Origin: Heterotrichella gracilis | Lineage: Eukaryota; Sar; Xanthophyceae; Tribonematales; Xanthonemataceae | Reading direction: 5' to 3' | NCBI GenBank assembly: GCA_032358255.1 | Contig: JAULBX010016304.1 | Span: 27,237 to 91,236, forward strand | Length of the DNA: 64,000 bases | Shown: in pieces, positions 1 to 64,000 of the stretch | How the letters are laid out: each line of letters opens with the position of its first letter | How positions within the stretch are numbered: position 1 is the stretch's first letter | Made by a program: the position numbers and the translations under genes | The notes under the pieces: model-generated | What the model was told of the DNA's origin: nothing | The model's input: only the letters and a program-made list of their open reading frames with translations | Databases searched by the model: none

Positions 1-1491
1 TCCGGAACATGAACCGCCAGGTAGAAAAAAGTGGATAGGGAGTGTTGGGCGATTGAGGAGTTGCTTACAGCGAGCAAGGTTTGAGGTGTTGCTTACAGCG
101 AGCAGCGAGCTTTTTGCAAAGCTGTGTGTATGGTAAGGTGGTGTCTAACTGCTGTTGTGACCCCAGGACAAGAGCACTGACGGGCGGTGAACACGCATTC
201 GATACCTCGCAGACCCAGCAACGGCAGGTGAGCAAGTGGAGTTTGCTAAGTTGCATTGTCGTCCTGTTCTGTTCTTTGCTTGAACAGTCAGGCAGTGTTG
301 AGGTGCCACTCCCTCTGACAAAATAAACTTGTACTGTTGCTCCAATGAAGGACTGTGTGCCCAACCTGCAGCTTTTTTCCTTTGCAGGGATTGAGGAGCG
401 GGCTTTGCTGCAGGCTGCTCTGCGTATAATGGTGTGGCTTGCTGCCTGAGAAGCTGATGGGTGAGGGGGGGAGGCGGAGAAATACAAAATTTCTTTTTGG
501 GGTCTGATGGATTCGCAGCACTATTTCCCTTTGTGCACCCGTCACTAGTAAATCCAATATAGTATGGATGCACATAGCTCTAGACCAGGTACTAGTCACC
601 TTTGGCTCACGACTGTCTGCAGGATACTCAGTGATAGATAATAAAGGGGGTACTAGGAGCTGGGCAAGGACCACCACCACAAACTTTGGCAGTGGCATTG
701 TGGCTCACAGTGTCTGTGCTGGGGCATATTGGTGTCACCCTACTAGAAGGAAGAAAGACACCTGAATATGATATTGGGAATGGGTATGCCTGGGCATACA
801 TGCGGTGATGAATGATATCACCGTATAGAACACATGTCCATGGAATATATCTTGTTATTCTGTTATACGTTATCAGGAATTCTGTCATACATTATCCGAA
901 ATTAATGGACCATAGCCAATCAATACCCTTTGCCCACATGTCATTGTTGAGTTTTGAATAGCTGTCAAAGTAATTGACATGCTGAGCAGGCTTTACAACC
1001 ATCCTTGGCTGGCAGCAGTGCATCAAACCCACCCATGCCCGATCAACTCCCCGGCACCCCAATGTCATTGAACACCCATATCAATCCCCTAGCGACCCGC
1101 TCCCTCCTATATACACCGGCCCCCCTCAGTGCCTGGCCCCCTGAATATGGCAGCGCACAATGTGTACACTTTATTTGAGGCCCAGCAACGCCACCACCCC
1201 CTCTGTCTCATTGCTCCCTCCACCATCGTCCCAAAATCCACCCCCTCACAAGTTCCACCAAGATTAATACGATAATAACCCCGTTGGTTGGTCCCTTGGT
1301 TCCACCCGCGCCCTCTCTTGCAAACCCATTTGGATTTCTGATTACCTGGCAGCGCCATCCCCCCTCAGGATAGCCGCATTCACCACCCATTCTCCCCTTC
1401 CAAAGGGACAGACTGTTCATGCTCACATACCCTCTCCCACCCACCCCACCCCACCCCTCCTTCCACCACCACGTCAGCATCACCCCTCCCC
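1..1491. other. Region without a supported gene, downstream of the exonuclease-RecG gene
   Basis: No open frame here looks like protein and none joins by splicing to a neighbour. On the minus strand this is the 3' flank of the exonuclease-RecG gene. A TGTAA motif on the minus strand (plus-strand TTACA at 993-997) is a possible poly(A) signal but lies far from the stop. The interval from about 1380 is C-rich and low in complexity, which creates several spurious proline- or glycine-rich frames. Confidence 0.5.
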
Positions 1492-1678
1492 ATCACCCCT
1501 CCCCATCACCCCCGACCTCCATCCCCACCCGCTCCCCCAGCCATTGGGGGCCCAATCACCCCTCCCCATCCCCCCTGACCTCCATCCCCACCCGCTCCGC
1601 CAGCCATTTTGGGTCCCATCACCCCTCCCCCTCCCCCCCGACCGCCACTCCCACCCGCTCCGCCAGCGCGCGCTCCGG
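1492..1678 (-). repeat. Three 62-64 bp tandem copies of the last coding segment of the RecG gene
   Basis: Units run 1492-1552, 1553-1616 and 1617-1678. The third is the genuine end of the last exon and carries the stop at 1619-1621. The other two lie in the 3' UTR and still resemble coding sequence for the same C-terminal residues (LAERVG...), each with its own in-frame-looking stop. The copies are direct and about 80-90 percent alike by eye. They belong to the exon-edge duplications seen throughout the window. Confidence 0.8.
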
Positions 1679-4600
1679 CAGTCCCTTGAGGTCCAGCAAC
1701 GACATGGCGCCCTCCGCAACAGCGGCCTTGAGGGCAGCGGGCCAGTCATCGTACGCCAGGCTGACACCTGGCACAAGGGGGAGAAAAATAAAATATTGGT
1801 AATAAGGTATCTTATTACTACCTAGTTAGTTTGACCAGCTCTGCTACAATTCCAACTTCGCGCCCCAAAAAACTCCGTTCACTTTTACAATTCAAAAGCA
1901 CACAAAAAAAGGAAAAAGCATTTTCATGGACTTTTATTATTTAATAATATAGAAACAAATTTTGTTTTGCCTTGCCATACCTGTGACCAGCTCCGCTGCC
2001 GCTGTGCGTGCCGCTGCCAGCAGGTCCTTGTCCTTGGGCAGCTTGCAGGCGTGCAGCAGCGCAAGGCCGTCGCGGCCAGACTGCTGGGTGCCCAGCACGT
2101 CGCCAGGGCCCCTGCAGGGGGAGGGAAGGGAGGAAGGTCAGAGTAATAATAATAATAATAGTAGTAAATAAATGTACCCGTTGCGCCCCAGACATAGACT
2201 ACACGCTGGGACAGGGCCGGCATCCCTGCTGTGAAGGTGTGTGGAGGAGGGTATGTGGGGGGATGGGGAGGTGATGCCAAGGGAATTCTAAGGGGTTTTC
2301 TGGTTTTATCGCTGGATGGCTCCTTGTTTATGCGATTTGGGGAAGCACGCATGAGGTCACGTTGTTTCAGGACAACAGCAAAATTGCTCAGTATGCCGAC
2401 ATCGTCCCTGGTGAAAATACACAGCCAACCCTAATGGTGACACAGCCAGCCCTTCATTCACTCATATACCTCTTTATACCCCAGGGTTTGACCACCACCC
2501 CTTCTCTCCTGCCAGTACACCAGGCCTGCCCCTGCGAGCCAAACCCTAAGGGTTTCAAGGCCACCCATTCCTTGCTCATAGACCCCCTTTTAGGGTCAAG
2601 GTTCCATGCCACCCCCTACCTGTAAGCCAGGTCTGCCTCTGCGATGTCAAACCCGTTCTGGCTGCGCTCCATGACCTGCACACACACAACACAACGTAAA
2701 TCAGGCACTGAGGATAAGTAATTGGGGATCGTCCACTGGGGATAAGCACAGATCCCACGAGCAGTACAAAGATTGCCCGAATCCGTCAGGTCAGTTGCAC
2801 ACAGACACAAGAAGACCCCCCATGCTGGCACTCCTTCCACGTCCACACACAGGCCCAGGTCAAACCTCCACATCCTACTATCCCATCCTCACCCTCAGCC
2901 GCTTCATCCCCCTCTGGCTGTAGCCAGGAAACGAGTGGCTGGCTCACATGGCCCCCGCAGCTGAGTCAGCTGGGCCAGGCCAAACAGGAGATGGGGACAA
3001 ACCCTAGGTCTCAACCCTAGCCCTTTGCCCTCAACCCCTACAGGACCAGACCCTACACCCTCACCCCAAACCCTACAACCCCATGCCTAAACCCTAGCCC
3101 CATGTCCGCCCCTCCTCACCCCCAGCCGCTTCATCCCCCGCTGGTCTGTTGCCACCAGGTAGCAGTAGCTGGCCCTGCTGCCCCGCCCCACCCTCCCCCG
3201 CAGCTGGTGCAGCTGGGCCAGGCCAAACCTCTCCGCCCCCTCCACCACCATCACGGTGGCCTGGGGCACGTCCACGCCCACCTGCGGGGGATAAGGGTTT
3301 AGGATTTAGGGTTTAGGGTTTGGTTTTGCTGCTGGCAGTAGGATTGGGGTGCTGTGCAGGGCCATGTGGCAAGTAGGCTCGCTGACTCAGCACCAGAGTG
3401 CTCGTGTGCAGCTTATGGCTGGCACTTGGCACATGTGCAGCAATAGCCAGGGGGGATATATCACTTTCCTTCAACCAGGAGGATGCACTAGCTAACTTGA
3501 CCAACCCGCCTAACCCCAGGCCGCACCCCTGCGCAATAGCAATCTCCATGCATATTTCCACCACCAGACGCCCACCCGCACAAACATGCCCACCCGCACC
3601 AACGATCCCATCCACCCCCTACCCCCTCCCACGCACCTCCACCACCGTGGTTGAAATGAGCACCGGCGTCCTCCCCTCTGCAAACTCCCGTAGCGCAGCC
3701 CCCTTCTCCTCCGCTGTCATCCTCCCGTGCAGCAGCCCCACCTCCACACCCTCAAGCACACCATCCCTGACCAGGCGCTCGTGCTCAGCCTCAGCGGCAC
3801 GCAGGTCCTCAAACCCTGCAAGGGCATTGGTAGGGAATAGGGTTTTCGTAAGGGTTTTCATTTTAGCGCCGCAGAGTACTGCAAGGACGGTGGGGAGGGA
3901 CGTTGCCGGGGGTCAATTCCATGTCACGGATTAAGTTTTCAATTAGGGTTTGACCTGGAAGGCGCGCAGGTCCTCCTAGCCTGCAAAGGGGGCAATCAGA
4001 GCCTAGCATTAACATATAGAGCTGGCGCCTACAATGATGGAAAGCCTACATAATGGGACGCAAGAAATGCACAGAATTCAAAGGCCATGGGGCCCATCAG
4101 CCTAGCTTCCACGAAGAGTTGAAGAGCCATCCCATGCAGATACCCCAGCACAACGCACCTCCCTTCACGCTTGTCTCGATGAGCGGGCACACTATGAACG
4201 CCCTGGCCCCCGCCTTGACCTCCTCCTTCACGGTATTGTACAACCCCTGGCGGCTGTGCTCGTTGCCATCCCACAGTACCTTGGTGGTAATGGGCTGCCT
4301 GCACGCAACACAGTACTTGTTTTGCTGACCATTTTAAATTCAGTTTTCTTGAAAATATCTTCTTCTTTGTTTTTGGTGGAATACAATGCTTTGCTGACTT
4401 TCAGCTTTCTTTTTTCGTTTTTCCTTGAACTTCTGAAGTTTTTCTTCTACTTTTTGGTGGGACACAATGACATGGCACAAGCTGGAGCCGTCCTGAAAGA
4501 CATTCTTGGCATTTGGGAAATCTTGAGTAAACAAATATGCCACCTGCATTCAAATGCGCATGCAACCATGCCAGCACGGGGTTTGGTGCATACCTGCCAG

Positions 4601-7600
4601 GTGGCATGTACAACATCGATGCTGTACAACATCTCGCTGGCACTGATATTAATTTGATGTCAATTCATGATTTATTCACCTGTTAGGCTGCTGGACAACT
4701 CGGTGGCACTGATTTACAGATCGCCTATTACTTACATGCGTCCAGCGAAACAGGCGGATCAGCAAATAAACTACTTAGTATATGGATATATTCACCTGTG
4801 GCATCTCATCGATGCTGGACAGCTCCATGTCCCCCCGCACCTCCAGGCACCCATTTGCAAATCACGTTAGTTATATGGTACTCATCAAAAGGAATAATTT
4901 ACCTGCCAGGTGGCATCTCATCGATGCTTGAAAGCGCCATGTCCCCATGCGCCACCAGGCAGAGGGTGCGGGGGATGGGGGTGGCGCTCATGGCCAGCAC
5001 GTGGGGCGAGGGCACGTGGCGGGTCTGAAGCTTGGCGCGCTGCTCCACACCGAACCTGGGAGCAGTGGGGGAAAGGTGGGCGGTCAGCTAGGACTTGATA
5101 TAGGGTATTAAGGTGTGGGGCTGGAGCTCGACGAACTGCTCAACACACGGGTGGTGGGGTACAATAGCCCATGTGCCTGGCGCTGGGTGTACAAGGCTGA
5201 TTGCTCACCTTGCTAAATGGCGGGAATGCCTCCGCACTGGCACCCACAACTCTGATCATAACCTTCAACCCTAAACCAGACCAGGACCATAGGCTGTGCA
5301 TTCTCCCACTCAATGCGATGTTACAAGTAGATTCATCAAAGATTTAGAAATTATTACTATTCCAAAATAGGCATGTGCCACCCACTTGTGCTGCTCGTCG
5401 ATGACCGCCACCCCCAGCCGCTTGAATTCCACCCCGTCGGTGATGAGCGCATGCGTGCCCACCACAATGTCGATCGCACCGCTCTTCAGATCATTGTAGA
5501 TCAGCCGCTTGTTTTTGGCGGTAGTGGAGCCGGTCAGAAGCTCCACGCGCGGGCGCATGCGGTAGGGCAGGGCTTGCGTGAGCGTGGTTAGGGTTTTCAG
5601 GTGCTGCTCGGCCAGGACCTCGGTGGGGGCCATGATGGCTGCCTGGGATTTGGACCCCACCGCTGCCAGGCAGGAGAGTATGGCCACTGCTGTCTTGCCG
5701 CACCCCACGTCACCCTGAAGGGGAGGCAGGTCACATGCAGGGTCATGTTTAGGGTTCAGGGTTCAAATTTTGGGTTGAGAGTTCAGGAGAGGATGGCCAC
5801 AGTCCTGCCACAACCCACATGACCCTGGGGATGACCGCAAGGAGGGAGATAATCGGGTACTGTACGCTCCCGGCTGGAGCACATACATTTAAATGTATGC
5901 ATTTATGTATGCTGCATACTTATGTGCACACGTGTCTGCTTCAGCGACATGAACCTCCAATGTGGTGGCCACATGCGAACCCTGCACAAGTGGCCCCCCT
6001 CACATACGTCCCCACACCCACCAGCCCCCACCCACCCACCCACGCACCTGCAGCAGCCTCAGCATGGGCGCTGGTCCCTAAATATCCCCCACCCACCTCT
6101 ACCCACCCCATCCAATCTCCCACCACCCACCTGCAGCAGCCTCAGCATGGGCGCTGGCCCCGTCATGTCCCCCAGCACATCCTGCAGCGCGCGCCTCTGC
6201 CCCCCTGTGAGCTGAAAGGGGAGAGAACTGCGAGCCGCCTCCAACACGGTGTAGTCACACACGCAGATGCCTGCGAGGTTTGGGGTAAGGGTTTAAGGGT
6301 TAGGGTTTATGGTTAAGGGTTTAAGGGTTGGGTTTAGGGGAGCAGTCATACACGCAGATGCTGCAGGAGAGATGGGAGGGGCATTCACATGCACATGGCT
6401 GAGAGGTCATGCCATGGCACCCCAACCCATCCACCTTTGTGGGCGTACAGCACAGTAGTTCACAAAGTAGCCCACTGATCAGCAATGTCCAGTGGAACTC
6501 ATTTTTGCAGTGCCAACGATTCCAAGAAAGCACACTGACACCATCACCGCCCCCGCCCCCGACCCATATCCCGTCCGCTACTCCGTCCGCCGCGACAGCA
6601 TTGAAACACCACCCAACCCCCGCCTAAAGCCCACCTTCCTTGGTACGCCCCCCGCCTAACCACTAAGCACCACTTCCCAGACAACACACACACCACCACC
6701 GCCCCCACCCCTGCCACCGTTGCCACCGCCACCACCATCACCGCTCGCCGCCGCACGCCCCACTGTCTCAGGATAGTTTTGCGCCAGCCAACCCCCACAC
6801 CCACCTTCCTGGGGCACCTGCTGTGGTGCGCGCTGCGCCGCCCTCCTGACGAGCATCGCGCACTGAAGCACTAGAAGCTCTTGGAAGGATAGGCGCCTGC
6901 GGGCGGCCTCCGCTTCACCCAGGGTGGCGGGCTGGTGGATGGACTGCGGGGGGAAAATGGGGTTATAGCAAGTAGGTGGAATACTCCCTCACCATCCTGC
7001 GAATAGTTCATAAAAAAATAACTCAATTTGATTTCTTAAAATGTTAAAGTCCCATGCGCCCCTTGGGAAGCGAGGCCACGAGGTAACCAAGGACAGGGTC
7101 CTGGCAGGAGGACTTTAATATATCACTGGTATATTTGAGTCCTCTTGGTCCTGGAGAGTATTGGGCCCAATGTGGTCTAGCGCAGGCGGCAAGGCATCAA
7201 TGCAAAACCCGCCTCTTGGGATACTATCTATTAGACCAGACCACTCCTCTACCAATGTTGTAAACGCGTGCAACCAAATACCTATACCTACCCTGAGCGC
7301 CTGTGCGTAGCTCATCACCCCAGCCTCTCCCTGAGATAGGCCGGCACAGGGTCCTCAAGGGTATTGGGCCTACTTGTTGGGCCTATCTGCCTACTTTTTG
7401 CTGCAGGATCTTGATGCGGGACCCGTTGCCGGTGATAGAGTTGACTGCAATCCTGGCTGTTCTGCTGAACCCCACCGGAACCACCTAAAACGCACCGCAC
7501 TACCTATCTAGTTGCTACTCTTACCCTGAGCGCCTGCGCGTAGCTCATCACCCCCATGCGCTCCCTAAGATAGGCAGGCACAGGGTCCTGGAGCGTGTTG

Positions 7601-10600
7601 GGCCCGATGTTTTCCAGTGCCAGCGGCATGATCTTGGATCGGAACCTGTCGCTGGTTATCTTGCCTTTCTGCCGGTACACGGGCTTCACCACCCCCCTGG
7701 ACTGCCCGCAGTCGATGTCCTTCAGGACCACCATGTTGCCCAGCTCCCACTTGCCTGCACGGATAGGGTTTAGGGTTTAGGGTTTGAAACAGGGTTTAGG
7801 GTTTAGTACTGGATCCATGTCCATGAGCACCACCATGTTGCCCAGCTCCCTATTGCCTGCAGAAAAGGGGTTTGGGGTTCAGATAAACCCTAGGACAGGG
7901 TCTCAGGGTTTAGGGTTCAACACAGGCTTTAGGGTAAGACGCAGGGTCCATGTCCTTGAGCACCGCCATGTTGCCCAGATCCAACTTGCCTGCAGAAAAG
8001 GGGTTAGGGTTTGACCAGGGAACACAGACCCCTATGATTCATTACTTATGAGAATGGAAGAAACTGGACACAGGGCCAAAAATAGCAACCCAACATCTGT
8101 GGAAGACCGTGTGAACATAATGCTGATGGTGATGGTATTACCATTGAATGGTCGTGCCAGCTGGATTGAGCGCATGCAGTGGGCCTTGCTTAGGGTTTAG
8201 GGTTTCCTGCCATAACCCTCTGTACCTTTGGGTGATAGTTTTGCATCCCCTTCAACCAGCACTATGCTTCCTACGGGGTTGGCCGCCACCTCCTTATCCT
8301 GCCCCCACACCCCCCTCCCGCTCTTCACATTCGTGCACCGGACTGACAAGGAGGCCTGCATTTGGTCCCCAGGTGCCGCCTCCCCTTCATCCTCTTCCTC
8401 CCCCTCCCCAGCCCAGGGATTGATCCAAATCCCAGACGGCATTTCCGGGGTATCGGTGTCATCCCCCTCGGATTCCGATTCCGAGGGGCTGGGGGGTACG
8501 ATTGCGTTGTCCAGCCGCAATATCAATTCCAAAGACCCCATGTTCCTGAACTTCTTGGCCTGCACGGGGTGGAGATCTGAGTAGGAAACCGCCCCACACC
8601 TGGGCTTTACAGGGTTGATGCGGCATGTTGACCAAATGCCCTGGCGTGAACGCACACACTGCCACAGCGAGATTGCTCAGCCGATGTAACATGTACCCCA
8701 TGTCCCTTGATGTAACCCTAAACACGCAGCTGTTATATCTGCACTGTGATACAGCATCTCTATGTCCCTCGTGTGTGTGCTGCATCCCTACGAACCCGTC
8801 AGTGCCAAGAATGATACAGCTGCAAGGCCACAATTTCAAACAGTCATGTCACCCGATGCCATCCCCAGGTACCTGTATCCTCTCCACCACCCCCTTGACC
8901 ACCACCCTCTCGCCCGGCACCAGCACATTCATCTGGTAGTGCGTGTAGGACTTGGGGAAGTGCTGCAGCACATCCTTCAGGGTGATCATGCCAAGCTTGC
9001 GCAGCTGCCTGCACACGGAGGGAAACCCTTTAGTAGGGTAATACAATATTATGGCTGCAGCACATCCTTCAGGGTGATCATGCCAAGCTTGCGCAGCTGC
9101 CTGCACCACCAGGGAAACCCTTCAGTAGGGTATGCAGCATCGTGCACAGGCAGCCCCAGTGTGTCACATGTGGGTGAATACTAGCTGGGGTGTTGTTATA
9201 CAAACCAGGATTTTCTGGTTTATATATCAACACCCCTGATTCTAGTTTGCCATACCAATCTTTCCCAGGTGCCTGCCCCATGGCATGAAACCGCATGTGG
9301 GGTTGTGCAAGGGTTGCTGTCCTCCCCTGCTTTGATAATTGCCTCTGCTTCTTAAGCCCCACTTCCACCTTAGTATCAGCCCGCTTAAATCCCAGACAGC
9401 GTGGTGGATGCCACCTTCCAGTTTAGGGTTTAGGGTCATGACAGCAACTACCTCCCCACTCACCCTTCCAACAGCCACCACAGGACACATGTATGCACCA
9501 TGCATGCGAGGGTTTTTCAAGGGTGTTTCGAGGGGTATTGTCTTACTTTGGCAGCATCTTCTGCTTCTTGAGCCACACCTCCACCTCAGCATCCAGGCCA
9601 TTAGGGTCCCAAACAGCGTACTGGGTGGCCACTTTCCAGTCTGTCATGGTGGCACCCACCTCCCCACCCTCCACTGCAGCCTCAATGGCTACCAGAGGGT
9701 CGGTTATGAGGCTGTCGAGAGAGAGGTCTTCACCCAGAATGCCATCTTCCTGCCCTAGAATCTCGTCCAGATCAAGGTCCTGCAAAGGCACAAGAAAATG
9801 AAAAAAGCCCTTGCCTAGCGAAACAACCTAGCTTTGACACCCACATTGGGATCGAGAAGGCAGGCAGGCTCTCTACAGAGGAAAATGCCTCAGGATTCAG
9901 GAGCTCTGCCTTTGCAACATTTCATATTGACGTTGGCACAGTTGCATGGACATCCACACAGGTCATGAAGTAACGGAGTGCGCAGCCTATCCTTGCAAAG
10001 GTATATCAAGGTGATATTGGCAACAAGGGAGGAAAAGTATGGGGCATTTCCCTCCGTTCCACTGCAAATTCCACCCCTATCGCACTGTCCCTACCTGGAA
10101 TGCCACCGTGGCACTGGCTTGCAGCTGCCGCGGGGCAAACGCCTCCTCCACCTCGACCTCCCTTTTCCCCGCCGCTTTCTTCTGCGCCTTGCCGCCCCCC
10201 TCTGCCCGCACCGGTGGCTCCCTCTCCTCTTTCTCCTTCACTTTCTTCCCCTTACCAGGTGCTTGCATGCCGTCCCACACAGCCTCCACCGTCCCCATGA
10301 ACCCCCACTTCTGGTTTGAGTCTAGCAGGCATGCGAGATCCAGCTGCAAGCCCTGAGCCAGCTGGAAAAGCACCTGGCCGGTCAGGATTGCATCGTCCAG
10401 CGCCCGATGCTCCTTGGCTGGCTGTGGCAGCTTGAAGTACTCTTTCAGCGCCTGCAGCGACTTGCTGTCCTTCACCCTGCGGTGGCAAAGCGCGTATAGG
10501 GTTTAGGGTGTAGGATTTAGGGTTTATAAGCTGTGCAGAATGGTTCATGGGCCGTGATGCTGTAGAGATCAGCTTGTGCAACAGCGGCAGAGGAGTGCAT

Positions 10601-13600
10601 GCGCCACGCCACGCCACTTCCTTGAAACCCTTGTGCCAGGGCTGATGAGGCAGCACTAGGGTTCACGTTATGCCTGCGTTGACTACAGGTAATGCAGAAC
10701 TACTTCATTGGTAGAAGAACCTACACTTTTGTCAACTCAGTAGATGCATCACTGGCCCGCTATATGTAAATCCCTAAACACCACCGACACATACAACCCA
10801 AGCCCTCCACCCCCCACACCCCGCACGCACTCGAGTTCGCTGTGGTGCTTCTTTGCGAGGACGAAGGTATCCAGGTAGGTCCAGTTGAGGGGCAGGCGCG
10901 GCATGGAGGGTATCTTGGCAGAAACCATATGGCACGCATGTAGCACCATGGGGAAGTCAAAACCCTTCCCATTGTGCGCAACGATGATGGGGGTGAAGCT
11001 GCCCTCCGGTGAATTGCACTGCCTGTCCACAAAGGCCACAAGCTGCCGTATGGCACCCCTGCGCAATGTGCATTGTTTTAGGTGATTACATGCATTCCAG
11101 CAATACAGCCAGATTAGCAGTCAGTCTTGCACATGCGGCGCCACGCTTTGTTTTAGTTGCGATCGTCCATTGGCTGCGTTGCAGTGAACAGCAGTGCATT
11201 GGTTGTGGTCTCGTGCTTCAGGGCACACAATCATTATGGAAGTATATGCCTCGATGTGGAGCCATTGCAAGGGGAAAAGGTGACCTTGGGTTGCGTGCGC
11301 TGCCTGCCAAAAAAAGGTTGGAGTTGCCGCATGGCGGCACAGCGCAGTCGCGTTTGTCATCCAAAGCGATGCAATGTAGTATATTTGGGTAATGGAATGG
11401 AACACAAACACGTCCATAACACATCAGACCACATTGCAATTCCCCCCTTTGATGCATTTTCCACTAAAGCGTACATCAAAACATGGTCATATTCGCAGTC
11501 GGTACCCACCCGAGCCACGGCAGGCGCACGTCGTGCACCATCTCACTGGTAATCCCATGCACGTCCGTGGCCTGGGGCGGGACGGCCACCGCGTCAGCAA
11601 TCCTAATGAGGGTGCTCCAGGACTTGCCGGTGTCCATGCAGTGCGCGGCCATCTCGAGGATGTAGCACCCACGATGCACGCCTGCACAGCATGGTTTAGG
11701 GTTAAGGGTTAGGGTCAAGCGGCACAGGTTCAAATCCACGATGCACGCCTGCACAGCATGGTTTTAGGGTTCAGGGTTTAGGGTTTAGGGTCAAAGCACC
11801 ACATGTCCAAATCCACGATGCACGCCTGGACAGCAGCAGCACAGGTCAGAATAACAGAACAGAATAATGACAAAAGCCCGCAGTGCAAGAAGCGCCATAG
11901 ACAACTCCCGGGCGGGGCGATTCCCCGATCCCGGGGAGGCATGCAAAGAGCAAATTTGCGCTCTGAAGGCAGAGAAAATTCACATGTAAAAACAGGTAAT
12001 AGCTGTTAAAAAGGCAGGAAAGCAGCACAGGTCCAAAGGGCGGACAGCCGAAAATGTGACGGGGAATTAATTGCACAGTTTAGGGATAAGGTAATTGCAG
12101 GAATTTGTAAGCTACACGCCACTGTAAACGACATGGGGGGCGTGCACATGGGAAATTCAGGTGCAGGGGGCAAACAGCACCCATGGATGCAGCATGGTCA
12201 TGCACATCCCACATGTGCATCATAACTACACGACATGCAAAACATTGCTCCAGACGCTGCGAAAGTAAAGGACAAATGAACACTGGACTTTTCATTAGAT
12301 TTCGAATTAGAGTATAATGTACCCGCCGCGCCCCAGAGGGACATAGACTACACACTGGGACAGGGGCTGGGACTTTTCATCCAGTATGGTTTTGCCCCTG
12401 CACCGCAACCGCACTCCGCACCTGAGGTTTCTGTGTCAAACGTGATGTAGCGAGGCGGACCGCTGTACACCTTTTCATACTGCGGAGCCGCATCCCCCCA
12501 CTGCGAAAATGCCACATGCCCTGGGGACTCAACTGGCCCCCGAGCCTGCACGGTGGAAAAGTGATTAGAGACACGCACCCCAAAAATGCAGCCAATCTGC
12601 AGTCAGTCTTGCCCATGCAGCGCCAAGCAGTTTGATCTTTGCATTGCAGTGTGCTCAACAATCAGCATTACAGGTGCGGCATTACGCATTCCATCCCGGC
12701 AGCACAACCTCCTTGACACTCAGCATCCCACATGCGGGCCAATGCCCTTGACACCAGCACTATTCATGGCATGCGTATCACATTCATCTCAATAAATGAC
12801 AGCACTTATCACTTTATAAACAGGACGGACTCCAACCATCACGGGTTTAAAAATGTTCTTATCATTAAACAACATTCTTAAGATCAACAAACATACCACT
12901 TGTTGTTCTGGCGCCAGCACAGCACCCTCCTCGGCGTGCCCTGCGCTTGCAAGCACCGCGCCATTGTTGCTGGTCCGCCCTCGGGGCACGCTGGATGCTG
13001 GCGCGGCATCCTGCGCGGCGTCTGAGGCGGCAGGCGGGGCCTTGGCAGCCGCTTTTTGGCGGGTGCGGGTAGGTGTGGGGGTGGCGGTGGGTGTGGTGGT
13101 GGGGGCGGCAGTGGATGTGGATGGTGCTGCTGCCATGCCATTCCCGTTGATTGGCTCCGCTTCAACAGCCCCATTTGTTGGCGAGGACTTTGCTGGCCTG
13201 CCCCTTTTTGGCTTGCTGTTGGTTAGGCCCTCGCTACTCGTGTCCTGTGTGTCGCCGCTGGCGACGGCAGGCGGGGTCTTGGCGGCTGCATTCCGGATGG
13301 GGGTGGTTGCTGCCGCTGCTGCTGCCATGCTGGTGCTGGTGCTGTTGTCTGGCTGTGTGGAAATCCTCTCCTGTGTGCCATTGGAGGCGGCGGGCGGGGT
13401 GTTGACAGCTGCTTTCCGGATGGGGGTGGTTGCTGCTGGTGGTGCTAATGCTGCCATGCTGGTGCTGCTGCTGGGGACTGGCTGTGCAAACCTCCTGCTC
13501 TCCATTTTGTGGATGGCGGTTTTGGTGTCCATCACAAACATCTTCCGCTCGGCGGCGGGCATGCGGCTGTAACGGTGCACCTCCCGCAGAAGGGGTCTGA

Positions 13601-14698
13601 TGCCCTGTTTGTCAACCTCCTCCACACTCTCAAACACCGCCTTGAGCTGCGAGGCCTGCGATTAGGGTTTAGGGTTTAGGCATCATTTGTCAACCCTGCT
13701 GCACAGCAACACAGCCACCAGGACCATCCCCTGAGAACCATCGCCCTCTTTCCCTGCACCCCCGTGGTTACCATCCCCACCGCCTACGTGCCCCCCCCCC
13801 CTGGCCGGAGCATACATGTCAGTGGCGCAAGCTGGCTGCAAGGCTCCTGCTCACCCTAAACCCTAAACCCTAAACCCAGTGGCGCAAGCTGGTGCCAGGC
13901 TCCCTCTATCTGGTACAACTCAAAATTGCATGCAATTCATTATATAAACCGAGTAGGCAAGCGCCTTTGCAGGGCACCGCCACAGGTGCGTGTGCGTTAT
14001 GACCTCAAGCTTACGTACCAGGAACTCGGAGAACCTCTGCTCCTTCCCGCTGACATTGGCAAAGTAGTGCTGGGATTCGAACTCAATGCCTGCCTTCAGT
14101 AGCTCGACAGGCTGCTGCCAAGCGGGTTGGGTGGCTGCTGCGCCATGGCCCTTGGCAGCGTGGGCGGTAATGCCTCTGGTATTTGCCTGACAAGGGTTGC
14201 GGTAGTGTCATTGTAAGCACGTAAGAAAGGTTTTAGAGGCTCGATATGTGGATATGCACACACCAGAAACAGGGTGGGGGATGTTGCTTGGCATTGCTGC
14301 ATGGCAGTGCTGCTACATATATATATGCATGCATATGGAATAATTGTGCTAGTAGCTGCTGTTACAAGCTTGCGTTATTACTTTTCAAATTAACGGAGGG
14401 GTTCGGTTGCGTTTATGCAGCCGTGCACAGGCCAGTTACTGGCGTTATATTGCAACCATAGAGCTACATGCAAGAAGGATTATAGTACGTATTATTGGGT
14501 GGCATTGCACATAGGGTTACAGGCCTGTGCAACATAATATGATACAGTTGCACACACCTGTCTAGCAACGTTGCCAAGGAAGGTGCCCCTGCCTGCCAAC
14601 CCCTGCTGTACAGCGACGCCTCTCAACGTTGGCAACCCCATGACCACCACCGCCTGGTCGATTGCAAGCTGTATTGCTTGACGAAGCCTTGGTGGCAT
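1619..14698 (-). CDS. DEDDh 3'-5' exonuclease fused to RecG-type DNA helicase (21 exons, about 1,494 aa)
   Basis: Predicted exons in gene order: 14698-14558, 14186-14019, 13655-12897, 12545-12422, 11681-11510, 11058-10831, 10476-10095, 9779-9547, 9008-8873, 8559-8226, 7754-7525, 6943-6805, 6270-6131, 5714-5386, 5055-4903, 4298-4159, 3815-3637, 3281-3120, 2675-2620, 2111-1981, 1767-1619. Every junction has GT-AG ends and a matching phase, with phases 0, 1 and 2 all used, so the frame stays open throughout. The N-terminal 355 residues are unrecognised and include an Ala/Pro/Thr-rich low-complexity stretch. An exonuclease domain follows at about 390-565, then a charged linker, then RecG from about 735. 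RecG remodels stalled replication forks and branched DNA; plant RecG acts in mitochondria and plastids. The start ATG is uncertain. Two adjacent genes are possible, but I see no stop, start or UTR between the parts. Confidence 0.8.
6045..6157 (-). repeat. Donor-side exon-edge copy (30 bp identical) in a RecG intron
   Basis: The 30 bp at 6128-6157, spanning the donor of the exon ending at 6131, are repeated exactly at 6045-6074. The copy includes the GT donor context and the last codons (MLRLLQ). On the acceptor side of the same exon a diverged copy of the first 25-30 bases lies at about 6338-6368, next to TTTAGGG-like tracts. Confidence 0.8.
7147..8000 (-). repeat. RecG exon 7754-7525 with duplicated edges on both sides
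   Basis: On the donor side, 7288-7370 is a copy of about 83 bp of 7522-7604, and 7147-7195 copies a part slightly further into the exon. On the acceptor side, the first 50 or so bases of the exon and its 3' splice site are copied at about 7815-7870 and 7945-8000. TTTAGGG tracts (for example 7764-7805) lie between units. The exon-proximal copies were taken as real because only they keep frame and RecG similarity. Confidence 0.8.
8963..9131 (-). repeat. Near-identical 92-bp-spaced duplication at the RecG wedge-domain acceptor
   Basis: The 52 bp at 8963-9014 recur exactly at 9055-9106, and similarity continues about 25 bp further. The unit contains a complete 3' splice site and the first codons of the exon. 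The transcript therefore has two almost equal acceptors 92 nt apart. The one nearer the exon body (9008) was chosen because it keeps the frame. Confidence 0.85.
10095..12545 (-). other. DnaQ/RNase T-like DEDDh exonuclease domain of the fusion
   Basis: Four exons encode all the catalytic motifs of the DEDDh family. ExoI is ITFDTETSG (Asp about 393, Glu about 395), built across a phase-1 intron. It is followed by the usual strand and the HGIT element seen in DnaQ-type proteins. ExoII is HNGKGFDFP (Asp about 489). ExoIII is HRALDDA (His about 554, Asp about 559). The domain should hydrolyse DNA or RNA from 3' ends with two metal ions. It resembles the exonuclease part of plant organellar DPD1-like proteins and bacterial DnaQ-like proteins, though I cannot rank these without a search. 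The final exon continues into a Lys/Glu-rich linker without a stop. Confidence 0.88.
11668..11833 (-). repeat. Acceptor of an exonuclease exon present three times
   Basis: A short unit of about 25 bp, covering the start of exon 11681-11510 and its 3' splice site, occurs at about 11668, 11738 and 11813. The copies are separated by TTTAGGG-type tracts (11693-11712, 11763-11793). The third copy carries a base change inside the polypyrimidine/AG context. Confidence 0.8.
13854..13877. repeat. Interstitial telomere-like array (CCCTAAA)3
   Basis: Three full CCCTAAA units plus CCC lie in the intron between exons 14186-14019 and 13655-12897. The array sits between two direct copies of a short intronic segment that begins AGTGGCGCAAGCTGG (about 13821 and 13876). 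Confidence 0.9.
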
Positions 14699-15410
14699 AG
14701 GTATCACAATAGCACCCCTTCCAATAGGACCTGGGTTCGAGCCTTGCTTCGGCAAGAACTAGAGGGTTGTGCACCGTGGCTACACATGTTGGGGCCCGCT
14801 TATTGGACTGAATAGGACCACTGATGTGGGCGTTGCAGCGAAAACTCGAGTGGCGTGCTCGATGCGTGAACCCAGGTGAATCTCAAGCCAGAAGTAGAAA
14901 CGGGTTCAGTTTCACAAAGCCTCTGACATGTGTACCATTTTGGTGGAGACAGCCTGGGGAGACAGCCAGGACTCCTGGCAGGAGACAGCTCGTGTTTTCA
15001 AGGGTGGGGATTTGAACGCTGGTCCGGGGATCCAGTATTCAAGATGGGTCCCTCCTGCTACGAATTCGCTCGTGTACAAGTACCCGCTTGTGTACTGTCC
15101 ATCTTTGTTCAGTAATGTCACATTTGAAGACTCTAGCTAAAGCGCATATGGAAACTGGCGCCCACATGCCGAACGTTTTGGTCACATGCCACTGAATGCA
15201 TGTCACCTCAGGAGTCCTGCCGGTTTCATCTAGAGTTGAAGAAAGAACCCTGCACGTTATGCTGAAGCTCTGTTTCAAAAGTGGGCCCTCTATCCTGACA
15301 CGGTAGTGTAGAAGCACCCCTGCTGCAACCCCGTGCAAGTGCACCACCGGCTCAGCTGGGTGGTCTGACTAGGTGGTCTTCACAAGGGCTCACTTTGCCA
15401 GAGCTACAGT
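14699..15410. promoter_or_regulatory. Divergent intergenic region between the exonuclease-RecG and CEP78-like genes
   Basis: The two genes start head to head about 0.7 kb apart, so both promoters should lie here. I see no clear TATA box at a convincing distance. At about 14722-14760 there is a GGTTCGAGCC element like the B box of a tRNA gene, but no cloverleaf can be folded around it. Confidence 0.4.
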
Positions 15411-18400
15411 ATGCGGCTGTATCCTCCACGTGCCGATGACAAGGAAAGACAGGTCCCTATTGAACAGCAGGCGAACGCTGACAGGTATGTTATTTGTTTA
15501 GCAACCCGCCATGCTGCCAACACTTGTGTGGGTGGCCATGTGTGTTGCGAAATTTTGAGTAGGTCCCATAGCCTGTGACACAGGTACTGGTTGTACACAA
15601 CTGCCCCACTATCCACAATTCTACTGTTCACCCACTCATAGACTCCAGTCATCATCTTGCACTCATTGTGTTGTAGGGCAGCCTTGTGCTTGGCCCAAAA
15701 GAGGCGCAGGCGGTGGGAGGTGGGCGTGCAGACCATGCTCGAGAGCGGCGAAGTGCATATCAAAGCCCATGACCTGTCTATGGAAGAGTTTGAGGAGGTG
15801 CTGGCCCGTGTGCGTAAGGCAGTGGATGTTGTGAGCAGCATCTCGCTGCACGGCCTGCCAAGGTGGGTGCACAGGGCTTGACCGATATCGAAGCAGGCAA
15901 GAACCAGGCTACCATGTGTAAACAGTACTTTGCTAGCTTGCTAGCATGCACATGACCTGCACGGTTGCAACCGCTTCACACGGGTTGTAAGACACCATTC
16001 AGCATGGAATTCCACTGCCCTCAGGGGCCTGGCAATTGACCAGGGGTACGGCTCGCAACCACCCCAACGCAAGGCGGACACAAGGAGGCACACAAAGCGC
16101 ACTGCTCCGGCTGCGCAGCAGCAGCACCTGCTAGCAGAAAGCGTATCTGCAACCGACCGGGAGAGGTACGCTGCCTAAACCCTAAACCCTAAACCCTAAT
16201 CCCATACCTGCATCTGCCATGCATAGAGTTCAAAGCTCTCGCCAACCAGTCAATGCACACGCACAGCTCAGTGTTCTGCTTATTGAGCTATGCCTCACGA
16301 CTGGTAAATATGTGCAGGCTGTTGTCTCAGCTGCGGCAACTCCTGTCGGCAGTATGCAGCTCAGCAAGCCTCCAGAGTCTGACCATCGATGCGGTGAGTG
16401 CAGAACCACGTTTTACGCAATGAAGCCAAATGTGTGGACAAAAGTGTGTCAATATGGAAACGGGGTTTCCCACAGACTCATCACACGCATCTCACGACAT
16501 TCTGTATGTGGACATTTTAGGATTTAGGGTTCTCCACAGACTCATCACTGGCGCCGCAAAACATCTCACACTGGACTACTTATGAAGCATGCAGGACGTA
16601 CGATGTCCTCTAATTTGTGACATGCAAAATTGCATAGGTGCTTCCGGATGATGCATGGGAGCAGATGGCAGCAGCCCTATCATCCAATCGCAGCAGCATG
16701 CTGGAGGATTTGGAGCTGATTGGTGCAGCAAACGGGGACAGGATTTTGGGGGTGAGTGAGCAGTGTTGTTTGAAACCACTGTGCCATGCAAGACATACAC
16801 AGGGACTGGGTTGCTCATCATCCTGTGGTAGCACAGCTGGGGCACAAACCTTCCGCACATAATGACAATGAACACTGGGGTTGTGCTGGGGTGGTTGACT
16901 GTCTGGCTTCCTGATGCGCAGCACTTGGGGCCTGCGCTGCGCCACTGCCCCTCCCTCAGGCGCCTGACCCTGGCAAACTGCGCTATCACAGACGATGGAG
17001 CGGCAGAGGTTGCAGCTGCACTACAGGTAAGCTCAGAGGTTTTAATGCCACCTGTTCCCAACAGGTACCTATGGTCAGCCTTTTAACGTTGAATGGCTTA
17101 CTGCACCATGTTGTGTCACCCTCCTGGGTGTGTTAATGATCAGTCTTGGAGTTGATAGGGGACGTAATCCAAAGGGTGAAGTAAAGTTGTGGAATAAGTG
17201 AAACTCAGCGTATTTTATGTACATGTTGCCAATGCTTCAGGCAACCATGGATCAAACACATTCTGGCAGCTAACTGGTATTGTGCAACAACCGCAGGCTT
17301 CCGTTACGGATGTCCAGGCAGCGCAGTGGCCCACAATGCTGCGTCGCTACCCGCACAGGCGATCGCATGGCCAGCAGATGGGATACCATCCCAGCAGCAG
17401 TGGAAACGGCCAGCATGCAATGGCTGAGAGCCCATCACCAGCGCACAGGCACTGCAATGACGGACTGCACATTCTACAACTGCCTGGAAATCAGGTATAA
17501 TTATGCTAACATTTCATGGTGAGCATTTTAATCAAATTAAACATATTTATATTGAACAGTTTTGGCACATGTTAATTGTTATGGTAATATAAATCCTGAA
17601 CTGAACTGAAATATTACTGACTATCGAATAACTGAGGCACCTTGGTTCAAGCATATAATTGACAACGGGGGCGGCCTGACATACACCCTGTGCGTTACAC
17701 CTGGGCTGCCATCTATTAGCTTGGCAAGCGGTTGTTACCCTACAGTTACCCCACATGCAGATTGGTGCCAGGGGGTGTGCAGCCCTTTGTGAAGCGTTGG
17801 CGCTGGATACAACCCTGAAGGTGGTGAATTTTAAGGACAATGAACTCACTCCAGAGTGGTAAGCCCATGCTGCACATGCAAACCTGCTGTTGCAGCCTCA
17901 CACGTATTACCTACTGCAGTGCATGCACTTGCCAGTAGATGGAAAATGGGGCATATTCCCAGGAGGAGTTAAGAGTACTTATGAGTAATCCTCCTGATAT
18001 GCCGGTTGCTTAGCTCCTTGTGATTTTGAGATTAATTAGTAATTTGGACATTTCATAAACTCTTTATTTTTAAATATTTCCAAATTTAATAAAATGACAA
18101 TTATTACGGGCCATCAAGTGCACGCCCAAATGCCAACCCCTTGGGTATTATAGAAGCGCCGTGTGCACCATTGCTACTGTTTATTGTATCCTATAAACAC
18201 ACCTGTGTTGTGCGCAGTGCTGGCATGCTCCGGCAAGCCATGCGAGACCACCCCCGCCTCGAGCTGGTAGACATGAGGGGCGGTGGCCGTGGGGTGGATG
18301 GCGTGCTAAGGCGCAAGGGGAGCACAATAGAAGTTGCTCAGGAGGGGCCCTGTGCAGCTGCTGGTGAGAGCAATGAGCCGACAACCCGCAGCCAAGAAGC

Positions 18401-19805
18401 TGGCAGGGACAAGAGCTATGAGGCGACTAAATGCGGCCAGGAAGCTGGCAGGAACAATGCGGCTCATGTTCCTGAATCTGGGTTTAACTGCACGGTCCAG
18501 CCGAGCTCACCCACAGCACGCATTCAATTACAGAATAGGTGTCCAAACAGGCTGGATAACAGTGGTGGCAGCCCTGCTGGTGTGAGGAGGCTTGTGTATG
18601 ACTACCCTCGTCATGCGAGGGCGGAACCTGACACTGCATGCAGTGCAAGTGGGAGTCAGCCCAGAGAAGATTCCCAACAGAGCACCACCATGATGGCTGT
18701 GCACTCACCGAGCGGTGGCGATGCTGTCACAGGCACAGCGCAGTTGCAGACATCTCCCAGCAGGCCCAATGCCAAGGAAACCCCAAGACGGGCTGTGCCT
18801 GCCCAAAACCCTACTCCAGCCACACCCAAGGCAGCGCTGAGCGATGTGGACATCAACGCTGTGTGGGACGTGCTGGCCAGTGCTGACAAGGAGCACTTCC
18901 TGGCGCAGAAGTCCGTCGCAGCAGGATTGGTTACGGCAAGGGAGTTGGATGCGCAGCTGGCTGTATCCCCCCTGAAACCCCTTCAGCGCATGCCATCGCC
19001 ATTGCCAGTGAGGCGCCCGGCCTCAGCCACAGCCACAGGCACAGCCACCCGCATCACGATGAAGGAGAACCAAGGGCTCAGTCGGGGCGTGCGCAGGCTG
19101 TCGGTCCCATCTGCTGCCACCACCCAGCGGCCGGTACCTGGCAAGCGGCCAAACAGTGCAATTACCCGGAGCATGGCAAACCAGCGGGGGGTGAGCAAGG
19201 GGTCAAATGCGGCTCAGGTAGTGAAGGCTGCACAGAGAAATCCATATGGTGTGCGTCAACTCCCTGCCAAAAACATGGCCCATTCAGCCAGCACCAGTGG
19301 GCAGATGCGGCCTGCGCCCATCCGGAGCGCAAGCGCTAATGGAGAAAAGGCCGCCCAGCACGCGCCATCGGCACCTGGCAAACCCTCCAAGTCCTGCTTG
19401 CACAACCGCAACCCCCAGCGCCAGGTTGGGGGCCGGTCCCACACAGCACCAGCCCCTTACATTAATCCCCAGGCACGCGCACGCAATGCCATCAGCGCAA
19501 TGCTCATGCCACTCAAGCCCAGGCCTGCCACAAGCAGCATCCCAAGCACATCGCAGGCAGCTGTCATCCGCCAGCCAGTCACAAACCCTACTAGGGTTTC
19601 TCTGCCCTGCCGATCATCGGGCTACGGGGCAGCCCCCAATCGGAGGAGCGGGTCCCGACGCCAGAGTGGCGACAGCGCAACCCAGCGCACTGTGATGGCT
19701 GACATGCACAAAATGCTGCAGAACCTGACTACGGTGGTGGCGGGCCTGGAGCAGATTGTTGCACGGGTGCCTGTGGCAAAGCCAGACAGTGACATAATTT
19801 GCTAG
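15411..19805 (+). CDS. CEP78-like leucine-rich-repeat protein (9 exons, 859 aa)
   Basis: Exons: 15411-15484, 15677-15862, 16025-16165, 16318-16393, 16638-16751, 16922-17026, 17297-17494, 17761-17858, 18218-19805; all phases match. The N-terminal 280 residues contain ribonuclease-inhibitor-type LRRs (LRRLTLANCAITDDGAAEV; IGARGCAALCEAL). They are broken by a basic segment with a QWPTMLRRYPHRR core, at the same place where human CEP78 has its Trp/Arg-rich break. The opening VQTMLESGEVHIKAHDLSMEE also resembles the CEP78 start. The last exon adds about 530 residues, largely low in complexity and basic, with a short predicted helix near the end (MHKMLQNLTTVVAGLEQIV). CEP78 works at the centriole/basal body in ciliated cells. 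Family assignment rests on remembered similarity; a generic LRR protein is the alternative. Confidence 0.62.
16174..16199. repeat. Interstitial telomere-like array (CCCTAAA)n in an intron
   Basis: About 3.5 CCCTAAA units begin within 10 bp of the donor at 16166 of the CEP78-like gene. This is the longest such tract on the left side of the window. Shorter ones occur at 3303-3325, 10498-10520, 13664-13680, 31696-31725, 33633-33660, 39418-39435 and 40380-40400. Confidence 0.9.
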
Positions 19806-20463
19806 GCAGCAACTGGTTGATCGACACCTTGACGATGGCTATTGAATCAGTGAATGAATTGCCCTTAGGGTAAACTGTGCTGGGGGGGTAACTTTACAAC
19901 GAGCCGCAGTGGCCTGCGTGTACAAGTGGGATTGAGCCATCAACTTGGGCTGTGGCTGGGTGCATTGCAGGCAGGCATGTTGGTCACTGACACCACTGCA
20001 AGTTGTGTGTTGCACTGCATTTGTAAACTCTTATAAATAGATATTCTTCAACAGACTGGCAACTCTTCAATGTTTTGCCCTGTATGTTTCTGATAGCACT
20101 GCTGCAAACGTGAGTGCCATGCCCATCCCTGCTTATTCCATCAGAACTATGTGTGTGCTTTACTGCAGCTGCAAGCGGCGACAGCTGCTCCTGCGATGTG
20201 GCTGACATTTGCCTAATAAATACGCCATAGGGCACTCCATGCAAGCAAGGTCAATTGGTACAGTGGCAAATAAAACCGCAACTGGCCGGTCAGACATGCC
20301 ACTACGTGGACACCGCCTGGACTCTACTTTTGAACTTGACCAAACCACATGTATATATATAACACTGCTCTTCTCTTCCCACGTGTTCCCAGCGTAAATC
20401 TCCCTTCAGTTACACCAACTATCTCAGCACAACGCATGGCCACCATCAAGGACACGGTGTCCA
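19806..20463. other. Convergent 3' region; TGTAA poly(A) signals
   Basis: This is the shared 3' flank of the plus-strand CEP78-like gene and the minus-strand small gene at 20464. A TGTAA lies 217 nt after the first stop (20022-20026, plus strand). Another on the minus strand (plus-strand TTACA at 20410-20414) is 50 nt after the second stop. No further gene is visible. Confidence 0.5.
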
Positions 20464-21239
20464 CTACTTCCTGCTGGGGTCCTTCGCCTTGTGCTGGTAT
20501 CCCTTGCCAGTGTGTGCGCGTGGCTGGGCCAGCACGCTCTGGAATTCGCCCTCACTCAGGTCCCGCCTGAACATCTGGGTCTTGCCCTGCGTTGCGTGAT
20601 CCATGCTGGTCTTCACGGTACCTGCATGGTGAGGTCACTGTGACTAACCTTGACAGGAGGGTTTGGGTAATGGTGTGCAACATAAGGACCCTGCAACAAG
20701 CTCCTTGGGTGCAGTCAGGTACACTATGGACTGCACCCAAGGACACCAGAACTACAAATTAAGAGGGGCCACTGTTTACAGTATAAAAGAGGTCGTTCAG
20801 ACACCACCGCCCAGGTAGCGTAGCCCCCATACCCCACCACCCAGCGCTCAAGGAGCTATATACAGTGTACAGAGGCAACGTGGGCTTTGATGCAGAACAC
20901 GGGACAGCAGCGAGGTGGACCCATACGGAAAGGGGGGGGATTTATGCTGGGCGGAGATCTACCCCATCTTCCCTTCTCAGGTCCACCTTACCAGTAGTAG
21001 GGTAGTAGTCCATCTTCACGTCGCCTTTCTGGTAAAACTCCACCTTCGCACCCTGGTTGGCACCCTGATACTCCCAGCCATACTCCTGAGGGTCCGTTCG
21101 GTGGGCCTGCATTTGGGTCGACGCATAGTTTATATTTGAGTTTAAACTTTGGCATGCATGCGGACAGTTTGAGGGCTGCCTGCCGTTTAATATATGATGC
21201 GTAAGCAAGAACAAGCTAGTAGCAGGCACAACATACCAT
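20464..21239 (-). CDS. Small uncharacterised protein (91 aa) with intron directly after the start codon
   Basis: Exons: 21239-21237 (the ATG alone), 21106-20992, 20621-20464; phases 0 and 1 match. The protein begins MAHRTDPQEYGWEYQG. It is polar, with Lys, Asp, Gln and Tyr abundant. It ends with a segment VLAQPRAHTGKGYQHK that looks conserved in style (PR-x-HTGKGY) although I cannot name the family. There is no signal peptide or membrane segment. The start is inferred from the ATG falling just after a 5' block homologous to the upstream block of the neighbouring gene at 22226-23274. The 43-nt open stretch before the ATG could instead be coding and extend the protein. Function unknown. Confidence 0.55.
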
Positions 21240-21285
21240 TTTGGGGTTGCTGTAGGGGGTTTTCACCGCCGTATGCACACTGGAA

Positions 21286-21480
21286 AACAGGTCGGCTGGC
21301 CAGCAGAGTAACGAGAGACGAGCTGTGGACACTGACACAAGTTCGAAAGCAGTATCGATAGCTGTTTGTATACGATGCTAGCGCTTTTGCAGGTTGTATA
21401 TATACCGCTCACGAAGCTTTTAGCTGTGCTGTGCTGTGCTGTGCTGTGCTGTGCTGTGCTGGGCATGGCTCATGAGGGGG
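21286..21480 (-). promoter_or_regulatory. Upstream block, copy 1: TATA box and shared leader
   Basis: Read on the minus strand, this block has a CAGCA-rich simple tract, then TATATATA (21397-21404), then ACAACCTGCAAAAGCGCTAG and a leader with CTGACACAAGTT-like sequence. It ends about 50 bp before the ATG at 21239. A diverged copy stands upstream of the next gene (23370-23545). The parallel positions suggest a duplicated core promoter and 5' UTR. A transposon fragment is the alternative. Confidence 0.5.
21424..21462. repeat. (GCTGT)n microsatellite
   Basis: About seven to eight perfect GCTGT units lie at the far end of upstream block 1. Block 2 has an interrupted version of the same tract, and a short (TGTGC)3 tract stands alone at about 24127-24142. 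Confidence 0.9.
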
Positions 21481-22225
21481 AGCCTCGAGGGTCCACGTGT
21501 CGACGTAATATTAGGGTCTCAGCTGAAAGAAGATCTCCTCCTAGGAAATAGGTAGCTTTTAGTAACAGTGGCATTTCTGTCACTGCCACAAGGGCACCAG
21601 CCAAATCGCCTGGTCACTACACTCAACCAGGGTGCGTGAAGCCAGATCTGCCAGGCCGCAAGGTGAAAGCAAGTGCAAGACCCTGAGTGGCGCCATGGCA
21701 ACCAACTCGAGCAAGGGTCATGGGAGCACAATGGGACTTGACACCTGGCTGTCACCTGTGGGCGTTTCCTCTCTTTCTTTCTTGCTGTCTATGTTACAAG
21801 TTTTGAGGCCTGCCAAAGCGGCTCAGCCACCCCGTACATGCCACAGGATGACGAGGAATGGCCCCTACTAGACCACACAAGAATGGATGCTTATGTCCAC
21901 AAGTCCGAATACATCAACACGTCACACAGCAAAAGACAAGCTGAATCTGTTCACATACTTGATGTCCAGTCTGGCAACATAAAGAGCAAAGCTGGGTGGA
22001 GCCTAGATGGTTGCGCTGGTGGGCTGACTGTGTGAGCCCTCGCCAGCAGCTGTATCGGCGCAACCTTCTGAGCAAACAGACCCACCAACAAACCGACCGC
22101 AAACAGGGAGTGCCAACCACGCTAATCACCGACTAAGCAAGGCCCAGTGGTGCACACCGCACACCATAAGCACAGAAGGAGGAGGGGACAACACCACCTC
22201 TTTTGTACGCAAACCTGCCCTTGCC
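21481..22225. other. Intergenic stretch between the two small minus-strand genes
   Basis: No coding sequence is supported. It should contain the 3' UTR of the gene ending at 22226; a minus-strand TGTAA (plus-strand TTACA 21794-21798) is a possible poly(A) signal. Confidence 0.45.
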
Positions 22226-23274
22226 CTAGCTGCTGATCAAGTGGATATGTACTGCCTTGGCCTCCTGCAGGCTGTCGTCCAGGACAGGGAACCATCTGTT
22301 GATCGGGCAGCGACCACCATCCTGCACCTCAAAATCTGCCTTGCCCACCGTGCGGTTGGTGGTGACCGATGTCAGCCCCTCCAGCAAGCAGTCGGGCACG
22401 GCCGTGGTGCTGCCCCCAGTGCCCTCCATCAGCTCCTTCAAGGTTCTGGTGGCAAATGTGGTAGCCACCTCGTCCACGTAGATGAACGCCTGCAACCAGG
22501 GCCGACACCTTGTCACATATGTGGTGGTTGCAGACTTGGAGAACACACGTACCACACAGCGTGCATCAGAAGGGACCACCTACATAAATAACAAGCCAGC
22601 GTGGTCCAGGAGTGTGGCCACGGGCGTTAGTGTGAGACAAAAGGACAGGCAAAAACCACAAGGACTTACCACGATGGGTTGCTCGGCAGCCACAAAGTCA
22701 GCTGCGACCCTGAACCCCTTCTCCACCCGTGCCTCTTCCCAGCTTTCCACAGCGCCCACCAGCTTCCCCAGCGCAACTCCTGCTCCCGTGACAACTGCAA
22801 ACTGCTTGTACAAAGGCAACAGTTAGATGCGTTCAGCTTAACGTGCAGGGTGAGACAGGGGAGAGTATGAGGGTATGTAATGCGGGTTACGTACCTGCTC
22901 CCAAACAGGCCAGCCCCCCAGGTCCGGGATCAGCAGCAGCGGCAACAAGGTTCCAACGCCAGATGCGAGATACTGCGCCATGTTCCTTGGAAGCAAAGGT
23001 CCGGGCACAGCGGTCTTGTCGTTGGAGAATTTTAAGGGGACGTTCTTCGGGCCAGGCAGCCTGCGCAAAAGCACCAGCTGGAGTAAGCAACTGCAGTAAG
23101 CAAAACACCAACACCAAGTGGAAAACTACCAGGACCTTTGAAGCCGTGTGAAGCCACTCACCTGCGAGCCGGTAGTTGCTGTCAGACTTGTTGACTGCTT
23201 TTTTCTCACCCCACTGCGTTTGTCACTCCCAGGGGATTGAACCATGCAAGGTCGAAGTGACCCTCGACAGGCAT
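22226..23274 (-). CDS. Uncharacterised protein (4 exons, 208 aa)
   Basis: Exons: 23274-23210, 23060-22895, 22801-22670, 22489-22226; phases 2, 0 and 0 all match. The protein starts MPVEGHFDLAWFNPLG, continues with a Pro/Gly-rich stretch (LPGPKNVPLKF) and has one hydrophobic segment (GVGTLLPLLLIPDLGGW) near residue 60. The second half is mixed alpha/beta in appearance, with a TGGSTTAVPDCLLEGLTSV stretch, and it ends LISS. I do not recognise the family. The short hydrophobic segment could be a membrane contact or a buried helix. It shares a duplicated upstream block with the small gene at 20464-21239 but not its protein sequence. Confidence 0.6.
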
Positions 23275-23369
23275 TTGCTGAGGTTATGCACTGCATTCTG
23301 GCGCAGACCGCTGGCAAGTGACACCTGACCCCTTTCTCGTGAAACTCAAAAGCATGCGCTGCTTAGGAA

Positions 23370-23545
23370 GCAGGTCGGCTGTGCACCAACAAGGAGAGTA
23401 AAGGAGCCGAGCTGACACAAGTTTAGCGACAGTATCAATAGTTGGTTGCACTAGCGCTTTTGCAGGTTGTACATATAGGAAAGGAGCTTCCTTGCTGTGC
23501 TGGCTGCACAGCACAGCAATGTCTCCTTCTTGCTGTGCTGGTGCT
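23370..23545 (-). promoter_or_regulatory. Upstream block, copy 2: TATA-like element and shared leader
   Basis: Homologous to 21286-21480. On the minus strand it reads CCTATATGTACAACCTGC (TATA-like at about 23470-23477), then AAAAGCGCTAG and the CTGACACAAGTT-like leader near 23420. It ends about 96 bp before the ATG at 23274. Order and spacing match copy 1. Confidence 0.5.
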
Positions 23546-24717
23546 GTGCTGGGGCAAGCAAGGCATAACACAAAGTGCATGCATTGATGTGTCGAATGCA
23601 TGCATGCTTCACAACGGGGTCTCAAAACAACTTCCCGGGATTTGGGGTTGTTATGGTGCTATCCCCGTGCACTCTTTTTTCCAGGCATCACTGGAAAACA
23701 TCCTGTTCAGGCGACTCTGGCGCTGTTATGAGGGGTTACTGCATGGGGTAGGAACGCCCAACACCTGCCTCACCTGAATCACACAAGATCTTTGGCAAGA
23801 CAGACTGTAACAATGGGCATGCACATGCGAACCTTACCAGGCTGGTGATTCTGACTGCGGGGGGTTGCCAGCGAAAATATCTCTGTCACCTGTCGTCTGA
23901 GAACGGACGGGGCTGTTCCTGCAGCATCCTGGTATGAGTGGTCCGGAGCATCTTGCGGCGATGTCTTCTACTTGAGACCCATTGATACGGTGCGTTGCGA
24001 GACCCACTTTGGCGTACGCAGCACTCTCTATGCGTGGGCCGGCCTGAAGTTTGAAAAGGATGTATCAGATCTCAGACTGTTGCGTTCAGATAGCGGGCCA
24101 CAGTGAACGGGTTGTGGTGTAGAAATGTGCTGTGCTGTGCTGCATGCATACACCGACATCTGGAGGATCTTCCGTACGGGTTTTCTACCCTTCCAAACGA
24201 AGTGCGAAGGCATCGTGACGTGTTTCATTTCTTCTACAAAGTTTATCTTGTGGGAACCAGTGCTGCATGCACGTAGTTGGTGGTGCATTCACCACGAAGT
24301 TCGTGCGGGAATATGCATGCATGCAGCGATGCTTTGTTTCCACGCGTGTGGGGATAACGTGGTTGTGGGCTCATCTTCATCGTCAAGGTCATGGTACCTC
24401 GTTCAGTGCCGAGGAATCGTACCTCCGGGACGCTGTGCTGCATGGCCTCATTCGAATGCACAAACACCCTGTTGCTATAGCAGGAAGTAGCAATCTCCCC
24501 TGATCACTGTGGATCTCAGTACTGCCTTGCTCGTTGTGGCATCGCTAGGTGTTGGGCAGCTCCCTCGCCTCGTTACCACACCCATGGAATCTTCGACAAG
24601 TCGTGCACCTACTGGACCAAGATGGTACCACCACCACCCTACCCTACCCACCAAACTCTATGACATAGCACCCACCACCCCATGTTTGTCGTAGGTGCTA
24701 GCGGGCCGTGGTATGCA
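23546..24717. promoter_or_regulatory. Divergent region upstream of PI4K-alpha; no gene supported
   Basis: This is the head-to-head interval between the minus-strand gene at 23274 and the plus-strand kinase. ORFs here are short and have no protein character. A frame at about 24579-24630 (MESSTSRAPTGPRW) ends at a GT and could be an upstream exon, but no phase-compatible acceptor was found. It should hold the kinase promoter and 5' UTR. Confidence 0.4.
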
Positions 24718-27700
24718 ATGGAGGCTGCCCAGCAGTTGACTGCGTCCAAGACCCAGTGGGGCCTGGCGCTAGCACAGCCGAGCGGCGCAGACCCAAGTGC
24801 TTTCCTGGCAGCCAATGGCGTCCCTGGGGTCGCCCATAAGGCTGGGCGCACAACGCCTGAGACCATTTTGGACTCCTTGCTACCCTTGGCAGCCTATCAA
24901 GCGAACTACCACGGCAAGGTGTGGCGGAACCCTAAACCCTAAACTGGCACCCAGCACAACTGCACTCTGCCAGGCACTCCCGTGCTTTAACTAGTGTGTG
25001 TCTCTTTCAACGTCTGTCGTTTAAAACAGCTGTGTCTAAATTGCATTACAGCCGGTGCATCTGCCCAACAATGCATCACCTCACCACTGCATACAGTCAT
25101 AATGAGCAACGGTCATATGCGCGTCGCATGTTGCAGGCATCGAGCGCTGTTATTTCGCGGCTGGCAGACAGTATCGCCTTCCTTGCGGAGCCGGATGCGC
25201 ACGGGGTGTCACGGCTGGGCAGCGCCGCATGGGAGCGGGCGCTCTTGGAGCTGATGCCGTGGCTGACCAGGTGGGGCAACTTCCAGGTCGCTGCTGTGTA
25301 ATGGCTATGTGTGAAGATGGGCTGGGAGCGGGCTGGTCTAGGGCTAAGACCATGTCTGGCAAGGTTGGGGTTAAGTTTGAACACAGTCGGGGATTGCTGG
25401 GTGTGCTGTGCATTCATTTGTGTGCATTTGCATGCAGAGCCTGGGGAGGAGCACATTTTGCCGCCAACCCCAGCTGATATCACGATCTTCACCCCCATCA
25501 GCAAATAACATCCAGACATACACAAAAGTTGCCATAAATAAATTGAATAATTAAAATACTGGAACAAGTATATTCCAAATTTGGTGCCAGTGCAACGGGT
25601 GTGACAATGCCATGCTCCCCCTCCTACCAGGATTGTCGGCTCAACCACGCTGACCCAGGAGCAGCGGGGGATCATCAGCCAGGCCTTCAAATCCCTGCTG
25701 CTCCAAATCCTGACCCCCCAGGCAGCCCTCCCCGTCCGGCCCCCCACCCCCACCAATGGCGACACGCTTCAAAACCCTTGGCAGGGTTTCACACAGGGCT
25801 GCACACAGGCCCTGGTGGCGTGGCAGCAAGGGGGGAACACTGGCCTCCCCTTGACACCCACCCATGCCAAGGAGGTCCTGCAATGGGTGGTGACTAACCA
25901 CACCTCCCAACAACTACATACCAAGGCAGGGGCAGGCCTCAGCAACGGCAGCGTACTGGAGGCCGGCCATGCGCTGGTCAATGGCGTGGGGCCCAATGGC
26001 GATGATGTGGACGCTGACGTCAGCAATGGCGGTGGTGACGTCAGCGCTGAGTCAGCAGACGCGCATGTGCTGCTGGTTGCCAGGCTGGCCCTTGCTACTG
26101 CCTCCAAGAAGGGCCAGCTGGATGGCGCCCTGCTGCAGAAAGTGGCGCGAGTGGGATCAGGGTGCGTCAAAGGGGAATGAGGGTGCAGAGCTTGAGTTGA
26201 ATGCGGTGCCTCAGGCATACGCATGCAGTGCCGTCGGCATCGCCATGCAACACCTTGACGTGCGTTAGCCCTCACAATGCAGTGCTTGTGACCTTCACGC
26301 AGAGTCCATGCCTCGACTGCCACCACCAGACACTCTTCTGCTGCCCCACCTGCACCTCCATGCCTGCAAACCCTCCAACCTTGCAACTAAAACCCTTAAA
26401 TTTCCCCGCAGGGCTCTGCGCTCCAGCCTTGCCCCCGTGCTCATCCCCAGCGACGCGCCCTCCCGCCTGGGATCAGCCCCATCCCCAGATGATGCGCCAC
26501 CTGGCAGCAGCTTGGGTGCGCTGCCACCTCGACTGCCTGCCGCCGCTGCCGCAGGGGGGGCGCTGGCGCTGGCTGTGGCTGCGCTGGGGAGTATGACTGG
26601 TGGGGAGGAGCAAGGGGTGCTTCAGACGCAGGTGGGTATTGCACCATTCGTAGCGTGATCTAATGCCTGCCAGCCTGCACCATTGGTACAATGATGATCT
26701 GTGACCGATTTAGGTGTTGCTTGGTTCCCGCCACATTATCAGCCAGCCTTGTACACAGGACGCTAAGCTGTTTGGTCCTGGCACCGTTTGTCTCACAACC
26801 TGAGAATCTGCTTAGACCATGTCGGTCCGAAAAACGCATTGCTTGGCAGCGTGTGGGAGCATTGTGTGTTCCTGGGCATACTGAGCACATCATCCTAGGT
26901 TGCTGTCAGCAACTTGCTGATGCCAGTCCTGGTGCCTTGCAGATGGCACAGCTTGGACTGGAGGCGCTTGAGGGGTGCATCACACTGTGCTGGGAGGGAA
27001 CGCCAGGTAACACATACCCTAACCCTTTTTGAAGGGTTTAGGAATTGGTTGATTTGCACAGGCTTTCAAAATGGAATCTGTTACTACGTGTTTGCACTGC
27101 AAGACACCCGTGCCTGATGCCTGCCGGTCCAGCAAATCAGTATTATGAGTCGCTCAAATACCCATGTAGCTGTGCGCTGGTGTGTGCGATTGCGTTCTGC
27201 ATTCCCGCAATACAGGTTTATAATATCTTAAAAATGTCCTGGGCTCTAAATTGAGCCGCCAGCCCCCACCCGCCCAGGTGACGCCTTCAGCCAGCAGTGC
27301 CTCCAAATTGGGTGCGCCCTGGTGCCCCCCACCGCCCATGCCCTGCTGGCTGTGGCCGGCACCAAGGGGATGATGACAGATGATTTCACGGGGAGGTTGT
27401 TCACCCTGCTGATGTCAGCTGCCAGGCTGGCGGAGGGGGAGCAAATGCGTGAAACGGGGGAGGCGCCGGCGGAGGGGGCTGGGGAGGGAGGGAGGGAGCA
27501 GGGGGGCCGCATCGTTGAGCAGGCGTTCCCCAAGTGGTGGGACCTGCACACGAATTTCCTGGAGAAAGGTGAGGGGCAGGGATGGTTTATGTTTGAAGGT
27601 TGAGAGGTTGGCAGGGTCTTTTGTGCCAAACCAAGATTCAGAGCGGCGCACTCTGGATCTTGGCACAAGAGACCCTGCAACCTTACGTCCATTTAGGGGG

Positions 27701-30700
27701 CGAGACTCATGACCCACGTGTCATGAGTCACCCCCTAAATGGACGGAAGTCATGCCTCCCTATGCACACACACGGTGACACACCCGCCTCCCCTGTAGTG
27801 CCGTCCCTAAACCCCACACATGCACACCACACATGCACAAGCCTTTGCGCCCCTCTGCACCGCACCCTGACCACAACCCCTCTTTACAACTCTTCCCACC
27901 CCCCCAGGGACCCTCCCCGACAGCCCCGCCCACCTCCTGGCCCGGCGACTGTGCGACGCCACCGCCGCCTGCCTGGCCGCCATGTGGCAGGGGGGGCAGG
28001 TGGAGCAGGTCAAGGCGGGGATACTGCCTGCGGGGGACAGCCTGGCTGCTGCGCACGGCGGGCTTGTGAGTGGGTACAGCGACCTGGTGGCAGGCATGAG
28101 CAGCAGTGTGGAGCAGCAGGTGGGGCCGGGATGTCTGAAAATCTCTCGGAATTTGCACACTCCATGTTGCTACTTAGAAATGGCAAATTTTGGTGTATTT
28201 TTCTCCCGTTGATGGTGATTACTACTATATTAGTTAGCCTGGCTGCTGTGCATGGTGGGCTTGTGAGTGGGTACAGCGACCTGGTGGCAGGGATGAGCAG
28301 CAGCGTGGAGCAGCAGGTGGGGCCAGGATGTGTGAAAATCTTCCGGAATTTGTACACTCCATGTTGCTTCAAAGAATAAGCAAATTTTGGTGTATTTTCT
28401 CCCGTTGATGGTGATTTTTAATATATTAGTTAGCCTGGCTGCTGCACATGGTGGGCTTGTGAGTGGGTACAGCGACCTGGTGGCAGGGATGAGCAGCAGC
28501 GTGGAGCAGCAGGTGGGGATCGTTGAAAATATCTTTCAACCCCAAAAACTTGAGGGATGCACCCGCGGCTGAGCAGCGCACCTGGTGCGTGCATGCACCG
28601 TTTGGCCGCGATTCCAAATTTCAATCGTACTCCCTTTTCTCCTTTGTTAATCACCCCACTACCCACGCAGGCCATCCTCCTCACGCTGGGCCGCCTGGGT
28701 CAAAAATGAAGGGTTGTTTTAATAACCCTCACAATCCCCCCTATCGCAGGCCATCCTTCTCACCCTGGGTCGCCTGGGCCTGCTCCTGCGAGCCGACCCC
28801 GACTTCTTCCTCACCACCTTTCCAGTGTTACTGGATACCACCAACGCGGGTGCTGCGGGGTACAGCGGCGCCACCCTTGCCTGCCTGGTGCTGGTCCTGG
28901 GGGAGATGGCTGCGGCTGCGGCAAGGAGGGGCGAGCAAGGGGTGTACAACCAGGTGGGTGAATGAAACGGGGTACCGCGCACCTTGCTGACTGTAAGGGC
29001 ACCACCACATCGTCGCACGGTGCACCCACCCCACCTCCACTGCTGCCAGCATGTCCCTTTTGTGCACACGCAGGCTGTCATGCGAGCTCTCTCGCTGAGG
29101 CATACTCCTCTCCCCTCCCACATCACCTCTTGCATTATTGCACAAGAAATCCTGCTCCCATGCACATCTCTCTCCTGAGCACCTCCACCCAACGCAGAGC
29201 CCCCCCACCCACCAACCCACCCACACAGATACAGGTGCTCACCACGGTCCTTTGAAGGCCAACCTTAGCCCTGGCTTCAATGCAAAAAACCTGTTGTGAG
29301 TGCATTCCCATGCCCATGCAGGTCCTTGCCATGTTCATCAAGGTGTACAAGAACCCCCGCTCTCCCGCTGGCCGCGCCCTCATGCACGCAACAACCGCCC
29401 CAGTGCCCGATGCCCAACCTGGTGCCCTGGCACACGTGCTCACGCTCATCGCCCAGGGACTGGCCACTGCGCCCCCAGAGGTAGGTATTTACCACTTAAT
29501 ATATTATATTGTAAGCAGTTATTGTTATTGTTATGTTAAACAGTTATTGTAAACAGTTCTTTTTGTATCTGTTTTACACCCGCCGCACTTATGAACCAGG
29601 CGGGGCTGCTGCCAGCAATGTGTAATACAATTGAAGATACCACTAGTATAATAACATGAAACCTTAACACCCTAACCAGATGTATCTTGGCGCCAGGTGC
29701 GCCACGAGTACCGGCTGTCCCTCCTCGCCCTGTTCTCAAGCTTTGCCATGATGGTGCCCACGCTGGAGCTGGACGCCGCACTCATGGACCTCGGGGGCCT
29801 GCTGCCCGCCATTGCCGAGGCCAGCAGCGGCATGGGGTCCCGCATGGTGAAGAGCGTGAGTGTAAGCCTGACGCTTGATGTGATGCTGGAGCGGCACGCG
29901 GAGAGCCAGAAGACCATCAAGGTGCGTGGTGTGTCTGAGGGAGCTGGTTGTACATGGGCATAAGTTACATCATATGTGTGTGTTGTGTGTGATTGTGCAC
30001 CTGCTTTGCCAGACATGTCCATCAGCAGGTCCCACCATATGCTCTCGTGGGGCCATTCCAATTGCTGGGGCTGCACATTTCCATCTTGATTACCCAACTC
30101 CATAACCCCCATTTACCATTCACTCCCCTCTTCCTGCAGCTGTACCGGCTGCTGTGGCTGTACTGCGGGGTGTATGGCCTCACAGCCCTCAGCCTACCCC
30201 AAGACAAGTACCCATGGCCCGCGGCATGGCGACCTGCGCTGGGTGTGATTGCCACCTCATCACCGGAGCTGCTGGTGGGCGCGGGGGAGCAGCTGGTGAG
30301 CTGGGAATGACATGCCGCGCATTTTACCACCAGGGCATGCTTACACTACTAGATGCGGTCCATGTAATGCACACTTCCATTATAATTCAGCACATTTGCG
30401 TTTAGGGCATTCCAGATGCAGTAGGTTGGCATACTGTCTGGTCTTGGCATGGGCACAAGGGGTTTTAAAAGGCACATTCAATGGGCACAAGGTGTTAGTA
30501 AAGGCACAAATGCGATTGCCATGACCAGGCGGTATGACACACTACTGCATTCTCCCCTCCCCTTCACCCCACTCTCCTTACCCCTCCCCACACCCTCCCT
30601 TCACCTCGCCACACACCCCACCCCTTGCAGGAGAGCCTGGTGATCGAGCGCCTGCAGGGGGAGCTGTCAGACCGACTGGGGCGACTGGGGGTGCGCGGTA

Positions 30701-33700
30701 ACGCCCCCACCACATCCGCTGCACTCATCAGGCTGCTGGGGGGGCGGTCCCCACCGGTCCCCACCTACGCCGCGCTCTCGGCTCACATGCTCACCATCGC
30801 CTTGTGTGAGCTGAGTGCGGCCAAGTATGCGCCCTGGTGGGCGCTGCGGGCTGCCCCGCTGGCCACCATCCTGCAGCACGTGGCGGTAAGGGTGGGGTGG
30901 GGGGGTGGTGGCGGTCGTCCTGCGGTGGGTAAGATATTAGAGATAGTGTGGTGGTGACAGTGTAAATGATGTGATGTGTAGTGACGCACAATCTTGATGC
31001 CCATGTGGAGACTATCCGTGGCCTGACCACCTCCCTTTTTATCCACTTTTCCTTCCCCCCCCTGCCCCGCAGCTCACCCCCCCCACCAACAACGAGTACC
31101 CACTCCTTGAAGCCATCGCCACCCGCACCTTTGAGGCCTGGTGCGACCGCGCGCAGCACTCCCTCAGCCACACCACCGCTCAGGCGCTGGGCCCCGCGGC
31201 GGCTGAGGGGGAGAGGGACGCTGCCGGTGATGCGCTGCATGCTCTGGCGCTGTGCCTGGTTGGGCAACTGGGGTTGAAGCAGGGGCGGCCGAGGGTGGCG
31301 GCGCTGGCTGACCGGTTGCTCACCATGCTTCTTGACAGGTGGGTGGGGATGGCCTCTCTACTTCAAGCCAAAGGATTATGGCAGGCGTACTGACACCCTA
31401 ACCGATGGTGTTGACAACTGATGTAGTCCTAGCCAAGGGTTTGACCGCCCTGTACAGCTAAGCGAAGCATTTTCATTGCTTTAGGGAATTTTACTTCATT
31501 TGTTTTGAGGGTCATAAATGGACAGGCATATGCAACCCTAGCCAAGTGTGACAGCACCTTGCTCTTCCCTGGCGCAGGTTCCCCTTCTTGCACTTCTATG
31601 GCGAGTTCTACCGCAGCCTGATCGGGGTGGTGCATGACGACGAAGCGGCAGTTGGAGCAGGGGACTCCATGTTCACCCTTACGGTAAGTGTAAGGGTTTA
31701 GGGTTTAGGGATTAGGGTTAAGGGACTCAATGTTCCCCTTTAAGGGATCCCATCCACCCCTACAGAGCTCTAGCACCACTGACTCCCTGGAAATGGAGCC
31801 GGGTCGGAGCGGGGCAATTTGCTTCTTTACTGTTACAAAGCCTTCGCTGGTGAGCTGGAAAACATATGCTTGGCTCTCGCAGCAATCCCAACCTCCTAAT
31901 TGCATAAAAGCTGCAACACCAAACACTGACTCCCTCACCAACCACCACCTCCCCCCTGCAGAGCTCAAGCACCACCAACTCCCTTGCCTGGAAATGGACC
32001 AGGACGGGGTTGGAGCGGGGCGGGCGAGAGGCGCCCGACTACCTGGCTGCCCTGATGCACGAGACGTATGAGAGCAGTGGCGCTGCGGGGCAGGCTCAGC
32101 CGCACATGCCTGACATCACCTATGTGTACCGCGAGGGCAGGAGGGGGTACATGATGGTGGGGCTGGAGGGGCCCTACTCAGGTGGGTGGGGGTGGATGGG
32201 TGGGGGAATCCAAGGTGGCTGGTGGGGAAATCCTAGCCGCCACGTGGGTGCATCGCCTGGTGTATGGACCTTGAGGGCCGTATTCACGTGCGGGTGGTGG
32301 GATATGATATGCTATGCTGGCGTGGGAACCTCAGTAATGAGGGGAGGTGGGTAGGTGTGGATGGTAGTACCCTAGGCAGATGTGGGAACCCTAGAAGAAC
32401 CAGCGGCCCATGCTGTGTGCAGTGCCCGTTCTGTGGGGCTGGAGGGGCCCTACCCAGGATACAGTCCGAACCCAACCTACAGTACTCGCCCCTTAGCACA
32501 CCCACCGTTCACCCAGGCTGGGAGGTGATGCGCGCCAAGGTGCGAGCGGAGGGTATTGTGCGCGGCATGATTGAGGCGGCTCTCGCGTGTGGCAACACCA
32601 CCAATGACGTGGCGTGCCAGGTGGCGGCCAACCTGCACTCCGCACTTGTGGAGCGGGCGGATGTGGGGGTGGTCTCGGAGAGGTGGGTGGTGACCGGTGG
32701 GTGGTGGGTGGTGGTGGTGGGTGTGGGGTGCGGAAAGGGGGGGGGGGGTCAGCTGCTCCCCAATTCCCCAATTTAGCCATCTGCATGACTCCCAGTTGCC
32801 TTTCCAGATGCGTGTTTTAGGGATGTTGAAGCCACATGTGCAGCCTGAGGTCAGACCAGCCTGTTTGCTCTGTCATCCCCACAAACGTCAGCTCGCTCCC
32901 ATCCAACCCCCTGCACCACTACCCATGCCCTCTCCTGTCCCCTTGGTAGCCTCCCACCTTCAAACACTTTACCCCCCTTTCCCCCCTCTCCCGCCCCCCC
33001 CCAGGTACATCCAGGCGGTCACCACCCTGGTGCGCTTCCCAGACAGTCCAGCTGCACGCGACCTGCTGCGCCTGGTGGCCTGGTCTCCCACATACCACAT
33101 GGGCACCCACGTGGCGCGATGGGCGGCTGCCAGCTGGCACTGGGTGCTCAGCAGCGGAGGGGAGGGCAAGGGGCTGGAGGTGCGTGCGGTGGGGAGGGGG
33201 GTGGCTGGTGTTTGTGGTCATCTTAGGGGGAAATTTGTGGACTTGGCTAGGGTAGCGTGGGAGCGCCTGCATGTTTAGGGTGGGGCACCGGCGTGCATCG
33301 CACCAGGTGCACGGCTGGCACGTACCTGATTTGCGACTGGCATGTGCACCGCATGCGGCTGGAATGCGGTTGACAAAAGTACTGACATATGGCGAGGCGG
33401 CGAATGATTGCGGCAGATGATCTACCCCTCTCGTCCCCTCGTCCCCGTTTTCCTTCATCCCCATACCCTGCCTTGCTCCAGGTGGCGCTCATCCACGAGG
33501 TTGCCGACGCGTGGATGTCCACCGTTGACCGGCGCATCGGCCTGTTCTCGACCGCCTTTGACGCAACCAAGTACGCAATGGCGCTGGATGGACAGCCAGA
33601 CATCGTCACACAGGTGGGCTCAGGAGCCGGGGGTTAGGGTTTCAGGGCTCAGGGTTTAGGGTGTCCGACCACATGTTTGGGGAAACCCTTTGTTACATAT

Positions 33701-36700
33701 GGGATGCCCCCTACCCACTTCACTCCAAATCCCCACCCCAGCTTTGACCATCACAAGCTGACCATCGTGAACACCCTATCTACCACACCCAACGCATGGA
33801 TCCCCGCCCTCCCCATGTTGCCCTCTACGAGCTGACCATCGTTGACAACCTGGCCACACCAACCCCACCCACACACACTACAAACACGCCCCCATCCCTC
33901 CATAGGCTTGCCTCCCTCGTGTGAGAAACTGGGCTGCACCCACCATCACCATCACCAACACACCCCACAGCCCCCCCACCCCCTCCCTGCCCACAGGTTG
34001 GCCTCCACGAGCTGACCATCGTCGACAACCTGGCTGCGCACCACCGCTGGGTGTCGTTCCTCACGCAGATGGCGCGCGTGCTCATGGGGGGGCCGGGGGC
34101 GCTGGCCGGGGCGGTGGAGGCGGCGCTGGCACGCCTGCTCAATTACTCATTCAAGGACCCGCAGGTAGGGCGGGCTGGTGGGTGGGTGGGTGAGGTAGAG
34201 GGCAATTTGCATGGAAAGCTTGGAAATGCTGTAAATGTTGGATGGGAAAGTGGGCCGGCCAGCCTGCTTAACTACTGCTTCCAGGACCCGCATATGAGAG
34301 GGAGCAATCACCCCCCTTCGCAAACACTCTTCATGCGCCGGGGTGAGCACGGGTAAAATTACCAATGAAACATACTTCACTCATGGTGTCCACCTGCCTG
34401 CAGGCCTTCACGCACCACCCCGCCGCCACCGGCCCCTTCTTCCGCCTGCTGCGCCTGGGGCTGCAGTACTGCAAGGGGGTGCTAAGGGGGCGAAGCCACG
34501 GGGAGGTACCACCCCGCGTGGCGGTGCTTGCGGAGCGGGTTATGCATGCTGCGCTCACGTATTTCACCACCCCGCCCGCCTACTACGCAAAGTTCGACAT
34601 TCCGCTGGCAAAGTGAGTGGGAAGGGGGTGGTTGGGGGGCGGGGGCATGTGCATCTGATGGTGTTGGGGCCAATCGGAATCTATGCCATGCTGTTGGTGT
34701 TGCACCTGTGACGCAAAAAGGGTACTTCAATTACACATCGTAGTGCACGTGAGACCCTTTAGCTTCCCGTTGCACACATGCATTCCTTTCATGCCTCCTT
34801 GCCTTCACACTGCAGCGTTGTGGCATGCGGTGATCATCAGTGATCATATGCCTAGGAACTTGCTCAACAATGAGTTGATATGCAAATTCACATAGAGTAC
34901 TTGCATAGGTAACAAAAATGGCGTGAACCTCGGCCCAGCCTGTCCTGACCACATGCCCCCCCTTCCCAGGGAGCACACTGCTGCTGTGCGGGACTTCCAG
35001 AGCGCCATCAACTCCTTCTCAACATGGCCGGTGCTGGCGCTGACGGGGGACCAGGAGCACCCAGTGTGGGGCAAATCAAAGGTGATACCCTAAAGGGTTT
35101 TCAGAACCCGGGAGACATTTGTTTAGAGTGGCCTTGGCATCCCCTTAGGGCTCCTCCGCAGGCCACCCACTCCTCCCGCAAGGGCCTGCTGCACCATCAT
35201 CCCTAGAGTTGTCCATTCCATGTTAGGTTTTCCTCACCACCCCAGGGTTTTCTCTGACCCTTTAAGGGTTTTCCCCCTGCAGGCCACCCACTCCGCCCGC
35301 AAGGATCTTCTCAACCTGCTGTTGCGGCACGAGGTGGAGCGACTGGCTACATGGGCAACACCCCTGGCGCTGGCATCTGTCACCCCTTGTGGGGCCGACA
35401 AGCTCAGCCCTGCCATGTGGCGCCAGGTGGCAAACACTGCGTGGGAGGTCGAGCCGCAGCTGGCGCTGGCGATGCTGGTAGGGTTTAGGATCGAGGGTTT
35501 AGAGTCTAGGGTTGTGGAACGTGGAGCCGCAGCTGGCGCTGGTGATGCTGGTAGGGTGTGCAATGGGGGGGGGGGGAAGTCTAGTACCAGACACAGTTGC
35601 GAATGCCTCACAGGTGGGTGATGCATGTGCTGGTGCCCACCAGTGGTCTGTGGGATGCCGTTTGCTGACAGGTATACTTCGCTATGGCATTGCTGATGTC
35701 AAAATCATGGGGGTCTGAAAACACACCGTTTCCCCCCTCCCGCAGCCCCGCTTCCCCACCTTCTCCCCCCTGCGATCGGAGCTGGAGGCCCTCTCACTGG
35801 CCCAGTGCGACGACCTGCGCCTCCAGCAACTCCCTGACGTGGTCCCCTTGCTTGCCTCCACCCCCCACGCCCCCCTGCACCGCCTGGCCACATGGAAGAC
35901 TATGCCGCTGCTGGGGGCCATGTCGCTCATTGCGGGGCCTGCGGGGGCCAACCCAGCGGTGTCTGATTACCTCATGAAGTCGCTGCTGGGGTGTGATCCA
36001 GAGGAGGTGCGCGCACAAAGTTTTCAATTAAGATGGGCAGGATCTAGGGTTTACTGTTGGGTTTTGGGCCAAAATCAAAATCCAACAGTAAACCCTAGAT
36101 CCTGCGCCAACAATAAAACCTGCACTTAAACCCTTATCCTGCGCCAAAACCAACACAATACGCTGTGGTGGGTTCTGTCTACCAGAAGTCGCTGCTGGGC
36201 TGCGACCCAAAAGAGATGGGGCCCAAAATCTTCCAGTAAACCCTAGATCCTGCGCCATATCCTGTGGTGTCCAACTATCTCATGCGCACCAAAACCCTAC
36301 AGCAAACCCTATGGCTGAGCGCCGACACCATTATGACACCATACGCTATAACCTACACTGCTTTTCCAAACCTGTACCATATGCTACCCTAGCGGTGTAC
36401 GACTACCTGGTGGATTGGCTGTTTAGCTGGGATCCAGTGGAGGCGCGTGCATTAGAAGCCAGGCCAATACCCTACTGACTCTCATTCCCAAACCCTCCCA
36501 CCCAGGTTGCCTTCTTCCTCCCCCAGCTGGTCCAGCTCCTGCGCAGCGACTCCAGCGGTCAAATAGAGGCATTCCTACTGGCTGCCGCCTCCCGCTCCCG
36601 CCTGTTTGCGCACCACCTGGTGTGCTTCCTGCGCAGCGAGGCCACGCCGCCCCCCGAGGCGTTTAATCCAACGGTCAAGAGGTCAAACTGGGAGCCGCCG

Positions 36701-39700
36701 GTGGACACGGGGCTGTGGGCTGTGGGGGATAGGTGGGTGTTGGTGTGGGGCGGGGTTGATGAACCGCAGTTTGTGGGGATAAAGAGTTTTCTATTGTGGT
36801 CCTGTGCAATATACTGCGGCCCGGATATTTCTGTCATTAACACTCATGGCTGGTTGTTTCCAGAATTTCACCATACAAATTCCCATCGAAGGCAGAGATC
36901 TTTGCAGAAGTCATTTGATTCTCCTCTTCTCCCCTCTAACATCATGACTTTCTCCCCTTCCCAACATTAAATTCTTCGTTCTAAACCCTGCTTCCCTGCC
37001 ATGCCCTGTAGGATTGAGAAGGACGTGTGGTCATCCTACCGCCAGACATCAGGGCCTTCCTGATCTTCAAAACCCTAAACCCTTGTTCCCTGCCCCACCC
37101 CATAGGGTTGAGAAGGATGTGTGGGCCTCCCTCCCGTCTGACATCAGCACCTTCCTCATGGCGGAGCTGAGCTACTTTGACGACCTCACGGGGATCAGCG
37201 GCCAGCTGTTTCCAGTCCCCAGGGATGAGCGCAAGGCCAAGGCGGTGGAGATATTGTCGACAAAACAGGTGGGGAAGGGAACGGAAGGGCGATTGTATCG
37301 TGGACCCTTTGAGTAACAGGTGAAGCATGCCACCCCGTTGCCCACCCAACCACTGTCGTCAGGCCTGCTGACACCTCCTCATGCCCCCCTCCACCCACTA
37401 ACCCACCATGGGTGATCTCCAACATTCACCACCGCCACCCACTCACACACACCACACCACCTCTCACCCGCAGCTCCCGCAGGAGAGAATGATCTTTTTA
37501 TATTTCTATATATTATTTTTTCCGGGTTATAATCGCCAGAAATTGCCCTGGTTTTTGACAACCCCACCGCCCCACTGCAGCTCCCGCGCGACGACCTGTA
37601 CCTGCCCACCAACCCCCACCAGCGCGGGGTCTCGCTCATACCATCAAGCGGCACGCCCATGCCCTCAGCCGCAAAGCAGATTTTTGTCATCCCTTTTAAT
37701 AATTATATCCATACAGGGTATAAAAGACCAGGAACCGTCCCCCATGACGACTCATCGGAATAACACCCCCACCCCCTCTGCAGCTCCCGCGCGACGACCT
37801 GTACCTGCCCACCAACCCCCACCAACGCGTGGTATCGCTCATTCCCTCAAGCGGCACGCCCATGCCCTCAGCCGCAAAGTGCCCCGTGCTGGCCGCGTTC
37901 AATGTGGTGGAACAGGGGGAGGAGTATGGCGAGGACGCAGGGGAGGAGACCGGCAAGGTGCAGGCGCTCATCTTCAAGGTTGGGGATGACTGCAGGCAGG
38001 ATGTGCTGGCGCTGCAGGTGAGAAAAATGCAATCGGAGAAAAGACAAAGAACAGTTTGAGACGGGACAATCGCGTTGCCATGCTTGGTGTGGGGTGATGC
38101 CAATGTCATGGCGCAGTGTGTGGGGTGGGTGAGGTAGTTCAACTGCGGTGCCATGCGTAGTGCTTGGGTGGTTCAGTTCCAGTAACATTGGTGAATGGAT
38201 GCCCTATAGAAGATAGATACCTCACCTGAAACCCCTCCGCAGGTCATTTCCCTGCTCAAGGGCGCCTTCCGCAAGGCCGGCCTAGACCTGTACCTGGCGC
38301 CCTATGGGGTGCTGCCAACTGGCAACGAGTGCGGCATCATTGAGGTGGTGCCAAACTCCAAATCGAGGTCTGGGCTGGGGGAGATTGCGGATGGGGGCCT
38401 GTATGAGATCTTCCAGCAGGAGTTTGGGGCCCCCGGGTCTGAGCGCTTTGAGAAGGCGCGGGAGAACTTCATAAAGTCCAGCGCAGGGTGAGGCCTGAGG
38501 GGCTAGGGTTTAAACTAGGGTTTGGACTTGGGTTGGGGGCTGCATGGGGCTTCACGTTGGGATGCGTGTTGTGCATCCATGTTTTCGTTGTTTTGACCCT
38601 GGATTGCACACCTTGCAAAGATGCACACCTTGTCAAGCTGCAGCCCAGCCATGTGGCAACAGGGCCTGCAAACCCACCTTCACCTGCATGTGTACCAATG
38701 CCCTGCAAGCACTGACCTGGACGTATGCCCAAACCCTACAAAAACCCTATCGCAGGTACGCCGTGGCCTCCTACCTGCTCCAGGCCAAGGACAGGCACAA
38801 CGGGAATCTATTGGTGGACTCAATGGGCCACCTGGTGCACATAGATTTCGGGTACATCTTGGAGATTTCGCCGGGGGGCAACATGAAATTTGAGAGCGCG
38901 GCGTTCAAGCTGAGCCACGAAATGGCGCAGCTGCTGGATCCCGAGGGCAACCGGCAGTCCCCGCATTTCAAGAAATTCGAGCAGCTGGTCATCCGGGGAT
39001 ACTTGGTGGTGAGCTTTCCTCCATGCTTTTATGGAGGAATATGAATATGCATGCCTCCCTGGTATACCATGCTGGTGCTCCGAGCAATCACGTTTTTAAT
39101 GCAGCCTGCCATCGCTCTGGATACTCTCAGCGTACAACCCTTCCAAAAGCCCTTCCAAACCCCATCCAAACCCTTATACCCTTCTAATTTTCCACCTGGT
39201 TATAAACCCTCCTACCCAAAACCCTATCCCGCAGGCTCGCGGCGTGGCGGAGGCCATCATCGCCACCGTGGCCCTCCAGGCGCACTCTGGCCTGCCCTGC
39301 TTTGGCATCGGCCTGCCGCTCACCAACCTGCGCAAGCGATTCAACCTGGAGCTAAGTGATGCACAGGCGGCAGCCGCCATGCAGCGGCTCATTTATGACG
39401 CGTATGACAAGGTGGGTGGGTTTAGGGTTTAGGGTTATATACGACGCATATGACGTGATGGGTGGGGGATTGGGTGCGTAGTGGGTGCAAGGAAGGCCGG
39501 GGTATGGCGCATGCAGTGGCATGTATGAGGCATTGGATTGGATTCTTGTGTGTGGGTGTATAGTTGAGTGGGGGTGGGAGATGATGTCAAGGTCACGATT
39601 AAGGGGGTATTGCATTAGCTCATACGTAGTGCAACAATGATGTTAGGTGGTGGATGCACGGAGTGGTGTATGAATGCCATGAGCAGTTGATCGATGATCC

Positions 39701-39778
39701 CTTTTCCCCCTTGTGTTGCAGTGGACCACCGGCTTCTACGACTACGTGCAATACCTGCAGAACGCAATACCCATGTAG
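24718..39778 (+). CDS. PI4KA: Phosphatidylinositol 4-kinase alpha, type III (30 exons, about 2,005 aa)
   Basis: Exons: 24718-24918, 25137-25270, 25631-26161, 26412-26631, 26943-27006, 27278-27568, 27908-28119, 28750-28953, 29322-29480, 29697-29921, 30140-30295, 30631-30885, 31073-31338, 31578-31683, 31962-32181, 32517-32682, 33005-33179, 33482-33613, 33997-34164, 34404-34612, 34970-35081, 35283-35477, 35746-36006, 36506-36732, 37106-37268, 37784-38017, 38243-38487, 38756-39008, 39235-39411, 39722-39778. All 29 junctions keep phase, giving a length equal to plant PI4K-alpha1. The long N-terminal part is helical solenoid-like. The PIK domain is visible ([20 protein letters not shown]) and a complete kinase domain follows. 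The enzyme makes PtdIns4P at the plasma membrane. The start may instead be ATG 24682, adding 12 residues. Confidence 0.95.
28039..28530 (+). repeat. Three 196-bp tandem units across a PI4K exon end and its intron
   Basis: The sequence AGCCTGGCTGCTG recurs at 28039, 28235 and 28431, exactly 196 bp apart. Each unit holds the last 27 codons of exon 27908-28119 ([20 protein letters not shown]), its GTGGGG donor and about 110 bp of intron. Units 2 and 3 remain open in the coding frame but lack a phase-0 acceptor, so they are probably intronic. Confidence 0.9.
36040..36102. repeat. Perfect 21-bp inverted repeat in a PI4K intron
   Basis: Arms at 36040-36060 and 36082-36102 are exact reverse complements around a 21-nt loop that can pair further (TTTTGGGCCAAAA). 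Each arm contains a telomere-like CTAGGGTTTA core. Transcription would give a stable hairpin 34 nt after the donor at 36007. Confidence 0.9.
37578..37676 (+). repeat. Intronic copy of a kinase-domain exon start with intact acceptor
   Basis: About 97 bp of exon 37784-38017 and its CTGCAG acceptor are repeated 203 bp upstream. The copy keeps 33 of the exon's first codons, with few changes, and then runs into unrelated sequence with an in-frame stop near 37760. Splicing to this acceptor would give a truncated kinase. Confidence 0.85.
37784..39778 (+). other. PI4K-alpha catalytic domain
   Basis: Five exons encode roughly residues 1685-2005. Seen in order: [34 protein letters not shown], the ATP-site lysine in [13 protein letters not shown], the catalytic loop KDRHNGNLL, the activation-loop start HIDFGYILE, and the alpha-specific tail [19 protein letters not shown] ending [18 protein letters not shown]. 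The conserved catalytic residues (Lys, Asp-Arg-His-Asn, DFG) are all present. A partial copy of the first of these exons lies in the preceding intron at 37578-37676. Confidence 0.95.
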
Positions 39779-40757
39779 GGCTTTCGCCAGGCGGCCAAAC
39801 CCTACCCAGGGTTTTCACGGCCTTAGGCAGATGGCACCAATGGCGTGGCTGTGCCAGGGGGTTGGAGGGTGCAGCTGGCTGTGGAAGCTCTGGGTGCACA
39901 CATGGCTGGTGGCCCTGAAGGGCACCTAAATCCCAAGAAATTCATGATTATATACAGGGCTGTGCCCCTTGTAGGAGTGTCTTTTTCATAGATGGCTGGC
40001 CGTGTGCCAAGGGGACTGCTTGTAGGGCATTGCCGGGGTAGCCTGGAGGGAGTACTGAGCTATCCTATTTTCCTCTAAGTTTATGTTTCATCTTATTTAG
40101 TCCGACCATCGTGCGCTTTGATATACATATGGTATTGAGTTTGCCCTGTTTAATGGCAGTGTCGATCAGTGCACACCCTGTTGGGAGCCCAGACAATTGT
40201 GCACTTGCAGATTGTGACTGTGACCCCGTTGGTGGATGCCAGAGTGAAGACCCTCCAAGCGTGCTTTCAGTTAGTGATACATGGGACAGGTTGGCCAGCG
40301 TCAGGCCAAGAGAAACCATCAGAAATGGGTGTGCTACTTCACACTGGGTTGAATCAAGCTGGGTGCTGTGCGTTTGCTATGGTTTAGGGTTTAGGGTTTC
40401 GGCCGCAGCTGCTGAGCTGGGAGAGCTCACTGTAGAGCCAATACTCCTTGCAATGCAACGGTATGCGGCGCTGTGCCAGCGAATATAGTTTTACAGGCCT
40501 GCAAGGTTCAACAACTGGAGCCAAGCGTTTTCAGGGTGGTGATATACTGAGTTCCAAGCTCCACCAAGCTGAATCGAAACTTGGTGGTGGTGTAGCTGCC
40601 AAAACCAGCATATGTACAATAACCTGCTGCTCACGATTGTGTACACAGGTAGCTTGAGCCTGGCTGTAGTGTGGTTTCTCCAACCAATGCCCAACGCATC
40701 CCAGCCTTGAACTTGACATCTTGGGCATAAAGCATGGGTGCTGCACGAGGTAGACCA
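39779..40757. other. Convergent 3' region between PI4K-alpha and the RNA ligase
   Basis: No coding sequence is supported. It contains 3' UTRs of both genes and a TTTAGGG tract at about 40383-40400. A minus-strand TGTAA (plus-strand TTACA about 40488-40492) lies about 265 nt after the ligase stop. Confidence 0.5.
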
Positions 40758-42028
40758 TCACTTTCCCTTGAGCAAGTACTTGTTGGAGACTACTTTGAAG
40801 GAAAGCCCACCTCCGTTTTTCCTGAACACCACTCCCTCGCGCTGGGTATCTGCCAGCACGCTGCGACCCTCGGCAAATTGGAGGAGCTCGCTGACTGGCT
40901 GGAGGGGCATGCTGGCCTCTATGACTGGGACGTGAATCAACCCAATATCGTTCACCATGTCCCGTCGCACGCTGGGCTGGAGATGTTCACCTGCAGTGCA
41001 CACACCTGGTGAGCTGAAAAGGTTGTGACTTGGTAAGTGGGTCTCAGCCACTAGGCAACTATGCCTGCAGTTGGCAACAGTGGGCTATGCACGTGCACCA
41101 TGGTTACCAATGTGGTAACTAAGGGCGGGAAATGCTTACCTGCGTCGATGTCGTAGACGTCAAACACGTAGAACTGGAGCTCCTTGAGCTTGTAGATGTT
41201 CTTTCCCCCAGCCCCGGGGCCCACCATCTCCCCTTGCACCGCCAGGTTCCGCCCCACCGCCCGCAGCTTGCCCTCCACGTCAGTTGCTTCGGCGACCCTC
41301 CAAAACGCGCTCTTCTCCTCCTGCTTCAGCTCGCGAGTGCGGGAGCAAACACCAAACTCGCCGTCCATCAAGTAGCAGGTCATGGACTGGCCATCCAGCT
41401 TCTCAGTGACCTCAAACTCGGCGCCACTTTGCATGCATGCATCCACCTCGTTGACGAGGTTTTGGACGCGTTCCTGCTCGGTCTTGGGGATGCGTGAAGG
41501 GAAGGGACCCTTGAAGTCTCCTTCCAGCGGTTCAGGTGCCTCCCATTTGACGATTCCCAGTGCTTCAGCCAGGTCGTCGCCTTCTTGGTATGCGCTCAAA
41601 TCTACCCCTGGAAGGGCATCACCTCTAACCAGCAACCCTTGAGAAAGCTGGCCACGCAGCTTGACAGTCTTCAGGCGCTCGCCCTTGATGCCCTCATATT
41701 CGCTTGGCTCTTTGTCTTTGGAAAGGAACGGCGCAAGCTTGGTTGGCACCCATGCATCAACCTCAACATACAGTGCGGTTTCCCCTTCTTGGAACTCGCC
41801 CTTCTGCACCACCACCCTCCAGCCGCCGACGACGGCGCACTCGATGGCATCTGCCCCTTTAATGGGTACGAGTTTGTCGACAGTACGCACGGTCGCCAGT
41901 TTCCTCATTGCAGCAAGCGAGGAGAAACGTGCTCGGGGTTGGACCCAGGAATGGACACCCTGAGCTAGGCGGGGGACTGACCGAAACGTATTTGTGGAAA
42001 ACGTGTTCTTGAGCAGCAGTGTTGCCAT
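40758..42028 (-). CDS. RNA ligase, DRB0094/Rnl5-like family (2 exons, 373 aa)
   Basis: Exons 42028-41140 and 40990-40758 join in phase 1 through a split Gly codon. The first 45 residues (MATLLLKNTFSTNTFRSVPR) are Arg/Ser-rich with few acids, as in mitochondrial or plastid presequences; ATG 42028 was chosen over the in-frame GTG at 42040. An N-terminal OB-like region (LATVRTVDKLVPIKGADAIE) precedes the nucleotidyltransferase core. Motif I, EVTEKLDGQSMTCYL, carries the AMP-accepting lysine. Motif IV is REGVVFR and motif V is SFKVVSNKYLLK. Deinococcus DRB0094 and related ligases seal nicked RNA through an RNA-adenylate intermediate. The full set of motifs suggests an active enzyme for organellar RNA repair or editing-like sealing; the actual substrate is unknown. 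Confidence 0.88.
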
Positions 42029-42762
42029 TTTCAAAACCACAGTCTGTTTGTGAACTGTCGAGTGCGCGGGGTTTGCCGTAAGTAGTTGTGGCGAACTTCG
42101 CCGAGAAGATGACCATCGCAGAGTTTAGGGTAACTTTGGGGCAGGGCAAACCCTAGAAAACCCTTGGCAAACCCCTGAGGATACCCCCTACCCCCCCTAC
42201 CAAAAACCCATACCCATGCTGCCAATAAATGCAATATAATAGGATCCCGTCGGCCGTGCTTGAAAGACAGCAGTGGTAGCCATCGTTTGCTAACGTTACA
42301 GCAGTCGATGGCCCCATCACAAACACCGCGGTACAACACATGCGCACACCCAGGGGAGCCACTGGGCTAGAAAAACAGCTCTATTGAGCGAGTAGTCGAT
42401 TAAAACTGCCCTGTACGTCGTAAGGAGATAAAAAGAGGAAATGCGCAAAGTTTCAACAAGGCATGTGCACCATGCCTGGTGACAGCATAAACCTCATTGT
42501 CCGGCACCGCACATGTGGCTGTCAAGCACCCTCGCATCAGGTGTGTGCAGCTAATTGCAGCCTTCCCTCCCAGCACCGGGTCAAAAGCACTCAACGCACC
42601 TCCCGCGCCCTTCATTGCGTCTATTGACTTCCATTCTACAGTCTCCCCGCCCCCCCTCTCCTGCAATTGTCCCAACCATTGGTGACAACCCCCCCACTCC
42701 CACCCACAATGCGTAGTGTCATTTCCCCCTTGCTCCCCCAGAACCCCGCCCCACCCTCCATC
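42029..42762. other. Intergenic region between golgin 3' end and RNA ligase 5' end
   Basis: Both genes are on the minus strand, so this is the golgin 3' flank and the ligase promoter. No gene is supported. A minus-strand TGTAA (plus-strand TTACA 42295-42299) is about 465 nt after the golgin stop. Confidence 0.45.
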
Positions 42763-43014
42763 CTACCCGTAAAAGCCCTGCAGATCATCCGCCACCGCAT
42801 TGCCCCCCGGCATGACCCTCTGCGCCAGAGCGACCTTGCAGCGCTGCACGTCCTGCGGGCTGAACTGGAGCATGGTGGCCAGCACTGGCAGCAGCTGGGT
42901 GGACTCGCCTGTCTCGTAGAACTTGAGCATGACATTCTTCAGGTAGTTGAGGTCCACCGCAGAGTTGCCGATGGCCTGGCGCTTGTGCTCCCGCTCAACC
43001 TCGCGCAGGGTTTC
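42763..43014 (-). other. GRIP domain
   Basis: The last exon encodes NYLKNVMLKFYETGE and LLPVLATMLQFSPQDVQR, which match the GRIP consensus (YLKN-V-L-F then P-V-L-LL-FSP). The invariant Tyr of the domain, which contacts Arl1-type GTPases, is present. The protein ends 35 residues after the FSP element. Confidence 0.92.
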
Positions 43015-46000
43015 CTGCAAGGGTTTTGGGGAGGGCGGGCTAGGGTTTGTGCTGGCGATCCTCCTGGTGGAAGGACTTTGCAGGTTTTTGGAGGGGATGC
43101 ACAAAGCTCTGGGGTACACGGGTTATGAGGGCAGACCATGAATTTGACCGGATGCTTCCATCTAGAACCAACTATCCTATGATGCGCACATTTACCATTC
43201 CATTCCCAGCCCCTGCTCCACATCATCAATCACGTAGAGCACCCCCTACTCCCATGCCCACCAATACCTCCATACCCCTTCTTACCCACCTTGAGCAGCT
43301 TCTCCTGCTGCTGCCTCAGCTCCACCTCCCGCTCCAGCTCTGCCAGCTCAGCCTCAAGCACAGCCACACGCGCAGAAGCAGCGGCGGCAACTTCAGCGGC
43401 GGCGGGGCCTGGCGGCTGGTGGGGTGATGACAGCATGGACAGCAGGCGGTTGTCGTGGAAGGAGGCTGCGGGGGGTGGTAGTGGCATGAAAATAGGGGGA
43501 GGAACGTGTGCAAGCGCATGTGTGTGGGGGGAGGGGAAAGCGGGATGCACATGGTCAGCTATGCACCAGATACCCACCCTACACCCTACTGCAACGACCC
43601 GCCAGCACCATACGCTACCCACCTGCATCGTTGAGCATATCATCCAGTCCAAAGTTGCCCGACATGGTGGACATAGACCTGCGGGGTGTGGGCGAGCTGG
43701 AAGAGGCCAGTGCACCGCTGCCGTACTCGCCTGCAAGCAAAATGCACAAACCGGCTGTGAGCACGATACAATAGGGCAAACGATTCCTGCTTGCGCCCAT
43801 GGTGGTGACATGTGGTCCCCCCGCACATGGCAGTGTATTGTGGTCTCCCACGCATGCACAATGCAAACCTTCCATCCCCTGTTGTGCAAACAAACCCCAC
43901 ATGCCACTTCACTCCCCCATCCACAAGACTGCCACAGCGCATCAAGAACCTAGGTGCAGTGATCCCATCGGCATCCCCATCAACACCACCTCATTCATGC
44001 CATTCCATAATCCACCTCAAACTCTCCCCCACTCATTTACCAAACTGCACCTCCACCCCACCCTCTCCCACCACCCCACACCCCACCTGACTGCCGCGCT
44101 ATGGTCCCCGGCCCATGCCCCCTGGGCGGCGTCGCATCCCCGCCCCCCACGGGGATCATGGCGGGGGTTGAAGCTTCCGACAGCGCCTCCCTGAGCCCCG
44201 CCATCTCCTGTCGCAGGTGTGCGTTTGACTCGAGTAGCTTGCCCACCTCCTCGTCCTTGGCCTCAGCCACCCGCAGGGAGGTGTCACGGAAGGAGGTGTA
44301 CTCGGAGCGCAGAGTGGACAGCTCCTGGGACAGGGCCTGAGGACAGGGGATGGGGGTGAGTGGGGTGATGTTTGGGGACTGTGATGTGCGAGGCTTGGGG
44401 GTTGGAATATGTGAGATTGGGAAACTGTGAGGTGTGGTCGGACCAGAGGGGAGCAGCTTGCAGGGCAGGGCATGGGGATTCCACTGCATTGACAGAAGCG
44501 GCCACTGCCATCACACAACAAACAACACCGCAGCAATCGCCAAACACATTAAAGTGCACCCCTTAACCCTAACGCCATAAATACTTAATAGGAATGACCA
44601 GCCCATACACAGCCCTATTCCGCCCCCCACCGTTGCCTTTGCCGCCTCCTCCGCCAGCGCCTCCATTTGGTGCTGCGCCTCAAGCAACCGCCGCTCTGCG
44701 CCCTCAAACTGCTGCTTCCACTCAGCACACGCCCTGCGGGGAAAGGTTCAGGGTTGATCTGCCAGGCGCATAGCCAAGAACAGGTACCTTATGAGTCGCC
44801 ACGGCGATGCGCCTGGTCATCATCCAAGCCAACACCTTCTCAAAACCCTTCCAAAACCTACCCATGCAAGCACACCGCTGCCTGTATACCGACTCCGCCG
44901 CCAACTTCCGCTCCTCCATCACCTCCCCATCCACTGCCCACCTGTGTGCCAACCGCCCACCCATATCACCCTCCACCACCCACCTGTACGCTGACTCCAC
45001 CGCTGCGCTGCGCTCGTCCATGACCTCGCGCACGTCCCTCAGCTGCGCCTCGTACCTCGCAACCACCAGGTCGGACTCCTCGCGGTGCCGCTGCTGGGCA
45101 AGGGACAGGGCCTCCTGCAGGGGGAGGAATAGGGAGGTTTCAAGACTATTTGGCTAAGTTATTTTAGAATTGGCAGGGTACAGTGCTCGGGGGCAGGGGT
45201 TGCCGCCTGGGCGCCCATCAGGCCCCCAGGAATGGGGCGCTGAATTAAAAACATTCATAGTTTCACAACAAACACTTCACTACAACAAACAATATCTTCA
45301 CAATTGTAATTCATGTGAATATGTGGTTAATTACGTGATATATGCAACATTACTAATGTTACATTAAACGATGAAATTCAATCAACACATATAAATGGCA
45401 TACCCACACCCCGAGCCCCGAGCCCCCTCAAAATTCCCCCACACTGCACCCTGGGAAATGGGCAGACAAGGATCGAATGAAATGACAGCGCGCCACGAAC
45501 CCATGTCAGCACTTGTGACGTAAGCTGGTCCTACAAGGCAACCAATGAGCTGTGCCCCCGCACCCACCCACCCCCTTCATCCTCTTCCCTTCCTGGTTCG
45601 AACCTGTCACCCCTGGTATGTGCATATGTGCCCCCGCACCCACCTGCGCCAGTCGCTTGGCCTCCTCCGCGGCCGCCGCCCTGGAGATTGCCTCCGCCGC
45701 CTGCGCCAGCGCCTCCCCGCTCTGCTCCTGGCCCACGCTCTGCGCACGGTGCAGCTCCTGGTCCTTAGCGCGCAGCAGCGCATGCGCACGGACCTGCACA
45801 CAGAGAGTGAGTGGGTGTCCTGTTGTGGGATTGGGATGCAATTGCAAGGCTCACTGCCAATCTGGCTGCATTGCCGATGTACATGGGTGCATGCTACTCA
45901 CTAACAGCGATATAGGCTACACAATTTAATTATGAAAAGTATCCAATATTTTCTCAAGACATAAGAATAAAAAAATACCCAGTAACTTAAAAGACATGAG

Positions 46001-49000
46001 ACAAAAATTCATAAGAGTTCCCCTTCACCCTACAGCGGCTCACCTTGTACTCCTTGAGCTCCCCCTCCAGATGGGTGATGGTGGTCTGGGATGCAGCCTG
46101 GGCATCCGCCGCCATGCGTGCCTGCGAGGAGACATAGGGTTGCGTTAGAGTTACATCAGGGTCAGTATCCATGGACATGCAACATCGCATTAAATGCCAC
46201 AACCAACATGCAGACGAGCAAGTGTAGGCAGTGGTTCATTTCCCTGCACCAGCATGGCCCCTCCCCCCCCCCCACACACACACAATACACACACACACAC
46301 AGAGACATCCACCCCACCCATCTCCCCCTGCACTGATCCACCTCAACCTCCACCCCACCCCCTCAGCTCCCTTCTCCCCTCCAAATCCCACCCCCCACAC
46401 ACACACCTCCCCCTGCACCACTCCACCTCCCCCCTCCTCCCCCCACCCGTCCCTACACCCCACCCACCCACCTCCGCCTGCAGCCGCTCCACCTCCTCCC
46501 GCACCCCCCGCAGCTCCTCCACCATGCTGGCGCTCGCCTCCTTCTTCTCCTGCGCCAGGCTGTCCATCTTCTTCTTCATGTCAGCCATGGCGCGCTTCAC
46601 CCTGCCTCGGGTGCCCTCCGACTCCTTCTTCACCTGCGCCACCTCGGCGCGCGCGGCCTCAAGCTCGGCTCGCAGGGCGGTGAGCTCCGAGTCGAGCGCG
46701 GCGACCTTCTCTTCCGCTGCGCGGCGCGCCTGGTGGGCCTGGCTGGCGCTGGCATCAGACTCGCTCTCATGCTCCTGGGGAAGCGACGTTTATTTATTTA
46801 CTATTACTTACAAATTCCTTACTTTATTACATGAGATGAAGAATCCACTGCCATGAGATTATCCTTAACTCACATATACAATTTTATTTAATGCCCTTCT
46901 CCATGCCCCATAACCCTGCCCACCACACCCCCCACTTGCTTGCCACCTTCCTCGTCAAAACCCTCCCCACCTTGATGGCTGCCTCCAGCTCCTTGACCTC
47001 CCGCGCATGCGCCTCCTTTGCCTGCTCAAGCTCCCGCTCCAGCCGCGTCTGCACCTCCCGCTGCCGCGTCTCAGCGCCAAGCAGCGACTGCTCCTTTTGG
47101 GCCAGCAGCTCGTTCAGGTCCGAAAGAAGCTGCAGCAGCGGTGGGGGAGGCATTTTAGTGGGCACATAGAAAGTTAGGGTCCAAATTACCAATCCGTTGC
47201 CATGGCTTTGCAATAATTATAGCTCCCTTTTTTTAATTGTTTTCTTGGTGTCGGAGAACATGGTATTTTGGGGAAGCTGATTCTCATCTTCCGCAACGTG
47301 ATGCGCGATAGCATGCAAGTTTTGAACAGGCAAGGAGACAACCCAGCCACCAAAAGGAACTTGGTGGCATGGCTTCAATTCTCAATTTTGTCTTTGTCGA
47401 ATATCTCATTAATATCGATTAATGGTTAAATCAAAGGCATTGCCCACCCCGCACCTCCTCCTTTGTCTCCAGCTGGGCTGACCAGTAGGCTTCCTTCTGC
47501 TTCACAGCCGCATGGGCAGCCTCCAGCTGGGCAGCGCTTGCCTGCAGCTGCTCCTTCAGCCCTGACACATCCTGCTGCAGCTGGGACACCTGGCGTGGCA
47601 GGGGAAAGGGGGGGTTTAGCGCAGCACATTGTTGTCAAATTATTTCTCCCCAAAATGTGATGTCACAGCAGGCAAGGCACCAAAATGTGCTTGGCAAGGG
47701 CTTGGCACATATTGTGTGAGTAAAGGGGTCCATGGTCCATGATGCAGCCATGCACGCAAACGTGACTAGCCTTTCCAGCCAGGTCCGTGCGTTCCTGACC
47801 ACGTAATGCAATGTATGCAATATGTATCCTTGAAGAATACCACACAGGGTGATACGCCATCCAGTGCATATACCAGGTATGCAGCGCCGTTTTGCACTTA
47901 AGTGTCTCAACACAAATTCTTAGAGATTTATATTACAGTGCAACCCCACCTTGCCCCCCTGCTCCGCCTCCTTCTTCTGCAGCTGTGCCCCCCTCTTCTT
48001 GGCGTCCGTCAGCTGCGCCGCCAGCTGCGCCACCTGCTCCTGAAGAGCAGCGGTAGCACTGGAACCATGAGCCGCGCTGCTGTTGGCCGCCTCCCGCGCG
48101 CTCTGCAACTGCTGCTCCATGGCCTGCATCTGGCTATCGCTCGCCTGCTGCAGATCCACCAGCTGCTGCTTGAGAGCGGCCACGTCCTCGTGGAGGCTGG
48201 AGATGACCCCGCGGGCTTCTGTCAGCTGTTCTGCGCTGGTGTTGGCTGCCTCGGTGGCCGTTTGTAGCTGCTGCTCCAGGAGTTGTAGCTGGCTGTCCCG
48301 CTCCTCCTGGACCTCGTTCAGCTGCTGGGTGAGCCGCTCCACCTGGCCCTGGAGGTTGGAGATGGCGGTCTGGGCGCCTGATTGTCCCTCTGCGCTGGCG
48401 GTCGCTGCTTCCCTGGCAGACTGCAGCTCCTGCTCCATGGCATGGATCTGGCTATCGCTGCCCTGCTGGAGGTCAACTTGCTGCTGTTTGAGGCTGCTGA
48501 TGTCTTCCTGTAGGCCTGCAATGACCGCTTGCGCACCAGTGTACTGCTGTGCACTGGCGCTGGCCTCCTCCTTGGCTGCCTGCAGTTGCTGTTCCAGCGA
48601 CTGCACCACAGCCTCGAGCACACCGCCTGCCGCAGCGCGTTGCTGCACCTCTGCGAGCTGAGAGGACAAGCTCTGGACCTTGGCGAAGGCTTGGGCAAGT
48701 TCCTGATGCGCCTGCTCCAGCTGCTGCTGCTGGCTCGCTGCCTGCTCCTGCAGGGATGCAACCTGCGCTGTGGCGTCAGCCAGGCCAGACCCCGCCTCTT
48801 CTGCTTTCTGGTTGGACTCCTGCAGCTGTGCAGCCAGCTGGTCATGCTGCGCGTGCTGTGCCGAGAGCTGCTGGGTCAATGCCTCGATCTCCGCCTGTTT
48901 GGCAGTCAGGAGCTGCGCGTGGTGCTCGCTGGCGCCTGCAGTGTCCTTCTCCACCTGGTCCTGGAGGGCTTGCAGCTTGGAGGCGCTGGCCGCTGTGGCC

Positions 49001-52000
49001 GACTGGCTCTCTACAACCTGGGACTCTAATTGCGCAATGGCCTGCAGATGGCAGTGTGATTGGAGATGACTGTATGCACTAGAACAGGAGGGCTTTTGCT
49101 GATGCAAATCGGCCTTTGACCTCTTGACCTAAAATTGTGAGAGCTATTGGTTCATTGCGCATGCATTTATGCATCACAAGTATGTCCAGAACATTCCCAT
49201 GTGAGGACACGTATTTCCCAATAGTGGCTTGAGGCTGCGGAGGGGGCTGGCATGTGCAGGCACATTGCATGTAGTGCAGTGCATGATCTGGACATGATGA
49301 GTGTCTACCTGTTGTGTGCTCTTAAGTGTCAACTTCCACTCGGCCTCCTGTGCCTGTGCTGACGTGGCTGCTGCTGCCAGCTCCGAATGTGCAGCTGTCA
49401 GCTGTTGTTGGAGAGAGGCTACAGTTTCGGAGGATGATTCAGCCTCCTGCTGCGCTGCCACAACCTTGGCCTCCAGAGAAGCCACCTGGCATAAATGCCC
49501 AGGACCAGGAATCAGAAATGTAACGCGAAATATCAGTTTGCCCATGTGAGGGTTAGGGATTAGGTCACCTGACCTGATTTGAAATGATAGCTCCCCCAGA
49601 AAAAAAAGTCATTACTGTATATTTCGATTTTCAGATAATTTCAACTGTTTACTAGGAATACGAACACAGATAGCCGTTCTTATTTTCTCCACAGCTATTT
49701 GTGAAGCTGTACCACTGCGATACATGCCTCCGGCGGCCTGTTCCTGATGCGGTGCCTGTTGAAGATCAACGAGCAACCCCCGCACCTGCTCGTGTGCCTG
49801 GGACAGCTCGGCTTGAAGCTGTGCAGTGGCAGCATCAGGGGATGTGCCATTCTCCATCCCTGGCGTATCACGGGGATGCGCCTGCAGCTGCCCTCGCAGT
49901 TCCTGGACCAAGGCATTGCTCTTTGCCAGCTGCTGCTTCAAGCCTGCCAAAATCTGCAAGGCACAACGCATTTGCTCGTGACCAGGCGTCAGAAAGCAGC
50001 TCAGAGGTTGATGTTCAGAGACGTATCAACGTACTGACCTCGTCACTCTTAGCTTGCTGGGCTTCCAGTTTGCCTTCCTGCTCTGATGTTCTTGCTGCTG
50101 CGATCGCCAGCTCCTGCTTTACTACACCGAGCTGCTTTTCTAACTCCTCCACCTGGATGCAGCAGGACAACTTTGTGACTAATCACCAGCATGGACGTTT
50201 GACACTGAAGGCTGATATGTCAATGCATATCCGTGCAGTGCAGAGAGCGTTTAAAACGATAATAATGGATTCCACATTCACAGGCTGGATGGTGAGCTTA
50301 CCTGTGTTAATTGCTCCTCCTCATTTGCCCTGGCCTGCGTCAGATCCAGCGTCAGCTTGCTGACCTGCTCATTCAGGACCATGAGAGCAGTCTGGTTCAC
50401 TGACCCTTGCTCCGCGCTGCTGCTGGCTGCCGCATTGGCCGCCTGCAGTTGCTGCTCCAGCTCCCGGACCTGCCTGCCATGCTCCTGTTGCGCCTCAGCC
50501 AGTTGCTGCGTCAACCCACCAACCTGCCCTTGCAGATCCGCAATGACAACCCGTGCCTGGGATTCCTGCTCAACGCTCCCGCTTGCTGCTTCCTCAGCCG
50601 CTTGTAGCTGCGTCTCCAGCACCTGCGCCCGATTCGACGCCACTTCAACCTCCTTCTGCAGCTGTGAACACTCCTCGGTCGCACCCTCCAGACGCTGCGT
50701 CAACGCGCTCACTTCCTCTTGCAGGGCGGAGGTGGCAGCCTGGGCGCCGGCTTGCTGCTCTGCGCCGCTGCTGGCCGCCTCGGTGGCATCCCGCAGCTGC
50801 TGCTGGAGGCTCTGCACCTGCCCTTGGAGCTCCTCAGCCACAAAGGCCTGCTCCTGCACCTCGGCGAGCTGAGAGGATAGCTTGTGTGCCTGCTCACGGG
50901 TGCGTTCAACCTCCTGGTTGGCCTGGTCCAGTTGCGCACGCTGGCTGGCCAGCTGCTCCTGCAGGGATGCGCATGCCGATTCCGAATGCGCGGCCCTGTC
51001 CTGATGCTGCTGCGCCTGGCTGGTCAGCTGCTCGATCAGCGCTGCCTGGTCAGCAAGCCGCTTGTTGAGGGCATCCACCTGGCACACGACCCCAGGGTGA
51101 GAAAGCCATGCAATAGGTTAGCATGGACTTGCCGCCCCCTATCACCCTGGCACCGGGGGCAGCAGGCCACAGTGACAAACCAGGATAGTCGAGTCCACCA
51201 TGGCATTGTGAACACTGCTTGGATGCGCCAACGCCAAAGACTCCGCAGTATGTACGCCATTAAACACTTTCCAGCAAGTTGGCGGCGCTGTTGTCAGGCA
51301 CACCCCGTACCTGGCTCTGTGAGTCAAGCGCCTTCACCTCCTGTGCATAGGCCTGTTGCAGCTCCTTGATCTGCTGCTGGAAGCGTTCCTCTGTCTCCCG
51401 CAACTGGGCTTCTGTCGACAGAATGAGCTGCTCCCTTTGAGCTAGCTGGGAGTTGAGGTCATTGAGCACCTGCAGGTGGGGTGAACACTGCTGTTGCTGA
51501 TATGCAATGCGCAGGACGCGCCATAGCCTACAGCCCCCCAAAGCCAGCCCCCATGTGTTACCGTATCTATGCGCTGGTAAATTACTTCAGTGACAGAAGT
51601 GGGCAGGCCCGGAGCAAGTTGGACTTCTCACTTGTCCTTGCCCACCCTAAGGTGCCAAGGGTTGCTGTTCCCTAAACTAGGCCGTTCGTACCCCCACCAC
51701 CCACCCAGGTCCATTTTCCACACTGACCTGTTCCTTGCTGTCAACCTGGGAGCTCCAGTACGTTTCTTTCTCGGTAACTACAGCCTTGGTACTGGACAGC
51801 TCCTCCCGCACTGCTCCAAGCTCCTTCTCAAGCCCAGTCACCTGTAGTACAGGAGCGTTCCACGGTCAACCTGATCCCACCACTATACGGTGATCATATT
51901 GCTGGGTGTATGCACACAGCGTCCAAGTTCCCACCTTGGTTTCGTGCTCCTTTTCTTTCTTCTTGAGGATCAGCAGCAGCTTCTTCTTTGTGTCTGTGAA

Positions 52001-52075
52001 GTCCTTTTTGAGCTTATCATACTGCTCTTGCAGCCCCAAGCCCTCTGCGGGCTGTGGGGATGCTGGCTCGCTCAT
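42763..52075 (-). CDS. GRIP-domain golgin, long coiled-coil protein (19 exons, about 1,545 aa)
   Basis: Exons: 52075-51935, 51841-51728, 51469-51311, 51078-50302, 50152-50039, 49953-about 49740, 49485-49309, 49041-47950, 47589-47455, 47129-46971, 46774-46472, 46121-46044, 45793-45644, 45114-44984, 44733-44631, 44336-44087, 43730-43623, 43465-43290, 43014-42763. The donor of the sixth exon is unresolved; other junctions match. The start is MSEPASPQPAEG. Nearly the whole protein is heptad-rich Gln/Glu/Ala/Leu coiled coil, ending in a GRIP domain. Golgins tether vesicles at the trans-Golgi. It is about twice the length of Arabidopsis GRIP, at least partly through internal duplication of exon blocks (second/third and ninth/tenth exons). 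The Gln-rich coils mean that database hits outside the GRIP domain would be unspecific. Confidence 0.88.
44881..45045 (-). repeat. Golgin exon-edge copy
   Basis: The donor-side end of exon 45114-44984 (VMDERSAAVESAYR) is repeated 103 bp away in the intron at about 44881-44940, as VMEERKLAAESVYR. The copy remains open and coding-like and is followed by its own GT. Confidence 0.8.
46263..46305. repeat. C-tract and (AC)n microsatellite in a golgin intron
   Basis: A run of C followed by ACACAC repeats, then further C-rich sequence up to about 46460. The plus-strand proline-rich frames over this stretch are artefacts of composition. Confidence 0.85.
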
Positions 52076-53588
52076 GGTGTAGCCTCACAGCTCAGTGACA
52101 CCTTACATTGCCAGGCAGTGGTCGTCAAAGGCTTTGGATCCAAGCTAGGGGTATGTGTCCAGCTTATCGCCCCGGCTGTGCCTCGCTCTGCACTTCAAAA
52201 GCGCGGTTGGGTGTGACCCCTAGTGAGTGCGCGCCTATGGAGGGAACGTTGCAAGTGATTCGGTGTTGAGAGGGACCCAAATAGCGCTTCACGCAGGGGC
52301 AACATAATGCATGCAAAACCACAATGCATGCATAACGAGGTACCAGTTTTTTTGCAACATACACTGCTGCGGTGCGTGCGAATGGGTCAATTCAGAAACT
52401 TGACGTACAGTATCGTGGGTAGAAGCCTTGGAAAACACGCACCGTGTGGAGTACCAACGAGTGCATGTATGCACCAAACAGTTGTCACACCCTACCCTAC
52501 CCTGATGTACCTTATCGAAAAGGGTAGGAAAGAGTCCAGCACTGTAATTGCTTGCAGTCGCGTCTAGCCAAACCTCCGAGAGTTAGATCCACTTGCTGCT
52601 GGCGTTCAATGCATGAGCCCTTTTGCTCCCCCTCATGACCTACGAGGTTGCATGCCACGCCAGCGACCAACAGGCTGGTTAGGTCGGGCAAGGCACTTCA
52701 GCTGGTCTGAACACCGGGAGGTAAAGCAGAACACGAACCACTTGCAAGTGGGTCCAGGACTAAAATAGGGAAAAGTCGCATGATTTAATGGCGCAGTGTT
52801 TCAAGTGGTATATTTTATTTCACGAAATATTTTTATTTTGAAAGTCTCTGTGTCTTTGAAAGCAGGGTGTGGTGATAAACTTTTAGGATAAGAGCTTTCG
52901 ATCCTAGACCTAAGTACGGTACCGTGTGCTTCAAACAAGCCTGTTCCCCTATCAGTGTTATGGACACCATGGCCATGCTACCGTAAGTGTTGCGCAACAC
53001 TTGACTCTACTCCTTGTTTGACACCAAACTTCAGCTTGAGCAAGTACCCTTTTTCAAACTGCCATGCTATCACCTCTAGGTTTCAAGCACCACTTGATTT
53101 TGATCACAAACCGACAGGCATGCTAGGTCACCGCATGCACATGTGGCCTGGCCTTAGGCCGAATAAGGCAGACTCAATACCAGCACACCTTGCCCACGAG
53201 CTAGGGTGATGCCCCCAGGTACTGAGTTTGCCGTCCTTTACCACCTTCTATGTACTGTGCTTGACGGCATATTTTCTCTTAGGCCCTGAGTTAGGGTCAA
53301 GGGTGCGACTGCTGTCGAAACATGAACTGATTTCGGCTAGAATTGTCACTAGCCGTCAATACAGCGTGTTGGTACTACCTTGTCTTTCATCCTACTGTTG
53401 CAACACCTACTTCTTGTTTCAGGGCCACCAAGTACGCTTGAGAATGGCGTGCAAGGCATGGGTGGTCCTGTCTCATTGCAGCACTGGCAGGCCTGTTGAC
53501 GCTGTGGCTTGTTTGGCTAAGCAAGGAGTGCCTTCAAAGGTTGCACGGCTCACCAGGAGCTCAACCAGGTGTCCAGCTGAACCACAGT
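52076..53588. other. Region upstream of the golgin; no gene supported
   Basis: The golgin promoter must lie in the first part. Open frames are short and have no protein character. From about 53400 there is a run of possible acceptors (TTGTTTCAG, CTCATTGCAG) preceding the plus-strand frame at 53589. Confidence 0.4.
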
Positions 53589-53948
53589 ATGGAGACAACT
53601 CACAGCCCAGAGCCACAACAGCCACAGCCACTGCCTCCACCACAACAGCATCAGGATGGTCCAATGCCATGGATAAGCTACTTTGAGCACGCCAGTCCTT
53701 GGCTCGTCGAGTATTTCATAAGAATGGAATACTGGTTTGAGGTGCAGTACTTACTGCAATGGCAGGAGATTGATATCCAGTTTGTGCACGGTGCTTTCAA
53801 AAGGCTCACTCAGGCAAACCCCCACTCGACGAGGCGCAGGCGGCAGTCAAAGGGCTTTGGGGTGCGAGGCTCTGTCCTGTGCATGGAGATGCACCTTGGT
53901 GCACTGCCAAGCTCCCCAGTTGTTGTGGTACTTTTAGCCTGTGGATGA
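53589..53948 (+). CDS. Possible small protein or last exon (119 codons), unrecognised
   Basis: A plus-strand frame from ATG 53589 runs METTHSPEPQQPQP, a Pro/Gln-rich stretch, then an aromatic-rich segment (YFEHASPWLVEYFIRMEYWF) and a basic end (RRRRQSKGFG). The same frame is open upstream to 53443 and there encodes a hydrophobic LLTLWLVWL segment, so a larger protein with a membrane anchor is possible if an upstream exon exists. No family is recognised. It could be a chance ORF; the balanced aromatic segment is the only argument for a gene. Confidence 0.22.
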   Translation: METTHSPEPQQPQPLPPPQQHQDGPMPWISYFEHASPWLVEYFIRMEYWFEVQYLLQWQEIDIQFVHGAFKRLTQANPHSTRRRRQSKGFGVRGSVLCMEMHLGALPSSPVVVVLLACG

Positions 53949-55130
53949 CTACACAAGTAGTACGTGTGATGTCGTCAATGTGGCCCAACAAAAAGCATCC
54001 ACTTGTTCTTTGTACAGCAGTCTACAGTAGGATAGTGGTGACCACATTACACAAGGCAGTGCTGTTGGCAAAGTGCACAGTGAGCTATCGCAGAACAGCT
54101 TGTACAATATTGTCAGCCCCACCAAGTTTTTGGCAGGCCATTTTTTGTTGGGTTATTGTTCAATGTCCAATCTGAGACCCATTTGGGCGAACCACTTTCA
54201 AAGGCCCATTTCTGTGACCCTTAGCGTACAAACAAACAAACAAAAGGCTTTCCAAGCCGTCATCGGCTTATTGCCCTGACTATTAGGGTACAACTAAGCA
54301 ATGACTGATACACTGACTGACCCTTAGGGTACAAGCAGAGCTCCCAGTGTGCGTTAGGCTAGCCGAAAGCTCGAGACAGCAATATTCCCATGTCAATGAG
54401 GTACAACTAAGCAATGACTGATACAAACGTTAGACTAAATTCGAGGTGGCCAGCTATAAAAAATCATCCAAGCCAACAACTGGCAGGTTGGAATTTACAT
54501 GTGTTGTTCACAGGTCCATAAAATTAGCTACACCCCACATGCATCAACGGATTGTACAGTGATAGAAGACCTCGGTACAAAACCCACGCCAGTGGTTAAA
54601 CTACGGAACCCCTACTGCGTAGGACCAGCACCATTCAATTCTGACAGCACATCAATGTTCATTCTCAAACGCATGAAAAGCAGTGTGGTTGACATACCAT
54701 TGTAACCAGGACAGGCCTTGTAAGCCTGGCCTACAGCACAGCCATCAATACCAACCAGGCGTTCCCAAGACACCCCATTTCCTATGCAACGATAAAAACA
54801 CCAGCGCCGTTACTGCGCATGGTGCAACAGCATTGTGCAGCAAAACAATCCGGCCAAATACAATTAAAAGTACACACAGTTCAAATTACACCCGTGGTTT
54901 CCATATGTGCCCTTGTTGGCTCCCTCATATCTGATTTTAACAAGATGTAATCACTTCAACCTATATACATTGGGCGCCAGCAGCAGCAGGGCGCGAGTGG
55001 ATCAGGAGTCAACCAACCCCATGAAATAGATGCACTCCATAAAACAGATGCTCCCATCAGACTGACGCTCCCAGGTCCCAATTGCCCTCAGATGTCGTAT
55101 GCTTTCAAAAGACATATGCTCTCAGCTCTC
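53949..55130. other. Intergenic region with a 25-bp direct repeat
   Basis: GTACAACTAAGCAATGACTG plus five more bases occurs at 54288-54312 and 54401-54425. A nearby stretch (54254-54281, GCCGTCATCGGCTTATTGCC) has a diverged relative downstream of the transporter gene at about 61640-61665. The 3' UTR of the MgtE gene falls in the right part; a minus-strand TGTAA is at 54890-54886. Confidence 0.5.
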
Positions 55131-57961
55131 TCATGAGACAGATGCCCCCAGTCCCGATGACAGCTGCTGCAGGACCAGCTGGCAAGTAGCGCATGTGATG
55201 GTGACCCCAAGGATGTCCATGATCACCTGCAGTCCCGCACAAAGCAGCCAGCAGTGAGCATGTAAAACAGCCCAAACAATATGTATGCGTTGGCAGGGTC
55301 CACCCTCCTAGCCAGCCCAAAGGGGTCTGTGAAAATGAGAACATGCATCCTTGCTACAAGGCTTACAAATTGAAATCCCCCCAATCCACCCCCACCACCC
55401 ACATACTACTTCAAGTGCCAGACGCCATGAAGAAAACTCCTACCAGCCCTCACAGCCCCCTCACCTGTATGCTTGTCCCAGCATTGGCAGGGTCCACCCC
55501 CATCCTGGCCAGGCCAAAGGGCAGGGCAGTGCCAGCCAGCACGCTGGTCATCACGATGAGCAGCAGCGACGAGGAGATGGCAAGGGAGTTGGCCATGTTG
55601 CCGTTGGTCACGTACACGCGGATAAAGCCGCCCACTGCAAGGGGGGAGAGGGGGATTTGAAATGGAGGAACGGGGGGCTCAAATGGCTACACAACCCTGA
55701 TGAAAGGGAGGGAGAGGGCAGGCGGGCAGTTGCCAGGAGGTGGTACAGGAGGTGGTACAGCGAGGGTAGCCAATGCATGCAACAAATGGAGGGAAACATT
55801 TGGTGATGGTACCCTTTGCCATGAAATGGACTTCCTGCAACAGCGCGGGCATGGGCATTGATGAACCCCATGCACTGCTGATCACGTACAGCTGATCAAG
55901 GCACCGATGGAATCACTGCAATCTCATGGTAGTTGGAGTCAGCTTTCCCCTGGAATGACGTCATTTGCGCTGACCTGGCAATGCAGCTGGCGTATGCTCA
56001 CCTGATAGCCCCGCCCCCAGCAGCAGCGCCACCGTTGTCTGCTGCATCATGGTCTTGCGGAAGGAGGGCATGGTGGGCTTGATGCTGCCCGTGGCCTGCG
56101 GCAGGAGGGGCGAGGGAGTCCATCAATGTTTTATTTTACTCGCTACCATGCCACACATGAAAATAGCAGGAAAGGGTCTGCAATGGACCACAGATAAAAC
56201 AGACGTGATGTGGGATCAGTGTGGATGGGGAGGCATTCGCATCACGGTCAAACGGCATACTCTATTGACCGTATTCGCCAACTGCGTGCCCCCACCTCCC
56301 TCTCCCCCAAGACCGCCACCCACCCGGCTCCTAATGACTACTATTGCCCGCCTGCCCCAACCCCCCACTCCCAACCGCCACTCACCAGCCCCCTGATGAC
56401 CTTGATTGCCGACTGGTTGCCCGCGTTCCCCCCCGCCCCCACCAGCATGGTCAGAAACAGCGTGACCACCAGGTGGTCCTTCAGCAGCGCCTGGTACTGG
56501 TCGAGCACCATGCTGCTGGTGCTCTGGAGCACAAGCAGGCCAAGCAGCCAGCGCCTGGGGAGGGGGAATAAAGTCAGAATTTTCGGCGCAAATTTTCTAA
56601 CTATTGCCATGAATAGCATTCTTAAACGACATGATGAAGGATGATGTGGCGCAAGCGGATGTAAGAATTAATCTCCAGTAAAAACAGCAGGGAGATTATC
56701 CTGGAGTCCTTCCAATGGACATGGAGAATTACAAAGTAATGCAATAAATCATTAATGGACGGGTGCGCAGGACCCCGGGTACAAATACTGGCTTGTGGCG
56801 TGTGGCATTCAATGCGGAGGTGAATGGTGATGTGTGCGCCCTGTCGCAGCATGAAATGTCAGCACGTCATGCCCAAGGCAGCATAAATTCATGCCCTGGC
56901 AGCAGTGCACCCACCCCTTGCAGGCCTGCGCATTGCCCCCCGCACCCCCTCCTCCCCGCCACCTACCCCCTTGACCACGCCTCGTCCACCGCCCCCATCT
57001 CCGGTGCGTCTGTGTGCAGCACCTCACAGAGCTCAACGTCTGGGCTGCCTGCGTTGCACACGTCCTCGCCAACCTCGTACTCGTACTCGTAGTCGGGCGG
57101 GGAGGGGGTGTCGGGGGCAAAAGACTCGCCAAGCTCTGCAGGCAGGGGGTGGCAGTTGGTGGTGAATGTCCAGCAGTTGTAGACCGGAAAAGTGCCGTTG
57201 CTTTGAAAATAACAATGGGTTGACTGGTGCATCCGAGAAATGGAGGAGCAAAGGGGGGGAGTTGAGGCGTGGGCTGTGCGTTGTGGTTGTGACCAACCCT
57301 CAGGGACAGATGTGGGCTGGTGCAAGTACTCCCGTCAGTGGAGAAACGTGCAAGGGATGTGAAAGGGATTTCAGCCACTGTGTCTCTGAGGTGGTCTTGG
57401 CACTGGCAGGGTGGTCATTAGCCCTAGTCTCCCGGCCTGGCAGCACAAGTGCACTACAATGCATGCATATGGGGCAGGGTCTGGGTGGAACAAAGCCAAA
57501 TAAAGCACAGTGCAGGATAACAAGTTTGCCCTTCACAAAACCTGACGCTTGCAGGGGCCTTGGCTTTTGGCAGGTGACACATAAACACAGCACACAGGCA
57601 AGCTCCCAGCTGGGCACTAGGTACCATGTACTCTGCCAAGCGCTGCGGGTACAAGAACAGTGCTTTCTGCCCAGACACGCGTGCCCAAGATAACTTTACC
57701 CACAAAGACGGCCGTGTGCTGCTTGATACGTGCTCTACAGCACGCACCACTACCCACTTGGTCTTCAAACTCACCAGCTTGCTTGGCTCCCCTGGTGGGC
57801 GAAATCGCCAGCGTTGCGACGTGGTGCTTCCGGTGGTGGAAGCGTGTCCCTGCCGTGTTGAACCCCTGGTGAGGCAAGCTCCTGGGCCTTGCGAGGGTTG
57901 AATGGCACGTTGCTGTGGCGAAGGTGGGGTGGGCCACGCTGCACGGTCTGCTCAGATGCAT
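55131..57961 (-). CDS. mgtE: Plastid-type MgtE/SLC41 magnesium transporter, membrane domain only (6 exons, 294 aa)
   Basis: Exons: 57961-57775, 57135-56967, 56554-56386, 56095-56002, 55634-55465, 55226-55131; phases 1, 2, 0, 1 and 0 all match. Residues 1 to about 60 look like a chloroplast transit peptide (Ser/Thr/Arg/His-rich, no acids until the end). An acidic linker follows (DYEYEYEVGED), then the MgtE pore domain: RWLLGLLVLQ, MLVGAGGNAGNQSAIKVIRG, SVLAGTALPFGLARMGVDPA and a C-terminal MDILGV helix. GGNAGNQ and the Asp in GVDPA belong to the Mg2+ selectivity region. The bacterial N domain and CBS domains are missing, so the cytosolic Mg2+-sensing gate is absent. Likely role: Mg2+ movement across a plastid membrane. 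Confidence 0.87.
55288..55330 (-). repeat. Intronic copy of part of an MgtE exon
   Basis: About 43 bp of exon 55634-55465 (55481-55524, around LARMGVDPANAG) recurs 193 bp away in the adjacent intron, with scattered changes and no splice site of its own. Confidence 0.75.
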
Positions 57962-58634
57962 GCCTGTGGCTTGCGAAGGGGAAAGGGAGCCTCCGTTCTG
58001 TTCCACCACCAGCCATTCACGGTGGCACAGGACGAAAGCTAGTGCTTGGGCTCCTTTGGCAAAGGTGGGTGCACTTGGTGCCACACCCCACGAAATTCCT
58101 GGCGGGAACTCCCCGGAACCCACGGATGTAGGATGGTGGATGGCGAGCGCAGGAGCGGTGTCCGGGCTTGGGAAAGAGGGTGCAAGGTGAATAAACAGAC
58201 TATGTTGACGACGGAGGCACTTTGTATGGTAAGCAGATTGCAGCCAAAAACATGCACTAGGTCAAGGGTCAGGGGGTGTGTACTATGAGAAGACAACCAG
58301 GTATGCATGCAAGCGTCTGGAGAATGCAGCCAGGGTCTAAGAGACTTGCTTGCAGTGTGTTTCGTGCTATTTACCAAGCAACTGCGTGTTTGTAGCATGC
58401 CCTGTCTTGCTTGCTGCGCGAGTTGAACACCGCATAATACGGGCACGCATATGCATGCATGCACACAGCACCCAACAACGCAACTCCCTATTGCTGCGAG
58501 GATCGGCCTGGTTTCTACAACCTATCTCACGTACAGTATTGTTAAATCAAACTAGCTGCGTCTAGCTGAGACAGCCACTGTAGGATCACGCTCCTAGGGC
58601 GTACAGGGCCGTATTGGGCCTTGGGAGGTTGGCC
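57962..58634. promoter_or_regulatory. Divergent promoter region of the MgtE and UTR5-like genes
   Basis: The two membrane-transporter genes start head to head about 670 bp apart. No clear TATA box is seen. The minus-strand frame of the transit peptide stays open upstream of ATG 57961 to 58123, so a longer N-terminus cannot be excluded. Confidence 0.45.
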
Positions 58635-61022
58635 ATGGCAGGAGCGGTGACCCCCCTGTTGAAGAAGTATGAACAGCTGCACATGGCGCTATGCGTGGCT
58701 GGGATCATGGGGTCGCTGGTCCTGTATGGCGTGCTTCAGGTACGTAATGCATGCCACTCCTTCTCGCCACCTACAGCCTGATGTATCCAAAACCCCTTTG
58801 CAGAGACCCACACCCCAGCCTGTGTGTCTGTCACACTTTGCTGTATGGTGTACTCAAGACCCCTTTGCCCTGGCCTCTTTCTAGTTCTTGCCATCGACAG
58901 GTTAGGGTTGTGGTCCACTCCTCACCCTCATGCCCTTGCCCTTGCCTTGCTTCTCCAGGAGCGCATCGTGCAACACCCCTTTGACGGGGAGTACTTCAAG
59001 TTCTCCCTATTCCTGGTGATGTGCAACCGCGTGGTGGCAGTGGCGGTGGCGGTGGTGCTGCTAGTGGTAAGTCAAGACAGGGCCAGGGTTCAGTTCCTGC
59101 CTGTTCGATGTGCAGTACTGGGCCAGGTTTCCAGTTCCTGCCAGTAGGGTCTGCACACATGGGCCACATGCCAAGGTGCCACAGAATATTAGGATACAAG
59201 CAGTGCCAGGACAGGACTGGATGGCTCGCACCTGTACACGCTTGACTGCTGAGTGGCTGTACTGTGTGTAACTAACCAATCAACCTCTGCCCACTGCTGA
59301 CCAAACCCTTTCCCACCACCCCCAGGTCAATGGCCAAGACTTCAAGCCAGTGGCGCCCTGGTACTCCTACGCGGGGGTGTCCCTCTCCAACACGGTGGCC
59401 ACCTCCTGCCAGTACGAGGCCCTGCGCCACCTCAGCTTCATCCTCCAGACGCTGGCCAAGTGCGCCAAGATGTTCCCGGTGATGATCTGGGGCACGCTCA
59501 TCATGAAGAAGCGGTACACCTTCAAGGACTATGCCCTGACCACCATCCTCACTGGGGGCTGCGTGGTGTTTCTGGTCACTGGCACGCAGACGTCCAAAAA
59601 GGCGCCTATTCCTAATGCGAACGCCACCTGGGGCATCGCGCTCATGTGCGCGTACCTCATGTTTGACGGCTTCACGTCCACCTTCCAAGAAAAGCTGTTC
59701 AAGGGATACGAGATGACGGTGTACAACCAGATGTTCTACGTCAACGTGTTCTCCGCTGGCATCAGCGCAGTAGGTGCGGAAAGGGTTCTTCATGTCAGTA
59801 TGCCCCCGTTTACGCCCTTGTGCCTTGCTGCCGTAAACATCTGCCATGTACACAAGCACTGCCCGCTCCTTCAGCATTTTACTGGGTACTAACTCACTGT
59901 ACGCATTCTGCTTCAAATGGGTGTGTGTTGCTGCCATCCAGGCATGCAGCCCTGATCTATTGAAGCAGTACCAAACAGGCTTTTGGGCTGCATGTAATTG
60001 AGCGCAGCGATACTACATTTTGTGTGCTGCAGGCTTGGCGACCTCTGGCCAGCTGCTCCCGGCCATCAATTTCACCATGAACCACCCGTCTGCCCTCACA
60101 TCCATCATCATGCTGTCGCTGGCATCCACGCTAGGTGCGGGTCAGCAGCAGTAAGCGGCACAAGGTTGCCAACAGACTTGGTCACCACGCCTGGTGCTGT
60201 TCATGCTGAATCCTTGCATCTTGTACATTGATGCATGCACACCATCAAATGGCAATTTTGAGCCAGAAGCTTGGAAAATGGAAAATATGCATATTCATTT
60301 TCCTTTCCATATGCCCTGAAAATATGATCCTTCCATAAAAGCAAATATTACGCCAGGGACTGGCGAGTGTCGCCTCGCAGCACCAGCCCTGCCACTCCTG
60401 GCTGCCACGCGTTTGACCCGCTGCGCCCCCCTTGTGCAGGCCAGCTTGTGATCGTCCACACCATCAAGAACTTTGGCGCGCTGCTGTTTGCCACCGTCAT
60501 GACCACGCGCCAGTTTGTGAGCATACTGCTGTCCAGCCTGCTGTTCAACCACAGCCTGGCACCCGCACAATGGTGAGCATGCATGACACATCTTTGCAAC
60601 CAAGTGCCCGTAGGAGCAAACCTGCACAGTTGCGCCAGTACAACACCCAACGGGGCATCCCTCGAGGTGCATGTCAAAAATGCACCCAGCCCCAGCATAA
60701 GTAAATGCACATGCCATGATTGCCCTGACCCATCGTCGGTGCTTATGGCGCCATGGCTCTGTCAGCATGCACTTGGTGGCACCCAAGGCAACCCTGCATT
60801 GTGCTTGGGGCATGTTAAACCTCTGCCTGTTCCTCGCTGCACAGGGGCGGCACTGGCCTGGTGTTTGGCTCGCTGTATTACAAGACCCTCACGCGGGGTC
60901 CCTCCAAACCCAAAGAGCTGCAGAAGCAGGACTCTGAGGAGCAGCCTGTGGTGGAGAGCAAGCCGCTGCTGGACCCAAACAGGAGCCCAACAGGGCGCCA
61001 GCCAGCCTCGAATTTCAAGTAG
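58635..61022 (+). CDS. UTR5/SLC35B-like nucleotide-sugar transporter (6 exons, about 357 aa)
   Basis: Exons: 58635-58739, 58959-59066, 59326-59773, 60033-60134, 60440-60572, 60845-61022; phases 0, 0, 1, 1 and 2 match. The protein has about ten hydrophobic segments, as expected for the SLC35 drug/metabolite transporter superfamily. Diagnostic stretches are YEALRHLSFILQTLAKCAKM, FPVMIWGTLIMKKRY, FDGFTSTFQEKLFKGYEM and FATVMTTRQFVSILLS, which match plant UTR5-type UDP-galactose/UDP-glucose transporters and, more distantly, PAPS transporters. The C-terminus is polar, with KPKELQKQ. It should exchange UDP-sugars for UMP in the ER or Golgi membrane. Substrate cannot be settled from sequence alone. 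Confidence 0.92.
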
Positions 61023-61080
61023 AATGCAAGTAGAAGGTGTTTTTTGGGCAGCTCTGGGCACATTTATTGCCTTGTGGCCT

Positions 61081-61085
61081 TGTAA
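61081..61085 (+). terminator. TGTAA poly(A) signal of the UTR5-like gene
   Basis: TGTAA is the usual poly(A) signal of chlorophyte algae. It stands 59 nt after the stop codon, within the normal range. Confidence 0.5.
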
Positions 61086-62167
61086 CCAGGAGTTCAGATA
61101 ACCAAAAGGGTGGGGGTTTGAGTGGCGGGCGCTCTCTTATGAGAAGGGAGAAGTAGCACCGGAAGTTGTCAGTTCGCGGCATTTGTTGCCATGCACACAC
61201 TCTTAGACAGCCCCAACGTGGCAGCGTCGCTTTATGCTCAAGTGGAGGCGTGACACGATCATCCAATGCAGCTTTTCTGCAGCTTCTCCCAGCCATCCAG
61301 CCCATTTCATCAGTCACCAAGCACCAGTAGCGGCGACAATTTGTCAAGCAAGTGCACCCACAACCTGGGCAAATTGCTTTGCCATTCCCAATCCCCCTCA
61401 GAAGTTGTGTTGCGACCCTGCAGATAGTGTTGTACCCGAGAGCGGTGCCATTTTGCTAGACCCAGTTTGTTAGGCACCTGCTTTATTCTGACATGTTTTG
61501 TCCTCGTGACCTCTTAAGTGCTCGTGGTCCTGTGTTAGCTGGCAGTTGACCAAATCTGCTTTTAGGCAGGATGTACATTTATGTTCTGGAAGTATGTTCC
61601 CCTGGCACTGCCACTACTATTACAGTACTAGGCATTCCCAGCCGCCATTGGCTTATTGCCTTGAGTGCTCCTGAAGGGCACACATTTGGGGCGCATTCAA
61701 TTGCGCTGGCACACTAGTAGATATTCATCTGCCCCTGATTGTCTTGAGTTGGTAATTCTTATTCCCCTTACCAGTGACATATGATGTGGTGTTGTTGGAA
61801 GAAATAGGTTTAAATCGTGGCAGCAGTGGGGATGCGGCGATTGCAAGACTTATTCTCTCAACAGCTCCTTTGTACTCAGCGTTTTTTTGGCTGGCAACCT
61901 GGGTGCAGTTTTGCCTAGCTGGAACTCCCAGTGAGATCATTCTTTTTTATATTTTAATGCAGGGCCTCCGAACTCAAACGTGGGAAGGCTGTCGGGGTCC
62001 TAGGTACGCTACGACAAAACTTTGGCAAGTTCTACCAAATATGAGTGCGCTTGCATGCTATGGCACAAATATATATGTATGCATAACATATGGGCGAGGT
62101 TTAAAATGCTTCAGCCAGCCTTGAATAAACACGCTGAGACTTGGCTTTCTGCGTAACGCGCTGCATA

Positions 62168-62461
62168 TGGGATCGCGGTTAAGGCAGATGGGATCGCGTT
62201 ACGCAGATGGGATCGCGGTTCGACAAGGGTTTTTTTCGCAGCCGCCTCCAGGTTTGATCTAGCCACCGGTGGGCGCCGCAGGCGCCCACCAGCGGCACCC
62301 AGCTTTACAGCACACCAGTGGGGCATCCTATGGCGCCCACTCAAAGCTGGGTTGCCTGCATGCAAGCATGCGCTTTTCTGGTGCGTCGGATACATGGTGT
62401 ATCAAACACTGCCGGGCTTGCCGTTCTGCTGCAAGGCTTGAGTGTGCCTTGCAGAACGGCA
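62168..62461. repeat. Short direct repeats and two hairpins upstream of the tRNA-Pro genes
   Basis: ATGGGATCGCG occurs three times at about 62167, 62188 and 62208. A perfect 10-bp stem with a 3-nt loop lies at 62268-62290 (GGTGGGCGCC, GCA, GGCGCCCACC). A second hairpin has arms at 62419-62437 and 62446-62461 that pair except for a 2-nt bulge, with an 8-nt loop. Confidence 0.8.
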
Positions 62462-62626
62462 GCGGTTGGTTGGTTGCAAATTGCTGGATGTAACAGGTCA
62501 ACTGGCTTCAGCTTCAACCCAAGCTTAGGTCTGCGAGTCACTACAGCAGTTTTGAGGGTGTATTCGGTGGATTACCTATTTCTTATACTTCCTAGCAACA
62601 CGAAATGCTTCCTTTCCCAACGGTGA

Positions 62627-62698
62627 GGGATAATGGTCTAGTGGTATGATTCTCGCTTTGGGTGCGAGAGGTCAGGGGTTCGATTCCCCTTTGTCCCA
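62627..62698 (+). tRNA. tRNA-Pro (anticodon UGG), copy 1
   Basis: A 72-nt cloverleaf with no intron. The acceptor stem GGGATAA pairs with TTGTCCC, discriminator A. The anticodon stem CTCGC/GCGAG closes the loop TTTGGGT, giving anticodon TGG. The T arm is AGGGG-TTCGATT-CCCCT. A box and B box (GGTTCGATTCC) are intact. No T-run of four or more is seen close downstream, so the terminator is unclear. Confidence 0.95.
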
Positions 62699-62973
62699 TT
62701 CACCCAGCTGAAACCCCATCTGTTGGTGCATCCCGTTTGCATCTGCTCCCTAAGACATCATCCGTGCAGAGTCGAGTAAGCGCCACCATCCCCCGTGCCT
62801 GGGCCTCTTTCTGAACTACTAACAACTGTTGACATCACACTTACCGTGGAGCACGGTGCAGGCGAAAGCGATTTCGTGTGCAATCAACCTCCTTGCTTTT
62901 CCTCGAAGGTTAAGCCCATGGGCGCCCATTTCGGGTGTGAATATAGCAGTACAAATTCTGCCAGTTTGCATCC

Positions 62974-63045
62974 GGGCTAATGGTCTAGTGGTATGATTCT
63001 CGCTTTGGGTGCGAGAGGTCAGGGGTTCGATTCCCCTTTGGCCCC
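62974..63045 (+). tRNA. tRNA-Pro (anticodon UGG), copy 2
   Basis: Also 72 nt, and identical to copy 1 except in the acceptor stem and discriminator. GGGCTAA pairs with TTGGCCC, so the change is a compensated base pair (A-U to C-G). The anticodon loop again gives TGG. A TTTTT run at 63073-63077 is a suitable RNA polymerase III terminator. Confidence 0.95.
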
Positions 63046-63160
63046 TCTGCGTTTTGCGCCTATTGAGGGTCGTTTTTGTGCATTTTTTTGCATATTTTCG
63101 TATGGTTTTGGAGCTGCAAAGGTCAAGCACATATTTTAGCCTCTTTCCCACTTCATTTAC

Positions 63161-63920
63161 AAGATTTACAAGATTTACTTGACAGTCACATTCAGGGAGC
63201 CAACCCGGGCTCGCGAGACTGTTGGGGGTGCTTGAAAAAATCACCCCGCTTACTAAATAAACTGTGAATTAATGGAGCCACATTGGCCCCACATTTACTA
63301 TTAAAAAGCTAAACAGGTTTCTTGAAATGCCATTATAGCAGCTCTGAAATGTTTCTCTAACATCGTGGTATAGTGGACATTCAAAAATAAAATGGTGTTC
63401 ATCTTCAACATGACGTTGCCCGATCGTCTCACAATATTTGCACAACCTATGTTCATAATCAACGCTTCTCCATCTACCAGTTTCAACCTCAAGATCATGG
63501 GCACCCATTCTAAACCTAGCTAACTCAAACCTATGGCTTTTGCACAAGTCCCAAGTCAAATATTCTGCCATCGACCCCCAATCACCACCGTGTATGCTAA
63601 CATATTGCATAGTTTTTCTACTCGCATTGACTGTGTTTGATCCCCAGTATGCCAGCTTCGCTATGTCCATTAGCTCCTCGATCTCTAGCGGTTCCGGGCT
63701 GGGTGTCAGGACAGGTACGTCATTACCATTCAAAATCAACCAGTTTCAGGCATAAGAAGTTGAGGGGAATTGCGGAGAAGCTGTGAGGAACCTGCTTTTT
63801 CTGGGGGACTGAGAAAGCTACTTGAAAATCGGACCACGGTGGCATCAGCATCATCCACCATTATTTCCGCCAACATCATCCCAGAGTTTTGCCGTGAAAA
63901 CCAACTATAGGAAGCTATAC
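63161..63920 (-). mobile_element. 5'-truncated non-LTR (LINE) retrotransposon copy
   Basis: The minus-strand ORF 63739-63269 (about 156 codons) resembles the zinc-finger tail found after reverse transcriptase in many LINEs: LARFRMGAHDLEVETGRWR, then RLCKYCE and VEDEHHFIFECPLYHD (a CCHC-type finger). About 30 bp after its stop comes an 80-bp 3' terminal segment that ends in short TTGTAAATC-type tandem repeats (63161-63180), as LINE tails do. There is no reverse transcriptase core, so this copy is dead or cut short at its 5' end. Confidence 0.72.
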
Positions 63921-64000
63921 AAGATTACAAGATTTTATTTGACAGTCACATTCAGGGAGCCAACCCGGGCTCACAAGACTGTTGGGGGTGCTTGAAAAAG
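63921..64000 (-). mobile_element. 3' end of a second LINE copy, cut by the window edge
   Basis: The last 80 bp repeat the 3' terminal segment of the first copy (63161-63240) with a handful of differences, again ending (minus strand) in TCTTGTAATCTTGTA. The rest of this element lies outside the window to the right. Confidence 0.7.

Follow-up and report, generated by a model that had tools for sequence, protein, structure and literature searches.

The window, by which we mean the whole stretch of 64,000 nucleotides analyzed here (C164:27237-91236 of the Heterotrichella gracilis assembly), carries an exonuclease-RecG gene, for which the best protein match is Coccomyxa elongata RecG (47%), and a PI4K gene best matched by Myrmecia bisecta PI4K (63%), along with golgin and MgtE genes. 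Both matches suggest that the DNA comes from a trebouxiophyte-like green alga. Direct partial copies of exon edges that span the splice site, here called echoes, lie in introns next to the edges they repeat, and TTTAGGG tracts are found between or beside several of them. The window was studied as part of a 314-kb sample that also includes C2:1-200000 and C46:1-50000, drawn from an assembly of 68.5 Mb in 903 contigs. A self-trained HMM gene finder supplied the gene models (in the 314 kb, 528 exons and also 472 introns, the latter with a median of 263 bp), which were compared with homologous proteins in two window genes only and with Pfam in a few more. The models yield the consensus donor CAG/GTGNGT and acceptor YYTGCAG/G (the slash marks the splice border) and divide the sample into 134.7 kb of introns, 95.0 kb of exons and 84.2 kb of intergenic DNA. 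In ADK, DapDC, RecG and PI4K, they contain false mini-exons built from echoes, so some echo pairs are hidden from the counts. The main examples in the window are as follows.

7712..7759, minus strand: RecG original, exon start with acceptor TGCAG/G; a CCCTAAA-sense (TTTAGGG) tract lies between the copies
7814..7861, minus strand: RecG intronic echo of the acceptor region at 7712-7759, from which it lies 102 bp away with 88% identity
7947-8015, minus strand: RecG further copy of 7712-7759, partly exon in the HMM model
8962..9040, minus strand: RecG original, acceptor region with 47 nt of exon
9054..9132, minus strand: RecG echo of 8962-9040, 94% identical, with the exon-derived 47 nt identical and a 13-bp spacer
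6119..6174, minus strand: RecG original, donor region; green algal RecG proteins match 6116-6280
6035..6091, minus strand: RecG echo of 6119-6174, with an in-frame stop
5671..5717, minus strand: RecG original, acceptor edge; proteins match 5382-5720
5784..5827, minus strand: RecG echo of 5671-5717, one codon shorter, with TTTAGGG in the spacer
4910..4961, minus strand: RecG original, exon edge; proteins match 4902-5057
4798..4849, minus strand: RecG echo of 4910-4961
11669..11835, minus strand: acceptor edge in three copies, with TTTAGGG tracts between them
28039..28518, plus strand: PI4K head-to-tail array spanning a donor, 197-bp unit, 2.4 copies
28666..28699, plus strand: PI4K echo of acceptor 28745-28778, 91% identical
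35158..35183, plus strand: PI4K echo of acceptor 35279-35304, 96% identical
35441..35557, plus strand: PI4K donor edge and its echo, 91% identical, with a TTTAGGG-like spacer directly 3' of the donor
37558..37676, plus strand: PI4K echo of acceptor region 37763-37879; it repeats the Myrmecia PI4K 1674-1715 segment, then diverges
37763..37879, plus strand: PI4K original acceptor region, running on into a conserved exon
55287..55521, minus strand: MgtE single pair, 41 bp, 85%

Protein homology distinguishes original from echo at several sites in both genes. In RecG, homologous proteins match the exon copies better and run on beyond them. Residues 1674-1715 of Myrmecia PI4K match the echo at 37575-37700 with 49.7 bits, diverging at its end, and match the exon copy at 37778-38053 with 98.2 bits, continuing past it. 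The exonuclease-RecG gene holds 18 intron-touching pairs and PI4K holds 15, whereas golgin and MgtE hold one each; the golgin pair is an 18-bp match, and the long repeats of that gene are exon-exon coiled-coil repeats. The window signal therefore concerns two of the four genes named in the first-pass annotation, golgin and MgtE adding almost nothing. The same annotation counted at least twenty echoed exon edges, a figure that is reached only with weaker cases: by the present criteria a detectable echo is found at 14 of the 206 splice borders in the window, and at 58 of 943 in the whole sample. Its impression that other genes show little is borne out by the overdispersion of echoes per gene (chi2/df 2.1 over 54 genes).

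Similar pairs were sought with blastn, with telomere and short tandem repeats masked for seeding. In the 314 kb, 143 direct pairs start less than 500 bp apart and 29 lie at 500-3000 bp, over ten 250-bp bins, while inverted pairs number 5 below 500 bp and 14 up to 3000 bp. The 143 include 13 exon-exon pairs (coding repeats) and one tRNA pair, which are kept in the totals and stand outside the border classes. All three sampled contigs carry pairs, C46 sparsely (7 of 143). Direct orientation and close copies, as fill-in followed by end joining would give, are thus what is found (143 direct against 5 inverted below 500 bp). Template switching, proposed earlier as part of the repair, should yield inverted copies too; since these stay at background, it is rejected as the main route.

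A splice border is spanned by 80 of the 143 pairs, against 42.2 ± 5.1 (maximum 59) in 2000 random placements; echoes are thus commoner at borders than at random places, the comparison on which the first-pass annotation had staked its claim. Pairs with one member at a border and the other intronic number 55, compared with 19.8 ± 4.0 expected from random placement, and pairs with both members intronic number 11, compared with 26.6 ± 4.5; p-values for such pair counts are optimistic, since pairs within one intron are not independent. Because a copy under coding selection remains visible longer, births of duplications, their neutral decay and their detection were simulated, with 286 of 348 usable introns as templates. 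Border duplications were detected 1.27-1.29 times as often as intron-only ones in the simulation. The observed ratio of border to intron-only pairs, 55:11 or 5.0, compares with 0.94-0.96:1 expected after this correction, a 5.2-5.3-fold excess (p near 5e-9, with pairs within an intron not independent). Among the youngest pairs, those of at least 88% identity, the excess falls to 3.0-3.7-fold (9:4, p = 0.02-0.05), which is weak and counts against a reading in terms of break repair.

Under a slightly looser rule, the sample contains 62 border pairs (34 donor, 28 acceptor), confirming that exon edges are copied, splice site included, into the adjoining intron. These pairs are 21-200 bp long and 69-96% identical, and the echo lies beside its own border, at a distance of 56-246 bp in 60 of the 62. 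An assembly artefact is unlikely, given this range of identity and the codon-position signature described below. Introns with an echo average 383 bp and others 269 bp. The number of echoes per gene correlates with telomere density (rho 0.62) and equally with intron length (also 0.62), so the gene-level correlation between echoes and telomere sequence proves little. Overall, the phenomenon is real, extends beyond this window and is odd in its focus on borders.

The copies decay without coding constraint. Over the exon-derived part of 61 events, exon and echo mismatch at frequencies of 0.123, 0.114 and 0.215 at codon positions 1, 2 and 3, and 30 of the 44 gaps in the exon part are 1 bp long, a pattern that indicates a constrained exon and an echo drifting like neutral non-coding DNA. 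Alternative or mutually exclusive exons are rejected on the same grounds, as 1-bp gaps are the commonest and codon positions 1 and 2 change equally; the in-frame stop in the RecG echo at 6048-6086 also speaks against an alternative exon. As sequence, the decoy splice sites proposed earlier exist, but their splice dinucleotide survives in 46 of 60 echoes, little more often than other dinucleotides (67%, p = 0.13), so there is no sign that they are maintained, and functional decoys find no support.

Eight array loci were chosen as likely positives (two like matches close together) and do not provide a rate. Each is a tandem array in which 2-4 copies could be read, diverged in some cases, with a period of 57-129 bp and a best self-match of 79-98% identity. 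Every unit contains a splice motif, on the intron side of which lies a telomere tract. Exons were assigned in these arrays from the motif and the HMM gene finder, which places an exon edge at the motif in six of the eight (not in L035 and L040), and a telomere tract, as read by eye, lies within about 10 nt of the joint in five of the eight. One array (L034) has four copies, of which the first three close with TTTAGGG sequence and the last, leading into the remaining intron, is without it; another (L041) is built of four 82-bp copies at 98% identity, each comprising a tract, an acceptor and 41 nt of exon.

Copies abut or overlap (less than 20 bp between them) in 15 of the 62 border pairs. Of the 47 non-abutting events, 10 have a spacer similar to the far flank (rank at most 0.05; KS p = 0.014), a mixed result by which some of these would be plain tandem duplications with a diverged intron part. 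Most non-abutting spacers are unlike the far flank, and filler or partial loss of a unit is therefore needed for them. At least one of the 47, at C2:4678, is a three-copy array. Another, at C2:181168, is 96% identical over 74 bp around an unshared 36-bp telomere-like spacer, which seems to be true filler. The spacers of three young events have no second match in the genome by a word search that skips very common words; one of them, at window 35184-35278, shows residual likeness to the far flank and so may be a diverged part of the unit, not filler.

TTTAGGG is given as the telomere repeat of Chlorella and Coccomyxa (PMC12636532). In the present genome, CCCTAAACCCTAAA occurs 5629 times, overlaps counted, against 5 for the backward pattern, and three exact TTTAGGG units occur at 834 places, overlaps counted, against 0 in the backward control. 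Tracts of 14 or more telomere bases number 105 in the 314 kb and are almost wholly intronic (96 in introns, 6 in exons, 3 in intergenic DNA). They crowd beside borders: 43 of the 96 intronic tracts lie within 20 bp of one, 3.06 times as many as a uniform spread would put there (p = 3e-15). Flanking direct repeats scoring at least 24 occur at 40% of the intronic tracts, compared with 8% of control intron places; inverted repeats flank 0% of the 96, and the three intergenic tracts have no significant excess of flanking repeats (p = 0.07). The proposed link between tracts and echoes is stronger than the first-pass annotation noticed, and at the level of introns 26 of 50 with an echo contain 14 or more telomere bases, compared with 37 of 178 without one (introns of 250-600 bp; Fisher p = 3e-5). 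Within echo introns, telomere density is 67 per kb in spacers, 77 in copies and 34 elsewhere, and no significant preference of tracts for the spacer emerges (14 introns favor it, 9 oppose it, 14 tie; p = 0.40), which counts against the break-repair reading.

The tracts are also oriented. Intronic tracts in the sample are G-type and C-type in the ratio 28:19 on the donor side and 12:37 on the acceptor side (p = 8e-4). Genome-wide, with overlapping matches included, telomere 14-mers occur up to 25 nt ahead of TGCAGG 310 times as C-type and 144 times as G-type (~151 expected from motif density), and up to 25 nt behind CAGGTRNG 289 times as G-type and 186 times as C-type (~65 expected). Three of the four arrangements are enriched, the exception being G-type before the acceptor (144 vs ~151). 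Exclusion of AG before acceptors would also produce a lack of G-type enrichment there. Splicing constraints (no AG before the acceptor) could produce the orientation bias just as telomerase could, and it is not a prediction of symmetric breaks. On the copies themselves, a pattern in the direction of telomerase synthesis is suggestive by eye only and confounded with splicing, and hence is not proof.

We give about even chances to the interpretation that the echoes are fossils of local tandem duplications, arising from the repair of breaks near exon-intron borders, sometimes with addition of repeats by telomerase. Two nicks, or a resected break, would leave complementary overhangs of tens to ~200 nt spanning an exon edge; filling in of both overhangs and joining of the ends would duplicate the stretch as direct copies. 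In some events, the broken 3' end would first gain a few telomere repeats from telomerase, placing a tract between the copies. Copies inside an exon would mostly be lost by selection, and copies crossing an exon edge would survive, with the original splice site still working and the copy falling into the intron. Units would then be re-amplified into short arrays and decay neutrally, and introns would grow from their edges. The breaks, the fill-in, the action of telomerase and the reason for border targeting are inferred. Interstitial telomeric sequences of rodents and primates have a break-repair origin. In mammalian cells, CST-Pol alpha-primase, a complex of the telomere machinery, generates small tandem duplications by filling in breaks with 3' overhangs before the ends are joined (PMC8355091), and one proposal for telo boxes is that telomerase makes them at free 3' ends where DNA is transcribed (PMC3022908). 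Combined, fill-in and telomerase would explain the direct orientation, the size range, the telomere sequence between copies and the growth of introns from their edges. The first-pass proposal of break repair with telomerase-like healing thus keeps, apart from template switching, the support of direct local copies, of tracts between or beside them and of tract-bearing arrays. Its other proposal, reverse-transcribed splicing intermediates, is not supported, because the units hold intron sequence and telomere tracts and lie beside their own source.

The targeting of borders may reflect splicing-linked breakage, or birth of duplications throughout exons followed by loss of copies that miss the edges. 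In 48 of the 62 border pairs the copied exon portion is longer than the intron portion, which leans toward exon-wide birth. A further reading is possible though doubtful: borders would be a dedicated break-and-heal zone, in which some factor linked to splicing or to spliced RNA breaks open exon edges and telomerase and the telomere fill-in complex heal the ends, and units of exon edge, splice site and tract would be the main form of intron growth.

A different account, in which duplications are born mainly in exons (GC-rich, nucleosome-covered or bearing spliced RNA in R-loops) and only edge-crossers survive, so that borders are no special target, is unlikely in our judgment. It would fit the longer exon parts, seen in 13 of the 15 border pairs with 86%+ identity as well as in the full set, and the base composition of the HMM gene models (exons 61-63% GC, introns 49-52%). 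However, intron parts also shrink through faster divergence, the peak of telomere tracts in the 20 intronic bp next to borders fits only indirectly, and exon-exon pairs make up 13 of the 143, several of them coiled-coil repeats, their expected number being uncertain. Less probable still is ordinary tandem duplication at a uniform rate, with the border pattern left by survivorship and by detection, a coding-constrained copy being recognizable for longer. Neutral decay is observed, the excess in young pairs is small (9:4), and a detection bias of 1.27-1.29 in favor of border duplications exists in simulation, yet it is too small to turn the expected 0.94-0.96:1 into 55:11. Moreover, intron-only pairs (11 in 135 kb) and intergenic pairs (7 in 84 kb) are rare, and telomere tracts, unprotected by coding selection, are likewise concentrated at borders and nearly absent between genes.

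Two remaining explanations start from the telomere sequence. Telomere-like motifs might be kept near splice sites for splicing, C-type as a pyrimidine or branch-like tract before acceptors and G-runs after donors, with the duplications merely carrying them along. The orientation bias agrees with this, both in the sample (donor G:C 28:19, acceptor 12:37, p = 8e-4) and genome-wide (donor G:C 289:186, acceptor C:G 310:144). We nonetheless consider it very unlikely, as it leaves unexplained the direct repeats flanking tracts and the exact multi-unit TTTAGGG arrays (834 places vs 0 backward), C-type sequence is enriched after donors too, and 83% of introns without an echo lack 14 or more telomere bases. 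Mobile elements or introners might instead bring telomere repeats into introns, and a small dispersed repeat with a (TTTAGGG)n core does lie at window 13800-13910, with 10 further matches on 6 other contigs. This source is highly improbable for the echoes: the spacers of three other young events are without a second genome match when very common words are skipped, and the duplicated 21-200 bp are unlike the target-site duplications of 3-9 bp described for some introner families (PMC9860276).

Several known systems share features with the echoes. CST-Pol alpha fill-in duplications are likewise short and direct, and the fill-in complex works at telomeres; the summary account in PMC8355091 names neither an exon-border focus nor telomere filler. 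Repair-mediated duplication by capture of nearby DNA in primates gives linked copies of up to 619 bp and resembles the echoes in that they are closely linked and some copy intron splice sites (PMC2671141); set beside that account, the echoes are direct, concentrated on exon borders and tied to telomere sequence. Intron gain by tandem duplication, as in a potato case where a duplication crosses an intron-exon boundary (PMC4974935), likewise involves a tandemly duplicated segment bearing a splice site. In contrast to such gain, the echo lies beside its original within an existing intron, and since only 2 of the 62 border pairs have the echo within 6 bp of the far splice site, introns have been lengthened, not created. 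Accordingly, the echoes do not fit usual intron gain by tandem duplication, nor do they fit alternative exons. Introners also represent large-scale intron change in eukaryotes, with green algae among their hosts (PMC9860276), whereas the three spacers tested here showed no shared sequence family (3 of 3 match only themselves); nothing found points to introners as the source of the echoes.

Telo boxes and interstitial telomeric sequences, like the tracts described here, are telomere units inside chromosomes (PMC3022908). The same source gives introns of Arabidopsis and rice as slightly depleted in telo boxes (150.7 and 72 per Mb vs 155.2 and 81.1 in the genome), whereas here the 8-base telo box reaches 1128 per Mb in introns vs 107 per Mb in intergenic DNA (314 kb). 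Among the titles and abstract openings listed by searches of the open-licence literature, none describes telomere tracts with exon-edge duplications. The ingredients are known, and the focus on borders with a link to telomere sequence is the odd part.

For gene prediction, the echoes are a warning, as several were taken for extra mini-exons by the HMM models used here. For biology, their value lies in a single genome with telomere tags at thousands of positions (5629 exact sites of 14 bases, overlapping ones included). Such tagged sites allow one to ask how introns lengthen, how often telomerase acts away from chromosome ends, and whether exon edges are broken by splicing or by RNA-DNA hybrids. 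It looks as if this genome keeps a record of DNA-break repairs that have lengthened its introns from their edges.

Ab initio gene prediction is misled by the echoes, the direct partial copies of exon edges in adjoining introns, both in the window and in contig C2 of the assembly, sampled over positions 1-200000; in the gene models of these two regions, echo mini-exons give rise to doubled peptides in several predicted proteins, namely adenylate kinase, DapDC, RecG and PI4K. At C2:164284-170673 (loci L025 and L026), a gene model with a tandem pair of LysR-type regulator units contains many echoes. In the gene model at window 40491-52075, an RNA ligase domain (PF09414) sits at the C-terminal end of a long golgin-like coiled-coil protein; the model probably merges two adjacent genes.

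Two tRNA genes, 97% identical and 347 bp apart, lie at the following window positions:
62627-62698, tRNA-Pro(TGG)
62974-63045, tRNA-Pro(TGG)

A small dispersed repeat at window 13800-13910 is built around a (TTTAGGG)n core with copies of a 28-bp sequence on its flanks, and has 10 more matches spread over 6 other contigs.

The exonuclease-RecG fusion gene occupies window 1107-14302, and its gene model has a C-rich tandem repeat (window 1488-1676; 2.9 copies of a 63-bp unit) at the 3' end. The gene pairs PF00929 with RecG helicase domains, a pairing also listed for several named green algal proteins.
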